Source of the DNA: Trebouxia sp. TZW2008
Lineage: Eukaryota > Chlorophyta > Trebouxiophyceae > Trebouxiales > Trebouxiaceae
Assembly (NCBI GenBank): GCA_002118135.1
Contig: BDIU01000216.1
Span: forward strand, 166 to 64,165
DNA: 64,000 nucleotides
Direction of reading: 5' to 3'
The notes beneath the pieces are model-generated. The model did no database searches. It had not been told where the DNA came from and saw nothing but the letters and a program-made list of their open reading frames with translations. The position numbers and the translations under genes are program-made. Below are positions 1 through 64,000 of the stretch, in pieces. The number at the start of each line of letters is the position of its first letter. Position 1 is the first letter of the stretch.

Positions 1-296
1 CAGGCTCAAGGCAACTGCCAAGGTGGGCTCTTCATTCATGCATGCATTCACTCTTCCATGCATGCATTCATACACACATTCACTCACTCACTCACTCACT
101 CACTCACTCACTCACTCACTCACTCACTCACTCACTCACTCACCCTTTTCTTTGTTCGGTCATTCATTCGTTCGTTTCCTCGTTCGTTCACCCACCCATC
201 CATCCACCATTCCTCCCTCCATCCATGCATCCATCCATTCACTCATTCATGACCGACTTTTGCTAGGCAGGCTCAAGCCGACTGCTAAGGTGAGCT
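1..296 (+). repeat. Exon-end echo pair flanking a (CACT)n microsatellite
   Basis: AGGCTCAAGGCAACTGCCAAG before GTGGGC at 2-28 is repeated as AGGCTCAAGCCGACTGCTAAG before GTGAGC at 269-295. Both read as RLKxTAK followed by a GT donor. Between them, 81-143 is an almost perfect (CACT)16 run, followed by degenerate CATTCATC-type repeats to about 250. The left copy may be the end of a real exon cut by the window edge and the right copy an intronic duplicate. The long His/Ser/Thr reading frames here come from the microsatellite. Confidence 0.6.
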
Positions 297-3200
297 CAAC
301 AGTAAAACAAATTTCCAAAACCTCAACAATGATTCTGTACACACTTCAGTGCTCCCATATACAAGTAGCAGGGTCATGCATGCGTCACCAGCAAATGGTG
401 GTGCCGGTGATGATGCTTGAATTCGTACATACAATGTAACCCTCTGCTCTGCATTTGCTTCAGCTACCTGGTCTATCTATGGGCTCCATATTCTTGCTCA
501 GCTGAATGACAGCACTCAAACCCTTGCACTGGCTTCGACTACAACTTCTGTTGCAGGCCTTCTTTTGCTGTGTGACAGCAATGAACCTCATGCACTCGCT
601 GAGACTGCAGTGTTTGCTGAAAGTCTTGAGCTTGATACGCATAGTCACACATTTGCTGTCATTGTGCCATGCAAGCTGTTGAGGATGAGCAACACCTTCT
701 GTTTGGTTGCCCATTATACAGTGTCATCAGAGGTCAACACTTTTCTTTGTTTGGTTCAGCCTTTCTTATCTGCAGGACGTTCGCCTTTTCTTTTCAGGCA
801 AACACTGATCAGCTGCCTTTGGTTGCCAGACACATTCATCTGTGTGTTCGAAACAGGAAGTCCAATGAGTCACATCTGGCTCCCAACCCCGGACTGTAAA
901 GTCTATTGATTGATTGATTGATTGATCGATTGAAAGTGCATGTTGTTTGTCAGTGACACGTTGCAAGGCTGCTCAGGCCTTAAGCTTGATAATGCATGTT
1001 GATTGTCAGTGAAACATTGCAGGGTTGCTTAGGCATGCTGCGTGAGCATAATCATTCACAAGCCATGTGAAGAGAAGTGTACATTATTGACGTGTTAATG
1101 TTGCTACTGAGGACATCGATGAGGTTGACAACAAAGACGAACACAATGCTGATGAGCCAGAGCATGAAGAGGAAGAGGCAAAGCATGCATTGGACGAAGA
1201 AGAAAAGAAATCTTAGATTGCTGACATGTTCATGTAGCTGCAGAGGATGCAGATGAGGTTGGTGATGAAGAACAACAGGTTGTCGACGAGGCAGTGCACA
1301 AGAGAAAGAGGCAAAGCATGCACTGGAGGAAGAAGCTGCTGTGGCAGCTGCTCAGCCAGCTCCAGCAGCAGCAGCAGTCCAGACCCATGCAGCAAGTGCC
1401 AAGACCACAGGCAAGCCAAACAACATCGGCTCAACCCAGCATTGCAGGTTGGCTAAAGGTGAGAGATTTTGTCAAGCTGCAGTCAAGATCTGACAGTGTG
1501 ACTGCCAAGGCCATGTTGTCAAGTCACAACACCATCATATGCATTCACTGTGAATTTGCTTGTACGCTGCTGTTGCATCACGCTGGTGTCATTTTTGCAA
1601 AAGCAAGAGCGTATCAACGCTGTGAGTGTCAATCGTCGTGTGAGTGTCACCGTGGAAGTTTGATCAGACAAGTTCATCATCCTGCAACCTTTGCGCATCA
1701 CTTGCTGCACTTATTGAGTGTTTCTCACGGCACTTCAGTACAGGCAGATTGCATGTCACTGATCTTGTGTGTTGTATATGCAGAAGCTGAGGAGACCACA
1801 GCTGTGGCAGCTGCTGCTCAGGCAGTTGCCCAGGCAGCTACTGCTGAGGCCATGCCATCAGTGAGTACCGCCATCATTGTGAATGAGGCCCCAGTTGAGG
1901 CAGCTTCCGCAGCAGCTGCCGCAAACACTGTGTCCAACTCCAGTGCAGAGGCAGCACTGGCATCACCTTTGCAGAACACTCCTGCCGTACCAGTTGCTGA
2001 GCCAGCCTCTGTGGTAGCAACTGCAGCAAAAGCCGCCACAGCTGAGGTCAGTGCTAGTTCCAAGAACAGGCTCAAGAAGATGAGGAGGAAAGCTGCTCAA
2101 GGTCAGTTGCTTTGCCTCATCATGACTTCTTTCCATGTGAATCTGTCAACAGCTGACACTGAACCAGAAAATACAGTGTAACTGTTTAGCTTAAGTCACC
2201 TTTGTGTGCTTCTGTCACTTGTGGTCAAGAAAGCGATAGCTGCCTGTTTGGCTTTTTCTTAGGCGTACATGCTTGCTTTTGGCACAAGAAGGCAATCATA
2301 GAGGCAAATTGTATGCATTTCACCGACCATGACAAAGATTGACAGCAATTCGTCTTGGTCACTGTAAACTCAAGCAGACAATTGCTGCATGTGACTAACG
2401 CCGTCTGTTACTGACAATGCAGCCGCAAAGCAATCAGCCACTGAGGCCACTACTGGAACACCTGCCACATCACCCTTCAAGCCTGTGGCACCTGTTGAGC
2501 CAGCCCCTGCGGCAACTTCTGCGCCAGCTGCTGAGGCAGCCACTCAGCCAGCTTCTGTGGCAGCAGCTGCAGCAGCAGCCAGGACAGCTGAGGCTGATGT
2601 CAGCGCCACACGGCTGGAAAGCAGCGCCGAACAGCTGCTAAAAGTCAGTCGCTTTGTCTCCACATGACCTGCTGTCTATGCACATTTGCACGGGTTGATT
2701 CTGAGCAAGCCTAAGCTTAAAGATCGTGCGCAGCTGAAGTTATGCTTGGATGCTGCTTGTACATCAGATTGCCTGCAGACAAGAAAGGAAGAGACTTGTC
2801 CCTGTTCTTGGATGTTACTCATTATGTCACTTTGAGCTTGAAAATCTGACACAGGCAGCTAATTCTGGTGACACAAAACCTGTCTGCTTTTCTTCGCTAC
2901 AATTCAGCTAACAGCAGCTTTCACTGAGTCAATGTCAACACAAGCAGGCAGTGGCTGCATAGGATTGACGTTGTGCGTTGCTTGCAATGCAGTGGCCAAG
3001 CAAGCAGCACCTACAGAAGCAGCTGCTGAGGTGATTGATGGAGCAGCTGCTGCACCACCTTCTGAGGTATTGGCCTTGGCACACAGAGAGAAAAGATGTC
3101 CTGTGGCAGCTTCTGCAGCAGCTGCTAAGGCCACTGAGGCAGTTCCTCTGACTGTGGCAGCTTCCACATTTGCCTCTGCTGCTGAGACAGTAGTTGCTGA

Positions 3201-5368
3201 GGCAGCTGCTGAGGCAGTATATCTCCCTGTGGCAGCTGCGTCACCTGCACATGCTGCTGAGGCAATAATTGCCGAGGCAGCTGCTGTGCCAGCTTCTGGA
3301 GGCACTTCTCCTCCAGCTGCAGCAGCTGCATCTGCTGGTGCTGCTATGACAAAGAGTGCCAAGCGTAAACAAGCACAGAAGCGCAGAGCTGCTGAATGTG
3401 AGGCTGCTGTCCCCTCCTGTCAACACTTCTTCTGTGATTATGTATGCATGTGTGTATGTATGTATGTAATATTGCTGCAGAGAGTGTCAGGGAGCTTCTT
3501 GTACATTTGGCTGCGGTGTACAAGTTCTGCTTCACACTAATCACTCCCTGATGCTTAATGTTCTGATGATTTTTCTCATCTTGTGTTTCTTGTCTAGCCT
3601 GTATGTTGATGTTTGGCTGAATGATAACGGCTACGGCGTCACTTTGGATCTGGAGTGCTTACTGTGTGCTGTTTTGCAATCACAATCTCTGGCAGACGCA
3701 AGATATATCACTTGATTGAATCACAACAGCAGCAACTTCTTTCCTCCAAAAAGGTGTCTGATGGCAGAAGCAACATGGCATTCGACTTATACTATTCTAA
3801 TTGTTATCAACACAACCACACTGCTACCATCATCAAATCAATATCATCGTCATCATCATCATAATCATCATCATACCCAGGATCATCAGAATTGTTTCTG
3901 TCATCAACAGTACTATGTGTAGATTATACAATTGACTAATCGACCTTTTCCTGTCAATGCAGTGGCACAGCATGGCGCAATTATTCTAGAGCAAGACAGC
4001 CAGCTGGCGGCTCTGGAGAAGAAGAGGGAGAAGGAGGCTCAGAAGCAGGCCAAGCGGGAGGCAGCAGCCAAAGGGGCAGGTATGACTCACAATCACAGTA
4101 ACGATTATAACACGCTAGATTACCTAAATCTGATGGACAAGTGGTGATGGCACCTATAGCACAAACAGCCATGTTGGCTGGCTACAGCATCTTACACACT
4201 TTGTCGAGAAGATGCACATTCAGCAATGTGTTAGGTGTTTAGCCCAAATGCTGTGTTTTGCCCAAATGCTGTCTCACTAGGCATGGAGGCAACAGCCAAA
4301 AGGTAGGTATGACACCTGCCTTGCCTCATGTGGTGCCTGCTTGTTGTGAGCTGTGTCCTACCCTTGAGCCTAGTTGCACATCATGCTGTCTGCCACAAGC
4401 TGCTTGCTATGCAGCCCTGCACCTCCATGTCGCAGTCTTGTGCCCCTCAAAATCGCCTGTGTGGTGGGTGGGGGGTTGTGTGTGTGAGCGAGCGAGTGAG
4501 TGAGTGAGAGATGCTATGCTTTGTAGCAGGCTTAGCAGCACCACTGGTCTGTAGATAGCAGAAATGCTCAGTCTGATTGTGTCATGGTGTAACTGCAGAG
4601 GAGGACAAGCCACAGGCCCCTGCAACAGCGCCCCTTGCTGTGACTACCTCAGGACGTGCTAGCGCCAATGCTGCGCCTGCCAAGGCAATCAAGTCTGCAG
4701 CCCGTGCAACAGCTTCCCGTACTGTTGTTGCTTCATCATGGGCCAATGTCAAAGCTGTGCCGGCAAAGGCAGCCAAGTCAGGGACCAGTGCGGCAGTGCC
4801 CCTCGCCAGAAATGCCCCCAGACATGGCAACGCAAGGGCTGTGTCTGCAACAGCAACCCAGACGCAGGTGTGTCTTCCCTACAGTCCATGTTGTTGCATC
4901 ACTTGAGCATGTTGTTGTTTGCATGCCTTCCATACCACACTTTTGTTCTGAATGTTTGCTATTACAATATGTTGTTGGAGAACCCACCTGTGCTGACGGC
5001 GTCATTGGTGAGTCCAAGGCTTGCTTGTGTATGGCACATGCACTGCGGTTGAGCATGCTCGCAACAGATTTTGCATCTGCTGACATTGCTAGTGGTTGAA
5101 TTGCAGAGCCCAAATCCCCAAAGACAAGAAAAAGAGCCCTCAACCTACTCATCAAGTTTTGTGAAGGTGCTGTATGCGGCACACCAGCAGCCCAAGCAGG
5201 CAGTACAAATGACCAAGACCGAAAGCGCCACTAAGCCTCAACAGAGGGCAGCTGAAACGGCGACAGCAGACCGCAAGCAAAAGTCAAACAATGAGATTGC
5301 CAAAGGTATGTTGCTTTTCCTGTAAGCACCACTTCCTGCCTTATGTACGGGTCTGGATGTCAGTATTT

Positions 5369-5405
<37 letters not shown>

Positions 5406-8351
5406 TCTTTCTGAGTCTGCAAGTGTCTGTGTCTGTCTGTCAGTCAGTGTCCCTATGTCTGCAAGCGTGCGTCAGTGTGTCTGTATGTCTGGTTGTCTGT
5501 GTCTGCTTGTCTCAGTGTGTCTGTCTGCCCAGCTGTCTATCTGTGTATGCTTGCTTGTCTGGCCGCCTACCTGTGTTTGTGTGCATCTCAGCAGTCTCAA
5601 AAGAGGTGACCAGCTGAGCCGTGCTTTGATGATAGTCGCATGAGACATGTGTATGCATTACTGACAGCCCTGTTTTGATATAGGCGCAAAGCCTGTTGCT
5701 GACAACAGCCATAATCAAGAGCTGACACAGCATCGCCTGCCAGCCAGTCCAATGCCAGGCAGCAGCATGCCAGCAAACAGCACCAAAGTGTCATTCAAGG
5801 ACACCATGGTGTCAGCCAACAGCAATCAAGTGTCGGTGACGGACACCCAAGTGCCACCGAAGGATGCCACAGCTCTGGTGGCGCATGCTCAAGTTCTAAA
5901 AAGCAGCATGTCAGCCAATGACACCGTAGTGCCAGTTATAGACACGCCAGTGCCAGCAACTGGACCCAGAGTCCCAATGCATGACGCCTCAGTGCCAAAC
6001 AATGGCACCAAATTAGTTTTCGGCAGTGTCCCAGCAACTGCCGCCTCTGTGCCACAGCCAGACCATGCGACCACCATGCCACGTGATAATGTGTCGCCTC
6101 TACATGCACCCCCCGCACATGCCAACCCACCCCCCTCTCAACTGCCAGTTGCTAACACCATCACATCAGCTCAAGCAAAGTTGCAGCCAGTACTAGTGAA
6201 GGCTCAGCAGCTTGTTTCTCATGGCTGTCAAACACCAATTGCTGCAGCCAGTGTGCTTAGTGAGGCTAAGATCAAGCCCATCAAGGCTAAGTCACCACTA
6301 CTAGATGCCGGTCACATGGTGGACAGCCCTATGTCAGTTGACAGCATTCCAGCAAAGCTGATGGTCAAGGCTGATGAGTTGACCGAGGCCTTGGGGAAGC
6401 CAAGTGACCTCAATGTCAGGCCAGCAGACGCCAGTCTGCTGCCAGCCAGTTGTGACAAGACAGCCCCTGTTGAGGCAAAGAAGGCATTCCTGTCTGCTGC
6501 ATCACAGGTCAGGCCAACATTCAACCTCTTTGACTTTGAGAAGACATACAGAGTGATTTGCTAGGTGTCTGTCACACAGTACATGTCCTTTGTCCACGGT
6601 CTCAGGGTTCTGCAGTCCTGTTTGGACAGGTCGTTGGAATACTTTTTTTTTTGCGTGTCAAGGCGTATGCTTTCGCTTCTGTGCTGTAGCATGTGTCTTT
6701 TTGACCGTGATTTGCACAGCATCATTCATGCTGTACACCATTGTTTACGCTTATGACCTTGAATCATCAGCTACAAAATCAAAAAGATTTGCACACTGCA
6801 TCTCAGGTCAAACAACATGCATGCTACAGTGCCATCTTGAGTGCTATTCACATTAAGCAACGCTACAAGGCAGTAACAATAGGTTGGGTTGTCGCTGCAG
6901 GGCCAGGATTCAATTCCTGTACCACACACTGGGGCTGATGCGAGCGCCTTGCAGCAGACTCAGCCTGAGGCTCAGGGCAGGGCCGTCAGCGGCACCAGGA
7001 ACAGCCCTAGGGCCGCTCCAGGTGGTGTTGCCCTGCCCTCTGGGCCAGTCAGCGCGACCCCTCAGGTAGGTGCTGACCCGGCCCCTGGCTTCAGACGCAG
7101 TGACTCAGCTGCCAGTCAGGGGGGAGTTGACTTACCCCCTGGCTTCGGACGCACTGACGTCACAAAGTCAGCTGCCAGCCAGGGGGGTGTTGGGCCGTCT
7201 TCCAGCTTCAAACACACTGAGGTCAGGACAAGAGACGCCTCCGGGGCCCCAGGGCTTCCTGCAGTCAATTCTCCTGCAGTCACAGATGACCCTGAGCTCA
7301 CAAGGCGTTCCAGTGGCAACAGCGCGATGGCTGCTTACAGGGGCTGCCCTGCACCCTCTAGGGAGTCCCTAGAATTGTACAAGCCGCCTAAGCGTTCTGC
7401 ACACCATGTCCCTAGGGACAGGGGCGATCGCAGCAAAGGCCTTAGGGCTGCTCGCAGCAAGGGCCCTGAGGCTGCTCGCGGTCATAACCCTAGGGCCGTT
7501 CAAAGCAACAGTTCAACAGTCCTGGAGGTGCCCAGGCCTGTTGTCAGCATGTGCCCTCCTGCCTTCATAGAGGTTCCCCGGCCCGCAGGGGTTCCTGCCC
7601 CAAACAAACTCACAAAAAACCTGGCTAGTGCTGCTAGAGGCAGTGGCCGTCTAGCAGGGGCCGCCAGACGCAACAGCCCTCCTGAAGGGGCTGTTAGGGG
7701 CAGCGGCTCTTCTAAAGACGCTGCTAGGAGCAATGGCCCTCCTGCAGGGGCTGCTAGAGGCAACAGCCCTGCAGGGGCTGTCAGAGGCCACGGCCCTCCT
7801 CAAGGGGCTGCTAAAGGCAACGGCCCTCCTGCAGGGGCTGCTAGAGGCAACGGTCTGACTGCAGGGGCTGCTGCTCATGAGAGGCCTACTCCAAGGACAA
7901 GGAATGCTGGCCATCGCAGCAGGGCAAACGCTCAGTCTGAGGGTATTTTTCTTCTACAAGCTTGCCAGTGCATGCACTTTGAGTGATGCATACTGCATCA
8001 AAAACAGTACTTCAGCCATGCATGTTGCAGACCCTGCTTATGTGCACTCTTCTCTCTTGCCTGCCAGTGTGCCTATTGTTGGTCTATCTTGCATTTCTTG
8101 CCTTGTTTTGAGCTTGAGCAGGCATTACTGGAGAGATGCAATGCCTTGCTTATGCTAAGCATGTGCTGCCTATGTTTGCAGGGGCTCCAATTTCTGCAGC
8201 GCTGCCAGAGATGCCTGCTGAACAAGCAACTGCGAGCAGTAGGTCACAAGCAAGGCCTAGACTGCAGAATGGCCGCAGACAGTCGCAGCAGAGCAGGCAG
8301 CCTAAGGGTGAACCTGCTGCAGCAAAGCATGAGACGGGATCGCGGCGCTGA
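1..8351 (+). CDS. Ala/Pro/Lys-rich low-complexity protein, multi-exon, 5' end outside or unresolved
   Basis: Not recognised. Exons whose phases join exactly: one ending at 1458, then 1784-2101, 2423-2643, 2908-3397, 3963-4079, 4599-4867, 5107-5305, 5684-6507, 6901-7942 and 8182-8351 (TGA). A fragment at 1-21 followed by GTGGGC may be an earlier exon end. The product is over 1,200 residues of mostly disordered sequence: Ala/Glu-rich stretches, basic clusters such as KNRLKKMRRKAAQ and KRKQAQKRRAAE, a charged helix-like stretch with LAALEKKREKEAQKQAKRE in exon 3963-4079, and Gly/Arg/Asn/Pro repeats (AARGNGPP type) at about 7640-7870. Exon 6901-7942 carries PAPGF and LPPGF, which resemble the PPG-phi ligand of GYF domains. 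No catalytic fold is visible. The true start is not determined; a frame discontinuity near 1290 prevents extension upstream. Confidence is good that this is one spliced gene and low for any function. Confidence 0.6.
630..935 (+). mobile_element. 3' end of a 5'-truncated non-LTR (RTE/L1-like) retrotransposon
   Basis: A frame through 669-899 reads CCHCAMQAVEDEQHLLFGCP, then LYSVIR, and later LVARHIHLCVRNRKS. This is the C-terminal Cys/His knuckle plus the V-E-D-E-x-H-x-L-F-x-C-P signature usual at the end of non-LTR retrotransposon ORF2 proteins. The frame stops at 897-899 and is followed by a (TTGA)n tail at about 905-932. RTE-type elements end in short simple repeats rather than poly(A). The reverse transcriptase and endonuclease domains are missing, so it is a dead, 5'-truncated copy, here lying in an intron of the first gene. 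Clade assignment is inference. Confidence 0.7.
1086..1340 (+). repeat. Duplicated acidic exon segment, about 129 bp unit
   Basis: The segment at 1105-1205 and the one at 1235-1335 are diverged copies. Both encode EDxDEV-type acidic sequence, and both contain AGGCAAAGCATGCA(T/C)TGGA, 129 bp apart. Copy 1 stays in one frame to a stop (EEEEAKHALDEEEKKS). Copy 2 shifts frame between its acidic part and its EKEAKHALEEEAAV part, which is the part that joins exon 1784 in phase. Copy 1 therefore looks like an upstream echo of the functional copy. Confidence 0.55.
5368..5560 (+). repeat. (GT)n and TCTGT-rich tract in an intron
   Basis: A (GT)13 run at about 5373-5402, followed by about 150 bp of GTGTCTGTCTGT-type sequence just after exon 5107-5305 of the first gene. 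Cys/Val/Ser-rich frames here are artefacts. Confidence 0.8.
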
Positions 8352-9290
8352 GCCAGTCAGCATGATGTGTTGTTGAAATTGTATCTTTTGCGTTGAAATC
8401 AAAAGCAGCTTGATGCATACTATTAGCTTCAACGTACAGACCATACTGAGCCCAATTGTAATCATTTGAAACAGCGTTGCTAACTCAATGATGAGCAAGA
8501 TGAGATTTGCTGAGGCTCTGACAGACAGAAAGGCCTTAGCTGTCTGCATCGCTGATTGCAGACGTGAGCAAGCTTGATGCGTCAGAATCATTCCTGCCGA
8601 AACCTTCCACAGTATAAAACAGTTTACGTTTTCGTACAGGCGGAGAATGTCATGCATATGCAGCACCCTTGACAAAACACTGTTCATGAAAATCTTGCAA
8701 GACCACTAGTGTACTTGACGTGATCACTCATGATCAGCCTTGCCGGGACCTGACAAGACTCTGTCATTGTCTCGATGTCTTGAAAGCATGCTCAAGCTCA
8801 TTTCAGCTGTGACAGTCAAGCAAGCTTGACAAGGCGACAAACACTAGTATGCAGACAGATGTCTTTCTGCTGGAAACTGCGTATTACAGTGTGCATCAAT
8901 TGGTTTGCCAAGGCAATTTGGTACAGCTGGTGGCATCAATAATGCAACACGCCTGTATGCATCAACACAGCTCCTAGCTGCACTGTGACAGCATGCTGAT
9001 ATCCATGAGCATACTTGCGAGCAGTGAAAAGCCCAAGAGACAAACAAAAAGAATCAGGGCAGTTGAATGTGCCTCACAGAGTGCCACATGCCAATGCCTG
9101 CACTGAGAGCCAGCCTTTGCTCAAGCCAACACTACAGATGCAAATTTGGCTGTCTCTGTACTCAGCTGAATGTACACAAATTTTAAAGCCTCATGCTGCA
9201 GCTTTGCATTTGAGCAAGCTGTGACCCTACACAATCAGTGCAAATTGGGCCCTTTTGTTTCAGCAGCTGGATGCTTGGACAAGATGTCTG
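8352..9290. other. Gap between two convergent genes
   Basis: About 940 bp between the stop of the Ala-rich gene and the stop of the NAD kinase on the other strand. It should hold both 3' UTRs. No protein-like reading frame, RNA gene or clear repeat was seen. The sequence is rich in CATGCA and GCTTGA words, like the rest of the window. Confidence 0.5.
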
Positions 9291-12200
9291 CTATAGCTTT
9301 GACTGTCCTGTGCCGGCTGTGACCTTCTCTCCCTTCTCCTTCTTCTGCGCAGTGCTGCCATCAAGTCCTTGCACCCCCGGCAGTTCATCATTGCTGACTG
9401 TATTCTTGCCGATAGGTCCAATCATATCAGGATGCTTGCCATGAATCACTCCATCTGTCAATTTGCCAGCCGGTGTGTTACCACTGGGCACTTGCACCCC
9501 CCTGTTACGCAGTAAGTTTCTGGAAGTGAAAGCCTCAATATCTGCGGCGTCTGTCTCCCTGATGGGCACGTTCCATTTCAGCTTCTGCACGATCCCTTCA
9601 TACCAGTCTCGGTCAAGGTACCCCATGTTGATCATGGGCAGTGCACAGAGGGAGGTCGTGCAGCGGATGCTGCTGTCTCGCAGCATGCGCAGTGTGTGTC
9701 GTCCATCAAAGCTTGCTCTGCAGAAGCACACCAAATTGACATGCGTATTGAGTCATACTATCAGAATGTTGAGTGCATGATTGCCTGAGAGCATCACTTG
9801 AGCAAGGTAGCCTATATTGATCATGAATGATGCCCAGAGGGACGTGCAGCGGATGCTGCTGTCTCGCAGCATGCGTAGCGTGTGTCGCCCATCAAAACTT
9901 GCTCTGCAGACACATCAGACTGGAATGTAGCTGCTTCATGCCATCAACATCTGGAGTGCATGATTGTATGAACGCACAACTTGCACAAGATAGCTCATGT
10001 CAATCGTCAGCAGTGCCCAGAGCGACATTGTGCAGCGGATGCTGCTATCACGTAGCATGCGCAGTGTGTGTCGCCCACCAAGACTTGCTCTGCAGAAGCA
10101 CAACAGACTGATACGCATATTGCGTCACACAATTTTGACATTGGGAATGCATGACTGCCTGAGGGCACAAATCAAGCAAGGCAGCCGATGTTTATATGGG
10201 CAGTCGCAGAGCAACGTCGTGCATTGACCGCTGCTGTCTCGCAGCATGCGCAGCCTGTGCCGTCCATCAAAGCGTGCTTGGCTGCAGAAGCACACAAGGC
10301 TGATATGCTGGTCGCCTCATACAAACAAGATTTTCAGTGAATGACAGTCTGCGTGCATGACATGAGCGAGGTAGCCCAAGTTGATCATGGGTGACGTGTA
10401 GAGGAAGCGCTGTGCAGCAAACGCTGCTGTCACGCAACATGTGCAGCATCTGTCGCCCATCAAAACTTGCCCTGCAGACAGGCAAGGCTCATGCTCATAC
10501 GCTTTGTCAGCAGACTTTGAATGTCAGTCAGCATAGCTTCAAGCACCATATGCACACAAGCACACCTAGCAGGAAACATAGGAGCCTGTGTGCATGTCAT
10601 ACAGCGGCGCTGCAAATAGAGAGCTGATGCACAAACATGCAGCCAGGCGCTGTACAAAGCCTCTTTGACTGTAGTACAGCAGCAGTACTGCTTCTACATG
10701 ACTGAAGCATACAGTTGGCATAAGAACAGGTGCTGTACAGAGCCTCTACATTCGTCATACAGCACCACTGCAAATATAAAGCTGATGTGTGCACCTGGCA
10801 TGTGGGTAGGTGTTGTACAACGCTATCACAGTCACCAAACAGCAGCAATGCAACTAGGGAGCTTCATAGAGCCTCCACAGAGTCTCTAGATTTTCCAGAC
10901 AGTCACAAAAGATGTACAGCTCACAGGCTTACCTGGCATGTGAGCGGGCGCTTGGCGGAAGGTGGATCTCTATCTCTGAGCTCTCAGGCACCACCAAGGG
11001 CCGGAAAGACAGTGAATGGGGGGCTATGGGGGTCAGTAGGGTTCCTGGCACAGAGGGGGCAACCATAGGTCCTCCAGCTGACATGCTGTAGGCTGTGGAA
11101 CCTGATGGTGTCGCAATGATCAACCCATCAGCCTGCATGCACACAATGTTTGATGCACAAGGATGGAGATGTCCATTCCATGATGGCTTCCTGGCTATTG
11201 TGCTGTGACTTGCATATAAACCTCGCTGCTCATACTGTGTTCATGCTGTGCGCTGTGGAACCTGCTGGTGTTGCGATGATCAGGCCATTAGCCTGCATGC
11301 ACATAACAAGCAATGCAGGATTGATATGCTTCTGTGTGTGTTTGTTCGCTTGTCGGTAGCTTGCTAAGTGAGGTGCTGCTTGCATGCTTCAGTCGCTGCC
11401 TGTGTGTTCATGCTGTAGGCTGTGAACCTGACAGCGTTGCAATGATCAAGCCATCAGCCTGCATGCACATGACAGTCAAGGTGGGAAGATTGATATAGGT
11501 GTTCAATGATAAAGGGCTGTAATCAGTCGGTGGCAACAGGCCATCGGTATGCATGCTGGTGACATTTGACGCATGATTGCTGATGTGTCTGTGTGGTTTT
11601 CCTGTTATTGTGCCAGCTGTAGGACGTTGGCCAGTAGGCTTTCCTTGATGTCGACAGCCGTGCAACCTGCAGCACATGCCATATTTTGTTTTGGTGATGT
11701 GAGTCAACAAGGGACATACCTGAACAGTGGTGATATGGTGGCCATCCACATATGTTTCCAGCTGGACCATGTTGGGTGAAGCTCCTCTGTCAATCAGGCA
11801 CTCATTCAGGACATGATGCACCCTTTGCAACTGTCCTTCCCTGCAGACATCAGATTTTGATAGCTTCAGTTGGCATGCACTTCTGCAGCCGATCAATTAC
11901 TTCATAGCATAGCATGTGCTGACATGGCATGGCACAGCATGGCCTGTTGGCATAGAGACTGAAACAAGCACAACCCCATAGAGAATACACCTGAAAGTCG
12001 TGTAAAGCAACTCAAGAGAGAAATCACACATTCAACCAGTAATCATCTTCAAATTTGAGTTTCATGCATCAAGACCTGATTGAATACTGTGAAAGCTGAG
12101 GCAGTCTAGGCACATCAGAGTCAGAAGTGGCAATCTGCATGCATGAACAGTAATATATCCTCAAGATGGCTTCAGTGGTCACCAGCAAATTTGTGGTTAC

Positions 12201-13527
12201 ATCAGATCATCTTTGTTTAGGGGCACCGCTGCAGTCAGAATGCAATGAGAATGCAACGCAAGTGTTGATTCCCAGTTGAGTTGTTCTTGCCACAACTGCA
12301 GCCTTACACACAAATGTATCCTCATTGTGAGAGACTACCGAACTAGCTTACCAGTAGACTTCACAGCGCTTTCGCGTTCTGAGTGTGCAGAAGACTGGAT
12401 CTTCATTAGCAGCCAGAATCCTGCCAAGGCAGGGCTCAAAATCGGTGGCATCAAAGGGCGTCAGAAACCCTAGCGTTCCCATACTGAAGCTGATAACAGG
12501 TGGTAGCGGTGTGTCTTCAACAAAGAGAGAGGTGAGGTGCAGCACGGTTCCATCTCCCCCCAAGGATACACAGAAGTCCACATCTGCCGAACACACAGCA
12601 TTGTGTCAGGACAGAGCAAGGATTGAATGATATGCAAGAGAGGTCAAACATATGCCAGAAACTAAACCTCACCAATCGAACAATTGTTATTCTTTACTGG
12701 ATTTGCTGGACGCTGTGTCGGCTGCTTAAATTGAAATGAAGAGTCAGTCAAGTGATATCTCTTTCTAACTCAAAACTGCATGTGCTGGCAATCAATACTG
12801 ACACCACTGGCATGCAAGCCATTTGTGTTGCCGCATATGTGTCAAATTTGTGCATGATCATGCATTTGACAGTATTTGACAGTGATTGTAGATGCATTGA
12901 AACACAGCATACCATCATTTTCTGGATCAAAAGCCTCAAATTCTGGGAACTCTGTGCGATGCACGGGCTTTTCTACCAGAACTCGTATGCCTTTTTTCTG
13001 AAGCCTGCAGTGTGTGAGTAAAAGCCTTTCATTGTTGCAATGAAATAGCTTTGGGTGAATTGCAGACTTGACAATTGCCAGGGAATGAAATTGAACTCAC
13101 CACAAGGCAATTTCTTTGAGCTTCGCTGCTGTTTTGGCACTTCCAGTTTTCTTCACAATGAATACATTACGAGGCCCACCATTTTCCCAAATGATATGCG
13201 CCCTCCTTTGTAGCTTGAGAGCTTGATTATCAGCCCACATCTACACAAGTTGCGGACGTTAGCCTTGGCTTGTTTGGACATAATGCAGCATGGTTCAAAT
13301 AGACCACAGGCACGACTGACCACTGATGCTCCTCTGACCAGTCCGCCCTCAAGCTGCTTGGGGTCAAGAGCCCTCAAACACTTAGCGAGCTTATGAGATT
13401 CCCACGCGGTGCCGAGGAAGCTCGCCGACCAAGGATTGCGCAGGCTGTGGTTACGTCTGAAACAGCTTGTACTGATCGACCGGATCGGCTGTGCGTTTGT
13501 GAGAAGATGAGTGCAATGTCTCAGCAT
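9291..13527 (-). CDS. NADK: NAD kinase with C-terminal peroxisomal signal SKL
   Basis: ATP-dependent phosphorylation of NAD to NADP. Seven exons read from high to low coordinates: 13527-13321, 13240-13101, 13004-12913, 12583-12352, 11840-11720, 11132-10933, 9717-9291, joining in phase to 472 codons. Visible motifs: [10 protein letters not shown] (start of the kinase fold), FCVSLGGDG with the GGDG ATP/NAD loop at 155-158, [24 protein letters not shown] with the N-E pair at 236-237, [15 protein letters not shown] at about 272-286, [22 protein letters not shown], and a C-terminal [13 protein letters not shown] as in plant enzymes. The last residues are GQSKL, a canonical PTS1. The N-terminus from MLRHCTH is Arg/Ser-rich without acids and could be a transit peptide; an in-frame GTG-free extension to 13581 is also possible. 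The exon 1 donor is the least certain junction. Confidence 0.92.
9601..10510 (-). repeat. Splice-junction tandem array at the last NAD kinase exon (5 copies, about 187 bp)
   Basis: The functional exon start on the minus strand (acceptor, then the codons for [20 protein letters not shown]) is followed upstream, in the intron, by four diverged copies. The shared core CAGCATGCG (or close variant) lies at 9681, 9867, 10053, 10242 and 10434, a spacing of 186-192 bp. Copies still read as [34 protein letters not shown] and [20 protein letters not shown], and most keep a CTGCAG-like acceptor. Only the 9.68 kb copy continues into the conserved C-terminus. Confidence 0.9.
11083..11480 (-). repeat. Splice-junction tandem array at NAD kinase exon 6 (3 copies, about 163 bp)
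   Basis: The first part of exon 6 (codons [17 protein letters not shown] with the preceding TGCATGCAG acceptor) recurs twice upstream in the intron. One copy, near 11261, reads [17 protein letters not shown]. The other, near 11427, reads [12 protein letters not shown] before losing frame. Spacing is 160 and 166 bp. Copies keep the acceptor but lack the rest of the exon and a donor. Confidence 0.88.
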
Positions 13528-14054
13528 ATGCGGTCTGAGGCCTTTGGCGTGCACGTCACAAAGATGTCCCTGCGCGAGCATCAGCTCCGCCCGCGCTTCA
13601 AACGTAGAGTCGTGCCCAGCTTATAGCATGCTGTGCTTTAATATATGGCCTCCCCTTGCTCACTTGCGGTTCACGCCAGGGGACACCCTTCGTACTTGAG
13701 CTGGAGTGGCCACCTTGACGGCAATGTAATGGTGTCTGGCTTGCTAGCGGCAATGGTGATTGACCAGACAGGCAGGGCTCGGTTAAACGAGAGGAATTCT
13801 GAAACGCGCCTGGTGCAACTTTGCACTTCCCAGGTCAATCGAGTAAACGATGATGCAGTGCGTCTTAGCTGTCAGAGCAGGGCTGTAGGACCGGCATCCT
13901 CGTGGAAGCGTCAAAACGCGCCGCTCGGTGCCGATGCCCAGCTGCTGACTCAGAGGAAGGAACCTCATAGCAGGCGTGCATTCCAACCTTGACCGAGACC
14001 GACCGGCTCGATTCAGCGCACAGGTTGCCTGCATCAGCGCGTCGAAAGACAAGC
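13528..14054. promoter_or_regulatory. Divergent promoter region, NAD kinase / alpha-SNAP
   Basis: 527 bp separates the two opposed start codons. It is more CG-dinucleotide-rich than the introns (GCGCG, CGATCG-type words) and holds an AT-rich TTTAATATAT stretch near 13637. The layout implies a shared or back-to-back promoter and both 5' UTRs. No specific factor site can be assigned. Confidence 0.4.
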
Positions 14055-17000
14055 ATGGGCGACTATGAGAGGAAAGCTAGAGACATGGTCGCTAAGGCCG
14101 AGAAGAAGCTAAAAGGCTACAGCTTCCTTGGGGGAATGGGTGCCAAGTACGACGATGCTGCAGAATTGTTGGAGAGCGCCGGGAACAATTTCAAGCTGGC
14201 CAAGGCATGTGAGTGCTGAGACCGATGAGATCAAGTCTAGACGCTGAGTGCCATGACTATGAGGCAGCCCTGCAACTACAGCTTACGCAGAAGCTTCTTT
14301 GAGCTGCACCAATCTATTTGCAGGGCGAGACGCAGGAGACACATATGCTAAGCTAGCAGAGGTCCATGTCAAGCAGGACAGCAAAGCTGATGCTGCCCAG
14401 GCGTATGTTGAGGCTTCAAAGGCGTACCAGAGGGTAGACAAATCAAGTGAGATGCCTGCTTGCAACCAGCCACAGCAGGAGCAGCGATTGAGCACTATTT
14501 TGTTTGAACAAGTTGTGGCACGGCATCGCTAGCATCTCTCAAAGCTGGTACAGCACACACAGCAATGCTGAGCATGCCAAAAGCCAATCAGCTTCATGCA
14601 TGAGCTGCAAAGCTGCAGTCAGCGTGACAGACTGCACAACACTGCAGCAACAAGTCCCCACCCTGCGCAAACAAGCTGACAGCCAAAGCAAACACTGCAA
14701 GTCTGACTTTCACGGTTGCTGCAGATGCTTTGCGGTGCCTACACAAAGCTGTTGGGTACTACACAGACCTAGGCAGACTCGGTATGGCGGCTAGGAATCT
14801 CAGGGTAAGGAAGCCGCTCTTACATGTGCTGCTATGCCTGCAAAATGTTGAAGTCCATTTGGATCAGAACCTTGTATCAGAGCGCACAAGCTGCGCTTAC
14901 ATGCTCTCTCATGCATGCGTCTGGGGCACAGGTGGTTAAGAGTTAGTGAGCCACTCTTGCATGTGTGTTCTTGTGCACGTCATTTGGAGCCCATCTTGAC
15001 ATTTGCTGCTGCAATCAGCTCCGAGCAAAAGGATATGTTTTCAATGTGCACAGCCCATGGAGCCAACCGTTCAGGGTGCATTGCATGCAACAGAGCTAAA
15101 TCATCGCTCCATATCTGCCAACAATCACATGTTGCCAGGATAAGTTCTGATGACTGTCTGCGTATGCTACATGACTGAATGTATGTCGGCTCAGTGAGAT
15201 AATGCTTGCATTCAGGACGTAGCGGAGACGCAAGAGAAGGCAGGACTCAAGGAAGAGTGCATTGAGTTCTATGACAAGGTACAGCTACTGTTCAAAAGTT
15301 GCTTGGCCTTTGCTGCCTGCACTGTATACAAGGATCACATATGCAGCAGCATCCTCTGCATTTGCATTTGAAGAAACCTGTAATGGCTGTTGACCCATTA
15401 TTTTTGAGCTCACCCAGCAGGTACAGATGATTCTGCGCACTTGCAAGCAGTTGTACTACTCAGCATTCCAGTGTGTAGACTAATGTTATCAGTGCTCATG
15501 TGCACTGCATCAATATCAGCATTGAGCAAAATCTGCTGCTGAACCTATTTGAGTTGGGTCTAGCCCATCCTGCATTGATCAGCAGTGAGTGCTGTACCGA
15601 TCCGCAGCAAACCCAACAAGGCATTATTTGATCATACTGGCTGCGGAGCTCTTTGAGGTTCAGAATCAGAGGTCAGCGTCTAAAAAGTGCCACCTCAAGA
15701 TTGCTCAGTGCAGAAACCGCATGTGTATACTGTGCAGAAACAAGGCAATGACAAACACAGCACGCTGTTTTGGACATGCAGGCTGCAGAGCTGTTTGAGG
15801 TCGAGAATCAAAGCTCAGAGTCCAACAAGTGCCGCCTCAAGATAGCTCAGTACAGCGCCGAGCTTGAGCGCTTCCCTGTTGCCATTGAGATCTATGAGAA
15901 TATTGCCAAGTCCCAAGTGGACAACAACCTGCTCAGATTCAGTGCTAAGGGCAACTTGCTCAATGCTGGTCTGTGTAGGCTGAATGGTATGATCCTGTAT
16001 TTCTGTGACAATGACATTCTCTGGTATTGCCTCTCTTTAGCATGGCATGCTTGAGTTCTACTGCTGTTTCTACCACCTGGACCTGCTGGACATGATCGTC
16101 TGATGTATCAGTGCTGCCAGGATGCCCAGTGGGGCATATGACGTTGCGTGCTCTGTGCGGGCCTCCCGCACAATCTACATAAGCAAGCTTGCTTGCTCAG
16201 GCACGGTGCAAGGCAATGCAGACAGGACATTTGTAGCTATAGGGTTGCTGTAATCGTTGTGCTGTTACAAGTGTGATTGTAGTGCTGTTATGTTCTATAG
16301 TTGCAGTGCTGTACTTCTAGTGCTGTTGTGTGCTGTAGGTTGGGCTTTCACCCAACTCTGTTGTGAGCACACCATTCAGTGAAGTATTTCTGAAAACAAA
16401 GCGTTTGTGCAGTGCCTGTCATGCATGATCAGTGTTTGCTCTGTAGTATAGCTGAACATCAGACACCCTCATTGTTATGCTCAGGATATGCCAGCCTGGC
16501 AAAACAGGACTTGGGCCACACACAAGCCTAGCACCTTTGCTAGAAAAGGTCACCTTGGTTGCTGCCAATCATAGTCGACCTGATCTGTGTTGTCTGCAGT
16601 GGATGATGAATTCACACTCCGTAGTGCAGTTGAGCGGTATGAGGACATTGACAACTCCTTTGGAGGCAGCAGGGAGCACAACTTGCTTGTGGTACGTCTC
16701 TCCCTAGTATTTCTTAAAACACGTGCTGGCAGCAAGATATGCATTTTTGTGCACAGTCACAATGCCTGCCCAAATGCGAGCCTGTCCCCACATGAGTTGG
16801 CAGACATGCAATCTGCTGAAACCAAAGCATAAATGTCTGGCATTTGCAAGGTCAGGGGTTGGGGGGAGAGGGGAGGGCATGGGTGTGGGCTGATATGACA
16901 TATGGACCACTGCAAGCGCCTCATTGTTGACACTGTCCTGAAAAGTGTGTGATGCTTGTCTGCCTAAAGGCTGCAAAGCTCTGCCGTCCTTGTGCTGTGT

Positions 17001-17378
17001 TTCCTCGTCCTTGTGAAGCATTTTGTGAGGGGTTTTTGTGGGGATCAGGGGTGGGGCTAGACGGGTGGGCTCAATGTTATTGATGCTGACTCGGCAAAAT
17101 GTGTAGAAGCCTTGTCCCCAGAGGCTGTAATGCTTAAAGGCCTCGCTGTTCCTGTTTTGTGCGCACTGTACTTTGTCAGCAGCAAGGCGACGCTGACAGT
17201 GGTCATCATGCAGGCTCTGGTTGAAGCAAAAGAGACCGGGGACAGCCAAAAGTTTACTGATGCTGTGGCAGAGTATGACAGTATGACTCGATTGGACGCC
17301 TGGAAGACACAGTTATTGCTGCGCGTCAAGAAGAGGCTTTCGGCAGTTGCTGAGGGCGAGGAAGAAGATCTGACTTGA
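14055..17378 (+). CDS. ASNAP: Alpha-SNAP, soluble NSF attachment protein
   Basis: Adaptor that binds SNARE bundles and recruits and stimulates NSF for SNARE disassembly. Seven exons: 14055-14208, 14324-14446, 14725-14804, 15216-15278, 15782-15986, 16600-16691, 17214-17378. All phases close, giving 293 residues, the normal family length. The product aligns end to end with the family: [20 protein letters not shown], the membrane loop [100 protein letters not shown] and the acidic tail EEEDLT, whose penultimate Leu is the residue needed for NSF activation. TPR-like helical hairpins run through the length. It sits head to head with NAD kinase. Confidence 0.96.
15638..15800 (+). repeat. Exon echo upstream of alpha-SNAP exon 5
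   Basis: CTGCGGAGCTCTTTGAGGTT at 15641 starts a copy reading [20 protein letters not shown]. It is about 142 bp upstream of the real exon start at 15782 ([20 protein letters not shown]). The copy dissolves after about 75 bp, and the following bases repeat the intron just ahead of the real exon. It is a single diverged extra copy. Confidence 0.8.
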
Positions 17379-18066
17379 CTTCCGCTGATGTCCATTGCGT
17401 GGTGCTGCATCACACCTGCATTTTGCCCTGTCAGACTTGTGCAGATGTGTCTTGCAAAGTGTTGGAGAGCATTTGGCAGATTCTGTCACACCTTGCAGCA
17501 TGCATGTCCGTTATGTACAATAAGCAGGTTGACAATTTTGTTGATCAGTGCTATCGGGATGGCTGGTACGACGTGAAGGGAGGATAGATAAATCATACTA
17601 CATAAGTTTGCAATTGAGCTGTTTTCAATCTCCCAGGCGCATGATGTGATCGTGTATAAGAAGATTTTGTGACAAGATGTCTCAGCAAAAAATCACAGGC
17701 AGTAGAATATGCAGGCATGAGAGAAGAGAGATGCAAGTCAGCAGCAAACTTTCAGGTCATAGAAGTCTGTCGTGAGATATGACAAGACTCCGAGACCACC
17801 GATCAGAAGCGAAGTTGGTCTCGGAGCTGTGAGCTGACTTGGCTTCCGCTTTGGCTCGACTGTCACTAAAGCGAAGCGCACAATTCTGCGCGAAGATACG
17901 CGTCACTTGAAGAGACAAAGATGATATATGAGTCTGTGTGTCTTTGAGATCACGATCTCACCATGGTTCAGCAACAATCTCCGTTCAAGGGTGACACGCT
18001 AAGGGGGAAGGCAAGCGCTCGTCAAGCCTTACGATCTCGATTCTTGCATGAGATGCCATCGACACG
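17379..18066. other. Spacer between alpha-SNAP and dienoyl-CoA reductase
   Basis: 688 bp between two genes on the same strand. The first part should be the alpha-SNAP 3' UTR. The last 250 bp, from about 17800, is richer in CG (AAGCGAAGCGCACAATTCTGCGCG) and is the likely promoter of the reductase. No gene or RNA seen. Confidence 0.4.
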
Positions 18067-21000
18067 ATGTCTTCAAATGCGCAGGTTGCTTTCATTACTG
18101 GCGGAGGCTCCGGCATAGGCTACGAGATTGCGAGACAGCTTGGTGAGACTGATGACTTCGACGACTGTGTAGCAGCTGCTCAAGGCCCTTCATGCCGCAG
18201 CAATTCGATGTGTTTTTGTCTTCTGCACGAGTCCATCACCAGAGCTGCTCTCGCAGGCTTGCATGGTGCCAAAATCGCGGTCATGGGCAGGCGTCAAAAC
18301 GTCATTTCAGAGGCAGCAGACAAGCTTAAGTCTGAAAAGATTGATGCTTTCGGCGTACAGGTCGTGATCATATAGCTGTCTCCACTTGACTCAAGGCATG
18401 ACAGCAATGTGTCATAACTGTGCCAGCTTGCTGGTCTTCTTCACAATGTCCATCATCATCAACATCATCATGTTAATGCTAAATAGTAGGGTTGCATGAC
18501 CCTGCTAGGTGTACACAAGAGCAGTGCTTTGCATCCACACCATTGTCACTGCTGCTACTGTATGCCTGAAACAGCACTGTCTGCATTTCAGCAAGAAGAA
18601 AAGAAGCTGTATGCTTTAGCCTGCCAACAAGGCTGATCGCATGTGCCATCAAGTGTGACTATGTGTCCGTCAGGTCAAGGCAATCTATGGCATGGCAAAA
18701 CGACCCCACCATTCCTGCTGCGCAAAGAAACACAAAGAAGAAGAAGAGTAAAATCAGAAGAAGAAGAAGAAGAACAAGTTGATGATGATGAAGAAGAAGA
18801 AGAAGATAATGGTGCAGATTACTGATCTCATTTAGCTTGCAGGGTGACGTGAGGCAGCTGAGCGACTGTGAAAAAGCAGTGCAAAGCGTAGTCAGCAAAT
18901 GGGGAAGGCTAGACATTCTGATCAATGCTGCAGCTGGCAACTTTCTGGCGCCTGCAGAAATCCTGTCACCAAAGGGCTTCAAAACAGGTGGGCCTGCTGC
19001 TTTGTACAAGTCTCCTGTACTGTACATCTCATCATGCCTTTTTAAGCTGCTTCCAAAACACATGGACGATACTGCTTGCTTGTGTGGCATACTACATCGT
19101 GTCTTCTGAGTCTGCTGCCAGAATGCATGGGCGTTCAACAAGTCAACGCATGCCATGCTCCCTTTGTTACACAGGACAAAGCAAGTCTGGTTTTGTTGCT
19201 GTCAGTGAGAGCATATCTCATGCCTTTCCCACTATGCTTGTGATTTTCACCGGGGTGATTGGCTAATGCTGCTGCAAGCATCCAGCAGCAACAACAGTGT
19301 TTTGGGCCTTCCGCAGTGTTTGACATTGACACTGACCTTGTTACAGTAAACTTTGTTTGCAAGGGCACTTGATGTAAGGACAATCTTGATGTAGAAATTA
19401 AGGCCATTGTTACCCAACCACTGCATTCCAACTGCAGTAGTCCCTCTGAGTAAGGACAATTTGCTGTAAGGACAGATTTCTTGGTGAACAAAGCACTCAA
19501 TACAAGGAGAGTTCGTTGTACTCTGCCTCTGCTGGCTGAGGCAGTGTTCTGTTGCTTGTGCAGTGTTTGACATTGACACACTGGGCACCTTCACCATGAG
19601 CAAAGCAGCGTTTTCAGCCTTGAAAGACTGCGGCAGCGGGTGCATCATCAACATCAGCATGACCCTACATTACGGCGCCACCTGGTATCAAACCCACGCA
19701 TCAGCTGCAAAGGTATGTGGCATAACCAGCTGGCAGATTTGCATGCGTGTTGATTTGTGTCAGTAGGGCAAATGACGGCAAAACACAGGTCATCATCAAC
19801 ATCCGCATGAGCCTGCACTATGGAGTAACCTGGTATCAGACCCATGCATCAGCTGCAAAGTTACGTTGCACCCTTACATCAGCTTTAAGTGTATGCAAAA
19901 TCAAACCCATGCATTGGCCGCAAAGGTACGTTGCACCCATATGTCAGCTGCAAGTGTATGCAATATCAGACCCATGCATCAGCTGCAAAGGTACGTGGCA
20001 CAATCAGCTGGCAGAGCTGAACGCATGATGACTGCCAACAAAAGTTTCAGGATTGATTTGCTTTTTCTTTCTTCACGTATGTTTGGTTGCCATCTTTGGC
20101 TTGGCTTGATGTTGTTACACACATACAGGCTGCTATAAGTTCAAGGATCTGGAACCTGGCACTGGCATGGAGCTTTGTCTTGCAGTTGCCAAATGTCACT
20201 TCAGTGCAATATAATGTTGAAAGGCCCTCTTCTTCTTATCCTCCTACTTCTTCAGAAAGACACTGACTGCATCACGCACGCAGGCTGCCCTGGAAAAAAT
20301 GACCAGGAGCTTGGCACCAGGAATGGGTCTTTGCCGTAAAAGCCAGCTGAGGCCTCTCATCATGCAGTCTCATCATCATCTTCTTCTTCCTTTTCTTTCT
20401 TCAACAAGAATTGAATGCAGCATGCATGCAGGCTGCCATAGATTCAATGACCAGGAGCTTGGCCTTGGAGTGGGGCAGTCACGGCATCAGGGTGTCTGGT
20501 ATAGCCCCAGGCTGGATTGCAGACACTACAGGTAACAGTCATCATGATGTCTATAACCATATGCACCCGAAAACAACATCATGAATAACAGTAGTAACAC
20601 AATCCCACACAGGTGTCCTATTACAATCTTTTCAGATGGCCATATGTCTAGACTACAGACACTACAGGTGTGCCATTGAAAATTCTGTTGCTTTACAAAG
20701 CTGCACATTCCCCAACAATCATGCAGACATTATTGGACTGGACTTTTGAAGCCTATGTCTTCTGTAAACAGCTGAGTGACGTGCCTTGTTGGTCTAGTCC
20801 TATTGTGACTTGCGTCAGTCAATGAAATGAAATGTAAATAAAGTTGCGGTCAGCATGCTCAGTATGGAGCGAAGTGGACTTGGTTTGCTGCTTGCTTTTC
20901 TAAAAGACAGCAATCCCTGGTCATGTAAGCAGTCAGTCATGATGCTTGGCTGAGGCATGTGACTGCACCCTCTATCTGCTGAAGCTGGCGAAGCTGTGAC

Positions 21001-22827
21001 ATAAAACAGTGCAGCTGAGACATTTCAGCCTGCAGTAGAGTGAAAACGTCGTGCCTGCCAAAGAAACAGCTACGGATGAGGAGATGTAATGGAGATTTCC
21101 CATATTGACTGCAGGGTTTGACAAATTGGGAGGGTTCCAGAAGGACAAGGAGTCTGAGATGCTGGAGGGCATTCCACTGCAGCGCTTTGGCACCAAATGG
21201 GACATCGCTATGGCCTGCATCTACCTTGCAAGTATAGCTTTTCTTCTCCTGCTTCTTCTTCTGCTTCTTCTTCTGCTTCTTCTTCTCCTTTTTCCTCTTC
21301 TTTGTCTGTGCTGTCTGCTTTCAAGAATAGTGAAGTTTTGTATCTTGAAGATACCTTGGTGCATCAAGTCCAGCACAGTTGACCTTGTTGCTTTGGCACC
21401 AAATGGAACATCGCTATGGCCTGCATCTACCTAGTATAGCTTTTCTTTTCCTGCTGCTTCTTCTTCTTCTCCTCCTCCTTCTTCCTCTTCTTTGTCTTTG
21501 CTGTCAGGAATAGTGAAGTTTGTTCATCTTGTAATTACCTTGGTGCATCATGTCCAGCACACTTGAACTTGTTGCTTTGGCACCAAGTGGGATATCGCTA
21601 TGTCCTGCATCTACTCTGCGAGAACAGCTCTTCAACACTCCATTTGCTCAGCATTGCGCAACAGTGTTGCCTGCATCAACGACTTGTTTTGCTTTATTTG
21701 CTGTGTAGAAGCCAAATTTCTCTTGTGACCCAACCCAAAACACTTGATACCCTTGCTTTTGTCCTGAAGCAGGACGGCAGCAACATCTGTACACGCTTGG
21801 GTCACAAGCGAACTACATATCATTCTGTATTAAGAACAGCATGGACGGCCATTCGTGATTGCTCTCAATCTGCTGCTGCTCTTGATCACACTGGATCTGT
21901 CGCTGCTGGAAATGGAGTGATCTGCTGAGGGTCCAAGCACTGCATGCATGTGTTGACCTGTGTAAGATTGCCAACATTCCCTTGATTCTGCAGCTGAGCA
22001 GATGCACTCTGCAACACCACTTTTGAGCACCTCCTGACCCATTAGATCAGCAAGATCTGGCCCTGCATTTTGTCTGCAGTCCCTGCGCTGCAAGAATGCT
22101 TCCTCTATCTCAGAAGCAACAGTCTTAATCTTGCTGATTTTATGCTGCAGCTGAAGCTAGGCAAGCTGCAGGCAATGCCTTGTCATTTTCGACACCAAAC
22201 CTACCCTTGCCCCCTCCCTTCTCCTGCTATCAACCCTGCCATGGCCCCCTCCTCTACCCCCCCCCCTCCCCCACCAACCCTACTGTTGCATATGCTTGCT
22301 CACCCTTCCAGGCTGTCGATGCTACTGTAGGCTCTGCTGGTAGCTATGTCAGCGGCAACCCCATAGTGGTGGATGGAGCACAGTGGCTGTACAAGAAGCC
22401 TGGTGTGCCTGTGGATGTGGTGCTGAAAGCATCACGAGGTGGGTCTACTGCTCCTGATGTGCTCCAGCAAGACATGTTCAGTAATATATAGAGCTAAATT
22501 GCCAGCCCTGCACATGGGCAGTGTTGGTTCTAGGTTGTGCCAGGCCTTTCAGCAGGCCTTTCTAGCTAAGCAGTATGGCCCTTCTGCAGACAGCATACTG
22601 TTTGAATAGGTTGCAAAGCACAGCATGGCTTGCTGTTGTCATATTGCTGTTGTCGTACCCTGGACATACATCCAACCGCCAGGTGCCCTTCTTCTATGTG
22701 GGGCCAAGCACGTTGTTACCTGAAAGCGGATACAGCTGTGCCCTTGTTTACTGAAACTCACCCTGCTTGTCATGCAGAAATGGAGAAGAAGAAGAAACAG
22801 GAAAGCCAGGCATCTAGCAAGCTGTAG
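18067..22827 (+). CDS. DECR2: Peroxisomal 2,4-dienoyl-CoA reductase, ends in SKL
   Basis: SDR enzyme that uses NADPH to reduce 2,4-dienoyl-CoA during beta-oxidation of unsaturated fatty acids. Eight exons: 18067-18142, 18257-18360, 18843-18987, 19564-19712, 20432-20531, 21115-21231, 22331-22438, 22778-22827; phases close to 282 residues. Seen: TGGGSGIG nucleotide-binding loop at 11-18, GRRQNVISEAADKL, GDVRQLSDCEKAV, LDILINAAAGNFLAPAE, SGCIINISMTLHYGATWYQT with Lys158 of SAAK, RSLALEWGSHGIRVSGIAPG, KWDIAMACIYLAS, VVDGAQWL and a C-terminal QASSKL. These follow plant DECR closely, including the PTS1, so a peroxisomal location is well supported. The last exon is very short and encodes a Lys-rich tail. 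Confidence 0.95.
18722..18812 (+). repeat. (AAG)n-type low-complexity tract in an intron
   Basis: Purine-rich GAAGAAGAAGAA and GATGATGATGAAGAAG runs give a spurious Glu-rich frame. The tract lies in the intron before exon 18843, where purine strings are unusual for the acceptor side. Confidence 0.7.
19311..19345 (+). repeat. Short echo of DECR exon 4 acceptor
   Basis: GCAGTGTTTGACATTGACAC at 19313 repeats the exon 4 start at 19562 (acceptor, then V-F-D-I-D-T). The copy is then broken by a TIR repeat that begins at about 19344, so about 250 bp separates echo and exon, mostly made of that inserted element. Confidence 0.75.
19344..19521 (+). mobile_element. MITE-like TIR element, copy A
   Basis: Member of a family of about 160-180 bp elements found six times here. 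Ends resemble CAGTGACTTCTCTTTGTAAG and its inverse. The interior has repeated (T)AAGGACA words and a central CACTGCATTCTGACTGCAGT-like segment. This copy is diverged (CAGTAAACTTTGTTTGCAAG at the left end). There is no coding capacity, so it is probably a non-autonomous DNA transposon. Confidence 0.7.
19770..20000 (+). repeat. Downstream echoes of DECR exon 4 end (3 copies)
   Basis: The 3' part of exon 4 with its donor recurs in the following intron. The copy at about 19785-19862 reads IINIRMSLHYGVTWYQTHAS, one residue longer blocks aside almost intact. Shorter copies lie at about 19873-19927 and 19933-19993, each ending in GCAAAG(G)T(T)ACGT. The two short ones are 60-65 bp apart. Confidence 0.85.
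20279..20350 (+). repeat. Echo of DECR exon 5 start
   Basis: GCAGGCTGCCCTGGAAAAAA at 20280 begins a copy reading AALEKMTRSLAPGMG, 150 bp upstream of the real exon start at 20432 (AAIDSMTRSLALEWG). Both are preceded by CTTCTTC-rich pyrimidine tracts, so the duplicated unit includes the branch and acceptor region. Confidence 0.85.
21236..21640 (+). repeat. Downstream echoes of DECR exon 6 end with CTT-rich tracts
   Basis: The end of exon 6 (TTTGGCACCAAATGGGACAT through the donor) is repeated at about 21390-21438 and 21573-21620. Each copy is followed by a (CTT)n-rich intron start, so the unit of about 195 bp spans exon end, donor and intron. Stops and changed bases mark the extra copies. Confidence 0.85.
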
Positions 22828-24464
22828 CTGATAGTGTTGCGTCACATTGCCAACAAGTTATTCTGCTAAGAATGTTGCTCAGCTCAACTGGTGAGACTAT
22901 ATTGACAAGGTCTATCTGTACCATCATGGAAGCAAGTGTCACCTGCAATCTCAGGTTCTGCTATTGCAATGTCAAGCAGACAACAGCGACACGAAGACAC
23001 TCAAGAACTTTTCAATGGCACAATGGCGTGGCGCTGTCAAGGGTGCCATCTACAGATGCTCAGGAACACAATCAAGCTGGGGCGCCTTCATCCCACTTCT
23101 GGCAATACAAATGCAGCAGGTTGCTGCGCCAACGGTTCCTTCTAAAGTTGTGTTGATCATTCCTGTGTTGTGTGAGTTGCTTTCAGCTTGGCATCTTGCC
23201 AGTCAATGTGGGCGTATGTGGAACGCGAGGTGAAGCGGCAAGGTGAGTGTATGTGGAACGCTGCAGCATGTAAAGTAGAGATGGCCTGGCATGCAAAGTA
23301 CAGCTATGTGAACTCAGGGCAAGCAATAGAACTCGTTTTTGGCTGGCTACGCACATATTGTTTGCTGACTTGTTCCCGTGCTCAAACGAAGACGCTGTGT
23401 GACCTATATGTGCACAACGGTGCATGCATGTAATGTTGGCATGCAATGAAGCCAAATGACGCTAACATCGACAGGACACTGTTCAATGCGGTGCAGCGCC
23501 GCATGGCTTGTGGTACATCATCAAACTTTGAAAATGTTGCAACGTGACCTCGAGCCAGCTTCTCAAGTATGTACAGCATCGACATGCAAGAAAATTGAAT
23601 TGTCCTAGCAGTCCAACACGAAATGCCGGACAATCAGACTGCCCTGCATGGTGTGTGCACTTGCTGCTGAGCCACATTTTCAAAGGCTTTGCCTGGTACA
23701 TAAAGGGCTTCTGCAACACCTTTTTCAAGGAAACAGCATCAATGAAAGCTTCACAGCGCCTTCTGTTCGACCATCAAGGGTGAAACAGCAGCTTGCCTTC
23801 CTAACAAAACCGTCTAACCATTCTGATCCAGTCTTGGCTGAAGGCAACAGCAAGGCATAGTGACAGCGGCTAAAAACTACTGCACCCAAATGCAGGTGCT
23901 ACGCCATACAGTATGCAACAAATGTTCACCTGACTTGTCACGTCACGTCTCACCAGATCACTCAACAAGGACATGTAAAGAAGTCAAGAAGTCATAAGCT
24001 GAGGTCAGAACTTGACAATGTAAAGGTCTATTGCCAGCAGACACCACAAAGAGCAAGGCTGTGACTACACATTTCGCTTGCCACCAGCAATGTTTGCCGC
24101 AGAAACAGGCTTCCTTCCAGACTCGCATCCAAAGGTAAAGTGGTTCTTGCTCCTTAAGATATACCCAACAGACAGTAAGGACCAAATGCCTGCATGGCCT
24201 CCTTTTACAATGATCTCCTGTTGTAAGAACATTTCATACATTTCATCGGATAATCAATAACAGGTTCCTGATATCAAGACAATGCTATTTGAACTGAAGC
24301 ATATACTGCATCTGCAGTGATGTGTGAGAGTGAAAGCAATGTGATGTGCGGACAATTATATAGAAGAAACGCACTGATCCTTCAAGGAGCCTTCAACCAT
24401 CAGGTTGATTGCGTGCAACACATAAGCAATGCCATTCCGACAGCTGTTTACCTGTAAATTTTGC
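22828..24464. other. 1.6 kb between convergent genes, nothing recognised
   Basis: Lies between the stop of the dienoyl-CoA reductase and the stop of the syntaxin. It must contain both 3' UTRs. Several reading frames of 60-90 codons exist, but none has recognisable composition, domains or splice-consistent neighbours. No repeat family of this window was seen here. Confidence 0.4.
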
Positions 24465-27400
24465 TCATTTGTTGGCATATCGCCAAGGCCTGATAGCAAC
24501 CACGACTATGATAGCAATGATGATCAGGACCAAGACCAGACCGCAGCACATCCACTTGCGGGTGTTTTTCTGATATGTTTTGGCTTTGACAAGCTCATTT
24601 ACACCCGACTCCACATGATCTCTGGCTTTGCCGACCTGCAATGATGTGAGTGATCATTGACCACAGCGTCAATGTGAGCCGCTTTGGCATGAGACCAATA
24701 AGCAGCAGTCAAAGAAGTGCTGCTAGGCTCAGAAGAAAGTCACAGCTGTGTTGCAAAAGGCAACATGTCTGGCCACTGTAATTGACAGCTGGGTAAGGAA
24801 GATGACTGCACACCCACAACATACAGCAACTGCCGTGATGGCTTCAGCTCTGCTTGAACATGCCGGTTGATCTGAGTGTAGCAACCTCCTTCAGCAAAGG
24901 ACCTTTTGAAAGATGGCAAAACCCATGGCTCTATTTGCCACGGAGACAGACGCTGACCTGTTGTTCGATATTGTCCAGCATTTCCCCTTGCGCCTCAACC
25001 AAGACAGCCATGTCTAGGAAGACCTGATGCAGCTCCATGAGGCTCTTCTCAAGTTCCTTCACAGCTTCATGCCGCTCATTGATCTCTGCCAATGTGTCCA
25101 ACACCTGTAGGCAACCACACATCTCTGAATCCCATTAACTCCAGTCTCGAAAGCTGAACTAATCAATCAGCATCATTTCCTGCCCCTATAACCAACATCT
25201 GCAGGTGAACACAATCAGAGATTCTCAGACAGCTCCTTGACAGCCTCATGCTGCTCACTGATCTCTGCTAGCGAGTCCATTCCCTGTAGACACACATAAC
25301 CTCTTGTCAGCCTGTCAGTCTCCAGAACCAAAGCCCGCAAATGCAAAACTTACTTGTCTGCCAGTGTGTCCAACATCTAGTGGCGACGGCAGGCCCGTAA
25401 ATGTATGAATTTTCCAATCTCATTTACTGCAACCTTGTCTCTTGCCTGGTCACAGTGGTCTGACGTATTACGCATTGAACACGCGCCCAGCAAGTGCAAG
25501 CAAACCAGTGCTGCTGATAGTGGTGCTGTTGCTGCAGGGCCAAGACAACTACAGATGATGCTGTGGAGATCCAAAGCATCACAGCAAAGAAATCTAGCTA
25601 TGCTGGTCTCTGCACCAACAGCAGCAGCAGCAGCTGCAGCGACGCCTTCACTTGTGAGACAGAGGTATCAGGCATGTCTACTGCGCTGATGCAGTATTGC
25701 AGCATAGCTTGACTGTCAGTTAGACTAGTGGCAAGAAGATCACAATTGCAATGTCCCAGGACAGGCATCCCGAGTCTCAACATGCAATAGAATCAGTGTG
25801 AAACGCAAGTCATTGAGCAGTTGAGCACCACAAAATAAGACAAGCAAGGCTCAGCTCGACACGATAGCAGTTGATGCAGAGCACAAGGGCAAAACAGTGA
25901 GGGCAAGACAAACTTGGGCCAACCACACAGAGCACCTGCCTCAGAAGGAGTACTCTATGATTGTGACAAGGGCAAAACAGTGATAGAATGGACTCACATG
26001 TCCTCTACCTTGCTCTAGAATGGCCTTTTGGAAGATGGTTTCGCTCTCCCCAGTGTCAATCATGTTGTCTATCTCGGCCTCTGTGGGCTTCTTGCCCGTA
26101 ACAATATGCGCTCTTCGCTCCACAACCTCCCTACACATCCAGCAAAAATCACTTGAAAACTTATTGATTTCATGGACTCAGACACAGAGCAATCCCATGT
26201 CTCAGCAACTGAATTGAGTGCATCTGATCTGATTCTAAATGCCGCTGTGTCAGGTGACTTGTCATCCTGATGGTTTGGACCATTGCCAGACTCAGCAAGG
26301 CGCTGGCCAAAGCTGTAAAGGCACATGCAATTGCAGGTTGGCAATTTCGCAAGCCACATGGCAACTTTACTTTAGACAACGCACTGCTGAATGTATTGCT
26401 GCTGCAAAAGGGTGATGCTGCAAGTGTAGGCAGCTTGGTTGCGATAGGCAGGTAGTCACTCAAGACAAGATGACGAGCAGCACCTGTACTCATCTTGAAG
26501 CCTGAGCCGCAAGTTTTGGAACTCGCCCATGAGGTCCTTCAGCTTCTTGCACAAAGCTGCTGTGATGGCTGTGCGTGTCCTCTCACTTGAGGAGCCAGGC
26601 TCTGATCCCTTCAGCCAATCACACCACAATCTTCAGATCTTCTGTCAAGCCTTGACCGGTGATTGCAGTCGCAAGCCGAGTCAAGTATGTCATGCCTTTA
26701 AGCCATGTGAATTCACACTTTGCTCAAGCTGCTAAGACATGACAACTGTTCTGTCAAGGGGCGCATGCAACCCGAAGCATCAGAATGAATGCATGCCATC
26801 TAAGAATAAGGTGCAGCATTGCTATCTGCAGTGGACAACCCATGTACATGACTTGGTTGCAAACAAACCAGAGCTTTCAGTGTGAGCATGAGCACAAGAG
26901 GGCGCACTTTGGCAACCTTTGCTTGACAAGGCACGCTGAGTGCTGAAAGCTCACCTTGCGCTTGAGTGCAGCCTCATTCATCCTCCCTAGATTGTCTAAT
27001 CTGGCTTTTAGACTGTGCGCAATCTTGTTCACCTCATCTATATCATCCTGCACAGCTTAACCATGTCAAGGGCGGTGAAGGCAGGTTTCTTTGTGTCCAG
27101 CGATGTAAGCAAGCAAATGCACGCCGCAGCTAGTAGTCAAGTGGTCCTGAGGCCGTGTAAAGTTGTCATTGTGCTGAAGTGTTCCGCGCTATCTGCTCTG
27201 TTGGACGAATGTTTGAAACAGCTTCTGACAGAGTTGCATGCAGCCAATAATTTGCGACTGTGCATACCTAGCTGCTGGGTTCCAAAGGCTGCCTGGCAAT
27301 TGAATTTGATACATGGATGGATGATTGGACAAATGAAGAAATGATAGAATGACCGAACGAGTGAATGAGCGAATGAGTGAGGGAAGTGAAGGAGGAGCTG

Positions 27401-27961
27401 GAGTCTCAGGGCATGCAGGTGCTTCAAGACGCCATAAGCAAGATGTGTCAAGGCAATGGCATACCTGCATTCTTTCCCTGATTTCCTTCATCTCTGCTGA
27501 TCGGGTGATAGTCTTGGACCTCTCATGCGCTATCAGCAACTTTTCCTGATTCTTCTTGATGAGGCTCAACTGTGCCTGCAGCACAATAAACCACGCATGG
27601 AGCAATGTAAATAGTTCATAGTCACGACACGTCATCAACAAAAGCTGTGCGAAGTGGATTCCGTGACAGGATCCTGAGAGTGTAAAGCACAGGCAAACTG
27701 AGCAAAACACACCTTGATGGCTGTGACTTCCTTGAAAAAGTCCTCCATGTGCCTGTCTGTGGCATCAGCTTGCTGAACTGGTGCGGGCCCTGCTTCCAAG
27801 TCAGCTCCATTTGCCACTGCACCTGGCCTTGGCGTCCCTCCACCCTTTGATGCAGGGCAAAGTTAGTGTTGTAGCAAAGACACTTGCCAGATCTATAATG
27901 TCGGAACAGGACGAGGTGTGTAATGTTCATGTACCTGGACTGTTCCCAACAGGTCATTCAT
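24465..27961 (-). CDS. SYP1: Qa-SNARE syntaxin, plant SYP1-like
   Basis: Plasma-membrane-type syntaxin for vesicle fusion. Eight exons read high to low: 27961-27935, 27844-27713, 27575-27465, 27047-26955, 26599-26484, 26130-25998, 25104-24958, 24635-24465; phases close to 309 residues. Seen: start [10 protein letters not shown]-terminal Habc region with [29 protein letters not shown] and [42 protein letters not shown] and [22 protein letters not shown] helix [20 protein letters not shown] with Gln243 as the zero-layer residue; then [13 protein letters not shown] [10 protein letters not shown] and a single C-terminal membrane anchor of about 18 hydrophobic residues (285-301), leaving a short RPWRYANK tail. 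Order and spacing are those of plant SYP1 proteins. Confidence 0.95.
25195..25385 (-). repeat. Two echoes of syntaxin exon 7 start
   Basis: In the intron upstream of exon 7 on the minus strand, about 25289-25215 reads [20 protein letters not shown], matching the real [20 protein letters not shown] and preceded by CTACAG. A shorter copy at about 25380-25346 matches only the first codons (TTGGACACACTGGCAGA). The unit is about 110-180 bp. The functional copy is the one next to the exon body. Confidence 0.85.
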
Positions 27962-28440
27962 GTTTTGACAAGCGCTTGGAGGGCTGGAAAAGCGCTGAAC
28001 GATCGGTTGTCAGCTGAGTCGTGTGCGTCACTGAAGGTCAAGCAACACGGTTCGCTGAGAGCGCCAACTGTCGATGCAGCGGCCCAACGGATCCTGAGCT
28101 ATTGAGCCTCAGACCACTGCCTGACGGCTTGTTGCGAGAGTGCACAAACTGCTGCTCAGGCTCGGTGCCGCAAGCTTCGGATGGTCTACCCTGTCCTAGC
28201 CCAGGGCACCTTGCCACACGTCAGCTTGCAAACGCGCAGGGATATTTCGCACCAACTGTCGCAAGGAAGTCGAAGCCGAGCGCTCAGAAGTTGTAGCCAA
28301 TGAGGTTTACGCGAATTTGCACCGCGAAATAGTCATCGCTCTTGACGGGGGGGGGGGGGGGGTGTGGGGGGGGGCAATTGCAACAACAGAACGCCTGGAG
28401 CAATTCGCGCACCCAGTGCACAGGGTTGGTACAGGACAAT
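27962..28440. promoter_or_regulatory. Region upstream of syntaxin with a G-run
   Basis: Contains the likely syntaxin promoter and 5' UTR (CG-rich near 28000-28300). At 28348-28374 there is a run of 14 or more G followed by TGTGGGGGGGGG, able in principle to form G-quadruplex structures or to be an assembly-sensitive homopolymer. An open frame of 91 codons at 28021-28296 has no protein-like features and was not called. Confidence 0.4.
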
Positions 28441-28678
28441 GGGGATCCCGCCGCAGTACCTGTCGGTAGGCAGCATAGGCTTTGTGGCGGGCTGGATGAG
28501 CAGAGGAGGTAACTGTTCTGTATTGCGGCTACGCCACCTGCAGTCACCAAGCAAACTCTTATACAGAGCATGGCGGAGCTTTACTTGTGCTGCAGCTCTT
28601 ACCCTCGGAAAGCAAGTCGCTATTGCTGGCACAGTCGCAGTAGTGGGCGGGGTTGCAGTCAAGTTCCTGCACCACTGA
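28441..28678 (+). CDS. Possible small two-helix membrane protein
   Basis: Not recognised. An ATG at 28441 opens a 78-residue intronless frame starting MGIPPQYLSVGSIGFVAGWM and ending VAVVGGVAVKFLHH. It has two hydrophobic stretches, one near the start (VGSIGFVAGWM) and one at the end (QVAIAGTVAVVGGVAVKF), with a basic middle (RLRHL, YRAWR). Head to head with syntaxin. It could be a real short membrane protein, or the first part could contain a short unspliced intron at GGTAACTG. Support is composition and position only. Confidence 0.35.
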
Positions 28679-29295
28679 TCTTGGGAGCAGCTTGGCATTG
28701 GGCAGTACGATGTGTTTTGCCATTCTCCTGCCAGCTGGCCGGAAGTATGTTTCAGCACAGTCACATATTGTCAAGCTGTGGTCACTGTAAGCAGACCTGA
28801 CAGTTGCCAGAAGCGTTTAGTTTTCAGCTCAGCACCTATGCACCACCTACACCTTTTGTATCTGCTGAGATGCTCACCATGTCAGTGATGACCAAAGCAG
28901 CAATACGCAAACCACTGCTGTTGATAGACTAGCTTGTGTTTTGTCAGGCAGCATCAGTTATGCACAATTATGCCCATGTGTGTTCAGCCCGCCATCAGCA
29001 CATCTAGTCAGAAGCTCTGATACCAAAACGCACAGGCAGTCAGTCTGTGCTGCTTTTCTTGACTGAACACACTGCTCTTGTGCTTTCACCCCATTCAGCA
29101 AGCTTGATGACTCTTTCAGCTATTCATGTTTGAGACTCAGAGGTCCTTTGGGCATAAGAGTATCTGTGACACCACTCATACCTGGCCTGCTAAAAAGCTG
29201 CACAATTCCGCACAGCTGAGCTGATGCATATGCTGCACAATTGCGCACAGAATGTGGCGTGTACTGTTGCTGATGCTGCTGTCAGCTGTTCATGT
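28679..29295. other. Spacer before the Spinster-like gene
   Basis: 617 bp holding the 3' UTR of the MFS gene on the minus strand and any UTR of the small ORF. No gene, RNA or repeat family identified. Confidence 0.4.
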
Positions 29296-32200
29296 TCACG
29301 GACTAGATGCTTCAGCAAGTGACCCATGATGATGCACCATGGTTGCTGCTTCCATGTCAGACACAGGAGGTCCGACATTGCCAGTGTTGGACACAGTCAG
29401 TCTGTGCTGCTTTTCCAGACTCAACCGTTCCTCTTCTGGTCGATAATCAGTGCTCTTGACAAAGGCTCCACAGAAGAAGAGGACAGCAGCAACAATCAGG
29501 ATGAGGGTCAGCACCAGCATTGAGATTCTCCAATCCTGAATGTAGCCTGCAGCACATTGTATGCATGTCGATGCATGCCAAGTTACAGCAGTCACGCTGC
29601 TTGCATTTTGGGTGAAAGCATGCGGCGCACAATGTCACTCACATATCATTGCAGTGGACACAGCACAGGGTGATGATGGATGCAGTTAGCTGTGTAAGGC
29701 ACCAATACAGTGATTTCTCTTGTAAGGACACTCGATGTAAGGACATTCTCGTTGTAAGGACAGTGCAATTGGGGAGCAATTGCTGCGTTCTGGTGGGTGC
29801 AGTGGTCCCTCTGAGTCAGGACAGTTCCGATCTAAAGACAATTTTCTTGTCCTTACCAAAGCAGTCATTACAAAGAGAAGTCACTGTGTTGGATGCAGTA
29901 AGCTGTATCAAACACCAGTAACAGCATTAGCAGCGTACAGATTGGCCTGTGGCAGCTTCAAACTTCATTGCATTGCTTATACATGGTTCCACCGCCATAC
30001 AAGCTTGGCCACCTTCACTAACATGCTATGTCACAATGACCTGAAAAGGATGTTTTCAGCAGTGAAGCAAAAACAAGGGGCTCACCTTGCAAGAGTCCAA
30101 CTAGAGGTGGAGTGGGCACGTCACCCAAGACATGGCTTGCAATGGCAGACACTCCAGAGGCCAGCGGTCTCAATCTTGTTGGGACTGACCACACACTGCA
30201 GCACAGCAGTCAGTCAGCCAGTCAGTCAATCAGCCAGTCAGTCAGTCAGTCAGCCAGTCAGTCAGTCAGCCAGTCACTTGTCAGTCAGTCAGTCAGTCAT
30301 ATTCGCAGTCGTACCAATTCATTAGGGGGTAAGAGAATATGTTTGCTGGAATAGGCATCCAACGCGGTGTCATGCAGACAACGTGGGACAAGACTCATGC
30401 TGGTCTACTGCATGTGACTCTGCAACATTCATGATGGCGCCTTGGCCAGACATGAACATGGATCAGACATGCCTATTTAGGTCACACCAAACAGCTTCAG
30501 TTGTGGCAACAAGCGCGACAGCACAGGTTATTTAAAGGGAATTTGCTTATATGACTGCGCCGCTATGAGCGGTTCCAGCAAACATTGCAAGCCCTCCAAC
30601 AGCAAAGATGAGCATGAACCACACAAATTCGCTTGCAGTTGCCGGGGGCAAAACCAAACTGCTGTACGTGACATGAAGAGAATTCACGTCTAACAGTGAT
30701 TGCCATTATGGCAGTGACAGGTACGTCAAAGGAGAACTGCTTACATGACTGCGCCGCTAGGAGCGGTTCCAGCAAAGATTGCAAGCTCTCCGACAGCAAA
30801 GATGACCATGAACCACACAAAGCCGCTTGCAGTTGCTGGGGGCAGCCAAAACGCTGCCACTATAGTCAGAAACCCAATCACTGCACTCCAACCTGCATGC
30901 ACATACAGTACTACTCAATTGAATCATTGAAGCATGAACTCCCCAACATTGCACATGGCCATGAAACACATAAACCCACTTGGATTTGCTGGGGGTAACC
31001 AAAACGCTGCCACTATGGTCAAAAACCGATCACTGCATTCCAACCTGCATGCACCCACCAAAGGCACTATTACGTATTCAGTGCTCGTCTCAATCAAATA
31101 AGCACAGCAGGGCGTTTGGGCCCTGAGACAGCCAAGGTGTCCAACATGTGCCAGCGCAGCAGCACAGCCTTGATTGCACAAAGCCTGCTGGGCTTAGAAG
31201 TCTTGTTGTCAGTGATTGTTGTGTTTTTTTGTCGTTACTTCTGGGTTATTTACAGGCATGCGCAAGCTGATGACATGATAGATTTCACCAACTCAGACAT
31301 GCGACTAAGTTGCTGTACTCAGTACAGTGTACTGTATGAAGGAGCTGGTTTTACACAGAGCACCTCTTGCACCACCTAGTGGTTCCGTGCAAATTTGGTT
31401 CATCTTCACACCTTTATTCATTATATTTGTTCTACATGTGTGCTAGCCAGGCTCAACAGGCCCAGCTATGTATATACACGTCTTGGTAGCACTCTGTACC
31501 TGGCCGCAGCAGTGGCAATGGGCTTTGTTCTGGTGGGCAAGGCAGCCTACATCCCCTACTCACTCTTGACAGGATTGCCACGTTTTGAAAGATTGAGCAT
31601 GATGTAAAGTCAGGCTGGTTGGAGACAGTTGATTGCTCCAGAATGTACAGTAAGTTCTTTTTGCATGGACACTCAATGTAAGGACATTCTTGATGGAAAG
31701 ACAATGCATTTGGTAGCCAGTCACTGCATCCTGACTGCAGTGGTACCTTCAAGTAAGGACAATTTGATGTAAGGACAGTTTCTCGAGAAACAAGGCAGTC
31801 GTTACAAAGAGACATCACTCCACCTAGCTAAGCCTGCTGAGCCTGTCTAGCACACGTTTAGAATGAAATGAATGGATGAAAGTCAGGCACAGATTGGCAT
31901 CTCACAAACCTTTGAGCGCATTTGACCTGGGATCAATTAGTAGTTATAGCATGGGTAATGGCATGCTTGATATGATGACAAAACTGTGAAGCATTGTGGT
32001 GTTTATCTCAATTGACTGCACACATGTACATTGAGTCTTATCAATGTCAAACTGTGGAGCCTTGCCAGCGTCAAACTGTGGAGCCTTGTTGATGTCAAAC
32101 TGTGGATCAGCGTCGAACGGTGGAGCCTCATCAATGTCAATCCGTGGAGCCTTATCAACGTCAAAATGTGGAGCCTTATCAGCGTCGAACTGTGGACAAA

Positions 32201-35200
32201 CTGCATGATGCTATGGGGCAGCAACTACCACTCAGCAGGGTTGCATCCTTCCCAGGCAGTAAGATACAGACACATATTGGAACAAGCACAGCATCAGCAT
32301 GTGCAACAACAGATAGTAATTACTGTTGAGCAGCATGGCGCTCTTGATAGATGGACCCACCTGGTCTAGGGCCCAGCCCTTTAGCAGGGAGACATAGAGG
32401 AACAAACACAGCATCAGCATGAGAGATAATAGATAAGAAGTACCGTTGAGCAGCATGGCGTTCTTGATAGATGACCCCACCCGGTCTAGGGCCCAACCCC
32501 CGAGCAGGGTGGCTACCACAGCTGTGGCGATGGTCACACCTCCAAAGGTCAGGTCTATAGACTCCCTCCCTACCCCAAACAACTCATGTCCTGCCTGTGC
32601 AAAAAACACAAGAACGGGCCCCAATGGATAATGTCTTGACTTTGGTGGACAGCACAGGGATGACTTCCAACAAGTAACACTTTCATGACCCTGCAGGGTC
32701 TAGGGCATGATCTCTCAGCGTGGCCCTCGGCTGACAGCTGTGGCAATGGTTACACCACCAAAGGTCTATAGATTCACGCCCCACTCCAAACAGATTACGC
32801 CCTGCCTGCATACACCAAGACCAGAATCAAGACACAGTGCAGATTGCAACAATAACAGAATAGCTCCAAACAGTTCATGCCCTGCCTGCATACATCAAGA
32901 CCAGACCTTGAAAGAAACAGTGCAGAATGCAACAACAAATGAGTATCCCGAGACAGCTCATGTCCCGCCTGCACACAGCAACACCAAAGTGTGTGGGAAT
33001 GGCTGCGTCGCCTTTTGATGGTCACTGCTTTGCTGTTTGGCTGCACAAGGCAGTACCGCAAGGCTCAAATCTCAACTGAGCAATCCAGGGTTCGATACAG
33101 TTAGACTGGAAATTAGCTTAGGGCGAAAGTAGGAGTAGACGCCAGAGGCCCCTTGCACAGGACAGTACCCCAGGGCACTAATCCAAAGTGAGCAATCCAG
33201 GGTTTGATACAGGCTAGACTGGAAATCACCTGAGGGCCAAAGTAGTAGTAGACGCCAAAGGCCCCTTACACAGGACATTGCCGCAAGGCACAAATTCAAA
33301 ACTTTGCAATCCAGGGTTTGATACAGGCTAGACTGGAAATTACCTGATGGCCAAAGTAGGCGTGAACGCTGAAGGCCCCTTGCACAGGACAGTGCCGCAA
33401 GGCACAAATTCAAAACTGAGCAATCCAGGGTTTGACACAGTCTAGACTGGCAATCACCTGAGGGCCAAAGTAGTAGTAGACGCCAAAGGCCCCTTGCACA
33501 GGACATTGCCGCAAGGCACAAATTCAAAACTTAGCAATCCAGGGTTTGATACAGGCTAGACTGGAAATTACCTGATGGCCAAAGTAGGCGTGAACGCCAA
33601 AGGCCCCTTGCACAGGACAGTGCCGCAAGGCACAAATTCAAAAGTGAGCAATCCAGGGTTTGACACAGTCTAGACTGGCAATCACCTGAGGGCCAAAGTA
33701 GGAGTAGACGCCAAAGGCCCCTTGCACAGGACAGTAACCCAACGCACTGAAGAGGAAGGCTGGCTGCTGACACAGTACACAAATATCGTCCCACAGGGAA
33801 TTGGCAATAGCCAAAGGCGCTGCCGCATCACCTCCCAACAGCGGCGCATTCAGATCTGCCAGCACCAGACAGCTGGTTAGAACGACCTGAGAATGAATGC
33901 AAAACAAGCGAAAGTGTCAGCAAACAAGTGCATATGGGCATTTCAACTGCTTTGTCAGTATGAGTGTCAGCAATCAACTGGATATCTGGACAATCCACTT
34001 TGTGGTCAAAGGTGCTGTCAGTACAGCAGTCATTGCCTCCCTTCAGGCACACAGATCAAGATCAAATGGTTGAGTTTAGCACAGGACCAAACCGGTTGGA
34101 GACAGCTGCATGCTCCATTACATACCTAGCTGGGCCTGCTGAGCCTGTCTAGCACACGTTTAGAATGAATGAATTGAATGAAAAGCCATCACCTAGGCAG
34201 TTCAACGCTTGGTGAGTGACCTGACCTGTGTATGGCTCAGCGTCTTCACCATGTGCGCAGACTGATAAGCTCCTCCAAAAACAGCCATAACATCACAGGC
34301 ACACAAAAGCATTCATTGCCAAGAGCCCTTCACAAATGGTGAGTGACCTGACCTGTGTGTGGCTCAGCCTCATCATCATGCATGGTGCGCAGACTGATGG
34401 GCTCCACCAAGAATAGCCATAACACCACAGGCACACAAACTGCCGCCTGCACTGCATCTTAGCCATTGAGCGTCCACCATTGTACGCATGATCGACAACG
34501 AGTGCATGCCATTGTCGTTCTGCACCTAGTGGGTTGTACACAGAAACAGCCAGAATACCACAGGCACACAAACCCCAGCCTGCACTGTAGCTTAGCCATT
34601 GAACGTCCATTATTGCACTCATAGCATTGGGAGTGTAAACCTCAGTGTGTATACAGACAGCCATAACACCACAGGCACACAACCTCGGCCTGCACTGCAG
34701 CTTAAACATTCACTGTCCATTATTGTACAGATGGCATTGTCAGTCATCGCAGTGGGATGCCGATACAGACAGCCATAACACCACAGGCACATAAACCCCA
34801 GCCTACACTGCATCTTAGCCGTTGAACGTCGATTTTGCACTCATGGCATTGGGAGTGTGAACCTCAGTGTGTATACAGACAGCCATAACACCACAGGCAC
34901 ACAACCCCGGCCTGCACTGCAGCTTAAACATTCACTGTCCGTCATTGTACAGATGGCATTGTCAGTCATCGCAGTGGGATGCCTATACAGACAGCCATAA
35001 CACCACAGGCACATGAGCCCCAGCCTGCACTGCATCTTAGCCGTTGAACGTCCATTTTGCACTCATGGCGTTGGGACTGTGAACCTCAGTGTGTATACAG
35101 ACAGCCATGACACCACAGGCACACAACCCCGGCCTGCACTGCAGCTTAAACATTCACTGTCCGTCATTGTACACGTGGCATTGTCAGTGATCCCAGTGGG

Positions 35201-38099
35201 ATGCGCTTAGAAACAGCCATGACGCCACAGGCACACAAAATCCCAGCCTGCACTGCAGTGTAGCCGTTTGGTGTCCACCATTGCAATCATGGCGTTGGGA
35301 GTGTAAACAGACAGAAAAGGAAAGGAAAAAAGTCTGCGCTGTTAGGCGTCATAATGGCAGCCTCTGTTTATAGGGGCAGTCCAGGATTGCTGCTTCAAGA
35401 GCAGCAAAGTGTGACCCTAGAACGGTATGTATACAGACAGCCATAGTACCACATGGTACACACAAACACTTGCCTGGATCCCAGCATTGCCACCGGTCAC
35501 ATGAGTGCCATTTAAGCAAGCACTGACAATGATACAGTCACTGTGTTCTGGACCCAACCGCAGGGCAGCACATGACATCAAGTTTTGCTATTGTTCCAGA
35601 TGTATAGCATCACAGCGCATGCGCTTGTGTGGTTCAAAGACCCAAGCAAGTCGGTACACGCGCAGTCCCTTCCATGCAGTAACTTCTCTTTGTAAGGACA
35701 CTCACAATAAGGACATACTCAATGCAAGGACAATGCAATTGGTAACCAATCACTGCATTCTGACTGCAGTGGCAGCTCTAAGTAAGGACAACTTGTTACA
35801 AGGACAAAATTCTTGGGAACCAAAACAGTTGTCACTGTACAAAGTCACTGTACAAACGCTTTGTATCGTGCATTGCATGCTGTGCGCTGGATGTTGACAG
35901 GACGCTGATTACCATCAAGCAGCCTCTGAGATGTACAGTTGTCTCTCAGTACGATGACGGCATGGGTGACCAAGGAAAATGTCCTTACATCAGATTGTCC
36001 TTACTCAGAAGTACCACTGCAGTCAGAATGCAGTGCTTGGTTCGCAGTCGCACTGTCCTTACATCGAGAGTGGCATTATATTGAAAGATTACTGTATGCA
36101 TTATTTGTATGCATCGCTCACTTGAATGAGGAATGGTGCGCGCCAGCCCATGCTAATACCAATGACGCCCCCAAAGATGTACCCTCCCGCAATGCCCACG
36201 GTTGGGAACAGGTACAAGATCCCAAACCAGAGCGTCTTTTGCGCTGGAGGCGCCACGTCATCAATGAAGGGCCCTGTGCACATGAGACTGACTGACTGAC
36301 TGACTGACTGACTGACTGACTGACTGACTGACTGACTGACTGACTGACGTCTAAATGCCTGGATGGATGGATGGATGTACAAAGAAATAAATGGATGCAG
36401 GTGTAAATGGATTGAACAATTGGTCAGTTCAATGTACATAGGCCCCCTGACCATTACGAAGGGACCTGTGCAGATGAGACGTCATTGATTCATTGAAGTC
36501 AGAGCAAGGCATCTCTGCAACGTGTTTATGCGTCTCTTACAGTGTGTCAGGTCAATGCTTTTGTAAAGCGGTCGTGTATCAGGTGTGTACATCTGCGGTG
36601 TCTCTGTGTCAATGTGTCTGAGTCCCATGTAGTGTACTCTGGAGTTCCTCTTGTGCATGGTGAAGCATGATGGGCATTTTTGTTTGCAGCCATGACTTGT
36701 GAGATAGTTGCGCACAAGTCATCACAAGTGCTAGGTATGTGTAGCTCAAGTCTTGCTTTTCTTCCCATGAGTGTTAGGTTGCAACTAACGTCATATCAAT
36801 AATGATAACAACAATCATGATGATAACAATAATGATAATGACAATGACAATAACAATAATCGCTAATAATACAACAATGATAACGATAATGACAATAATC
36901 GTAATGATGATAACAACAACAATGATAATCATCATGATAACAACGATTATGATAATGCTGTTAATAACACTCTCCAACACATGTGCCAGGTGTGTGTGGC
37001 CCAAGTCCTGTCTCGCCAGGCAGGCTTGTTCTCAGCGTCTTTGTAGGGACATCTGATATTCAAGTTTTAAAAGTCAGACAAAACAATGTCATTCCAGAAC
37101 CTCCTAGGCTGATCTGGAGGGTCTCATGAGCGTTGGGTTGCAACTGACCTGTAAGGTTGATGATGGAAGCCTCTCCAGCCCCCATGGCTATCCTCCATAG
37201 CAGCAATGACCAGAAGCTGTTGGCAAAGCCACATCCAACAGAGGACACCATGAAGATGCCCATGCCCCAGCCTGCACGACGACTGCTTTGTGACGACTGC
37301 AACAGGCTGTGCGAATGCGAAAACAACACAAACACTGGTCTTGCGCTGAACAGACTTTGACAAAAAGCGGTCAAGAGAATGTTGGCTGATTGAGAAAGAT
37401 CACCAATAAGTCGAAACGCATTGTAGTGCTTGCACATCTCTGAGAAAACAAGGGAGGCCACCAGTAAGCCAATCATGAAGGCTGCTGGCAAAACCCCATC
37501 CTGAAATTTGCTCAGCTGAAACTCTCCCTGCATGCATCACCGCTGGTTTCATGCTATGCAGCAGGAGAGATTTGATGGTAGATGACCATGCAGACGTTGA
37601 TGACCTAAGAACCGTGGAACCTTCATAAAGCCAGGTGGCAAGATCCCATCCTGAAATTGCTCAACTGAAACTCTCCACACATGCATGACCATTGATCTCA
37701 TGCTGGGCGCCAAAGTGACTTGATTGCAGAAGGCCATGCAGGCATTGAGGGCATGACAATGCTTGGCAAGATATGCAGGGAGATGCCTTGTGTGTCCAAG
37801 TTTCTCAGTCAACTGCTAGGATGCTGACTCAAAACAAGGATGCTTTGGGCATCACTAATGCTAGAATGGAGATTCTGTGCCTGAATGCCAGATTTGGAGT
37901 CCTTGTCCCCGTTCACTCCGTTGCTGGCAATTATTCCTCGATCCAGATATACCAAGAAGCTTACGATGCAAAAGGCCACCAGAAGCCTTGCTGGGCTGTA
38001 CCAAGCAGGATCACTATTTTCGTGCGGTGTCAAGTCAGCTAGGCTTTCGTATTGACTGGTCGCGGCCTGAGTTTCAGGGATTTCGTCGGATTGTTTCAT
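29296..38099 (-). CDS. Spinster-like major facilitator superfamily transporter
   Basis: Spinster proteins export sphingolipids or lysophospholipids from endolysosomes; substrate here is inferred from family only. Ten exons high to low: 38099-37881, 37527-37404, 37271-37149, 36273-36122, 34446-34353, 33855-33686, 32594-32444, 30892-30745, 30195-30086, 29546-29296; phases close to 513 residues. Seen: FLVYLDRGIIASNGVNG, GIQ then GEFQLSKFQDGVLPAAFMIG, KHYNAFRLIG, VGCGFANSF, WRIAMGAGEASIINLTGPFI, DDVAPPAQKTLWFGILYL, GGYIFGGVIG, PLLGGDAAAP, FSALGYCPVQGAFGVYSYFG, FGGVTIATAVVATLLGGWAL, FMVIFAVGELAIFAGTAP, LRPLASGVSAIASHVLGDVP and DWRISMLVLTLILI. About twelve hydrophobic segments, normal length. Intron 1 appears to use a GC donor. 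Introns carry the densest junction arrays of the window. Confidence 0.93.
29708..29886. mobile_element. MITE-like TIR element, copy B
   Basis: Best-preserved ends of the family: CAGTGATTTCTCTTGTAAGG at the left and TTACAAAGAGAAGTCACTG at the right, inverted repeats of about 19 bp. The interior has several TAAGGACA words in direct and inverted orientation. It lies in the intron between the last two MFS exons. No coding capacity. Confidence 0.75.
30200..30305. repeat. (CAGT)n microsatellite, imperfect
   Basis: CAGTCAGCCAGTCAGTCAAT-type runs, with CAGT interrupted by CAGC every few units, fill about 100 bp of an MFS intron close to the acceptor of exon 9 on the minus strand. Spurious Ser/Gln frames arise from it. 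Confidence 0.8.
30550..31060 (-). repeat. Echoes of MFS exon 8 on both sides
   Basis: Exon 8 (30892-30745) is flanked by diverged copies. Downstream, about 30660-30555 reads LPPATASEFVWFMLIFAVGG, ending in TCAT(A)TAAGC like the real donor. Upstream, about 31050-30935 begins with the same TGCATGCAG acceptor and reads FWLPPANPSGFMCFMAMCNV. The acceptors are 154 bp apart. Both copies have frame breaks. Confidence 0.88.
31483..31607 (+). other. Hydrophobic open frame in an MFS intron, antisense
   Basis: On the plus strand, inside the MFS intron 30893-32443, a frame reads LYLAAAVAMGFVLVGKAAYI and ends shortly after at a TAA (31605-31607). It resembles the last membrane helix of some protein, but no start, upstream exon or family could be identified. 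It could be a captured gene fragment between repeats, or chance. Confidence 0.25.
31648..31819. mobile_element. MITE-like TIR element, copy C, nested in R2
   Basis: Starts CAGTAAGTTCTTTTTGCATG and ends GTTACAAAGAGACATCACTC. It has TAAGGACA words inside and the same CACTGCATCCTGACTGCAGT core. The flanks are two halves of the R2 repeat, so the insertion is younger than R2. Confidence 0.75.
32015..32210. repeat. Minisatellite TCAANGTCAAACTGTGGAGC
   Basis: Seven or eight direct repeats of about 22-24 bp with the core TCAACGTCAAACTGTGGAGC CTTA/T. Lies in the MFS intron and yields spurious Leu/Ile/Arg and Val/Trp/Ser frames on the two strands. Confidence 0.8.
32330..32995 (-). repeat. Echoes of MFS exon 7 on both sides
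   Basis: Downstream of exon 7 (32594-32444), about 32392-32338 reads GWALDQVGPSIKSAMLLN, the exon end. Upstream, three copies of the acceptor and first codons lie at about 32820-32705 (through FGGVTIATA, with stops), 32890-32850 (AGMNCLELF) and 32980-32948 (AGHELSRD). Real sequence is AGHELFGVGRESIDLTFGGV. Confidence 0.88.
33068..33760 (-). repeat. Splice-junction tandem array at MFS exon 6 end (6 copies, about 114 bp)
   Basis: The last 60 bp or so of exon 6 (codons ALGYCPVQGAFGVYSYFGPQ) plus the donor and about 55 bp of intron recur five times downstream. The shared GGCCCCTTGCACAGGAC lies at about 33148, 33261, 33375, 33489, 33602 and, in the real exon, 33717. Copies keep a GTGATT or GTAATT donor and the intron words TCCAGTCTA...CCCTGGATTGC. 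Two kinds of copy alternate (GACGCCAAAGG and GTGAACGC), suggesting later amplification in pairs. Confidence 0.93.
34080..34178 (+). repeat. Dispersed repeat R2, uninterrupted copy
   Basis: GCACAGGACCAAACCGGTTG to the GAATGAATTGAATGAA tail. Serves as the empty-site reference showing that the copy at 31.6-31.9 kb is split by a MITE: here CTCCA is followed directly by TTACATACCTAGCT. Confidence 0.75.
34200..35475 (-). repeat. Splice-junction tandem array at MFS exon 5 (about 10 copies)
   Basis: Exon 5 (34446-34353) encodes AAVCVPVVLWLFLVEPISLR. One downstream copy lies at about 34310-34225. Upstream, eight or nine copies of the exon start with the preceding intron lie near 34554, 34667, 34777, 34887, 34996, 35109, 35220 and 35450, marked by CATAACACCACAGGCACA. 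Spacing is about 110 bp. Alternate copies are most alike (34.62-34.84 versus 34.84-35.06 kb are nearly identical), so a 220-bp dimer was recently duplicated. Confidence 0.92.
35318..35400 (+). repeat. Dispersed repeat R3, copy 1
   Basis: GAAAAAAGTCTGCGCTGTTAGGCGTCATAATGG... through AGGGGCAGTCC. The same sequence at about 60788-60862 reads AAGAAAGTCTACGTCGTTAG and later CCTAAAGAGGCAGCCCGG. Both copies start in a GAAAG-rich stretch. Family unknown. Confidence 0.65.
35677..35850. mobile_element. MITE-like TIR element, copy D
   Basis: CAGTAACTTCTCTTTGTAAG at the left end. The interior has TAAGGACA words and GGTAACCAATCACTGCATTC. The right end has a short duplication (GTCACTGTACAAAGTCACTG). Lies in MFS intron 4. 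Confidence 0.75.
35936..36095. mobile_element. MITE-like TIR element, copy E, inverted to D
   Basis: Opposite orientation to copy D and only 85 bp away. TGTCCTTACATC words replace TAAGGACA, and the core reads ACCACTGCAGTCAGAATGCA. Diverged ends CAGTTGTCTCTCAGTA and TTGAAAGATTACTG. D and E together make a large imperfect inverted repeat. Confidence 0.7.
36284..36380. repeat. (GACT)n microsatellite
   Basis: A run of (GACT)15 or so from 36285 to about 36347, directly beside the acceptor of MFS exon 4 (minus strand, exon starts at 36273), followed by a short (GGAT)n near 36360. The acceptor's upstream tract on the coding strand is therefore AGTC repeats instead of a normal pyrimidine tract. Confidence 0.8.
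36733..37060. repeat. Dispersed repeat R4 around an (AAT/GAT)n tract
   Basis: GTGCTAGGTATGTGTAGCTCAAGTC at 36729 and GTGCCAGGTGTGTGTGGCCC at about 36981 flank about 190 bp of AATGATAACAAT-type low-complexity DNA. A third copy, GCTAGGTATGTGTGGCACAA through TCTCGCCAGGCAGGCTTG, lies near 57548, also after an ATAACAATAATTA stretch. Long Ile/Met/Thr frames here are artefacts. Confidence 0.65.
37615..37700 (-). repeat. Echo of MFS exon 2 start
   Basis: On the minus strand this reads VWRVSVEQFQDGILPPGFMK, against the real GEFQLSKFQDGVLPAAFMIG at 37527. It is preceded by CATGCATGTG, where the real one has CATGCATGCAG. The acceptor AG is lost in the copy. Offset about 155 bp. Confidence 0.85.
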
Positions 38100-38710
38100 T
38101 GCTTTCAACACCCCGGTGATCGATCGTCAACGGTCAAGCACGCTCGACGAGTAAGCCCTCAAGCAGGCACCACGACCCATTAGACGCGTGAATGCCGAAT
38201 CAAGGAGAGATTTTAACCGTTCAATCGCTCACAATGCTGCATGGACAAGCACGACACGGGTGTTTTGGCTATCGAGTATCGTAGTCATGGTTGCCTTGAC
38301 AGGATTGCAGAGGAGTTCACGCAGGTGGTCAACGCGTGATCGACCGCGTGCTCTAAATTGAAAAAGGATGAAAGCAGATACTCATGGGCATCGCACTGCG
38401 CGAGTTTCTTGACCTATCGAGCTTTGCATCACTGCGATTGCGAGCAGGAAGCCTTCGCACGTGCGGTGGACATCTTAGTCATCCGGTCCAACCTCACTGA
38501 TTCACTGTCGTCACGCAGCTTGAACGCCAAATGCGATAGCGTCACTCTGCTCAATCGCCGACAATCAGCGACGCACCTTCAGTGAAGCATAGCGCGCTTG
38601 TTCTTCAGGATGCTGCCGTGCTGTTCAGCTGAAGCGTCGACCAGCTACGCTCCAGACCCTGTGTCCAATACGAGGTCACGCTGCTGTCACACTCGAAGCG
38701 GATACGTACC
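38100..38710. promoter_or_regulatory. Divergent promoter region, MFS / unknown two-TM gene
   Basis: About 610 bp between opposed start codons, richer in CG words (CGATCGTC, CACGCTCGACGAG, GCGTGATCGACCGCG) than the introns. Expected to hold both promoters and 5' UTRs. No specific site assigned. Confidence 0.4.
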
Positions 38711-41700
38711 GTGCTCGAGAGCTTTTCGTTCTCAACGGTACGAGCTACCGAAACAGGAGAAGTCTTCGTGAACCTGGCCCGACCAGTGCTCACCTGTGAT
38801 TGCTGTCTTCATAGGTCGACACCGTTCAGCCAACGAGGGTCGGGTCAAGCTAGAGCAAAAGCATTGCGTGCACAACTATCCAAGCAGGAGCCTGAGTTTG
38901 AGTCCAGCAGGGATCTAAACAAGGCAAGCGCAAAGCACATAGCTGCTCAATCCCACCCAGAAGTATCACTCTTTGCACAAACTCGTTCCCTGCAGGTTTT
39001 ACTAGGTGGCGCAGTTGAGAACTTGAAGAGCCAATGGTTCAACTTTGTAGAACAAGCAAGCTCACCAAGAAGCATGATCTCTGGGGTTACTGCAGCAACT
39101 GCATTTGCTCTGCTGGCACTGCCACTATCTGGCTACTTCCCTGACCTGATCTCTGAGGTACACAAACTATTAGGCAGTCATTGCCACAACGCCGGGCCCC
39201 TCTGCCTCAGTATGCGGCAGCAACTGCATTTGCTCTGCTGGCACTGTCACTATCTGGCTACTTTCCTGACATGCTATCTGAGGCACACAATCTATCAGGC
39301 AGCCGCTGTCACAAAGTTGACATCCTCTGCCCCATAATGCGCTTTGGGCCTGTCATGTTCTGGAACCAAGCATCAGTGAGATGCAGGCACCCTTCTTTCA
39401 GAACAGTGCTGCAGCATTTGCATAGCAGTGTTGTTTGGATCTGTCATGTCTGCAAAGATATTGCCTTGTGAGGGTCTATGTCCTGCAGCAAAGTACTGGC
39501 ATCAGCTATGTCAAGTCTCAATCATTCAGTGAGCGCAGTGGTCGTAAGCTATTCCATTGACCTCATGATTCACGCCCCCACCTGACACCAGCCAAACGTG
39601 CTATGTTCTCCCTTGGCATGAGGCACACTATCATTGCATGCTGTTGTTGGTGCAGTCGATGGCATTGAGACCAGACGATGTGTCACCAGACGTGTGGACT
39701 CTCAGCTTAGCCCTGAGCAGCTTCCTGCCAGTGGCAGTCTACCTAGGCATGGCACGATGGATCTTGCATTTGATAGATCATGGCAAGCAGGAAAGCGACC
39801 AGGCAGTTGCTGTTGTGGCCGCACTCTGTGTCAAGAATGGAGCTGCCATTGAGATGTTTTTGAGACTTCTTGATGGGCTAGATACTCATCCATCCATAGG
39901 TGAGACTGCATGGTTCACCATGCATTGCAATTTGCATGCTGCTGCACTCTTCTGCATTTGCAAAACACACCTTCTTTACACTGCTGTCCCAGAATGCCCC
40001 TACAAACAGAGGCTCCTGTCATGACGCTTAATAGCGCAGACTTTTTTCAATTTTCGTTTCTTATGCTGTAGGGTCCACAGCAAGACACCTTGATATAAAG
40101 GGTCTCATGCACATTGACAGCGAGGACATCATCACAAGCAGCAGTCATTACTAAAATCATTTGCATTATTATCATTACTTTGATGATGGTTTTTTATGAT
40201 TATGAAAGCCATCACTATTGTGAGTGTCAGGCGCCTTATGCTGACAACTGAAGCTTGCGATGCTTACTTGCAGGTCCATCTGTAGTCAGGATGAAAGATG
40301 CCACCAGAAAGCAGTTGGACTTGCAACAAATTCTGTTCAGCAGGATGACAGTGCGCAGCGAGTTTGTGCTACAGCAGCATCTGGAGCATGCAGTGCAAGG
40401 AGCAGCTGCAGATCTGGGCAAAATTGACATGACACCTGCAGAGGCCTTAGCTCTACTGGACTACGACCAGAAAGAGGTGCCACACACCTCCCTTCAATAC
40501 AAAGTAGACAAGTATGATAAGGTGAGGCACGCCCATGAGGAGCTTCTTGGCAAGACTGTAATGTGTTGAACATGTTGGCACAGGTGCTAGGTGTTTCTGG
40601 CCCAAAACCTGGGTTGACGGTAATTGTCTACTGTCTGCTCATGCGGCTACTGTCTCCAAGTTTTATGCAGTTTGACTGTTCAATGATCATAAACGAGGGT
40701 CATCGCCTGACATTACATGCTGTATTGCAGTACTTCAGCTGCATTTCAGATGCCTTTAAAATCAATGCTAAGGCATATTCGCTTTGTAAAAGGGCAATTA
40801 AACCTGGTTGCTTGATGCGTCTGTACTTGCTGGGGAGGTTGTGATTGTGGGCATCTTGCGCTTTGAAAAGCAATGCTATGCAATGCTCCAAGGACAAATA
40901 TTGTGGACAGCAGTCTTCAGGGGCTCTTAAAGTCTGGGGGTTGCCCACGTGATGTGCACATCTCTGTGGGCAGTGCAGAGCAGTTTCTTTGGGCGGCATT
41001 AGTAATGTATTCATATGGTGGCAAATTTGTGTGGGCTGCCCGCGCACTACCTTCGGCAGTATGGGGTCATGCCCCTGGGCTGAGCGGGGGCTGTAGAACC
41101 CTGTTTGTTCATTTGTGGTCATGCTGTCTGTGACTCCTGCTTGGCAGCATGATTGCAACATCACTATGCCATTGCTTCTGCAGATCTTGGCGCTAATGCT
41201 CTTGCGGCAGCGAGGCATGCGCCTCACCATCATATCAATACTTGAAGATTTAGCCATCAAGTTGCCGCCTGTACGACGCAATATAGAGCTGGTCAGGTTG
41301 CAGTTTGCGCAGCGCTTCAAGCATGAAGATCTCATGATGCAGCAAATCACGCCTCCAGGCTTCAATGCTGCAGAAAAGGTGTGCTTAGTCAATCATCAAC
41401 TGTTGCTTCCAAAACAGTGATTATCACTATGCATGCCCTTGCCTTCCTCTGCTTTGTTATGTGCTTTTGAGGTATGTGTAGTCCAGTAATTTCCAGGAGC
41501 AAACGATGCTCCCAAGCTTCAGTGCCGCATCTCACAGTACACTGCGTGCAGCTGTCGACAGCTGACTCAGGTGTGCTTAGTCAGCTGTCAACAGCTGCAT
41601 GAAGTGTACTGTGAGATACATGTCCCTGCGTTCTTCTGCATTGGCATGCATACAGGAAGCAAGCATGTGTAAGCATGTGAAATACAGAAGCACATCTGTC

Positions 41701-42424
41701 TTTGGTGACGTTTGCCTTACACTGCGCATGTCAATGGCCAACAGCTGCGTCGAATATACTGATACAGACATACCCTTGCCTTCCACTGCTTTGATATGTG
41801 CTTGTGAGGTACGTGTAGTCCAGTGGTTTCAGAAGCAAATCATGCTCCCAAGCTTCAGTGCTGCAGAAGAGGTATGTGCTTAGTCAGCTGGATGGAGTGT
41901 TGCAAGACGCATGTCCCTGCGTTCTTCTGCATTGGCATGCATACAGGCAGGAAGCATGTGTAACTGTGTGAATCACAGAAGCAGATGTGTCTTTGGTGGT
42001 GCCTTCCTTACCCTGTGCATGTCCATGGCCAACTGTGCTTGAGTTCCTGCATTATGCACTTTAGCTATGGCAGATAGAATTATCTTTAAGCAAAGGTCAA
42101 CCTGCTGTCATTTTGCTGCAGGTGAAGCATTTCTTGTATAGTCAAGAAATGGTGTCCACCTTAGCAGCACATGGCATCAAGCCAGATGACGTTCTAGGAA
42201 GCCTGCTTGGACCCTGGGGGGCTTCCAGTCCTCAAACTGATCTGAAACGGCACGAAATGGAAAAGCTGTTGACTGCAGCATCAGCAGACAGCTCTGAAAC
42301 CAGATCAGCAAAGCAGGATCTGGAGAAGCTGCTTGACGTAACATTGCCAACAGAGGAGTCATCACAGGCTGAAACAGACCCTGGAGTGCAGGACAGCAAG
42401 CCAGACACAAAGGACGATGCATGA
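38711..42424 (+). CDS. Unknown protein with two hydrophobic segments and helical repeats
   Basis: Not recognised. Five exons, 38711-39157, 39656-39899, 40274-40521, 41184-41378 and 42122-42424, with phases closing to 478 residues. The start is the first ATG of an open first exon and could lie elsewhere. Features: hydrophobic TAATAFALLALPLSGYFPDL near 130-150 and LALSSFLPVAVYLGMARWIL near 165-190. The middle is alpha-helical (SEFVLQQHLEHAVQGAAADL, LRQRGMRLTIISILEDLAIK, RRNIELVRLQFAQRFKHEDL). The acidic, probably disordered tail ends DTKDDA. It may be a chloroplast or ER membrane protein with armadillo-like helices; this is inference. Head to head with the MFS gene. Confidence 0.75.
39160..39300 (+). 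repeat. Echo of the two-TM gene's exon 1 end
   Basis: GCAGCAACTGCATTTGCTCT occurs in the real exon end near 39092 and again near 39209. The copy reads AATAFALLALSLSGYFPDML followed by SEAHN, 117 bp downstream. The donor GAGGTACACA has become GAGGCACACA, so the copy has lost GT. Confidence 0.88.
41480..41960 (+). repeat. Echoes of exon 4 end of the two-TM gene
   Basis: The exon end (AAATCACGCCTCCAGGCTTC AATGCTGCAGAAAAG then GTGTGC) recurs at about 41492-41530 and 41833-41880 (AAATCATGCTCCCAAGCTTC). The second keeps a GTATGTGC donor. A further longer intronic duplication (CTGCGTTCTTCTGCATTGGC, CATGTGTAA) accompanies them at 41626 and 41915. Confidence 0.8.
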
Positions 42425-43299
42425 TGGCTATGCTTGAGAGACTTCCATGCATCACCATCCATCTGGGTTGCTTGTGCAAGCTTGGCCTGCAGTATATGCG
42501 CAATAGGCTACTTCACAAACGGCAATCCTGTAGATTGCAATTGTGCTGTGGCCAGTCTTATGGTGCCAGGCTGCTTGGCATTGTGCTCTTTGCAAGTGCT
42601 GAGCACATCTGGCAGCGTATTTGATTGCATGCAGATTGCCACATCCAGGCATCTGCTCAGATTCAGACAACCCAAGTCTTGACTCTGGTACTTGCATCTG
42701 CGCAACAGGAATCTGCGCCAAGCAAGTTGATTTTTTGCAAATGATCTCAATCATTCATTGCTGGATCTTGTACGCTGAATAGTTGCTCTTGTATGCAGCT
42801 TGTATCACCATCTGTAATGCCAAAGCCACTTGGATGCAGTTGTGTAGCTTGAACAGCTGCAATCGTACTGCTGTTACTGCCATTTGTTCCGCCAGGAGTT
42901 GCCGGCAAGCAGTGACAGCCAGCTTGAGCCACAAGAGGCCTTCAGCAACTTTGCAGCATGTGTGAGCCATTGCTGGCGTTTGCTGCACACTTTGGACATG
43001 TTTTGAATTGTCAAAGACGACATCAATGATGCCACAATGTGCAAGCTCATCAAGGCTTTGTCAGCAGGGCTTGATCAAATACACATGGAGTACACGCATT
43101 TGCCGTCTGTGATGATGTGCTTTTCTGATAATGTGCTGTTCTGAGCTCTGCTGCACCTCTTCTTCAAGCATGTTCAGATTCATGCAAGCAGAACCATCTC
43201 GACTGAATGCTGGTAGCTGCATCACACATGTTTCGCTCTGCCGTGTTGGCGCTGCTCTTGTGAAACGCATCACTGACTCTTGTAATATAACAAAGCCAT
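42425..43299. other. Spacer, nothing recognised
   Basis: 875 bp with the 3' UTR of the two-TM gene and probably the promoter of the next. Small open frames show no protein-like pattern on either strand. Confidence 0.4.
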
Positions 43300-45397
43300 G
43301 GGTGGCGACTCTGTGAACGGTATGCGTGAGTTCAAGCTTGCACGTATTCGACCCTCTTTAGGCATCAGGTGAGCTGTAAGACTGACCGGCAATTCGAAAC
43401 TTGGGTGCTTCATGTTTTCTGCGCCGCTGACAGATAGACGCCATACGCAGAAACCTCAGGCTGGATCTGACTACTCGTTACAGCAGAGAACTGGCAGAAT
43501 GCAAGCTATTCGCCAGGCTCAACGACGGGGACGGGGTGAAAGGCTTTTTCACCAACTTATTGCCACGTAAGAGTACTGAGAAGGTCTTGTACATCGCTGC
43601 TGTTTCGGCTTTGTACCGCACAAACTGTATGGTTGTCACTGCAGAGCAAGAATTGCATGCCTTGGACCCTGAAGGCTGTCAGCTGCTTGTGTGCACCAAG
43701 CAGGTCATTCTCCAGTACCGTGTGCTCAGTCCTTCAGCACAAAGCAAGGCTCGAAAGGACCATCAGACAATTTGCAACAATGCAGGTTCGGCTACCTTTC
43801 CAAGCTTCTGTTACTGTGCCTACCTTTCACAGCAATCTGCCCGCACACAAGACAGCACATGCAGTACGCATCATCTTGGAAACACCTTGCCTTTCACACG
43901 ACGAATTGGCTATTGCAAATGAAATGACTACTGCTCCCACCATCACAAACTGGTCCGATTGCTCTCAACACATGTGATGACTCAATACGCATAGCATGCA
44001 AGCCAATGGCTGAACTGATGGTCGATGATGCTGCAGATGGCACCTTTGAGACCAAGAAGACGCTGTGCTCCTGGACTGCACCAGACGAGACTTCACAGCA
44101 GCTGGATTCTGTGGCTACACCATCAGCAGAGACTGCATCAGCAGACACTGCATTAGCAGCCACTGCTTCAGCAAAGTGTGCAGCAGCAGAGGCTGCGTCA
44201 TCAGAGACAGCGTCAGCAGATACTGCGTCAAGAGAGACGGCGTCAGCAGTCACTGCATCAGCGCAGACTGCATCAGCAGACACTGCATCAGCAGACACTG
44301 CATCAGCAGATACTGCATCAGCAGAGACGGCGTCAGCAGATTCTGCGTCAACAGAGACGGCATCAGCAGACACTGCATCAGCAGACACTGCATCAGCAGA
44401 CACTGCATCAGCAGCGGCTGCATCAGCAGAGGCTGCATCAGCAGAGGTTGCATCAGCAGCAGTTGCAGCAACGGCAGTTGCAGCAGTAGACACTGTATCA
44501 GCAGACACTACTGCAGCACAGACTTCACAACCGCTGAAATCTGTGTCCATAGCATCAGCTCATCAGCAAGGTGCAGCATCTGCAGATGCAGGCCCTGTAG
44601 CTGAGCCCACTTCCCTTCTGGACCATGCGCCTGCCCTTCCGCCATCTAGCTCCCGTACGGGTAAAACCAGAAGGGCTCGCAGATCAAGGGGAGCAGCATC
44701 ACGCAGTGATCAAGCAACTGCCAAACAGGCTGACGAACCCATAGCAGCATCGTCAGGAAATGGTCAGTCAACTGCCAAACAGGCTGGCAAATCAGCAGCA
44801 GCAACGCCGAACACTGGTCAGGCATCTGCTAGAAGGGCTTGCAAATCAAGAGGAGCACTGGAACACAATGGTCAGGCAACTGCAAAACAGGCTGGCCACT
44901 CAAGAGCAGCACTGTCACACAGTCATCAGGCAAGAGGCAAAAAGGCTGGCACCTCAGCAGCAGCATTGTCACGCAGTAGTCAGGCGACTGTCAAACAGAC
45001 TGGCAACTCAACAGCAGTAGCATCAGGCGGTGGTCAGGCAGCTGGCAATCAGGCTTGCAGGCGCTGGCGAAAAGCAGGATCAAAGTCCTTGCAGAAGCCC
45101 ATTGTTGGTGACAGCTCTACACACAATGACAGGACTGCTGATGGCCACAAGTCTGCTGATGGCAATGAGCTGCTGGCACCACGAGGGTCTGGAACCCCTC
45201 AAACCAAGGCTCCCCGAGCAGCTTCTAGACTGGCTTCATCTAAGCAATTAGAGGCTAGTGCTGTGACCGACGCTGTGTCATCTGACTCAATGATAGCAAA
45301 GAATTCGCATATCAGCAGCCAGGCCAATGCAGCTGCTCAGGCTGCCTTACAGAACGCTGACAGCTCATTGGTGGCACAACTGCTTGAGCTGTTTTGA
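43300..45397 (+). CDS. Ser/Ala-rich repetitive, basic C-terminal protein; 5' exons uncertain
   Basis: Not recognised. The last exon is open from 43928 to TGA at 45397. Upstream pieces are likely exons but do not join cleanly: MGGDSVN at about 43300, an open block at 43436-43566 (AIRRNLRLDLTTRYSRELAE then CKLFARLND), and a block at about 43735-43930. The last exon has three parts: an opening with ELMVDDAADGTF; about 25 units of the five-residue repeat TASAD/TASAE (44110-44470), encoded by a 15-bp unit GCATCAGCAGACACT; and seven 20-residue units of the form GQATAKQAGxSxAALSxS (about 44700-45060) that are Lys/Ala-rich like linker-histone tails. The C-terminus contains SSLVAQLLELF. A chromatin or scaffold role is only a guess from composition. 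Confidence 0.55.
44110..44475 (+). repeat. Coding minisatellite, 15-bp unit
   Basis: About 25 tandem copies of GCATCAGCAGACACT and variants (GCGTCAGCAGAGACG), all in frame, giving TASAD-type repeats. All three plus frames and the minus frames stay open across it, which produces several shadow reading frames. Confidence 0.92.
44690..45070 (+). repeat. Coding minisatellite, 60-bp unit
   Basis: Seven units of about 60 bp with the core CAGGCAACTGCCAAACAGGC, encoding QATAKQAG and variants (QSTAKQAG, QASARRAC, QARGKKAG, QATVKQTG, QAAGNQAC). Frame is kept throughout, so the repeat evolves as protein. Confidence 0.9.
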
Positions 45398-46044
45398 TGA
45401 TGCCAATAGCTGGTCTTGAAAATGGCACTTTTGTGCTCTGGGCTAAAAGCAGCTGGAGCAACACGCACAAACAGAGAAAACCAGCAATAAGGCCATCTGC
45501 CAGCGTGAGCAGTGCATGCGCAGAGCAGTGAGTCAGATCAATAGGGTAGCATGGCGTACTGTTCTGATACAGCAAAAATGTCATCTCAGTGACGGCAACT
45601 GCATTCAGGTAGCCTGCCTGTGTGATTTAAATATGTCAAAATAGCCAGCTTCACAGCAATATATGTGCAGATAGGGCGTGAATGCATGACTGCGAACAGT
45701 CAGAAGCTGGGAAAGCATGCACACGGATGCGGTTCCCAGCACACTCATGCACAGCAGGTGGAGCATGCTGTTGTCATCGCTTCGATGCACACCACTGGCT
45801 GCTATCATGATGGCACTTGTGTTCGTTCCTTCCCTGCGCGCTGAGTCAGTGACACTTGACTCCTCCAAGAACGACGATCTGTCTCCCTGATGCCAAATTT
45901 AAATGTTTGACCTGTTTTCTGCTCATGGCATGTGGTTCAGCTGGTGGTTCAGCACGGTGTGAAGCAGAGTCGCACAAGAGCTTTGCCAACAATACACGTG
46001 TAATATATCTCTCTCTCTCGCAATCGAGTTCTTGCAAAGCCGCA
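45398..46044. other. Spacer, part of the duplicated block
   Basis: 3' flank of the Ser/Ala gene and 5' flank of MYND gene 1. It recurs, diverged, at about 48004-48858: GATGATGCCA(A/T)(T/C)AGCTGGTC, GCCATCTGCCAGCGTGAGCA, and CACAAGAGCTTTGCC just before the second MYND gene. No further gene seen. Confidence 0.6.
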
Positions 46045-46611
46045 ATGCCTTTCGTGAAGATCCTCATCAAAATCTACGACCAGTCAGGTCACAGAGTGGA
46101 AGAGCTCATCGAGCAGGAGCTGCCACCTGGTGGACCTAACACAAACTTTAGAAGGGAGGCCCAGGATATTGCAGGTGTATTGTACAGTGAGCGCAGGGCA
46201 GAGCTGATGCAGCGTCAGCCATTTAGGTGCTTTGCTTGTGGAAAGGATCCATTCTCTGAAGCAGGCTCCAGCCATCCTTTCGATTTTGACGCAAACTATC
46301 CTGGTACATCCTGCGTCTATCATGTGCTGCCTCACTGTCTTGACACAGACAGTAGTTGTCTAAAGAAGATATGTGGAGAGATCAATTTGTACAAGCGACC
46401 TGGGCGTGACTGTGACTCTGCTGACAAAGCTGGCAAGATCTGCTACACTTGCGGTGAAGTTGCTGAGCTGAAAAAGTGCAATCAGTGCCATGTGGCCAAG
46501 TACTGCAGCAAGCAGTGCCAGAGGCTTGGGTGGTCTGCTCATCGCAAGCAGTGTCAGAACATAGCTATGTACCAAGCAACATGCAGCAGGCCGCGTCAGC
46601 AAGCAGCCTGA
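46045..46611 (+). CDS. MYND-type zinc-finger protein, paralogue 1
   Basis: Intronless, 188 residues, start MPFVKILIKIYDQSGHRVEE. MYND finger at 133-170 with ligands C133, C136, C145, C148, C154, C158, H166 and C170 (CYTCGEVAELKKC, NQCHVAKYCSKQC, HRKQC). MYND fingers bind proline-rich partners and occur in SMYD, DEAF1 and PDCD2-like proteins; here no SET or other domain follows. Four further cysteines (C62, C65, C90, C98) in PFRCFACGKD and TSCVYHVLPHC may form a second metal site. The N-terminal 50 residues are unfamiliar. Compared with its neighbour it reads 16 codons further, through the paralogue's stop position (end NIAMYQATCSRPRQQAA). Lack of introns in so intron-rich a region suggests retroposition or a simple ancestral gene. 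Confidence 0.85.
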   Translation: MPFVKILIKIYDQSGHRVEELIEQELPPGGPNTNFRREAQDIAGVLYSERRAELMQRQPFRCFACGKDPFSEAGSSHPFDFDANYPGTSCVYHVLPHCLDTDSSCLKKICGEINLYKRPGRDCDSADKAGKICYTCGEVAELKKCNQCHVAKYCSKQCQRLGWSAHRKQCQNIAMYQATCSRPRQQAA

Positions 46612-46959
46612 GGTCCTGACTTAGACAGCAAACAGAAGCAGCTCCTAAAAAACTTGCATGTCTACTTTGCTGCATGTAGCACGCCAGTGCAGTTGTGTCA
46701 GAAAATACGTGTCTTAGAGATTGCTTGCATTGTTTGACAGCTTGTGAAACCAAGGCTCAGACATCCTCTTCATGTAATGACTGCATGCAGTTGCCTGTAT
46801 ACATACTTCTAGCTTGGCAGCTAGAGGGCTGACTTCCAAAAACAGGCTGGTTTCTGGCGCTGGGTCCCCTCCTGACCAAACAGCCACCAACACTGTGCTT
46901 GTGCATCCGCTGACCAGATCTGCAACCCTAGAAGTACCTTCAAACACATTTGATGTGTT

Positions 46960-47705
46960 GCAAGTACGTCTATGCATGCAGGTGTGGCAGAATTGCTTGC
47001 TACATTGGCTGTCAGTGAGTGCATGTGTGCAGCTGAGGCGAATTGCTTGCCAGTTTGCAATTTGGCATCAGGCACAGCATATGTCTGTTGTCTTTCTTGT
47101 CAACAAGTGTGTGCATGCACATGAGGTGGAGATACTTGCTGTCTCAAATGTTGGTGATTGTGTGCGAGCAGGTGAGGTGGATTGCTTGCAACCTCAACAC
47201 AGGTCATATGGAAAATCCTCGCAGTGCTAATTGTCAATGAGTGTCTGCATGCAAGTGAGGTGGATTGCTTGCTGAACACCATGCTGGTGGGGTGAAGACA
47301 TTTGCTATGTTGAATGTCATTGCGTGTGTGTGCATGCAGGTGAAGTGCAGTGCTTGCCAGTTTGCAATGTGAGCCCGCAGACGATTCCTTGGCTGCATTA
47401 AACATCAGTGCATGCATGTGTGCTGGTGAGGTGGACAGTGCTGCTGTCAAAATGTCACTAATTCTGTGCATGCACAGGATGGAGGAATGCTTGCGACTTT
47501 GCAATTTGGATGCTGTCAGAGGATATGCCCATTGTGTTGAACGTCAGTGAGCATGCGCGTCTAAGTGAGGCCAAGGTGCTTTGTGTCCGAATGTCACTGA
47601 GCGTGGTTGAGCAGGTCAGGTAAGTGCTTGAATCCTGCATACAGCTCAGTAGTTGCCGGTTTTGCTCTTTCACCTGCACTTTTGAATGTCAGTAAACATG
47701 CGCGT
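46960..47705 (+). repeat. Tandem array, about 75-bp units, after MYND gene 1
   Basis: Diverged repeats with the core GTGTGCATGCAGGTGAGGTG then GATTGCTTGC and often CAGTTTGCAATTTG. Roughly eight to ten units. A shorter version of the same array follows MYND gene 2 at 49880-50150, as expected if array and gene were duplicated together. Confidence 0.75.
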
Positions 47706-47724
47706 GCACTGGTCACGCACTGGT

Positions 47725-48003
47725 CTAGCAAATGACAGGCTGGCAAGCCCACAGCAACATCTTCACAGACCTTGCAGATGAAGGAATGCTGATGGTCACA
47801 AGTCTGCTGATGACAATGAGGTACCTCCGCTGCTGGTCCCCCCTTGTTTCCGGAACCCCCTCAAACCCAGGGCTCCCCAAGCAGCTTCTAGACTGGCTTC
47901 ATCAAAGCCCTCAGAGGCTAATGCTGTGACCGTCGCTGTGTCATCTGACCCAATGACAGCTGTTATCAGCTTGTTGGCAGCACAACTGCTTGGATTGTTT
48001 TGA
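47725..48003 (+). pseudogene. Truncated copy of the 3' end of the Ser/Ala-rich gene
   Basis: Matches about 45123-45397 of the intact gene: AATGACAGG(A)CTG...GATG, CTCCCCAAGCAGCTTCTAGA CTGGCTTCAT, GCTGTGTCATCTGACCCAAT and the ending TTGTTTTGATGATGCCATCA. Deletions and frameshifts (for example in GAATGCTGATGGTCACAAGT, and loss of the segment coding for NAAAQAALQNA) break the frame. It has no upstream exons, so it is a dead by-product of the tandem duplication that also copied the MYND gene. Confidence 0.8.
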
Positions 48004-48858
48004 TGATGCCATCAGCTGGTCTTGAAAATGGCAGTTTCATGTTCTTAGCTGAATACAACAGCAACAGCATGCACAAACAGACAAGATCAACAACATGGCC
48101 ATCTGCCAGCGTGAGCAGTGCGTTCACAGAGCAGCAAGTCAGCTTTCCCTGTGACTAGGGCAGCATGGCATACTGTTCTGACATTAGCATGCGTATCATC
48201 AGAGTGATTTAAGACTTAAATTTTAAGTGTGTGAAGATACCCTGCCTGTAAAATTTTGGCTTTGTCAAGGCAGCCTGCCTGCATTTGTAGCTCTCCTGCC
48301 TTGCGCCATGATGCATGACTTCCTTGCATGGCATCAACTGCCTGTTGTCATGAATATGCATTAATGTTGCATGCACACCTACATCCGCAAGCGCTGGCAA
48401 TTTGCAGGTGTGCAGCCATTGTATCATCATACAGTGTGAAATAGAAATCAGAAGTCCTGTGTCTGCTAATGTTCCTACATCGCTTTCCTCCCTGACTTTG
48501 TGCAATTCATGACATTTGGACAGCCAGAAAGCTGGAACATATCGGCTACAGTGCCAAAGCCTTGATTTTCCAAAGATGGTGTGCACGCTGATGTGGTACC
48601 CACCGCACTCATGCACAGCACCTGTAGCATGATGATGTTGTTGCTCCACTGGCTGCTATGGCATTTGTGTTCGTGACTTGCTTGCAAACTGAGTCAGTGA
48701 TACTGACTGCTTCAAACGACGGTTTGTCTCCCTGATGCCAAATTCAAAACTTTGACTTTGTTTTCTGCTCATGCCGTGTGCTCCAGCACGGTGCGAAGCA
48801 GAGGCGCACAAGAGCTTTGCCGCCGATACATCGGGTTCTTGCGAAAGTTGCGACCGCA

Positions 48859-49377
48859 ATGCCTGTCGTGCAAATTCTCATCAAGATTTACGACCAGTCA
48901 GGTCACAGAGTGGAAGAGCTCATGGAGCAGGAGCTGCCACCTGGTGGACCTAACACAAACTTTAGAAGGGAGGCCCAGGATATTGCAGGTGTATTGTACA
49001 GTGAACGCAGGGCAGAGCTGATGCAGCGTCAGCCATTTAGGTGCTATGCATGTGGAAAGGATCCATTCTCTGAAGCAGGCTCCAGCCATCCTTTCGATTT
49101 TGACTCAAACTATCCTGATACATCCTGCGTCTACCATGTGCTGCCTCACTGTCTGAACAAAGACAGTAGTTGTCTAAAGAAGATATGTGGAGAGATCAAT
49201 TTGTACAAGCGACCTGGGCGTGACTGTGACCCTGTTGACAAAGCTGGCAAGATCTGCTACACTTGCGGTGAAGTTGCTGAGCTGAAAAAGTGCAGTCAGT
49301 GTAACCTGGCCAAGTACTGCAGCAAACAGTGCCAGAGGCTTGGGTGGTCTGCTCATCAAAAGGAGTGTCAGAAATGA
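48859..49377 (+). CDS. MYND-type zinc-finger protein, paralogue 2
   Basis: Intronless, 172 residues, start MPVVQILIKIYDQSGHRVEE. About 90 percent identical by eye to the copy at 46.0 kb, with the same finger (CYTCGEVAELKKCSQC, KYCSKQC, HQKEC) and the same extra cysteines. Changes are mostly silent or conservative (F63 to Y, D78A to S, GTSC to DTSC, HV to NL), so both copies look functional. The stop follows QKECQK directly; the 3' flank still matches paralogue 1. Confidence 0.87.
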   Translation: MPVVQILIKIYDQSGHRVEELMEQELPPGGPNTNFRREAQDIAGVLYSERRAELMQRQPFRCYACGKDPFSEAGSSHPFDFDSNYPDTSCVYHVLPHCLNKDSSCLKKICGEINLYKRPGRDCDPVDKAGKICYTCGEVAELKKCSQCNLAKYCSKQCQRLGWSAHQKECQK

Positions 49378-50567
49378 TCATGTACAAAGTACCATGCAGC
49401 AGGCCGCGTCAGCAAGCAGCCTGAGGTCCTGACTTGGACAGCAAACAAAAGCAGCTTCTGGAAAAATTAGATATCTACTGCATTGCATGTAGCACGCCAT
49501 TGTAATTGTGTCAGACTGAATGTGCGATGAACATTGCTTGCGTTGTTTGACAGCTTGTGAATCAAGGCTCTCACACACCTTGGGTAGTGCATGTGCTTTG
49601 CCTCTGTAAATTTGCGCATCTCTGCATGCAGCTGCCAGCGTGTATGATGTCAGCTCTGCAGACTGACAGCCAAACATGTGCTGATCTCTGGCAATATGGC
49701 GCAAATTTTCCTCCGGGCAAAACAGAAGCAGCAAATGGCAGTGTGTGTGAATGTTCTCACCGCATCTTCAACTCTATGTTTGCACTCAAATGCAGTCAAG
49801 ACTATTCCAGAGCCTCAAGCCTCACACTATGCATCTGGTTGTGACAGTTCAGGACTGCTTGGCATACTGCGTCCAGAAAGGCGGAGATGTCTGCTGTGTT
49901 CAATGCCAGTGAGTGTGTGCGAGTAGGTGAGGTAGACATCTGTGCTGTAGTGTCTGTGCGCATAGGCAGAGTGTTTGTAATCTGTGTGCAGATCACGTTT
50001 GAATACTTGCAATGTCGAATGCTAGTGAGTGTGTGCATGCAGATGAGGTGGATTGCTTCTCAAGGTATGTGCAGGTGCGCTGACGACGCAAGCTGCATTG
50101 AACGTCAATGAGTGTATGCACGCAGATGAGGTGGAGCGTTTGCTGAGTGTTGTGCAGATGATTTGTTGCTTATAAATATGACTGCATATGCACGATCCTG
50201 CACAATGATCATTATTTATTGACACACGATACTATTATGATAAGACTGAAACTGGAAGTTGTTTGCATTGTGCAGGGCTATTTCTCAAAAAGAATATGCG
50301 CATATGCACTACCTATCGTACACAACGATGCAGACGTATTAGTCAGCTACTCTCTCTCACACGGACTGCACAGCAGGCAAGCATGGGCATAATAGTTCTG
50401 CTCAACTGCTCTCTAACGCTTGGACGACCGGTAGGTCGCTTTATCGCTGTGCTGCATTCTCAGTGGCTGTTCACGCAGCCAAGCTCAAACGACACATGTA
50501 GAATCTCTACTCAAACACCAGGCTAGGCCATCACACTTCTCACAAGTCTGAGGTTTGCTGTAATTGT
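49378..50567. other. Spacer with duplicated 3' flank and tandem array
   Basis: 49378-49550 matches the 3' flank of MYND gene 1 (CAGCAGGCCGCGTCAGCAAG and GCATGTAGCACGCCA). 49880-50150 is the shorter tandem array (TGTGCATGCAGATGAGGTGG). 50150-50567 holds the 3' UTR side of the PDH gene on the minus strand, with nothing else recognised. Confidence 0.55.
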
Positions 50568-53500
50568 CTACGATACAGCAGCAGTGCCAGATGAGAATCC
50601 TGGTTGCTCATAGCGATAACCCCCGGTGGGGGCCACTCCAAAGCCTTTGGGGTCAGCAAATACATTTTCCAACAATTGTCCCTTTTCCTGCAAAACAGAC
50701 AGCACCCCCATTCAGGACATGTGCAACTCAGTGCAAGGACTCACGCCTTGATGCAACAGAAAAAGCATACAGACAAACGACCAGGTGCAGAGCACATGTA
50801 CACATCTTGCGTTCTGTTGTCTTTACTTTGCCATCAGCATCAAGGCCAGCACAAGTGGCAGGCATGACCTATGCAGAAACCTATACACAATTGTAAACAT
50901 TCATATGCATGCTTACTGTATGCTATCCAATGCAGACACACAGATTGCCTTAGGGTGCACAAAAATCAAAGGTACACTGTGTGAATTCACTTACTGGCTT
51001 GGGTGACTCATCAGCAAACTTGACTGCATCCTCAACTTCCGCCAGAACTTCCTTCTCAATGTCCTTCACATCCGACTCACTCATGAGTCCCGCATCCAAA
51101 GCAAACTTCTTGAACTGTGGGATGGGATCCCTTGCCTGTAAACACAACACAGGGCAACATGAGCCAATTTTTCTATTCTGAATGTATGCTAGGCAGGCTC
51201 AGCAGGCCCGAGCTAGGTAGGTACTGGAGTAATCAACTGTCTCCCACCAGTTTGGTCCTGTGCTATCCTAAACCTTTTTTTTGAGCATGAAGGGAGGTGG
51301 AGTCCTTGTAAACAATTGTTATGAGATAGCTTCTCAAAAATTTGCTGTTGAGAAGTGCGTTGCTAGCAATGATGCCCTATGTAGGACACAGCCTGACATG
51401 GGGAATTTCCGGGCCCATCTTGCGGCTAGCATGGTGGCCCCGTTCTGAGGTAATGATGTGCATGCAGCATTCAGGCTTTTTGAATTCTGGCCTGTTGGAA
51501 GCCCTGCTGTGACAGTGAGGCTGTCTCAGCAACACAATGCACTCTCAAGGGTAAGTGCTCAGGCATGCTTTGCCAGCAAACTCACTGTGCAAGCAAACTG
51601 TCAAGTACATCCCAGGGATGCTGTTGATCAAACATGTTATCAGACGCCTGCTAGGCATACATTTGTGCATGCTGCACATTTAACCTATGTACACAACAAA
51701 TTAAGCATGTTTTCAAGCATGTCATAGCTCGCATGCATTGAAGACAGCCCTTGGATCAAGCTTTTTTTACAGGGTTTAGGGTTTAGACCTAAACCTTTGA
51801 CACCCCAGCTAGTCACGTAACGTGCTACAAATGAGCACACACCGCCCAATGCTCTATGTCAGTATCAAGCATGCACACAGATGCCTGTTAGTCACGTAAT
51901 GTGTTTTAGATGAGTACACACTGCCCAGTACTAGGCCCAGAAGTGCACAGACATGCTTTACAAGCATATTACTCTGCCGGCATGCTGTCAAATACAGTCC
52001 ATGGATCAAGCATGTTTCCAGGCACCCTGAAAGCTGCATTTTGACATGTGTATGCCAAAAACAGAAAGACAGAAGAGGAAAAAAGGGAAAAGGTACAGAA
52101 CACACACCGCCCAGTGCTCTTTCTCCTTTTTGTCTCTTAGCTCATCAGGGTCTGCCAAGGAGTGCCCTCGGAAACGGTACGTCTGTGCCTCTATCAAAGT
52201 GGGTCCATCACCCCTCCTGGCTCTGTCAATGGCTTCTATTGCTACATCTCGCACCTGTTCCATCAAAGTTATATCTTGAAGTCTGCTTCTACATGCAATG
52301 TGTTCAAGTGTACTGTTACCCAGCCATTGGACAAGCTGCATGACATGTGTGATGCCCTTCAGCGTGCACAAACAACTTGAGTGACAACCCATGCTGGAAG
52401 CTCTACATTACTGTCGCAGAGATAGGATCTGACCCATGATATGCCCATGCATGGACTGCAGGAAATAGTAATTTGTCGCCCATATATTGTTCGCTGCATA
52501 CAACATGGGCTTTCACATAAGACCCGGCTTCCTGGCATCCATGGCATCGACCATGAGGCCAGCCATGCCAAAGGCAAGGGCCTTTTGCCGACAAAACATG
52601 ACTGAATAATGAGACAACACATTGATGAGTATGTACACAAAATCTCACCTTCCTGACGTCCATGCCATCAACCAACACACCTGGCATGCCAAATGCAGGG
52701 CCTTTCTTGCAGATAGATGGTGCCTCATATCCTGCTGTGGTGTTCATAATGCATACAGCATGAGTAGCATCAGGAGAAAGCAATGAGTCAACCAAATCTC
52801 ACCTTTCTGACATCCATGCCGTCAACCAAGACGCCTGGCATGCCAAATGCAGGACCCTTCTTATAAATGAAAGGTGCATCATCTCCTGCTGTGGGATTGG
52901 TGGCCCTGTTGTGATTCATGCCAATGGCCCACAAATTGTTTTCCACCACAAAGATGCAAGGTAGTTTGTACAGGGACGCCATATTCAGGCACTCATAGAA
53001 CTGGCCTGCAAATCAAGGCAACGCAGCTTACTGAGCAACGGAAATTGTGTGGCCTTGTTGTGGTTCATTCCAATGGCCCGCAGGTTGTTCTCCACCACAA
53101 AGATGCAAGCTAGCTGGTACAGGAACACCACATGAAAGTCTGCTGTTTGGCAGGCACATGTGTTTGCACCATGCATATAGAAGCAACTGTTCTGGCTATG
53201 TTGACAATATGAGAATCTGCTACTGTCATTGAACAATACACATAAACGCAACTGTTGTGTCTGCGTTAACAGCGTGAAATCCTGCTCTTTGACAAGCACA
53301 TGTCTTTGCGCCATGAATATAGAAGCACATGTTGCGTGAATGACATGAGACGCCACGTGTGACAGGCACATGCGTGAGTGCTGATGACTTGCTCAGGCAC
53401 AACAGCCTGGCTGTTGCGATTTCAATAGACCCAGATAGATTGTGCTGTAAGTAGGTGTCGAGGCAGACAGGACAGAGTCTCACCATTGTTTGCTGTGCCA

Positions 53501-54866
53501 TCACCAAAGAAGTTAACGGAGACCTGGTCAGCCTTCTCATCATGCAAGGCATCCTGCAATCAATTCAAGCAGATCAGTGGGGTTTCACCAAGCAGAAACT
53601 GACTCAGCAGAATTGAACTTAGCAAAATTCCTTTCAGCCAAAGGTGACTGAGTAGAACTAAGCTTGGCAAAAAGCTGTGTGTGAACAGCATGCAGCATGC
53701 AGCTTCAAACATCTGGACACTGGCAAGCTTCATCACTTGCAAGTCAGCAGACATGAATTTTGACAGCTTGGCGAGACAACGGAACACGCTATTGTCCACA
53801 AATAAGGCATTGCCTGCTTCTGGCAGAGGAGCCAGCTTACCCTTTTGTATTTGATTTTGTAAGCTGCGCCTAGTCCGATCGGAATGCCCTCTCCAATGAA
53901 AGCAAAGCCACCAAGCTGCAGGAACAGGTACAGTGACTTCTCTTTGCGACGTATGCTTTTGTTCCCAAGAAAATTGTCCTTGCATGGAACTCTTCTTACT
54001 CAGCAGTGCCAATGCAGTCAGAATGCAGTGATTGGTTACCAACTGCATTGCCCGTACATCAAGAAGGTCCGCACACAGGGTGTCCTTTGGAACAGAAATT
54101 AAAATAGTCATTTGGGTCTGAACAGCTCTGTCTACTCACCACACCTCTCACCACACAGCAGATTACATAGGATGTATGCAGCATATTGATGTGAAACTGG
54201 ATAATTTGAAGGAGTCACAATACTCGCATGTGCATTGTAAATGCATGGTGCAAGACAGAGAAATGGAATGGGGATGTCAGTAGCACTCACCAAGCCATGC
54301 TCAGCTGAAAACATGTGCATGGATCCGCCTTGCCCTCTGCAGATGCCGGTTTTCTTGCCAAACAGCTCTGCCATAATGTTTTTGGCCGGCACGTTCTTGC
54401 TCAAGGCATGCACGTGGTCTCGGTATGTCGAGCAGATGTAATCATCCTTTCTTAGGTTTCTGATAACGCCTGTTGACACTGCTTCTTGGCCACTGTACAG
54501 ATGGACGAAGCCAAACATCTTGCCCCGGTAGTACATCTGTGCGCACATCTCTTCGAATTCTCGGCCCAAATACATGTCCCGATAGATGTCTTTGGCGGTT
54601 TCTGGACTCATTTCGCCGAGCTTTGCTCTGCTAGACTTGACTTTGGGAATTTCTGCTGTCTGAGACGTGACCTTTTCGGCAGCAACAGCGTAGACTTGCA
54701 GCTGCGCTCGGTGTCGGCGTGCTGCGCATTTGCTTCGACATACAACGGGTCGACCAATCAAGGCAACATGCTGAGCTTTCGGGGGCAGGCTTGATCTCTG
54801 CAGTTGACCGCAGACACCGTTGCGCGTGATTGCGCTCTGCATGCTGGACGCCTCGACCAGAGCCAA
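50568..54866 (-). CDS. PDHA: Plastid pyruvate dehydrogenase E1 component, alpha subunit
   Basis: TPP-dependent decarboxylation of pyruvate in the plastid PDH complex, supplying acetyl-CoA for fatty-acid synthesis. Seven exons high to low: 54866-54291, 53915-53841, 53553-53484, 53005-52803, 52254-52108, 51135-50995, 50687-50568; phases close to 443 residues. The first 70 residues are a transit-like Ser/Arg/Ala-rich leader ending near [10 protein letters not shown]; Met9 is an alternative start. Seen: [79 protein letters not shown], the TPP site GDGTANNG (234-241) with VENN, the phosphorylation-loop-region [16 protein letters not shown], and a C-terminal [16 protein letters not shown] typical of plastid rather than mitochondrial E1-alpha. 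Intron 1 region holds a MITE. Confidence 0.95.
51187..51275 (-). repeat. Dispersed repeat R2, inverted copy
   Basis: GCTAGGCAGGCTCAGCAGGC CCGAGCTAGG through AACTGTCTCCCACCAGTTTGGTCC is the reverse complement of the R2 copy at 34080-34178. Lies in a PDHA intron. Confidence 0.75.
51780..51965 (-). repeat. Echoes of PDHA exon 5b end (exon 52254-52108)
   Basis: The exon end GAGCACTGGGCG and donor GTGTGTG recur in the following intron, written on the plus strand as CACACCGCCCAATGCTC at about 51839 and CACACTGCCCAGTACTAG at about 51917. The real one is CACACACCGCCCAGTGCTC at 52101. Neighbouring words CATGCACACAGATGC and CAAGCATGTTT(T/C)CA are repeated too. Unit about 80-185 bp. Confidence 0.75.
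52515..52745 (-). repeat. Two downstream echoes of PDHA exon 4
   Basis: The end of exon 53005-52803 ([20 protein letters not shown] then VRK and GTGAG) recurs at about 52750-52653 with an open frame reading [20 protein letters not shown] and an intact AAG/GTGAGA donor. An older, frameshifted copy lies at about 52605-52520 (GGCATGGCTGGCCTCATGGT). Units are about 150 and 130 bp. Confidence 0.9.
53025..53145 (-). repeat. Upstream echo of PDHA exon 4 middle
   Basis: Reads [24 protein letters not shown], matching the real [24 protein letters not shown]. It lies just upstream of the functional exon, about 125 bp offset, without its own clean acceptor in the same position. Confidence 0.88.
53931..54108. 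mobile_element. MITE-like TIR element, copy F
   Basis: Starts CAGTGACTTCTCTTTGCGAC, contains TTGTCCTTGCATGG and CCAATGCAGTCAGAATGCAG, and ends near CCTTTGGAACAGAAATTAAA. Same orientation as copy E. Lies in PDHA intron 1, only 15 bp from the acceptor of exon 2 on the minus strand, so it supplies that acceptor's upstream sequence. Confidence 0.7.
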
Positions 54867-55244
54867 GCTGGCGAATACCTCGCAATTCGCCGGCCCGGCG
54901 TTCAGTGCCGGCGAGTCTCAGAGCGCAGTGTCGAGCAAAGACCGGAGCTCGCACCGTTCATCGTTGACAAAGAGCGTGAGCCATCTATCGGAGTTTCAAT
55001 TTCTGCAGTGCGAGATAATCGAATTCTTTTTTGGCATGCCATACCAAATGCGAAGACTGCATTTTGCTTGGAACGCTGACGCGTTGCATGTTTGGCTGAT
55101 TGCTCTGCATGCACTGATGTCGCAGCGCCGCCAGACATGATGTGGAAACAATGCAACAAAGCATGAGCGTTGAGCTACACGTTTGCTAGCATTCCCCCAG
55201 CCATGCCTGATTCACGCTTGCCGACGCAAGACTGATCACCAAAC
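54867..55244. promoter_or_regulatory. Divergent promoter region, PDHA / SDR
   Basis: 378 bp between opposed start codons, CG-rich next to PDHA (GCCGGCCCGGCG near 54890). Presumed shared promoter; both products act in lipid-related metabolism, so co-expression is conceivable but untested. Confidence 0.4.
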
Positions 55245-58200
55245 ATGGCTAGGCTCAAAGGCAAGACTGTAATTGTCACGGGCGCAAATCAAGGCATCGG
55301 CAGGTGTGCGCAGCGTCTGTGACGACGGTCTAGAGGACCGACAGTTTTATGCTTAGACTAGAATCGATGTTGTTCCAGGGAGGTTGCAACTGATCTGGCT
55401 GGCCAAGGCGCCACAGTACTTCTGGCTTGTCGCAATCTTGACAGTGCCAGAAGCTGCGCAGCAGACATCAGGTACGAGGTTGCGCCTTCGATGCCAAGCT
55501 GGCAGCAGTCCGTTTGACCTGAGCAGTTTGCTCTTTGTTTGACAAACACCATCCCTTGACCATCTATTCGTGTGCAGGGTTGCACATCCCGAAGCAGACG
55601 TGGTTGTAGGTCCAGCTCTAGATCTTGCCAGGCCAGACAGTATCAGGCATGCTGCTCATGTGTTGTCTGGCATTCACTGTCACTTCCATGCCCTGCTGGA
55701 CTGCTCTTGATACATATGCAGACAATTTGCAGAGGCATTCCAGCATCAGAAGAGGCCACTGCACATCCTGGTCAACAATGCTGGGGCCAACTACCTGCCA
55801 GAGTCATATACAGATGAGGGAGTTGGTGTCTTGTGTCAGGTGACATCCCATGGTCATCTGTGGACTGTTTAGCTGTTGCACATGCTATATGAACCTACCA
55901 CTTCTGAGAAGTGACAGTGGACGTGTGAAGGATCTGCCTTCAGTTCTCCAAGATCTTGCATGAATTTCATGACACCTCCAAACATAGTGCTAAGCTGAGG
56001 CTGGGCAGCAACAGAAGTGCTGTGTTTGAACAATTTCACACCGCTTGTCATCAGTCTGCAATCATACTTCAATGCATCACGGCGAAGCTGTAGCCTTACA
56101 GGCTGATCACAATACCCAAGTTCTGCACTGGTGAACTTGCCCATTCTGCCCATCATCAAAACATTGACTTGCATGACCTTGACAGCATGCTAGCTCATGT
56201 TGACTATAGGAAGGCGTTTGGCACTTTCTAACCATACAAGTTTGCACTAATGCAGTCCTTGCTGGTCATGGAGCACAGTCAGACAGGCTTAGACACAATG
56301 GCTTGCCTGCTTACGTGTCACTCAGCTGATTGCCATGACAACCTGTGGGGACATGCTTGCTCATGTTGGCAGGCGTACCCATAACAGCCAAAACCAGAGC
56401 CAGGCTATGCCTGTCATACATTGCAAAGATTGAGCAGTGGGTTACATTCAGGCCAGCATTGCACTGATGCTGTTGTTGGCAAAGTACTGGCTGTAGAGCA
56501 GCACACTCATTTGAGCATCTAGATATTAGATCTATGCATGATGTTCTGCCATGGTCTCATCACAATGATGTCGTGATGCAGATTGGTTACCTTGGACCAT
56601 TGCATGTGACATGTTTCTAAGAGCCTCAGCTACTGACATCAGCGCCATCTAGAATTCTCAGTGTGTCATCCAGTATGCACCAGCAAACAAAGGCACGTTT
56701 TCCCTTGATCTTTTTCATATGTTTCACTGTTGTGCACTTCAGGTGTATTTCCTGGGGCCATATCACCCAACCCGTCTGTTGGAGCCTCAGTTATTGTCAT
56801 CTGCGCCATCTAAAGTGGTCAATGTTCCCTCCTTCACGCACCACTAAGGCTCAGGGCACAGCATTGCAAAGCAGCCGCCAGTTCACACTTTTGTCTGTAG
56901 GTCAACTAACTGGGACCGTATCACCTGACGCATCTTTCAGAGCCTCAGCTGTACCCATCAGTTCCTTCCAGGATGGTCAATGTGACCTCCGTCATGCACC
57001 ACTCAGGCTCAGCAATCCCATCAATATTCTTCATGCTTGTCATGTCTTCCACTGCAGGTGAATTACCTGGGGCCATACCACCTAACCCGTTTGTTGGAGC
57101 CTCAACTGTTATCATCAGCACCGTCTAGGGTAGTCAATGTGTCTTCCATCATGCACCGCTCAGGCTCAGTGCACAGCGATGTCAACAGATTCCTCAGAGA
57201 CTGGAACAAAGGCAGCCAGTACTCAAATACCAAGCTTGCAAACGTGCTGTTCGCCTATGAGGCACAGCAGCGGCTAGGGCCAAGAGGAGTGCAGGTAGGG
57301 TTTGCTCACTTTGCTTGCGGAGAACCGTACTTGAGTGCGTGGATGCTTGCTGTGTGCGCTGTTTGAGACTCTGGAGCAGCATCTCCAACAGGTACCCAAG
57401 GGGAATGCAGGTAGGGTTTGCTGTCCCTGCTGGCGAAAATCCACGCCTGCATTGAGCCTTGCTGTGTGTGACCTTCATGCATTTGTGATCAGTCAGTGAC
57501 AAGTAACGATGATAACAATAATTACATATTCCAGCATATACTGCTAGGTATGTGTGGCACAAATCCTATCTCGCCAGGCAGGCTTGTTTTGAGCCTCATG
57601 ATATGGACGCCTGACGAGTAGCTGCCTAAGATTGCTGCATTCCTGCACTGCACACCTGGGAGCAGTGTCATCAGCACCTATGCCAGTCCCTGATAGCCAT
57701 TCGCCTGAAATTATTCACCCACAGGCATCAGGCTGCTGCATTCCTGTGATGCAGACCCTGGAGCTGTGTCTTGAAACATCCATGCCAACTCCCGTTCAAT
57801 ACTTCATCTGCCACCTGCACGAACATTACTTGACTACTACACATTCATTGCTGCTGCAGCCCTGTGCCGCAGACCCTGGAGCAGTATCATCTCACAGTTA
57901 CCTCAAATCTGGCCTTCCTTCTCCCATCAGATGATTTGTACACAACCTACATGTGCGCATGAGCATGATCGACTCATTAGTACCCATTGCTGGTGCAGTG
58001 TTAGGCTGCAGACCCTGGAGCAGTGTCTTCCAGCATCTGCGCCAACTTGCATACCTTTTGCCATTGTGTGGCTCATCTGCAACCTACATGCATGCGTGAG
58101 CAACAGTTGACTTTCATATACCCAATGCTGCTGCAGTCCTGCGCTGCAGACCCTGGGGCAGTGTCCTCCAACATTTACACTAGCTTCTGATCACCTTTTC

Positions 58201-60718
58201 TATCAGGATTTCGAAAAATGCATGCAATTGCTAATCAATGTCATGTGCTCAAGACCCTGGAGCAGTGTCTTCCAACATTTGTGCCGACTCCCGCTGACCA
58301 ACTAGCATCATGTGGTTCATACGCAACCTTCATGCACCAACAAGAGACGGTGCTCATTAGCTCACTGCTGCTGCAGTCGTGTGCCGCAGACCCTGGAGCG
58401 GTGTCTTCCAACATATATGCCAACTCCTGCTTGCCTTCTCCCATCAGGTGGTTCGTCCGCAACCTGCATGACCAACAGAGATGGCGCTCAGGCTGTCATA
58501 CATGCTGCTGCAGTCTTGTGCCGTAGACCCTGGAGCAGTGTCTTCCAACATTTATGCAAACTCCCGCTTACCTTCTCCCATCAGATGGTTCATCCGCAAC
58601 CTCCATGCACCAACTACAGATGGTGCTCAGGCTGTGATTCATGCTGCGACCACCCCCTGGCGACCTGTCACTACGCCCCCCGGGCAGCCATACACACCTG
58701 AGTCTTCAGAGCTGCGGGTAAGCAGAGTGTGTTTAGGTTGTAGGACCAGAAATCCAAAACAAAACTTCTGCCCAGAAGTGTCATAAAGTGTCATAACAAG
58801 AACCCCTGCATGCAGGAGCTTCCCTTCCTGATGTCTTTCGTTACAGTATTGCTCATGCTGATGATGCTAATCATGGTTTTCACAAGCACAGCATTCGTAG
58901 TGATAGCCATAGTGGTGCTGCCTAAGCAGACCTGTTGATGGGGGCACTGATGTCAGCAGATGGCACTACAATATTGCTCCATACATACAGCACAAGCTGT
59001 TGTCTTTAATGATTTCTTGGGTTGGGACAAGACTGGTGCCACACACAGCTAGCAGGCATGCTGGGCAGGATCATGATGCTCACCAGCAGTATTGGTTGCA
59101 GCTGCTGAACTTGCTCTGATGCTGTCAATGTCAGCAGTGCAGCAAGTCAGTTTTGGATCAATACATTCTCATCGCATTACACCTGTAATACCTGTGCTGG
59201 AATGTGTAAGCTCTTGTCATCATTATGTACACTGCAGTGCTACGCAAGGAGAGCTTTTCCATCACCAGCTATTGGTTTATTCTCAAGTGAGGCAATAAGC
59301 CTGCTGTGTGAACAACAAAACGCTGCCTGGGCAGTCAATGCTGTTGCTCATAGTTCCTTAGAATGCCATTGATTGTTACTTCTCCACTACATTTCTATGC
59401 AAGGGGAGCTTTTGCATTACCCGCCATGGGGTGGTGCTCAAGTGAGGCAACAGGCCTGCTGGGTCAATTGCAAAAGGCTGCCTGGGATTTGGGTGCTACT
59501 GCGCACAGTTGTTTGGACCACTGATCTTACCATCACTTCCCACTGCATTTCTATGCAAGGGGTGCTTTTGTATTACCAGCCACTGAGCAGTGCTCAAGTG
59601 CGGCAACAGCCTCTGTGGGTTAACTGCAAAAGGCTGCCTGGCAGTGAGTGCTGTTGTGCACAGCTCCTTGGATTGCTGATTTATTGTTACTTGTGCACTG
59701 CAGTTCTATGCAAGGGGAGCTTTTGCATCACCAGCCATTGGTTGATGCTCAAGTGAGGCAGCAAGCCTGCTGTGTGAACTGCAAAAGGCTGCCTGGGCAC
59801 AGAGTGCTGTTGTGCACAGCTCCATGGTTTGCTGCTTTTATTGTCATTTCTGCGCTGCAGTTCTATGCAAGGGGAGCTTTGGCATCACCAGCCATTGGGT
59901 GGTGCACTAGTGAGGCAGCAGGCGCAGTGGGTCAACTGCAAAAGACTGCCTGGGCAGTCAATGCTGTTGTGCACAGCTCCTTAAATCGTTGATTCTATTG
60001 TCACTTCTCCACTGCAGTTCTATGCAAGGGGAGCTTTTGCATCACCAGCCATTGGGTGGTGCTCAAGTGAGGCAACGGGCCTGCTGGGGCAACTGCAAAA
60101 GGCTGCCTGGGCAGTGAGTGCTGTTGTGCACAGCTCCTTGGACTGGCCAGTGCGCAGGCTCTCAGGAGGTACTGCTCTTGCAATGTCTTCTTCACTGCTA
60201 ATGCTGCAGCAACACATGCAAAGGGCTGACGGGGCTGTGAGTACTGATGTGCACAGCTCCCTGGCCTGGCTAGTGCGCAGGCTCTCAGAGGGTACTGCGT
60301 CTGCTTCACTGCTGCTAATGCTGCAATAGCCAGAACAGCAATAATGAGTACGCTTTCTAACATTGTTTGTGACAATGCCATGTGCAGTATGAAAGTTCCT
60401 TATGATCAGTGTTTTATCATGCACAGCTTGCTGGTCAATAAAGAGACCTGCATGATATTCGATACTCAGCGATGTAATGCAGACAAGGTCAATCGTTTGG
60501 TTGCCTGAGAAAGCAGGTGGTTGCAGCTGGCACAGTGTCTGTGCAGTGCTTGATCCTGTGCAGCCAAGGTTGATGCTGTTGTGCTGCTTGCAGGCCGCCT
60601 TCTCTCCGCCACACATCAGGTTCCATCGCATCCAGCAAGCTACAATACCAAGCTATCAAGCAATCTATGGGATGTTTCTGCCAGCCTTTGTCAAGTTTCA
60701 AAGGACGTCAAGAATTGA
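55245..60718 (+). CDS. Short-chain dehydrogenase, retinol-dehydrogenase 11-14-like
   Basis: NADP-dependent SDR of the family that includes retinol dehydrogenases and WWOX-like plant enzymes; substrate unknown. Eight exons: 55245-55303, 55379-55471, 55578-55646, 55722-55839, 57058-57294, 58514-58717, 60018-60168, 60594-60718; phases close to 351 residues. Seen: GKTVIVTGANQGIGR (TGxxxGIG at 12-19), ATVLLACRN, LDLARPDSIRQFAEAF, LHILVNNAGANYLPES, VNYLGPYHLTRLLEPQLL, SRVVNVSS with Ser142/143, QYSNTKLANVLFAYEAQ with catalytic Y168-x3-K172, AVDPGAVSSNIYANSRLPSP, IRNLHAPTTDGAQAVIHAAT and VKN at the end. Exon 3 seems to use a GC donor (TATCAG then GC at 55647). Introns 4 to 6 are mostly exon-echo arrays. 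Confidence 0.93.
56575..57015 (+). repeat. Splice-junction tandem array at SDR exon 5 start (3 echoes)
   Basis: Acceptor plus first codons of exon 5 (VNYLGPYHLTRLLEPQLLSS) recur upstream near 56580 (IGYLGPLHVT, stop, then EPQLLTSAPSRI), 56743 (VYFLGPYHPTRLLEPQLLSS) and 56898 (VN, stop, LGPYHLTHLSEPQL). The real exon starts at 57058. Spacing is 155-163 bp. Each copy keeps a CAG acceptor. Confidence 0.93.
57370..57480 (+). repeat. Echo of SDR exon 5 end
   Basis: CCAAGGGGAATGCAGGTAGG GTTTGCT at 57395 copies the exon end and donor CCAAGAGGAGTGCAGGTAGG GTTTGCT at 57281. The offset is 114 bp, and the following intron words (GAAAATCCACGCCTGCATTG, GCTTGCTGTGTG) are repeated. Confidence 0.88.
57630..58500 (+). 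repeat. Splice-junction tandem array at SDR exon 6 start (7 echoes)
   Basis: CTGCAG acceptor and codons for ADPGAVSSNIYANSxLPSPI recur seven times before the real exon at 58514. The motif (C)AGACCCTGGAGC lies near 57646 (weak), 57750, 57871, 58008, 58147, 58251, 58388 and 58525 (real). Spacing alternates around 104 and 121-139 bp. The last echo, at 58376, is nearly intact through IRWFVRNLHD before a frameshift. Confidence 0.94.
59230..59995 (+). repeat. Splice-junction tandem array at SDR exon 7 start (5 echoes, about 155 bp)
   Basis: TTCTATGCAAGGGGAGCTTT (codons FYARGAF) starts the real exon at 60018 and recurs near 59236, 59392, 59547, 59701 and 59859. Each is followed by exon-like sequence through LQKAAW and GTGAGTGCTGTTGTGCACAG, which in the real copy is coding. 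A further downstream echo of the exon end lies at about 60235-60300 (CACAGCTCCCTGGCCTGGCT). Confidence 0.93.
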
Positions 60719-61478
60719 CTTGAGTGACTTGTGGGTACCATTTCCCTTGCTGATATAAATGGAGCAGAGTCTGTTAGCTCTGAAAGAGGGGAAGAAAGAA
60801 AGTCTACGTCGTTAGGCGTTGTAGCGGGAGCTTCTGCCTAAAGAGGCAGCCCGGAAATAAACTTTGAATGCGGAATTAAGGTGTCGTGCTGCAACTCAAG
60901 TGCAACGCAGTGTCTGACCTTACACTCAAACATGATGCGTGCTCCTGTTGCAACTGTGTTTCATGTACCATCACAACCAGTGCATCTGCAGCAATTCTAC
61001 AGTGTAACATTTGACATTGCAATGCAGAGCTCAAAGGTCAAGCAAGGCAGGCCATTAGTACGCTGTAGTCTATAGACCGTAAGGCGTAATTACGAGCAGC
61101 ACAGGAGTTCGACAATGCCACAAAAATTGCTTGTTGACCGTGAGCGTAGCGGCAAGGTGCAAAGTCGCTGTCTCGACATTGCTGGATTCGACAACATTTA
61201 GACAAGGGCTCGACGACAGGTTGACACCGTTGTAGACTGCCCAGAAGTCTGTGATTGCAGCTGGTGCATCACTGACAGCATAAGTTCGCTGCCTTGCTCA
61301 GAAGCAGAGACGCTTGTTCAAGAGGACCCGCGGCTTCTTGGAAACAGCTAATACTGACTGCAGAGCGCTCTGGTCAAAGCGTATGAGACGTGCGGACTGG
61401 CAGGCACTTTGCTGCCGGTCACTGGCACTTGATCTCTCGGGCTCGACCTAACGCGCCTCTGTAACCTCACTATCGTTT
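60719..61478. other. Spacer between SDR and TBC genes, with repeat R3 copy 2
   Basis: 760 bp: SDR 3' UTR; R3 at about 60788-60862 (GAAAGTCTACGTCGTTAGGC, with a CTGCCTAAAGAGGCAG hairpin); then a CG-richer stretch 61080-61470 that is the likely TBC-gene promoter and 5' UTR. Confidence 0.5.
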
Positions 61479-64000
61479 ATGAATCTTGACCAACGTGATA
61501 GTGGAGGTGTCAAGTGGGGCGAGAACGTAAAAAGGTCTGCTCCTGGTTTACAGACAGCACATGCTCAACACTCGAAGGCACTCTGCTTGCTTTCAGCAAA
61601 AAGCATCTCTTGGGCCAGCAAGTGCACAGTCAAGTCAAAGCTGCATATACCCACAGCCTTAGCATCTTCTGGTCTGCAGCTTTCTGAAAGGCCGGTCGTT
61701 TCCTGGAACCATCAAGCTCAGCAGGAAGGACAAGCCACCTGTATCCAGTTCTCAAGCAGGCAGCAATGATTCGGCAGATATAGCAGAAGCATTCTCAAAA
61801 TCACGATCACCGTCCTCAGAGTCCCTTGGCGTCTCCACTTCCTCTCAAGTAAGAGCTCAAGTGCCTTAGACTCTTATCTGATCACTTTTGTCGCGAGTAT
61901 ACAAATTGCAGATTGCAGACACACAATTGTGCATGTCAAGCCATACATATGATTCTACATGAATTATACATTCATACATGTTATTGCGAGCTCAGACTTG
62001 CAGGCTTCTCGTTACATGCAGCATGACTTTGCCACATGGCAAGTGTCAGTAGTGGTCGTCAGCTGTGCATGCCAGAGCAAGCAAAACCCATCAAAGTGCC
62101 TTTTCACCCTTGATCTTGGCTGACAAGGTACGCTTGATGAGTTCTGCTTGCTCTGACAGTCACAGCCGGTGACCACCATTGAATTGACAGGGAGTACCAT
62201 GGAGTTGTTCTTTGTTCAGCCTCTGCCTTCCCCAACGACTTGTTCAGCTGCACTGGGAAAGGAGGCAGATCCACTCAAGGAAGGGTGTTGACCTGTGTTG
62301 ATGAGTCATTTGATCAGGTCAACAACCTGGGGGATGTTTGTTATGCCAACACTGTGATCAGCTGCAGCGGTGGCAATGCATGCTCATGCAGGATGTTACA
62401 GACTCAGGGCACCTCACATCCCCAAGCAACCCTTCAACCACCCCCAAGGCTGCAGCAGGGGGACCCGCCACCCCCAACCCTCAAGGCCCCACCCCCTCTA
62501 GTCCTGTCAGGCCCTCAGCATACCGCAGCATGTCAGATACACGGGTTAAGAAGTTTGATAAGCTGCTAGGAGAGCAAGTGGTAAGATCTCCATGCCATTT
62601 TGCCCCCTCTTCTCCTATCAACAAGCCTTCAGCTTATCGCAGCATGTCAGGTGCATGGATGGAAAAGTTGATGAGCTGTTTGGAGAATGAGAAGTCAAGA
62701 TTCCTGTCCCCTCCAGTCCTGTCAGCCCCTCAGCCTGTCACAGCATGTCAAATACGCGAGTCAAGAAGTTTGATAAGCTGCTAGGGGGACAAGTGGTAAT
62801 GCTGCCATGCCAGTGTTTGCCATCTAGCCCTTGGCCTGCCAAGGCATGTCAAAAGTGCAAGCCAAACGTTTGATAAGCTGCAATCAGAACAAGTGACCTT
62901 TCCCCTGTAGTCCAGGCATGCCTGCAGCCTTTTGCAGCATGTCAGATACACGGGTCAAGAATTTTGATAAGCTGCTAGGGGAACAAGCTAATAAGCTTGC
63001 CATGCCAGTGTTTGCCATCTGGCCCACTCAAAACTGACAGTCGTGAAGGATCTGTATTGAAATGCATGACATACAGCTTTGTGAGGTGCCTAGTGCTGTC
63101 AGACCAGGACATTCAGATGCAAGCGCACAGTAGATGCACCCATGAATTAGTCAGCTGACGACATCTTGGGCAAAAGCACTTTGAGTGTGCACTTGCAGCT
63201 AGTCAGCTGCGGGGATTGATTACTTGATTGATTGATACCTGCGCCTGCGCAAACGCGAGGCAGGTAACAGGTATGCCTCATCCTGTTTTTGTAGGCCACA
63301 CAGGAGGCTCATTTTGACACCCAAAGGTCACTTTTGGGGACATTTGGCCACAAACAACTCGCAGCTATACACATCAGGCCTTTGAACAGATTTCATGCTT
63401 GTACGTACTTCACTGCTTCTGTCTAGAACATTGTGCTTGCACCTATCCAGGCACTTTGATGTGCGTGCAAGCATCAACATGTGTTGGACGATCAACATTC
63501 AACACAAGTGAAGATCCTGCGGTGGGCTAACTGTGCTGGCAAGGTGCAAGACAGATCAAGCTTTACTGCACATTCCCAAAGTTGGTTGGCCGCAGGTTGA
63601 CTTCGACGTGCTGAAGGAATTGTCATGGAGTGGGACACCCAGTTAGACAGGTCCATTCCCACAAAACGATCTGAAATCTTAGCTTGTGCAATTTAACAGG
63701 CTTTTCTGTTGGCCGCAGGTTGATCTAGACATGCTGAAGGAGCTGTCATGGAGTGGCACACCTGGGGATCTGCGGCCGCTGTGTTGGCAGTTACTTCTGG
63801 GCTACTTGCCTCCCAACAGAGATAGAAGGTCAGTGCTTGATCCTGGGCTGCTTCTGCCAAGATGAGACGGGATGCCTGTTGACCTAGACATGTCTTTGCT
63901 TCATTGGTAGTGTTGGCACTCATGACCATTGGAGCATGATACCAATAAACAAGTCATTGTTTGTCAAGCCACAGGACTGCATCACCACACTGATACTTCC
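61479..64000 (+). CDS. TBC1D22: TBC-domain Rab GTPase-activating protein, TBC1D22-like, 3' part outside window
   Basis: Rab-GAP of the TBC1D22 (Golgi, PI4KB/ACBD3-linked) type. Exons visible: 61479-61534, 61680-61848, 62392-62580, 63719-63828, with phases fitting and the gene continuing past the right edge. N-terminus: MNLDQRDSGGVKWGENVKS then FLKGRSFPGTIKL, a Ser-rich linker (RSPSSESLGVSTSSQ), a Pro-rich stretch, and RVKKFDKLLGEQVVDLDMLK ELSWSGTPGDLRPLCWQLLL GYLPPNRDRR. That last block is the start of the TBC domain in TBC1D22 proteins (xKFKQLL...LRxLSWSGxPxxxRPxxWxLLxGYLP). The catalytic Arg and Gln fingers lie beyond the window. Confidence 0.85.
62585..62995 (+). repeat. Splice-junction tandem array at TBC exon 3 end (4 echoes)
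   Basis: The end of exon 3 (PSAYRSMSDTRVKKFDKLLG EQV then GTAAG) recurs at about 62598-62690 (PSAYRSMSGAWMEKLMSCLE), 62705-62800 (QPVTACQIRESRSL... in another frame, with CAAGTGGTAATG kept), 62835-62895 (decayed) and 62910-62995 (CATGTCAGATACACGGGTCA). Units are about 95-120 bp. Confidence 0.9.
63585..63660 (+). repeat. Echo of TBC exon 4 start
   Basis: GGCCGCAGGTTGACTTCGAC then GTGCTGAAGG at 63589 copies the acceptor and first codons of the real exon at 63711-63760 (GGCCGCAGGTTGATCTAGAC). Offset 122 bp. The copy reads VDFDVLKELSWSGTPS and then stops. Confidence 0.9.

What the first reader, a model, noticed from the sequence alone, without database searches (positions are those of the whole stretch)
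1..64000. Genome-wide style of splice-junction tandem arrays (exon echoes)
At about twenty exon edges, in nearly every multi-exon gene here, a segment spanning the exon edge, its splice site and 40-120 bp of intron is tandemly repeated into the intron. Copies are diverged and carry stops and frameshifts, yet many keep AG or GT splice signals. They occur on acceptor sides (NAD kinase exons 6 and 7, alpha-SNAP exon 5, syntaxin exon 7, SDR exons 5-7), donor sides (MFS exon 6, DECR exons 4 and 6, TBC exon 3) and both (MFS exons 5, 7, 8, PDHA exon 4). Unit lengths cluster at 105-195 bp. Tandem duplication is known as one route to new introns; a whole gene neighbourhood whose introns grow mainly by copying their own junctions is, to my knowledge, not a described genome habit. 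It could create decoy splice sites or alternative exons.
Basis: partly seen in the sequence, partly recalled or inferred. Interest (0 to 1): 0.92.

Follow-up and report, generated by a model that had tools for sequence, protein, structure and literature searches.

The report
Decayed exon-edge copies in algal introns
In this Trebouxia-like green alga, local tandem duplications of about 150 bases have left decayed partial copies of exon ends, often with the splice site, inside the introns beside about a quarter of the exon edges tested; the copies look like neutral debris, at a frequency that seems far above that reported for fly or worm.

Summary
The window is 64 kb of a 68.5-Mb Trebouxia-like genome. 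With exon maps from Trebouxia orthologues (3 genes) plus a self-trained gene finder, 79 of 334 exon edges in 308 kb (window plus 25 other stretches) have a partial copy of the exon end in the adjoining intron; 0 of 334 in shuffled introns and 0 of 334 in foreign introns. Periods: median 150. 11.1% of exonic bases have a >=80% identical copy in a flanking intron; a paper using another method gives 0.08% for fly, 0.06% for worm, about 2% for human.

Tandem duplication fills introns in general: in the three mapped genes interior probes are echoed as often (106 of 322) as edges (12 of 36); in gene-finder models edges keep a 1.9- to 2.5-fold excess, which a detectability simulation can explain partly or wholly. 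Echo codons diverge as expected if the echo is neutral. Best reading: ~150-bp tandem duplication placed nearly at random, then neutral decay, exonic halves staying recognisable longest. A moderate junction bias is not excluded; splicing of echoes needs RNA.

The parts
9614..10480 (-). NAD kinase exon 7 (9294-9717) acceptor-side array: start of the exon plus acceptor repeated in the intron, period 186-193
   Evidence: identities of four echoes to the exon edge 0.94, 0.86, 0.85, 0.81 going into the intron
11082..11510 (-). NAD kinase exon 6 (10933-11132) acceptor-side array, period about 160-167; the nearest echo is read as an exon by the gene finder
15627..15855 (+). alpha-SNAP exon 5 (15782-15968) acceptor echo, period 142
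   Evidence: gene identity
19643..19870 (+). 2,4-dienoyl-CoA reductase-like exon 19564-19712, donor echo, period 148
   Evidence: gene identity
20157..20459 (+). same gene, exon 20432-20531, acceptor-side echo, distance 155
   Evidence: score 48
21184..21614 (+). same gene, exon 21115-21231, donor-side array, period 206
25052..25292 (-). Syntaxin gene, exon 24958-25104, acceptor echo, period 179
   Evidence: HMM model; Pfam Syntaxin on the N-terminal part
30523..30844 (-). Spinster-like MFS exon 8 (30745-30892), donor echo, period 194
30786..31054 (-). MFS exon 8, acceptor echo, period 153
   Evidence: two annotations of this gene in Trebouxia C0005 differ at this exon
32269..32509 (-). MFS exon 7 (32444-32594), donor echo, period 120
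32518..32808 (-). MFS exon 7, acceptor echo, period 216
33042..33747 (-). MFS exon 6 (33686-33855), donor-side array of 114-bp units
34210..35308 (-). MFS exon 5 (34353-34446), array on the acceptor side with periods about 110/222; a 68% array alignment also spans the donor
37473..37759 (-). MFS exon 2 (37404-37527), acceptor echo, period 150
41341..41886 (+). Exon 41184-41378 of an unnamed gene, donor-side copy at 493 bp
   Evidence: HMM model only
52637..52894 (-). Plastid-type PDHA exon 4 (52803-53005), donor echo, period 154
52900..53133 (-). PDHA exon 4, acceptor-side echo, period 149; the detectable match stops 21 bp short of the edge
56620..57177 (+). Short-chain dehydrogenase exon 57058-57294, acceptor-side array of about 158-bp units
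   Evidence: Pfam adh_short
58240..58647 (+). Exon 58514-58717, acceptor-side array of about 137-bp units (seven echoes)
   Evidence: HMM model only
62551..62959 (+).
   Evidence: score 68; TBC name not confirmed

Best explanation
The echoes are remnants of short (about 100-200 bp) tandem DNA duplications that struck this Trebouxia-lineage genome at positions only weakly, if at all, tied to splice sites. Duplications inside introns, or across one exon-intron junction, could be tolerated if the original outer splice site stayed in use; they add intron sequence and leave a partial exon, often with a spare splice site, in it. The extra copy then decays neutrally while the real exon is held by selection, so the exonic half and the splice motif stay recognisable after the intronic half has faded. 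Shown: the copies, mostly direct orientation, period, spread over the sampled genome, a codon pattern fitting a neutral echo. Inferred: the duplication mechanism (replication slippage or end-joining type), the splice-choice filter, the growth of introns by it, and that echoes are normally not spliced in.
For: Direct copies prevail: 548 direct against 55 inverted local matches, counted slightly differently. Local duplications cover 64,715 of 308,163 bp and 26,143 of 123,780 intron bp. In homology-mapped genes interior and edge rates agree: 106 of 322 and 12 of 36. By alignment coverage over all models, edges are crossed in 56 of 334 cases against 20% of positions 150-400 bp into the intron, ratio 0.83 (0.63-1.06) (this misses echoes that end within 12 bp of the edge). 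Intron flanks beside the edge are echoed like interiors, 29 of 214 and 238 of 1838. Exon-echo mismatches by codon position are 14.4, 11.9 and 24.4%, third/first-two ratio 1.86, near the 2 expected if only the exon is constrained. 22 of 25 gaps in exonic parts shift the frame. Matches fade just past the splice motif: 30 of 75 end 0-15 bp into the intron. Noncoding neighbour pairs have median identity 76% (n=163) and exon echoes 80% (n=75); the simulation gives about 76 and 80% at equal age.
Against: Over all models, edge probes hit 2.4 times as often as interior probes (1.5-3.8), and the HMM-only excess stays 1.9-fold in introns up to 900 bp. An earlier placement test had 55 of 110 arrays crossing an edge against 30.7 expected (9 of 16 against 5.2 in the mapped genes). 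If some junction-crossing duplications are lost to selection, as is likely, the true excess is larger. The exon share of units is not uniform: units with under 40 bp of intron are 6 of 72 against 19.3 expected (scaled share departs from uniform, p=0.0016). Acceptors carry more echoes than donors, 48 of 167 against 31 of 167 (p=0.07). Gaps in exonic echo parts are fewer per mismatch (25 per 905) than in noncoding pairs (332 per 5097).
Confidence: 0.7

Rival explanations
1. Duplication is actually targeted to exon edges, for example through a transcription- or splicing-coupled lesion, so junctions are a preferred source and new copies push older ones into the intron.
For: Edge/interior ratio 2.4 (1.5-3.8) over all models, 1.9-2.5 in HMM models; 55 of 110 arrays cross an edge against 30.7 expected; units tend to be centred on the edge; in NAD kinase exon 7 echo identity falls steadily with distance, 0.94 to 0.81.
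Against: Ratio 1.0 in the three homology-mapped genes; intron flanks beside the edge are not enriched (29 of 214); simulation gives ratios of 0.7-1.3 for echo divergence up to 0.2, 1.9-3.6 at 0.25 and 5-6 at 0.3 from detectability alone; the distance gradient over all 28 multi-copy edges is not significant, nearest copy more similar in 19 and less in 9, p=0.20.
Confidence: 0.18
2. Echoes are kept because they work: decoy splice sites or alternative exon starts.
For: AG kept in 34 of 41 acceptor echoes; 16 of 45 acceptor and 4 of 27 donor echoes hold a site within 6 bp scoring at least as high as the real one; fewer gaps per mismatch than in noncoding pairs; two annotations of the Trebouxia C0005 MFS gene differ in exon 8.
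Against: Codon-position pattern fits neutrality of the echo; 22 of 25 gaps shift the frame; periods divisible by 3 are not favoured (18 of 72 against 32 and 22; p=0.11); GT kept in only 13 of 21 donor echoes.
Confidence: 0.08
3. The copies are assembly artefacts.
For: Assembly method of the genome is unknown to me; near-identical copies are missing (none of 163 neighbour pairs at 95% or more).
Against: Nearly all copies differ by 10-35% with their own indels, which assemblers do not invent; two annotations of one Trebouxia C0005 gene, a strain sequenced with PacBio, imply two versions of the same exon there.
Confidence: 0.03

Closest known systems
Intron gain by tandem genomic duplication (PMC3443670, passages read; PMC4974935, abstract start in search listing)
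   Same: Short tandem duplication at coding/intron boundaries, tolerated because splicing removes the extra copy.
   Different: There an exonic AGGT segment is duplicated and a new intron appears; here the copy carries one splice site of an intron and lies inside it.
Tandem exon duplication and mutually exclusive exons (PMC9013439, passages read)
   Same: Exon-like sequence beside its parent exon in the neighbouring intron.
   Different: That survey looks for duplicated exons that may be expressed; here copies are mostly partial and decayed, at a much higher frequency (11.1% of exonic bases against about 2% human, 0.08% fly, 0.06% worm; methods differ).
Minisatellites / intronic tandem repeats
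   Same: Head-to-tail local arrays.
   Different: Longer units (median 150 bp), few copies (51 of 79 echo edges have one), old, and they run into coding exons.

Membership tests
Intron gain by tandem genomic duplication | Copies of one duplicated exonic segment supply both splice sites of a new intron, so the two flanking exon ends are copies of one another | tested here: not met
   A link joins the two flanking exons in 0 of 168 introns. The 21 introns of the mapped genes are free of bias; in HMM genes, exons linked to one another had been filtered out beforehand. Whether any intron is new was not tested.
Tandem exon duplication / mutually exclusive exons | Copy spans a whole exon with both splice sites | tested here: inconclusive
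   0 of 72 nearest echoes include >=95% of the exon (p=0.054 against a 5.1% expectation), but 4 of the 224 kept exons lie >=90% inside an array alignment.
Tandem exon duplication / mutually exclusive exons | Copies are spliced into mRNA | not testable with these tools
   No RNA data for this genome.
Introner / transposed intron family | Related sequence at many dispersed sites | tested here: inconclusive
   The one array searched genome-wide (59230-60143) matches only its own neighbourhood, 2 places; other arrays were not searched.
Tandem duplication (minisatellite-like) | Direct, local, head-to-tail copies | tested here: met

The most novel reading that the evidence does not exclude
Trebouxia went through a genome-wide phase of ~150-bp tandem duplication that favoured exon edges, so introns grew partly by shedding decaying copies of their own junctions, while the spliceosome learned to ignore arrays of near-equivalent splice sites; this makes the genus a natural experiment on splice-site choice.
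Probability: 0.22. Interest if true: 0.82.

Novelty: new variant of a known kind. Interest (0 to 1): 0.6.

Why it matters
Here 21% of 123,780 intron bp is recognisable local duplication, and exon ends are copied into flanking introns at a rate that looks more than a hundred times that reported for fly and worm and several times that for human (methods differ). It places competing splice sites, some scoring as well as the real one, beside real sites, a ready test of how a spliceosome picks the right one. It also warns that gene finders may call echoes as exons: mine did in NAD kinase, and two Trebouxia C0005 annotations disagree at such a spot.

Tried and rejected
Tried: dispersed repeat family (one array, no). 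Distance gradient in arrays (suggestive in single arrays, p=0.20 overall). Acceptor excess (p=0.07). Period modulo 3 (p=0.11). Selection sparing splice signals (AG and GT retention near what I expect from neutral decay, by hand). Difference between donor and acceptor units (p=0.75). Strand bias of TGCAG in introns (576 against 575: none). A first edge profile with unfiltered HMM exons was contaminated by repetitive coding sequence and set aside. A placement test (55 of 110 arrays crossing, 30.7 expected) ignored detectability; I weigh above it, but it points towards an edge excess. Rows dropped before counts: edges next to introns under 60 or over 2200 bp (30-2200 and in the intron-length comparison; longer minima where probes needed room); HMM exons with score under 8, length outside 40-500 or low-complexity proteins; exons that were themselves echoes of better ones; periods outside 60-260 for the 72-row tests (3 of 75). 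In the MFS map the first 36 residues of the orthologue and a 5-base last exon were not used; with the other orthologue PDHA exon 1 is split in two. Searches ended in script errors (the gap count printed before its error is used); reruns are.

Full report
WHAT THE WINDOW IS. The window is bases 166-64165 of contig 208 of a genome of 68.5 Mb in 527 contigs. Its pyruvate dehydrogenase E1-alpha is 82% identical to Trebouxia sp. C0010, its NAD kinase 89-90% to Trebouxia C0006 and C0004, its spinster-like transporter 70-73% to Trebouxia C0010 and C0005, so it is a Trebouxia or a close relative. Size and GC (about 49%) fit published Trebouxia genomes (PMC12712428 and PMC11523091, passages read).

EXON MAPS. 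Other genes rest on a self-trained HMM gene finder, with a TGCAG-like acceptor. Alpha-SNAP and dienoyl-CoA reductase were confirmed against solved structures, syntaxin and a short-chain dehydrogenase by Pfam. In the sampled loci, seven approximate proteins matched Pfam families: dihydroxy-acid dehydratase, 5'-3' exonuclease, WD40, ribophorin I, SET, topoisomerase, MYG1.

THE ECHOES ARE REAL. Local direct matches number 548 at E<=1e-3 in 308,163 bp (window and 25 other stretches), against none in one block-wise dinucleotide shuffle; they cover 21.0% of the sequence and 21.1% of the intron bases of the gene set. Probes of up to 80 exon bases plus 8 intron bases find a copy in the adjoining intron at 79 of 334 edges and in 31 of 42 genes, with 0 of 334 in shuffled and 0 of 334 in foreign introns. 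In the three mapped genes it is 12 of 42 edges. By alignment instead of probes, 75 edges have an echo, 17 in the window and 58 in 19 of the 25 sampled loci. 5,007 of 45,268 exonic bases (11.1%), and 756 of 4,156 (18.2%) in the mapped genes, have a copy of at least 80% identity in a flanking intron; the foreign-intron control gave 0. A survey with a different method reports about 2% for human, 0.08% for fly and 0.06% for worm (PMC9013439, passages read). Two kinase genes elsewhere, picked by eye from the 134 profile hits because neighbouring hits covered the same part of the profile, show the same structure, one with several copies.

WHAT THE COPIES LOOK LIKE. Period median 150, 5-95% range 107-208; exon part median 70 bases (n=72). 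Direct matches outnumber inverted ones 548 to 55 (the two were counted slightly differently). Of 79 echo edges 51 have one copy, 28 two to seven. Many detectable matches stop just beyond the splice motif: 30 of 75 end 0-15 bp into the intron. In NAD kinase exon 7 four echoes match the exon edge at 94, 86, 85 and 81% going into the intron.

JUNCTION-TARGETED OR RANDOM? With all models, edge probes hit in 76 of 248 cases and intron-interior probes in 238 of 1838, ratio 2.4 (1.5-3.8); exon-interior probes in 12 of 157; intron probes lying right beside the edge in 29 of 214, like interiors. In the mapped genes the rates are equal: 12 of 36 and 106 of 322. In HMM models they are 31 of 148 and 63 of 584 for introns up to 900 bp, 66 of 250 and 334 of 3162 up to 2200 bp, so restricting to short introns, which are less likely to hide missed exons or intergenic DNA, does not remove the excess. 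Measured by alignments that cross the edge by at least 12 bp on both sides, edges (56 of 334) are crossed slightly less often than deep intron positions (20%), ratio 0.83 (0.63-1.06). An array-placement test gave 55 of 110 crossing against 30.7 expected. Detection differs: an exon-echo pair diverges on one branch, an intron pair on two. Simulation with random placement and full tolerance gives expected edge/interior ratios of 0.69-0.94 for echo divergence 0.03-0.16, 1.2-1.33 at 0.2, 1.9-3.6 at 0.25 and 5-6 at 0.3. Weighting by the observed echo identities I estimate by hand about 1.4-1.6 (not a tool result). So random placement suffices for the mapped genes; in the HMM models a bias of up to about two-fold remains possible, more if junction-crossing duplications are often lost to selection. 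Units with little intron are too rare (6 of 72 with under 40 bp, 19.3 expected), which could be a filter by splicing (inference).

FATE OF THE COPIES. Exon-echo mismatch is 14.4, 11.9 and 24.4% at codon positions 1, 2, 3: about what results if the echo is free and the exon constrained. 22 of 25 gaps in exonic parts shift the frame. Gaps are fewer per mismatch than in noncoding pairs (25/905; 332/5097), partly expected because only the echo branch can carry them. AG is kept in 34 of 41 and GT in 13 of 21 alignable cases. 29 of 45 acceptor and 11 of 27 donor echoes hold a site scoring above 3 within 6 bp, against 12.7% and 14.5% of random intron windows; in 16 of 45 and 4 of 27 it scores at least as high as the real site. 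Decoys are thus present, but no RNA was available to ask whether they are used. No intron of 168 has flanking exons that are copies of one another (pairs of linked HMM exons had been filtered out before).

AGE. Neighbouring noncoding pairs have median identity 76%; 4 of 163 reach 90% and none 95%. Of 75 exon echoes 2 reach 90%. Steady duplication should leave more young copies, so activity may have been a past burst, or near-identical copies were collapsed in assembly. In Trebouxia C0005 two annotations of the same MFS gene, with 0 mismatches outside the exon 8 block, use different versions of exon 8, which implies that this strain carries two versions of the exon's start as well; a C0006 protein resembles the second version.

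CONSEQUENCE. Introns with a local duplication have median 900 bp (78 of 168), others 374 bp (90 of 168); long introns also have more room for one.

LITERATURE. Ten searches of the held open-access library listed nothing that, by title and abstract start, describes this habit. Four lichen-alga genome papers were searched by term: 'tandem' occurs 0 times in each and the passages shown mention no intronic duplications. Subscription papers are not held, so this is no proof of absence.

LIMITS. Most gene models are HMM-based and unverified by RNA; only three genes (42 edges) have orthologue-based maps. The sample is 308 kb of 68.5 Mb. The comparison with fly, worm and human crosses methods.

The confidence in the best explanation was lowered from 0.72 to 0.70 and in edge targeting raised from 0.15 to 0.18, because the HMM-only rates had been left out; the introner and intron-gain rows were restated, and one search was added.

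Noticed in passing
sampled genome: Almost no young local duplications: 4 of 163 neighbouring noncoding pairs reach 90% identity and none 95%, which suggests a past burst or assembly collapse of recent copies.
   Followed up: partly
45853-46608 and 48736-49374 (+): Two closely similar neighbouring reading frames; a gene-finder protein that contains the first has a MYND finger (Pfam PF01753): probably a gene duplication.
   Followed up: no
HMM intergenic stretches, 17.9 kb: Local duplications (E<=1e-6) cover 3.2% of predicted intergenic DNA but 18.5% of predicted introns; the intergenic sample is small and the HMM tends to fuse genes, so this is only a lead.
   Followed up: no
1295-8307 (+): A long predicted alanine-rich, internally repetitive protein of unknown function.
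   Followed up: no
proteins P0241 and P0243 (Trebouxia C0005): Two public annotations of the same MFS gene differ at exon 8 (and in the start chosen), so echoes may mislead gene prediction in this genus.
   Followed up: partly
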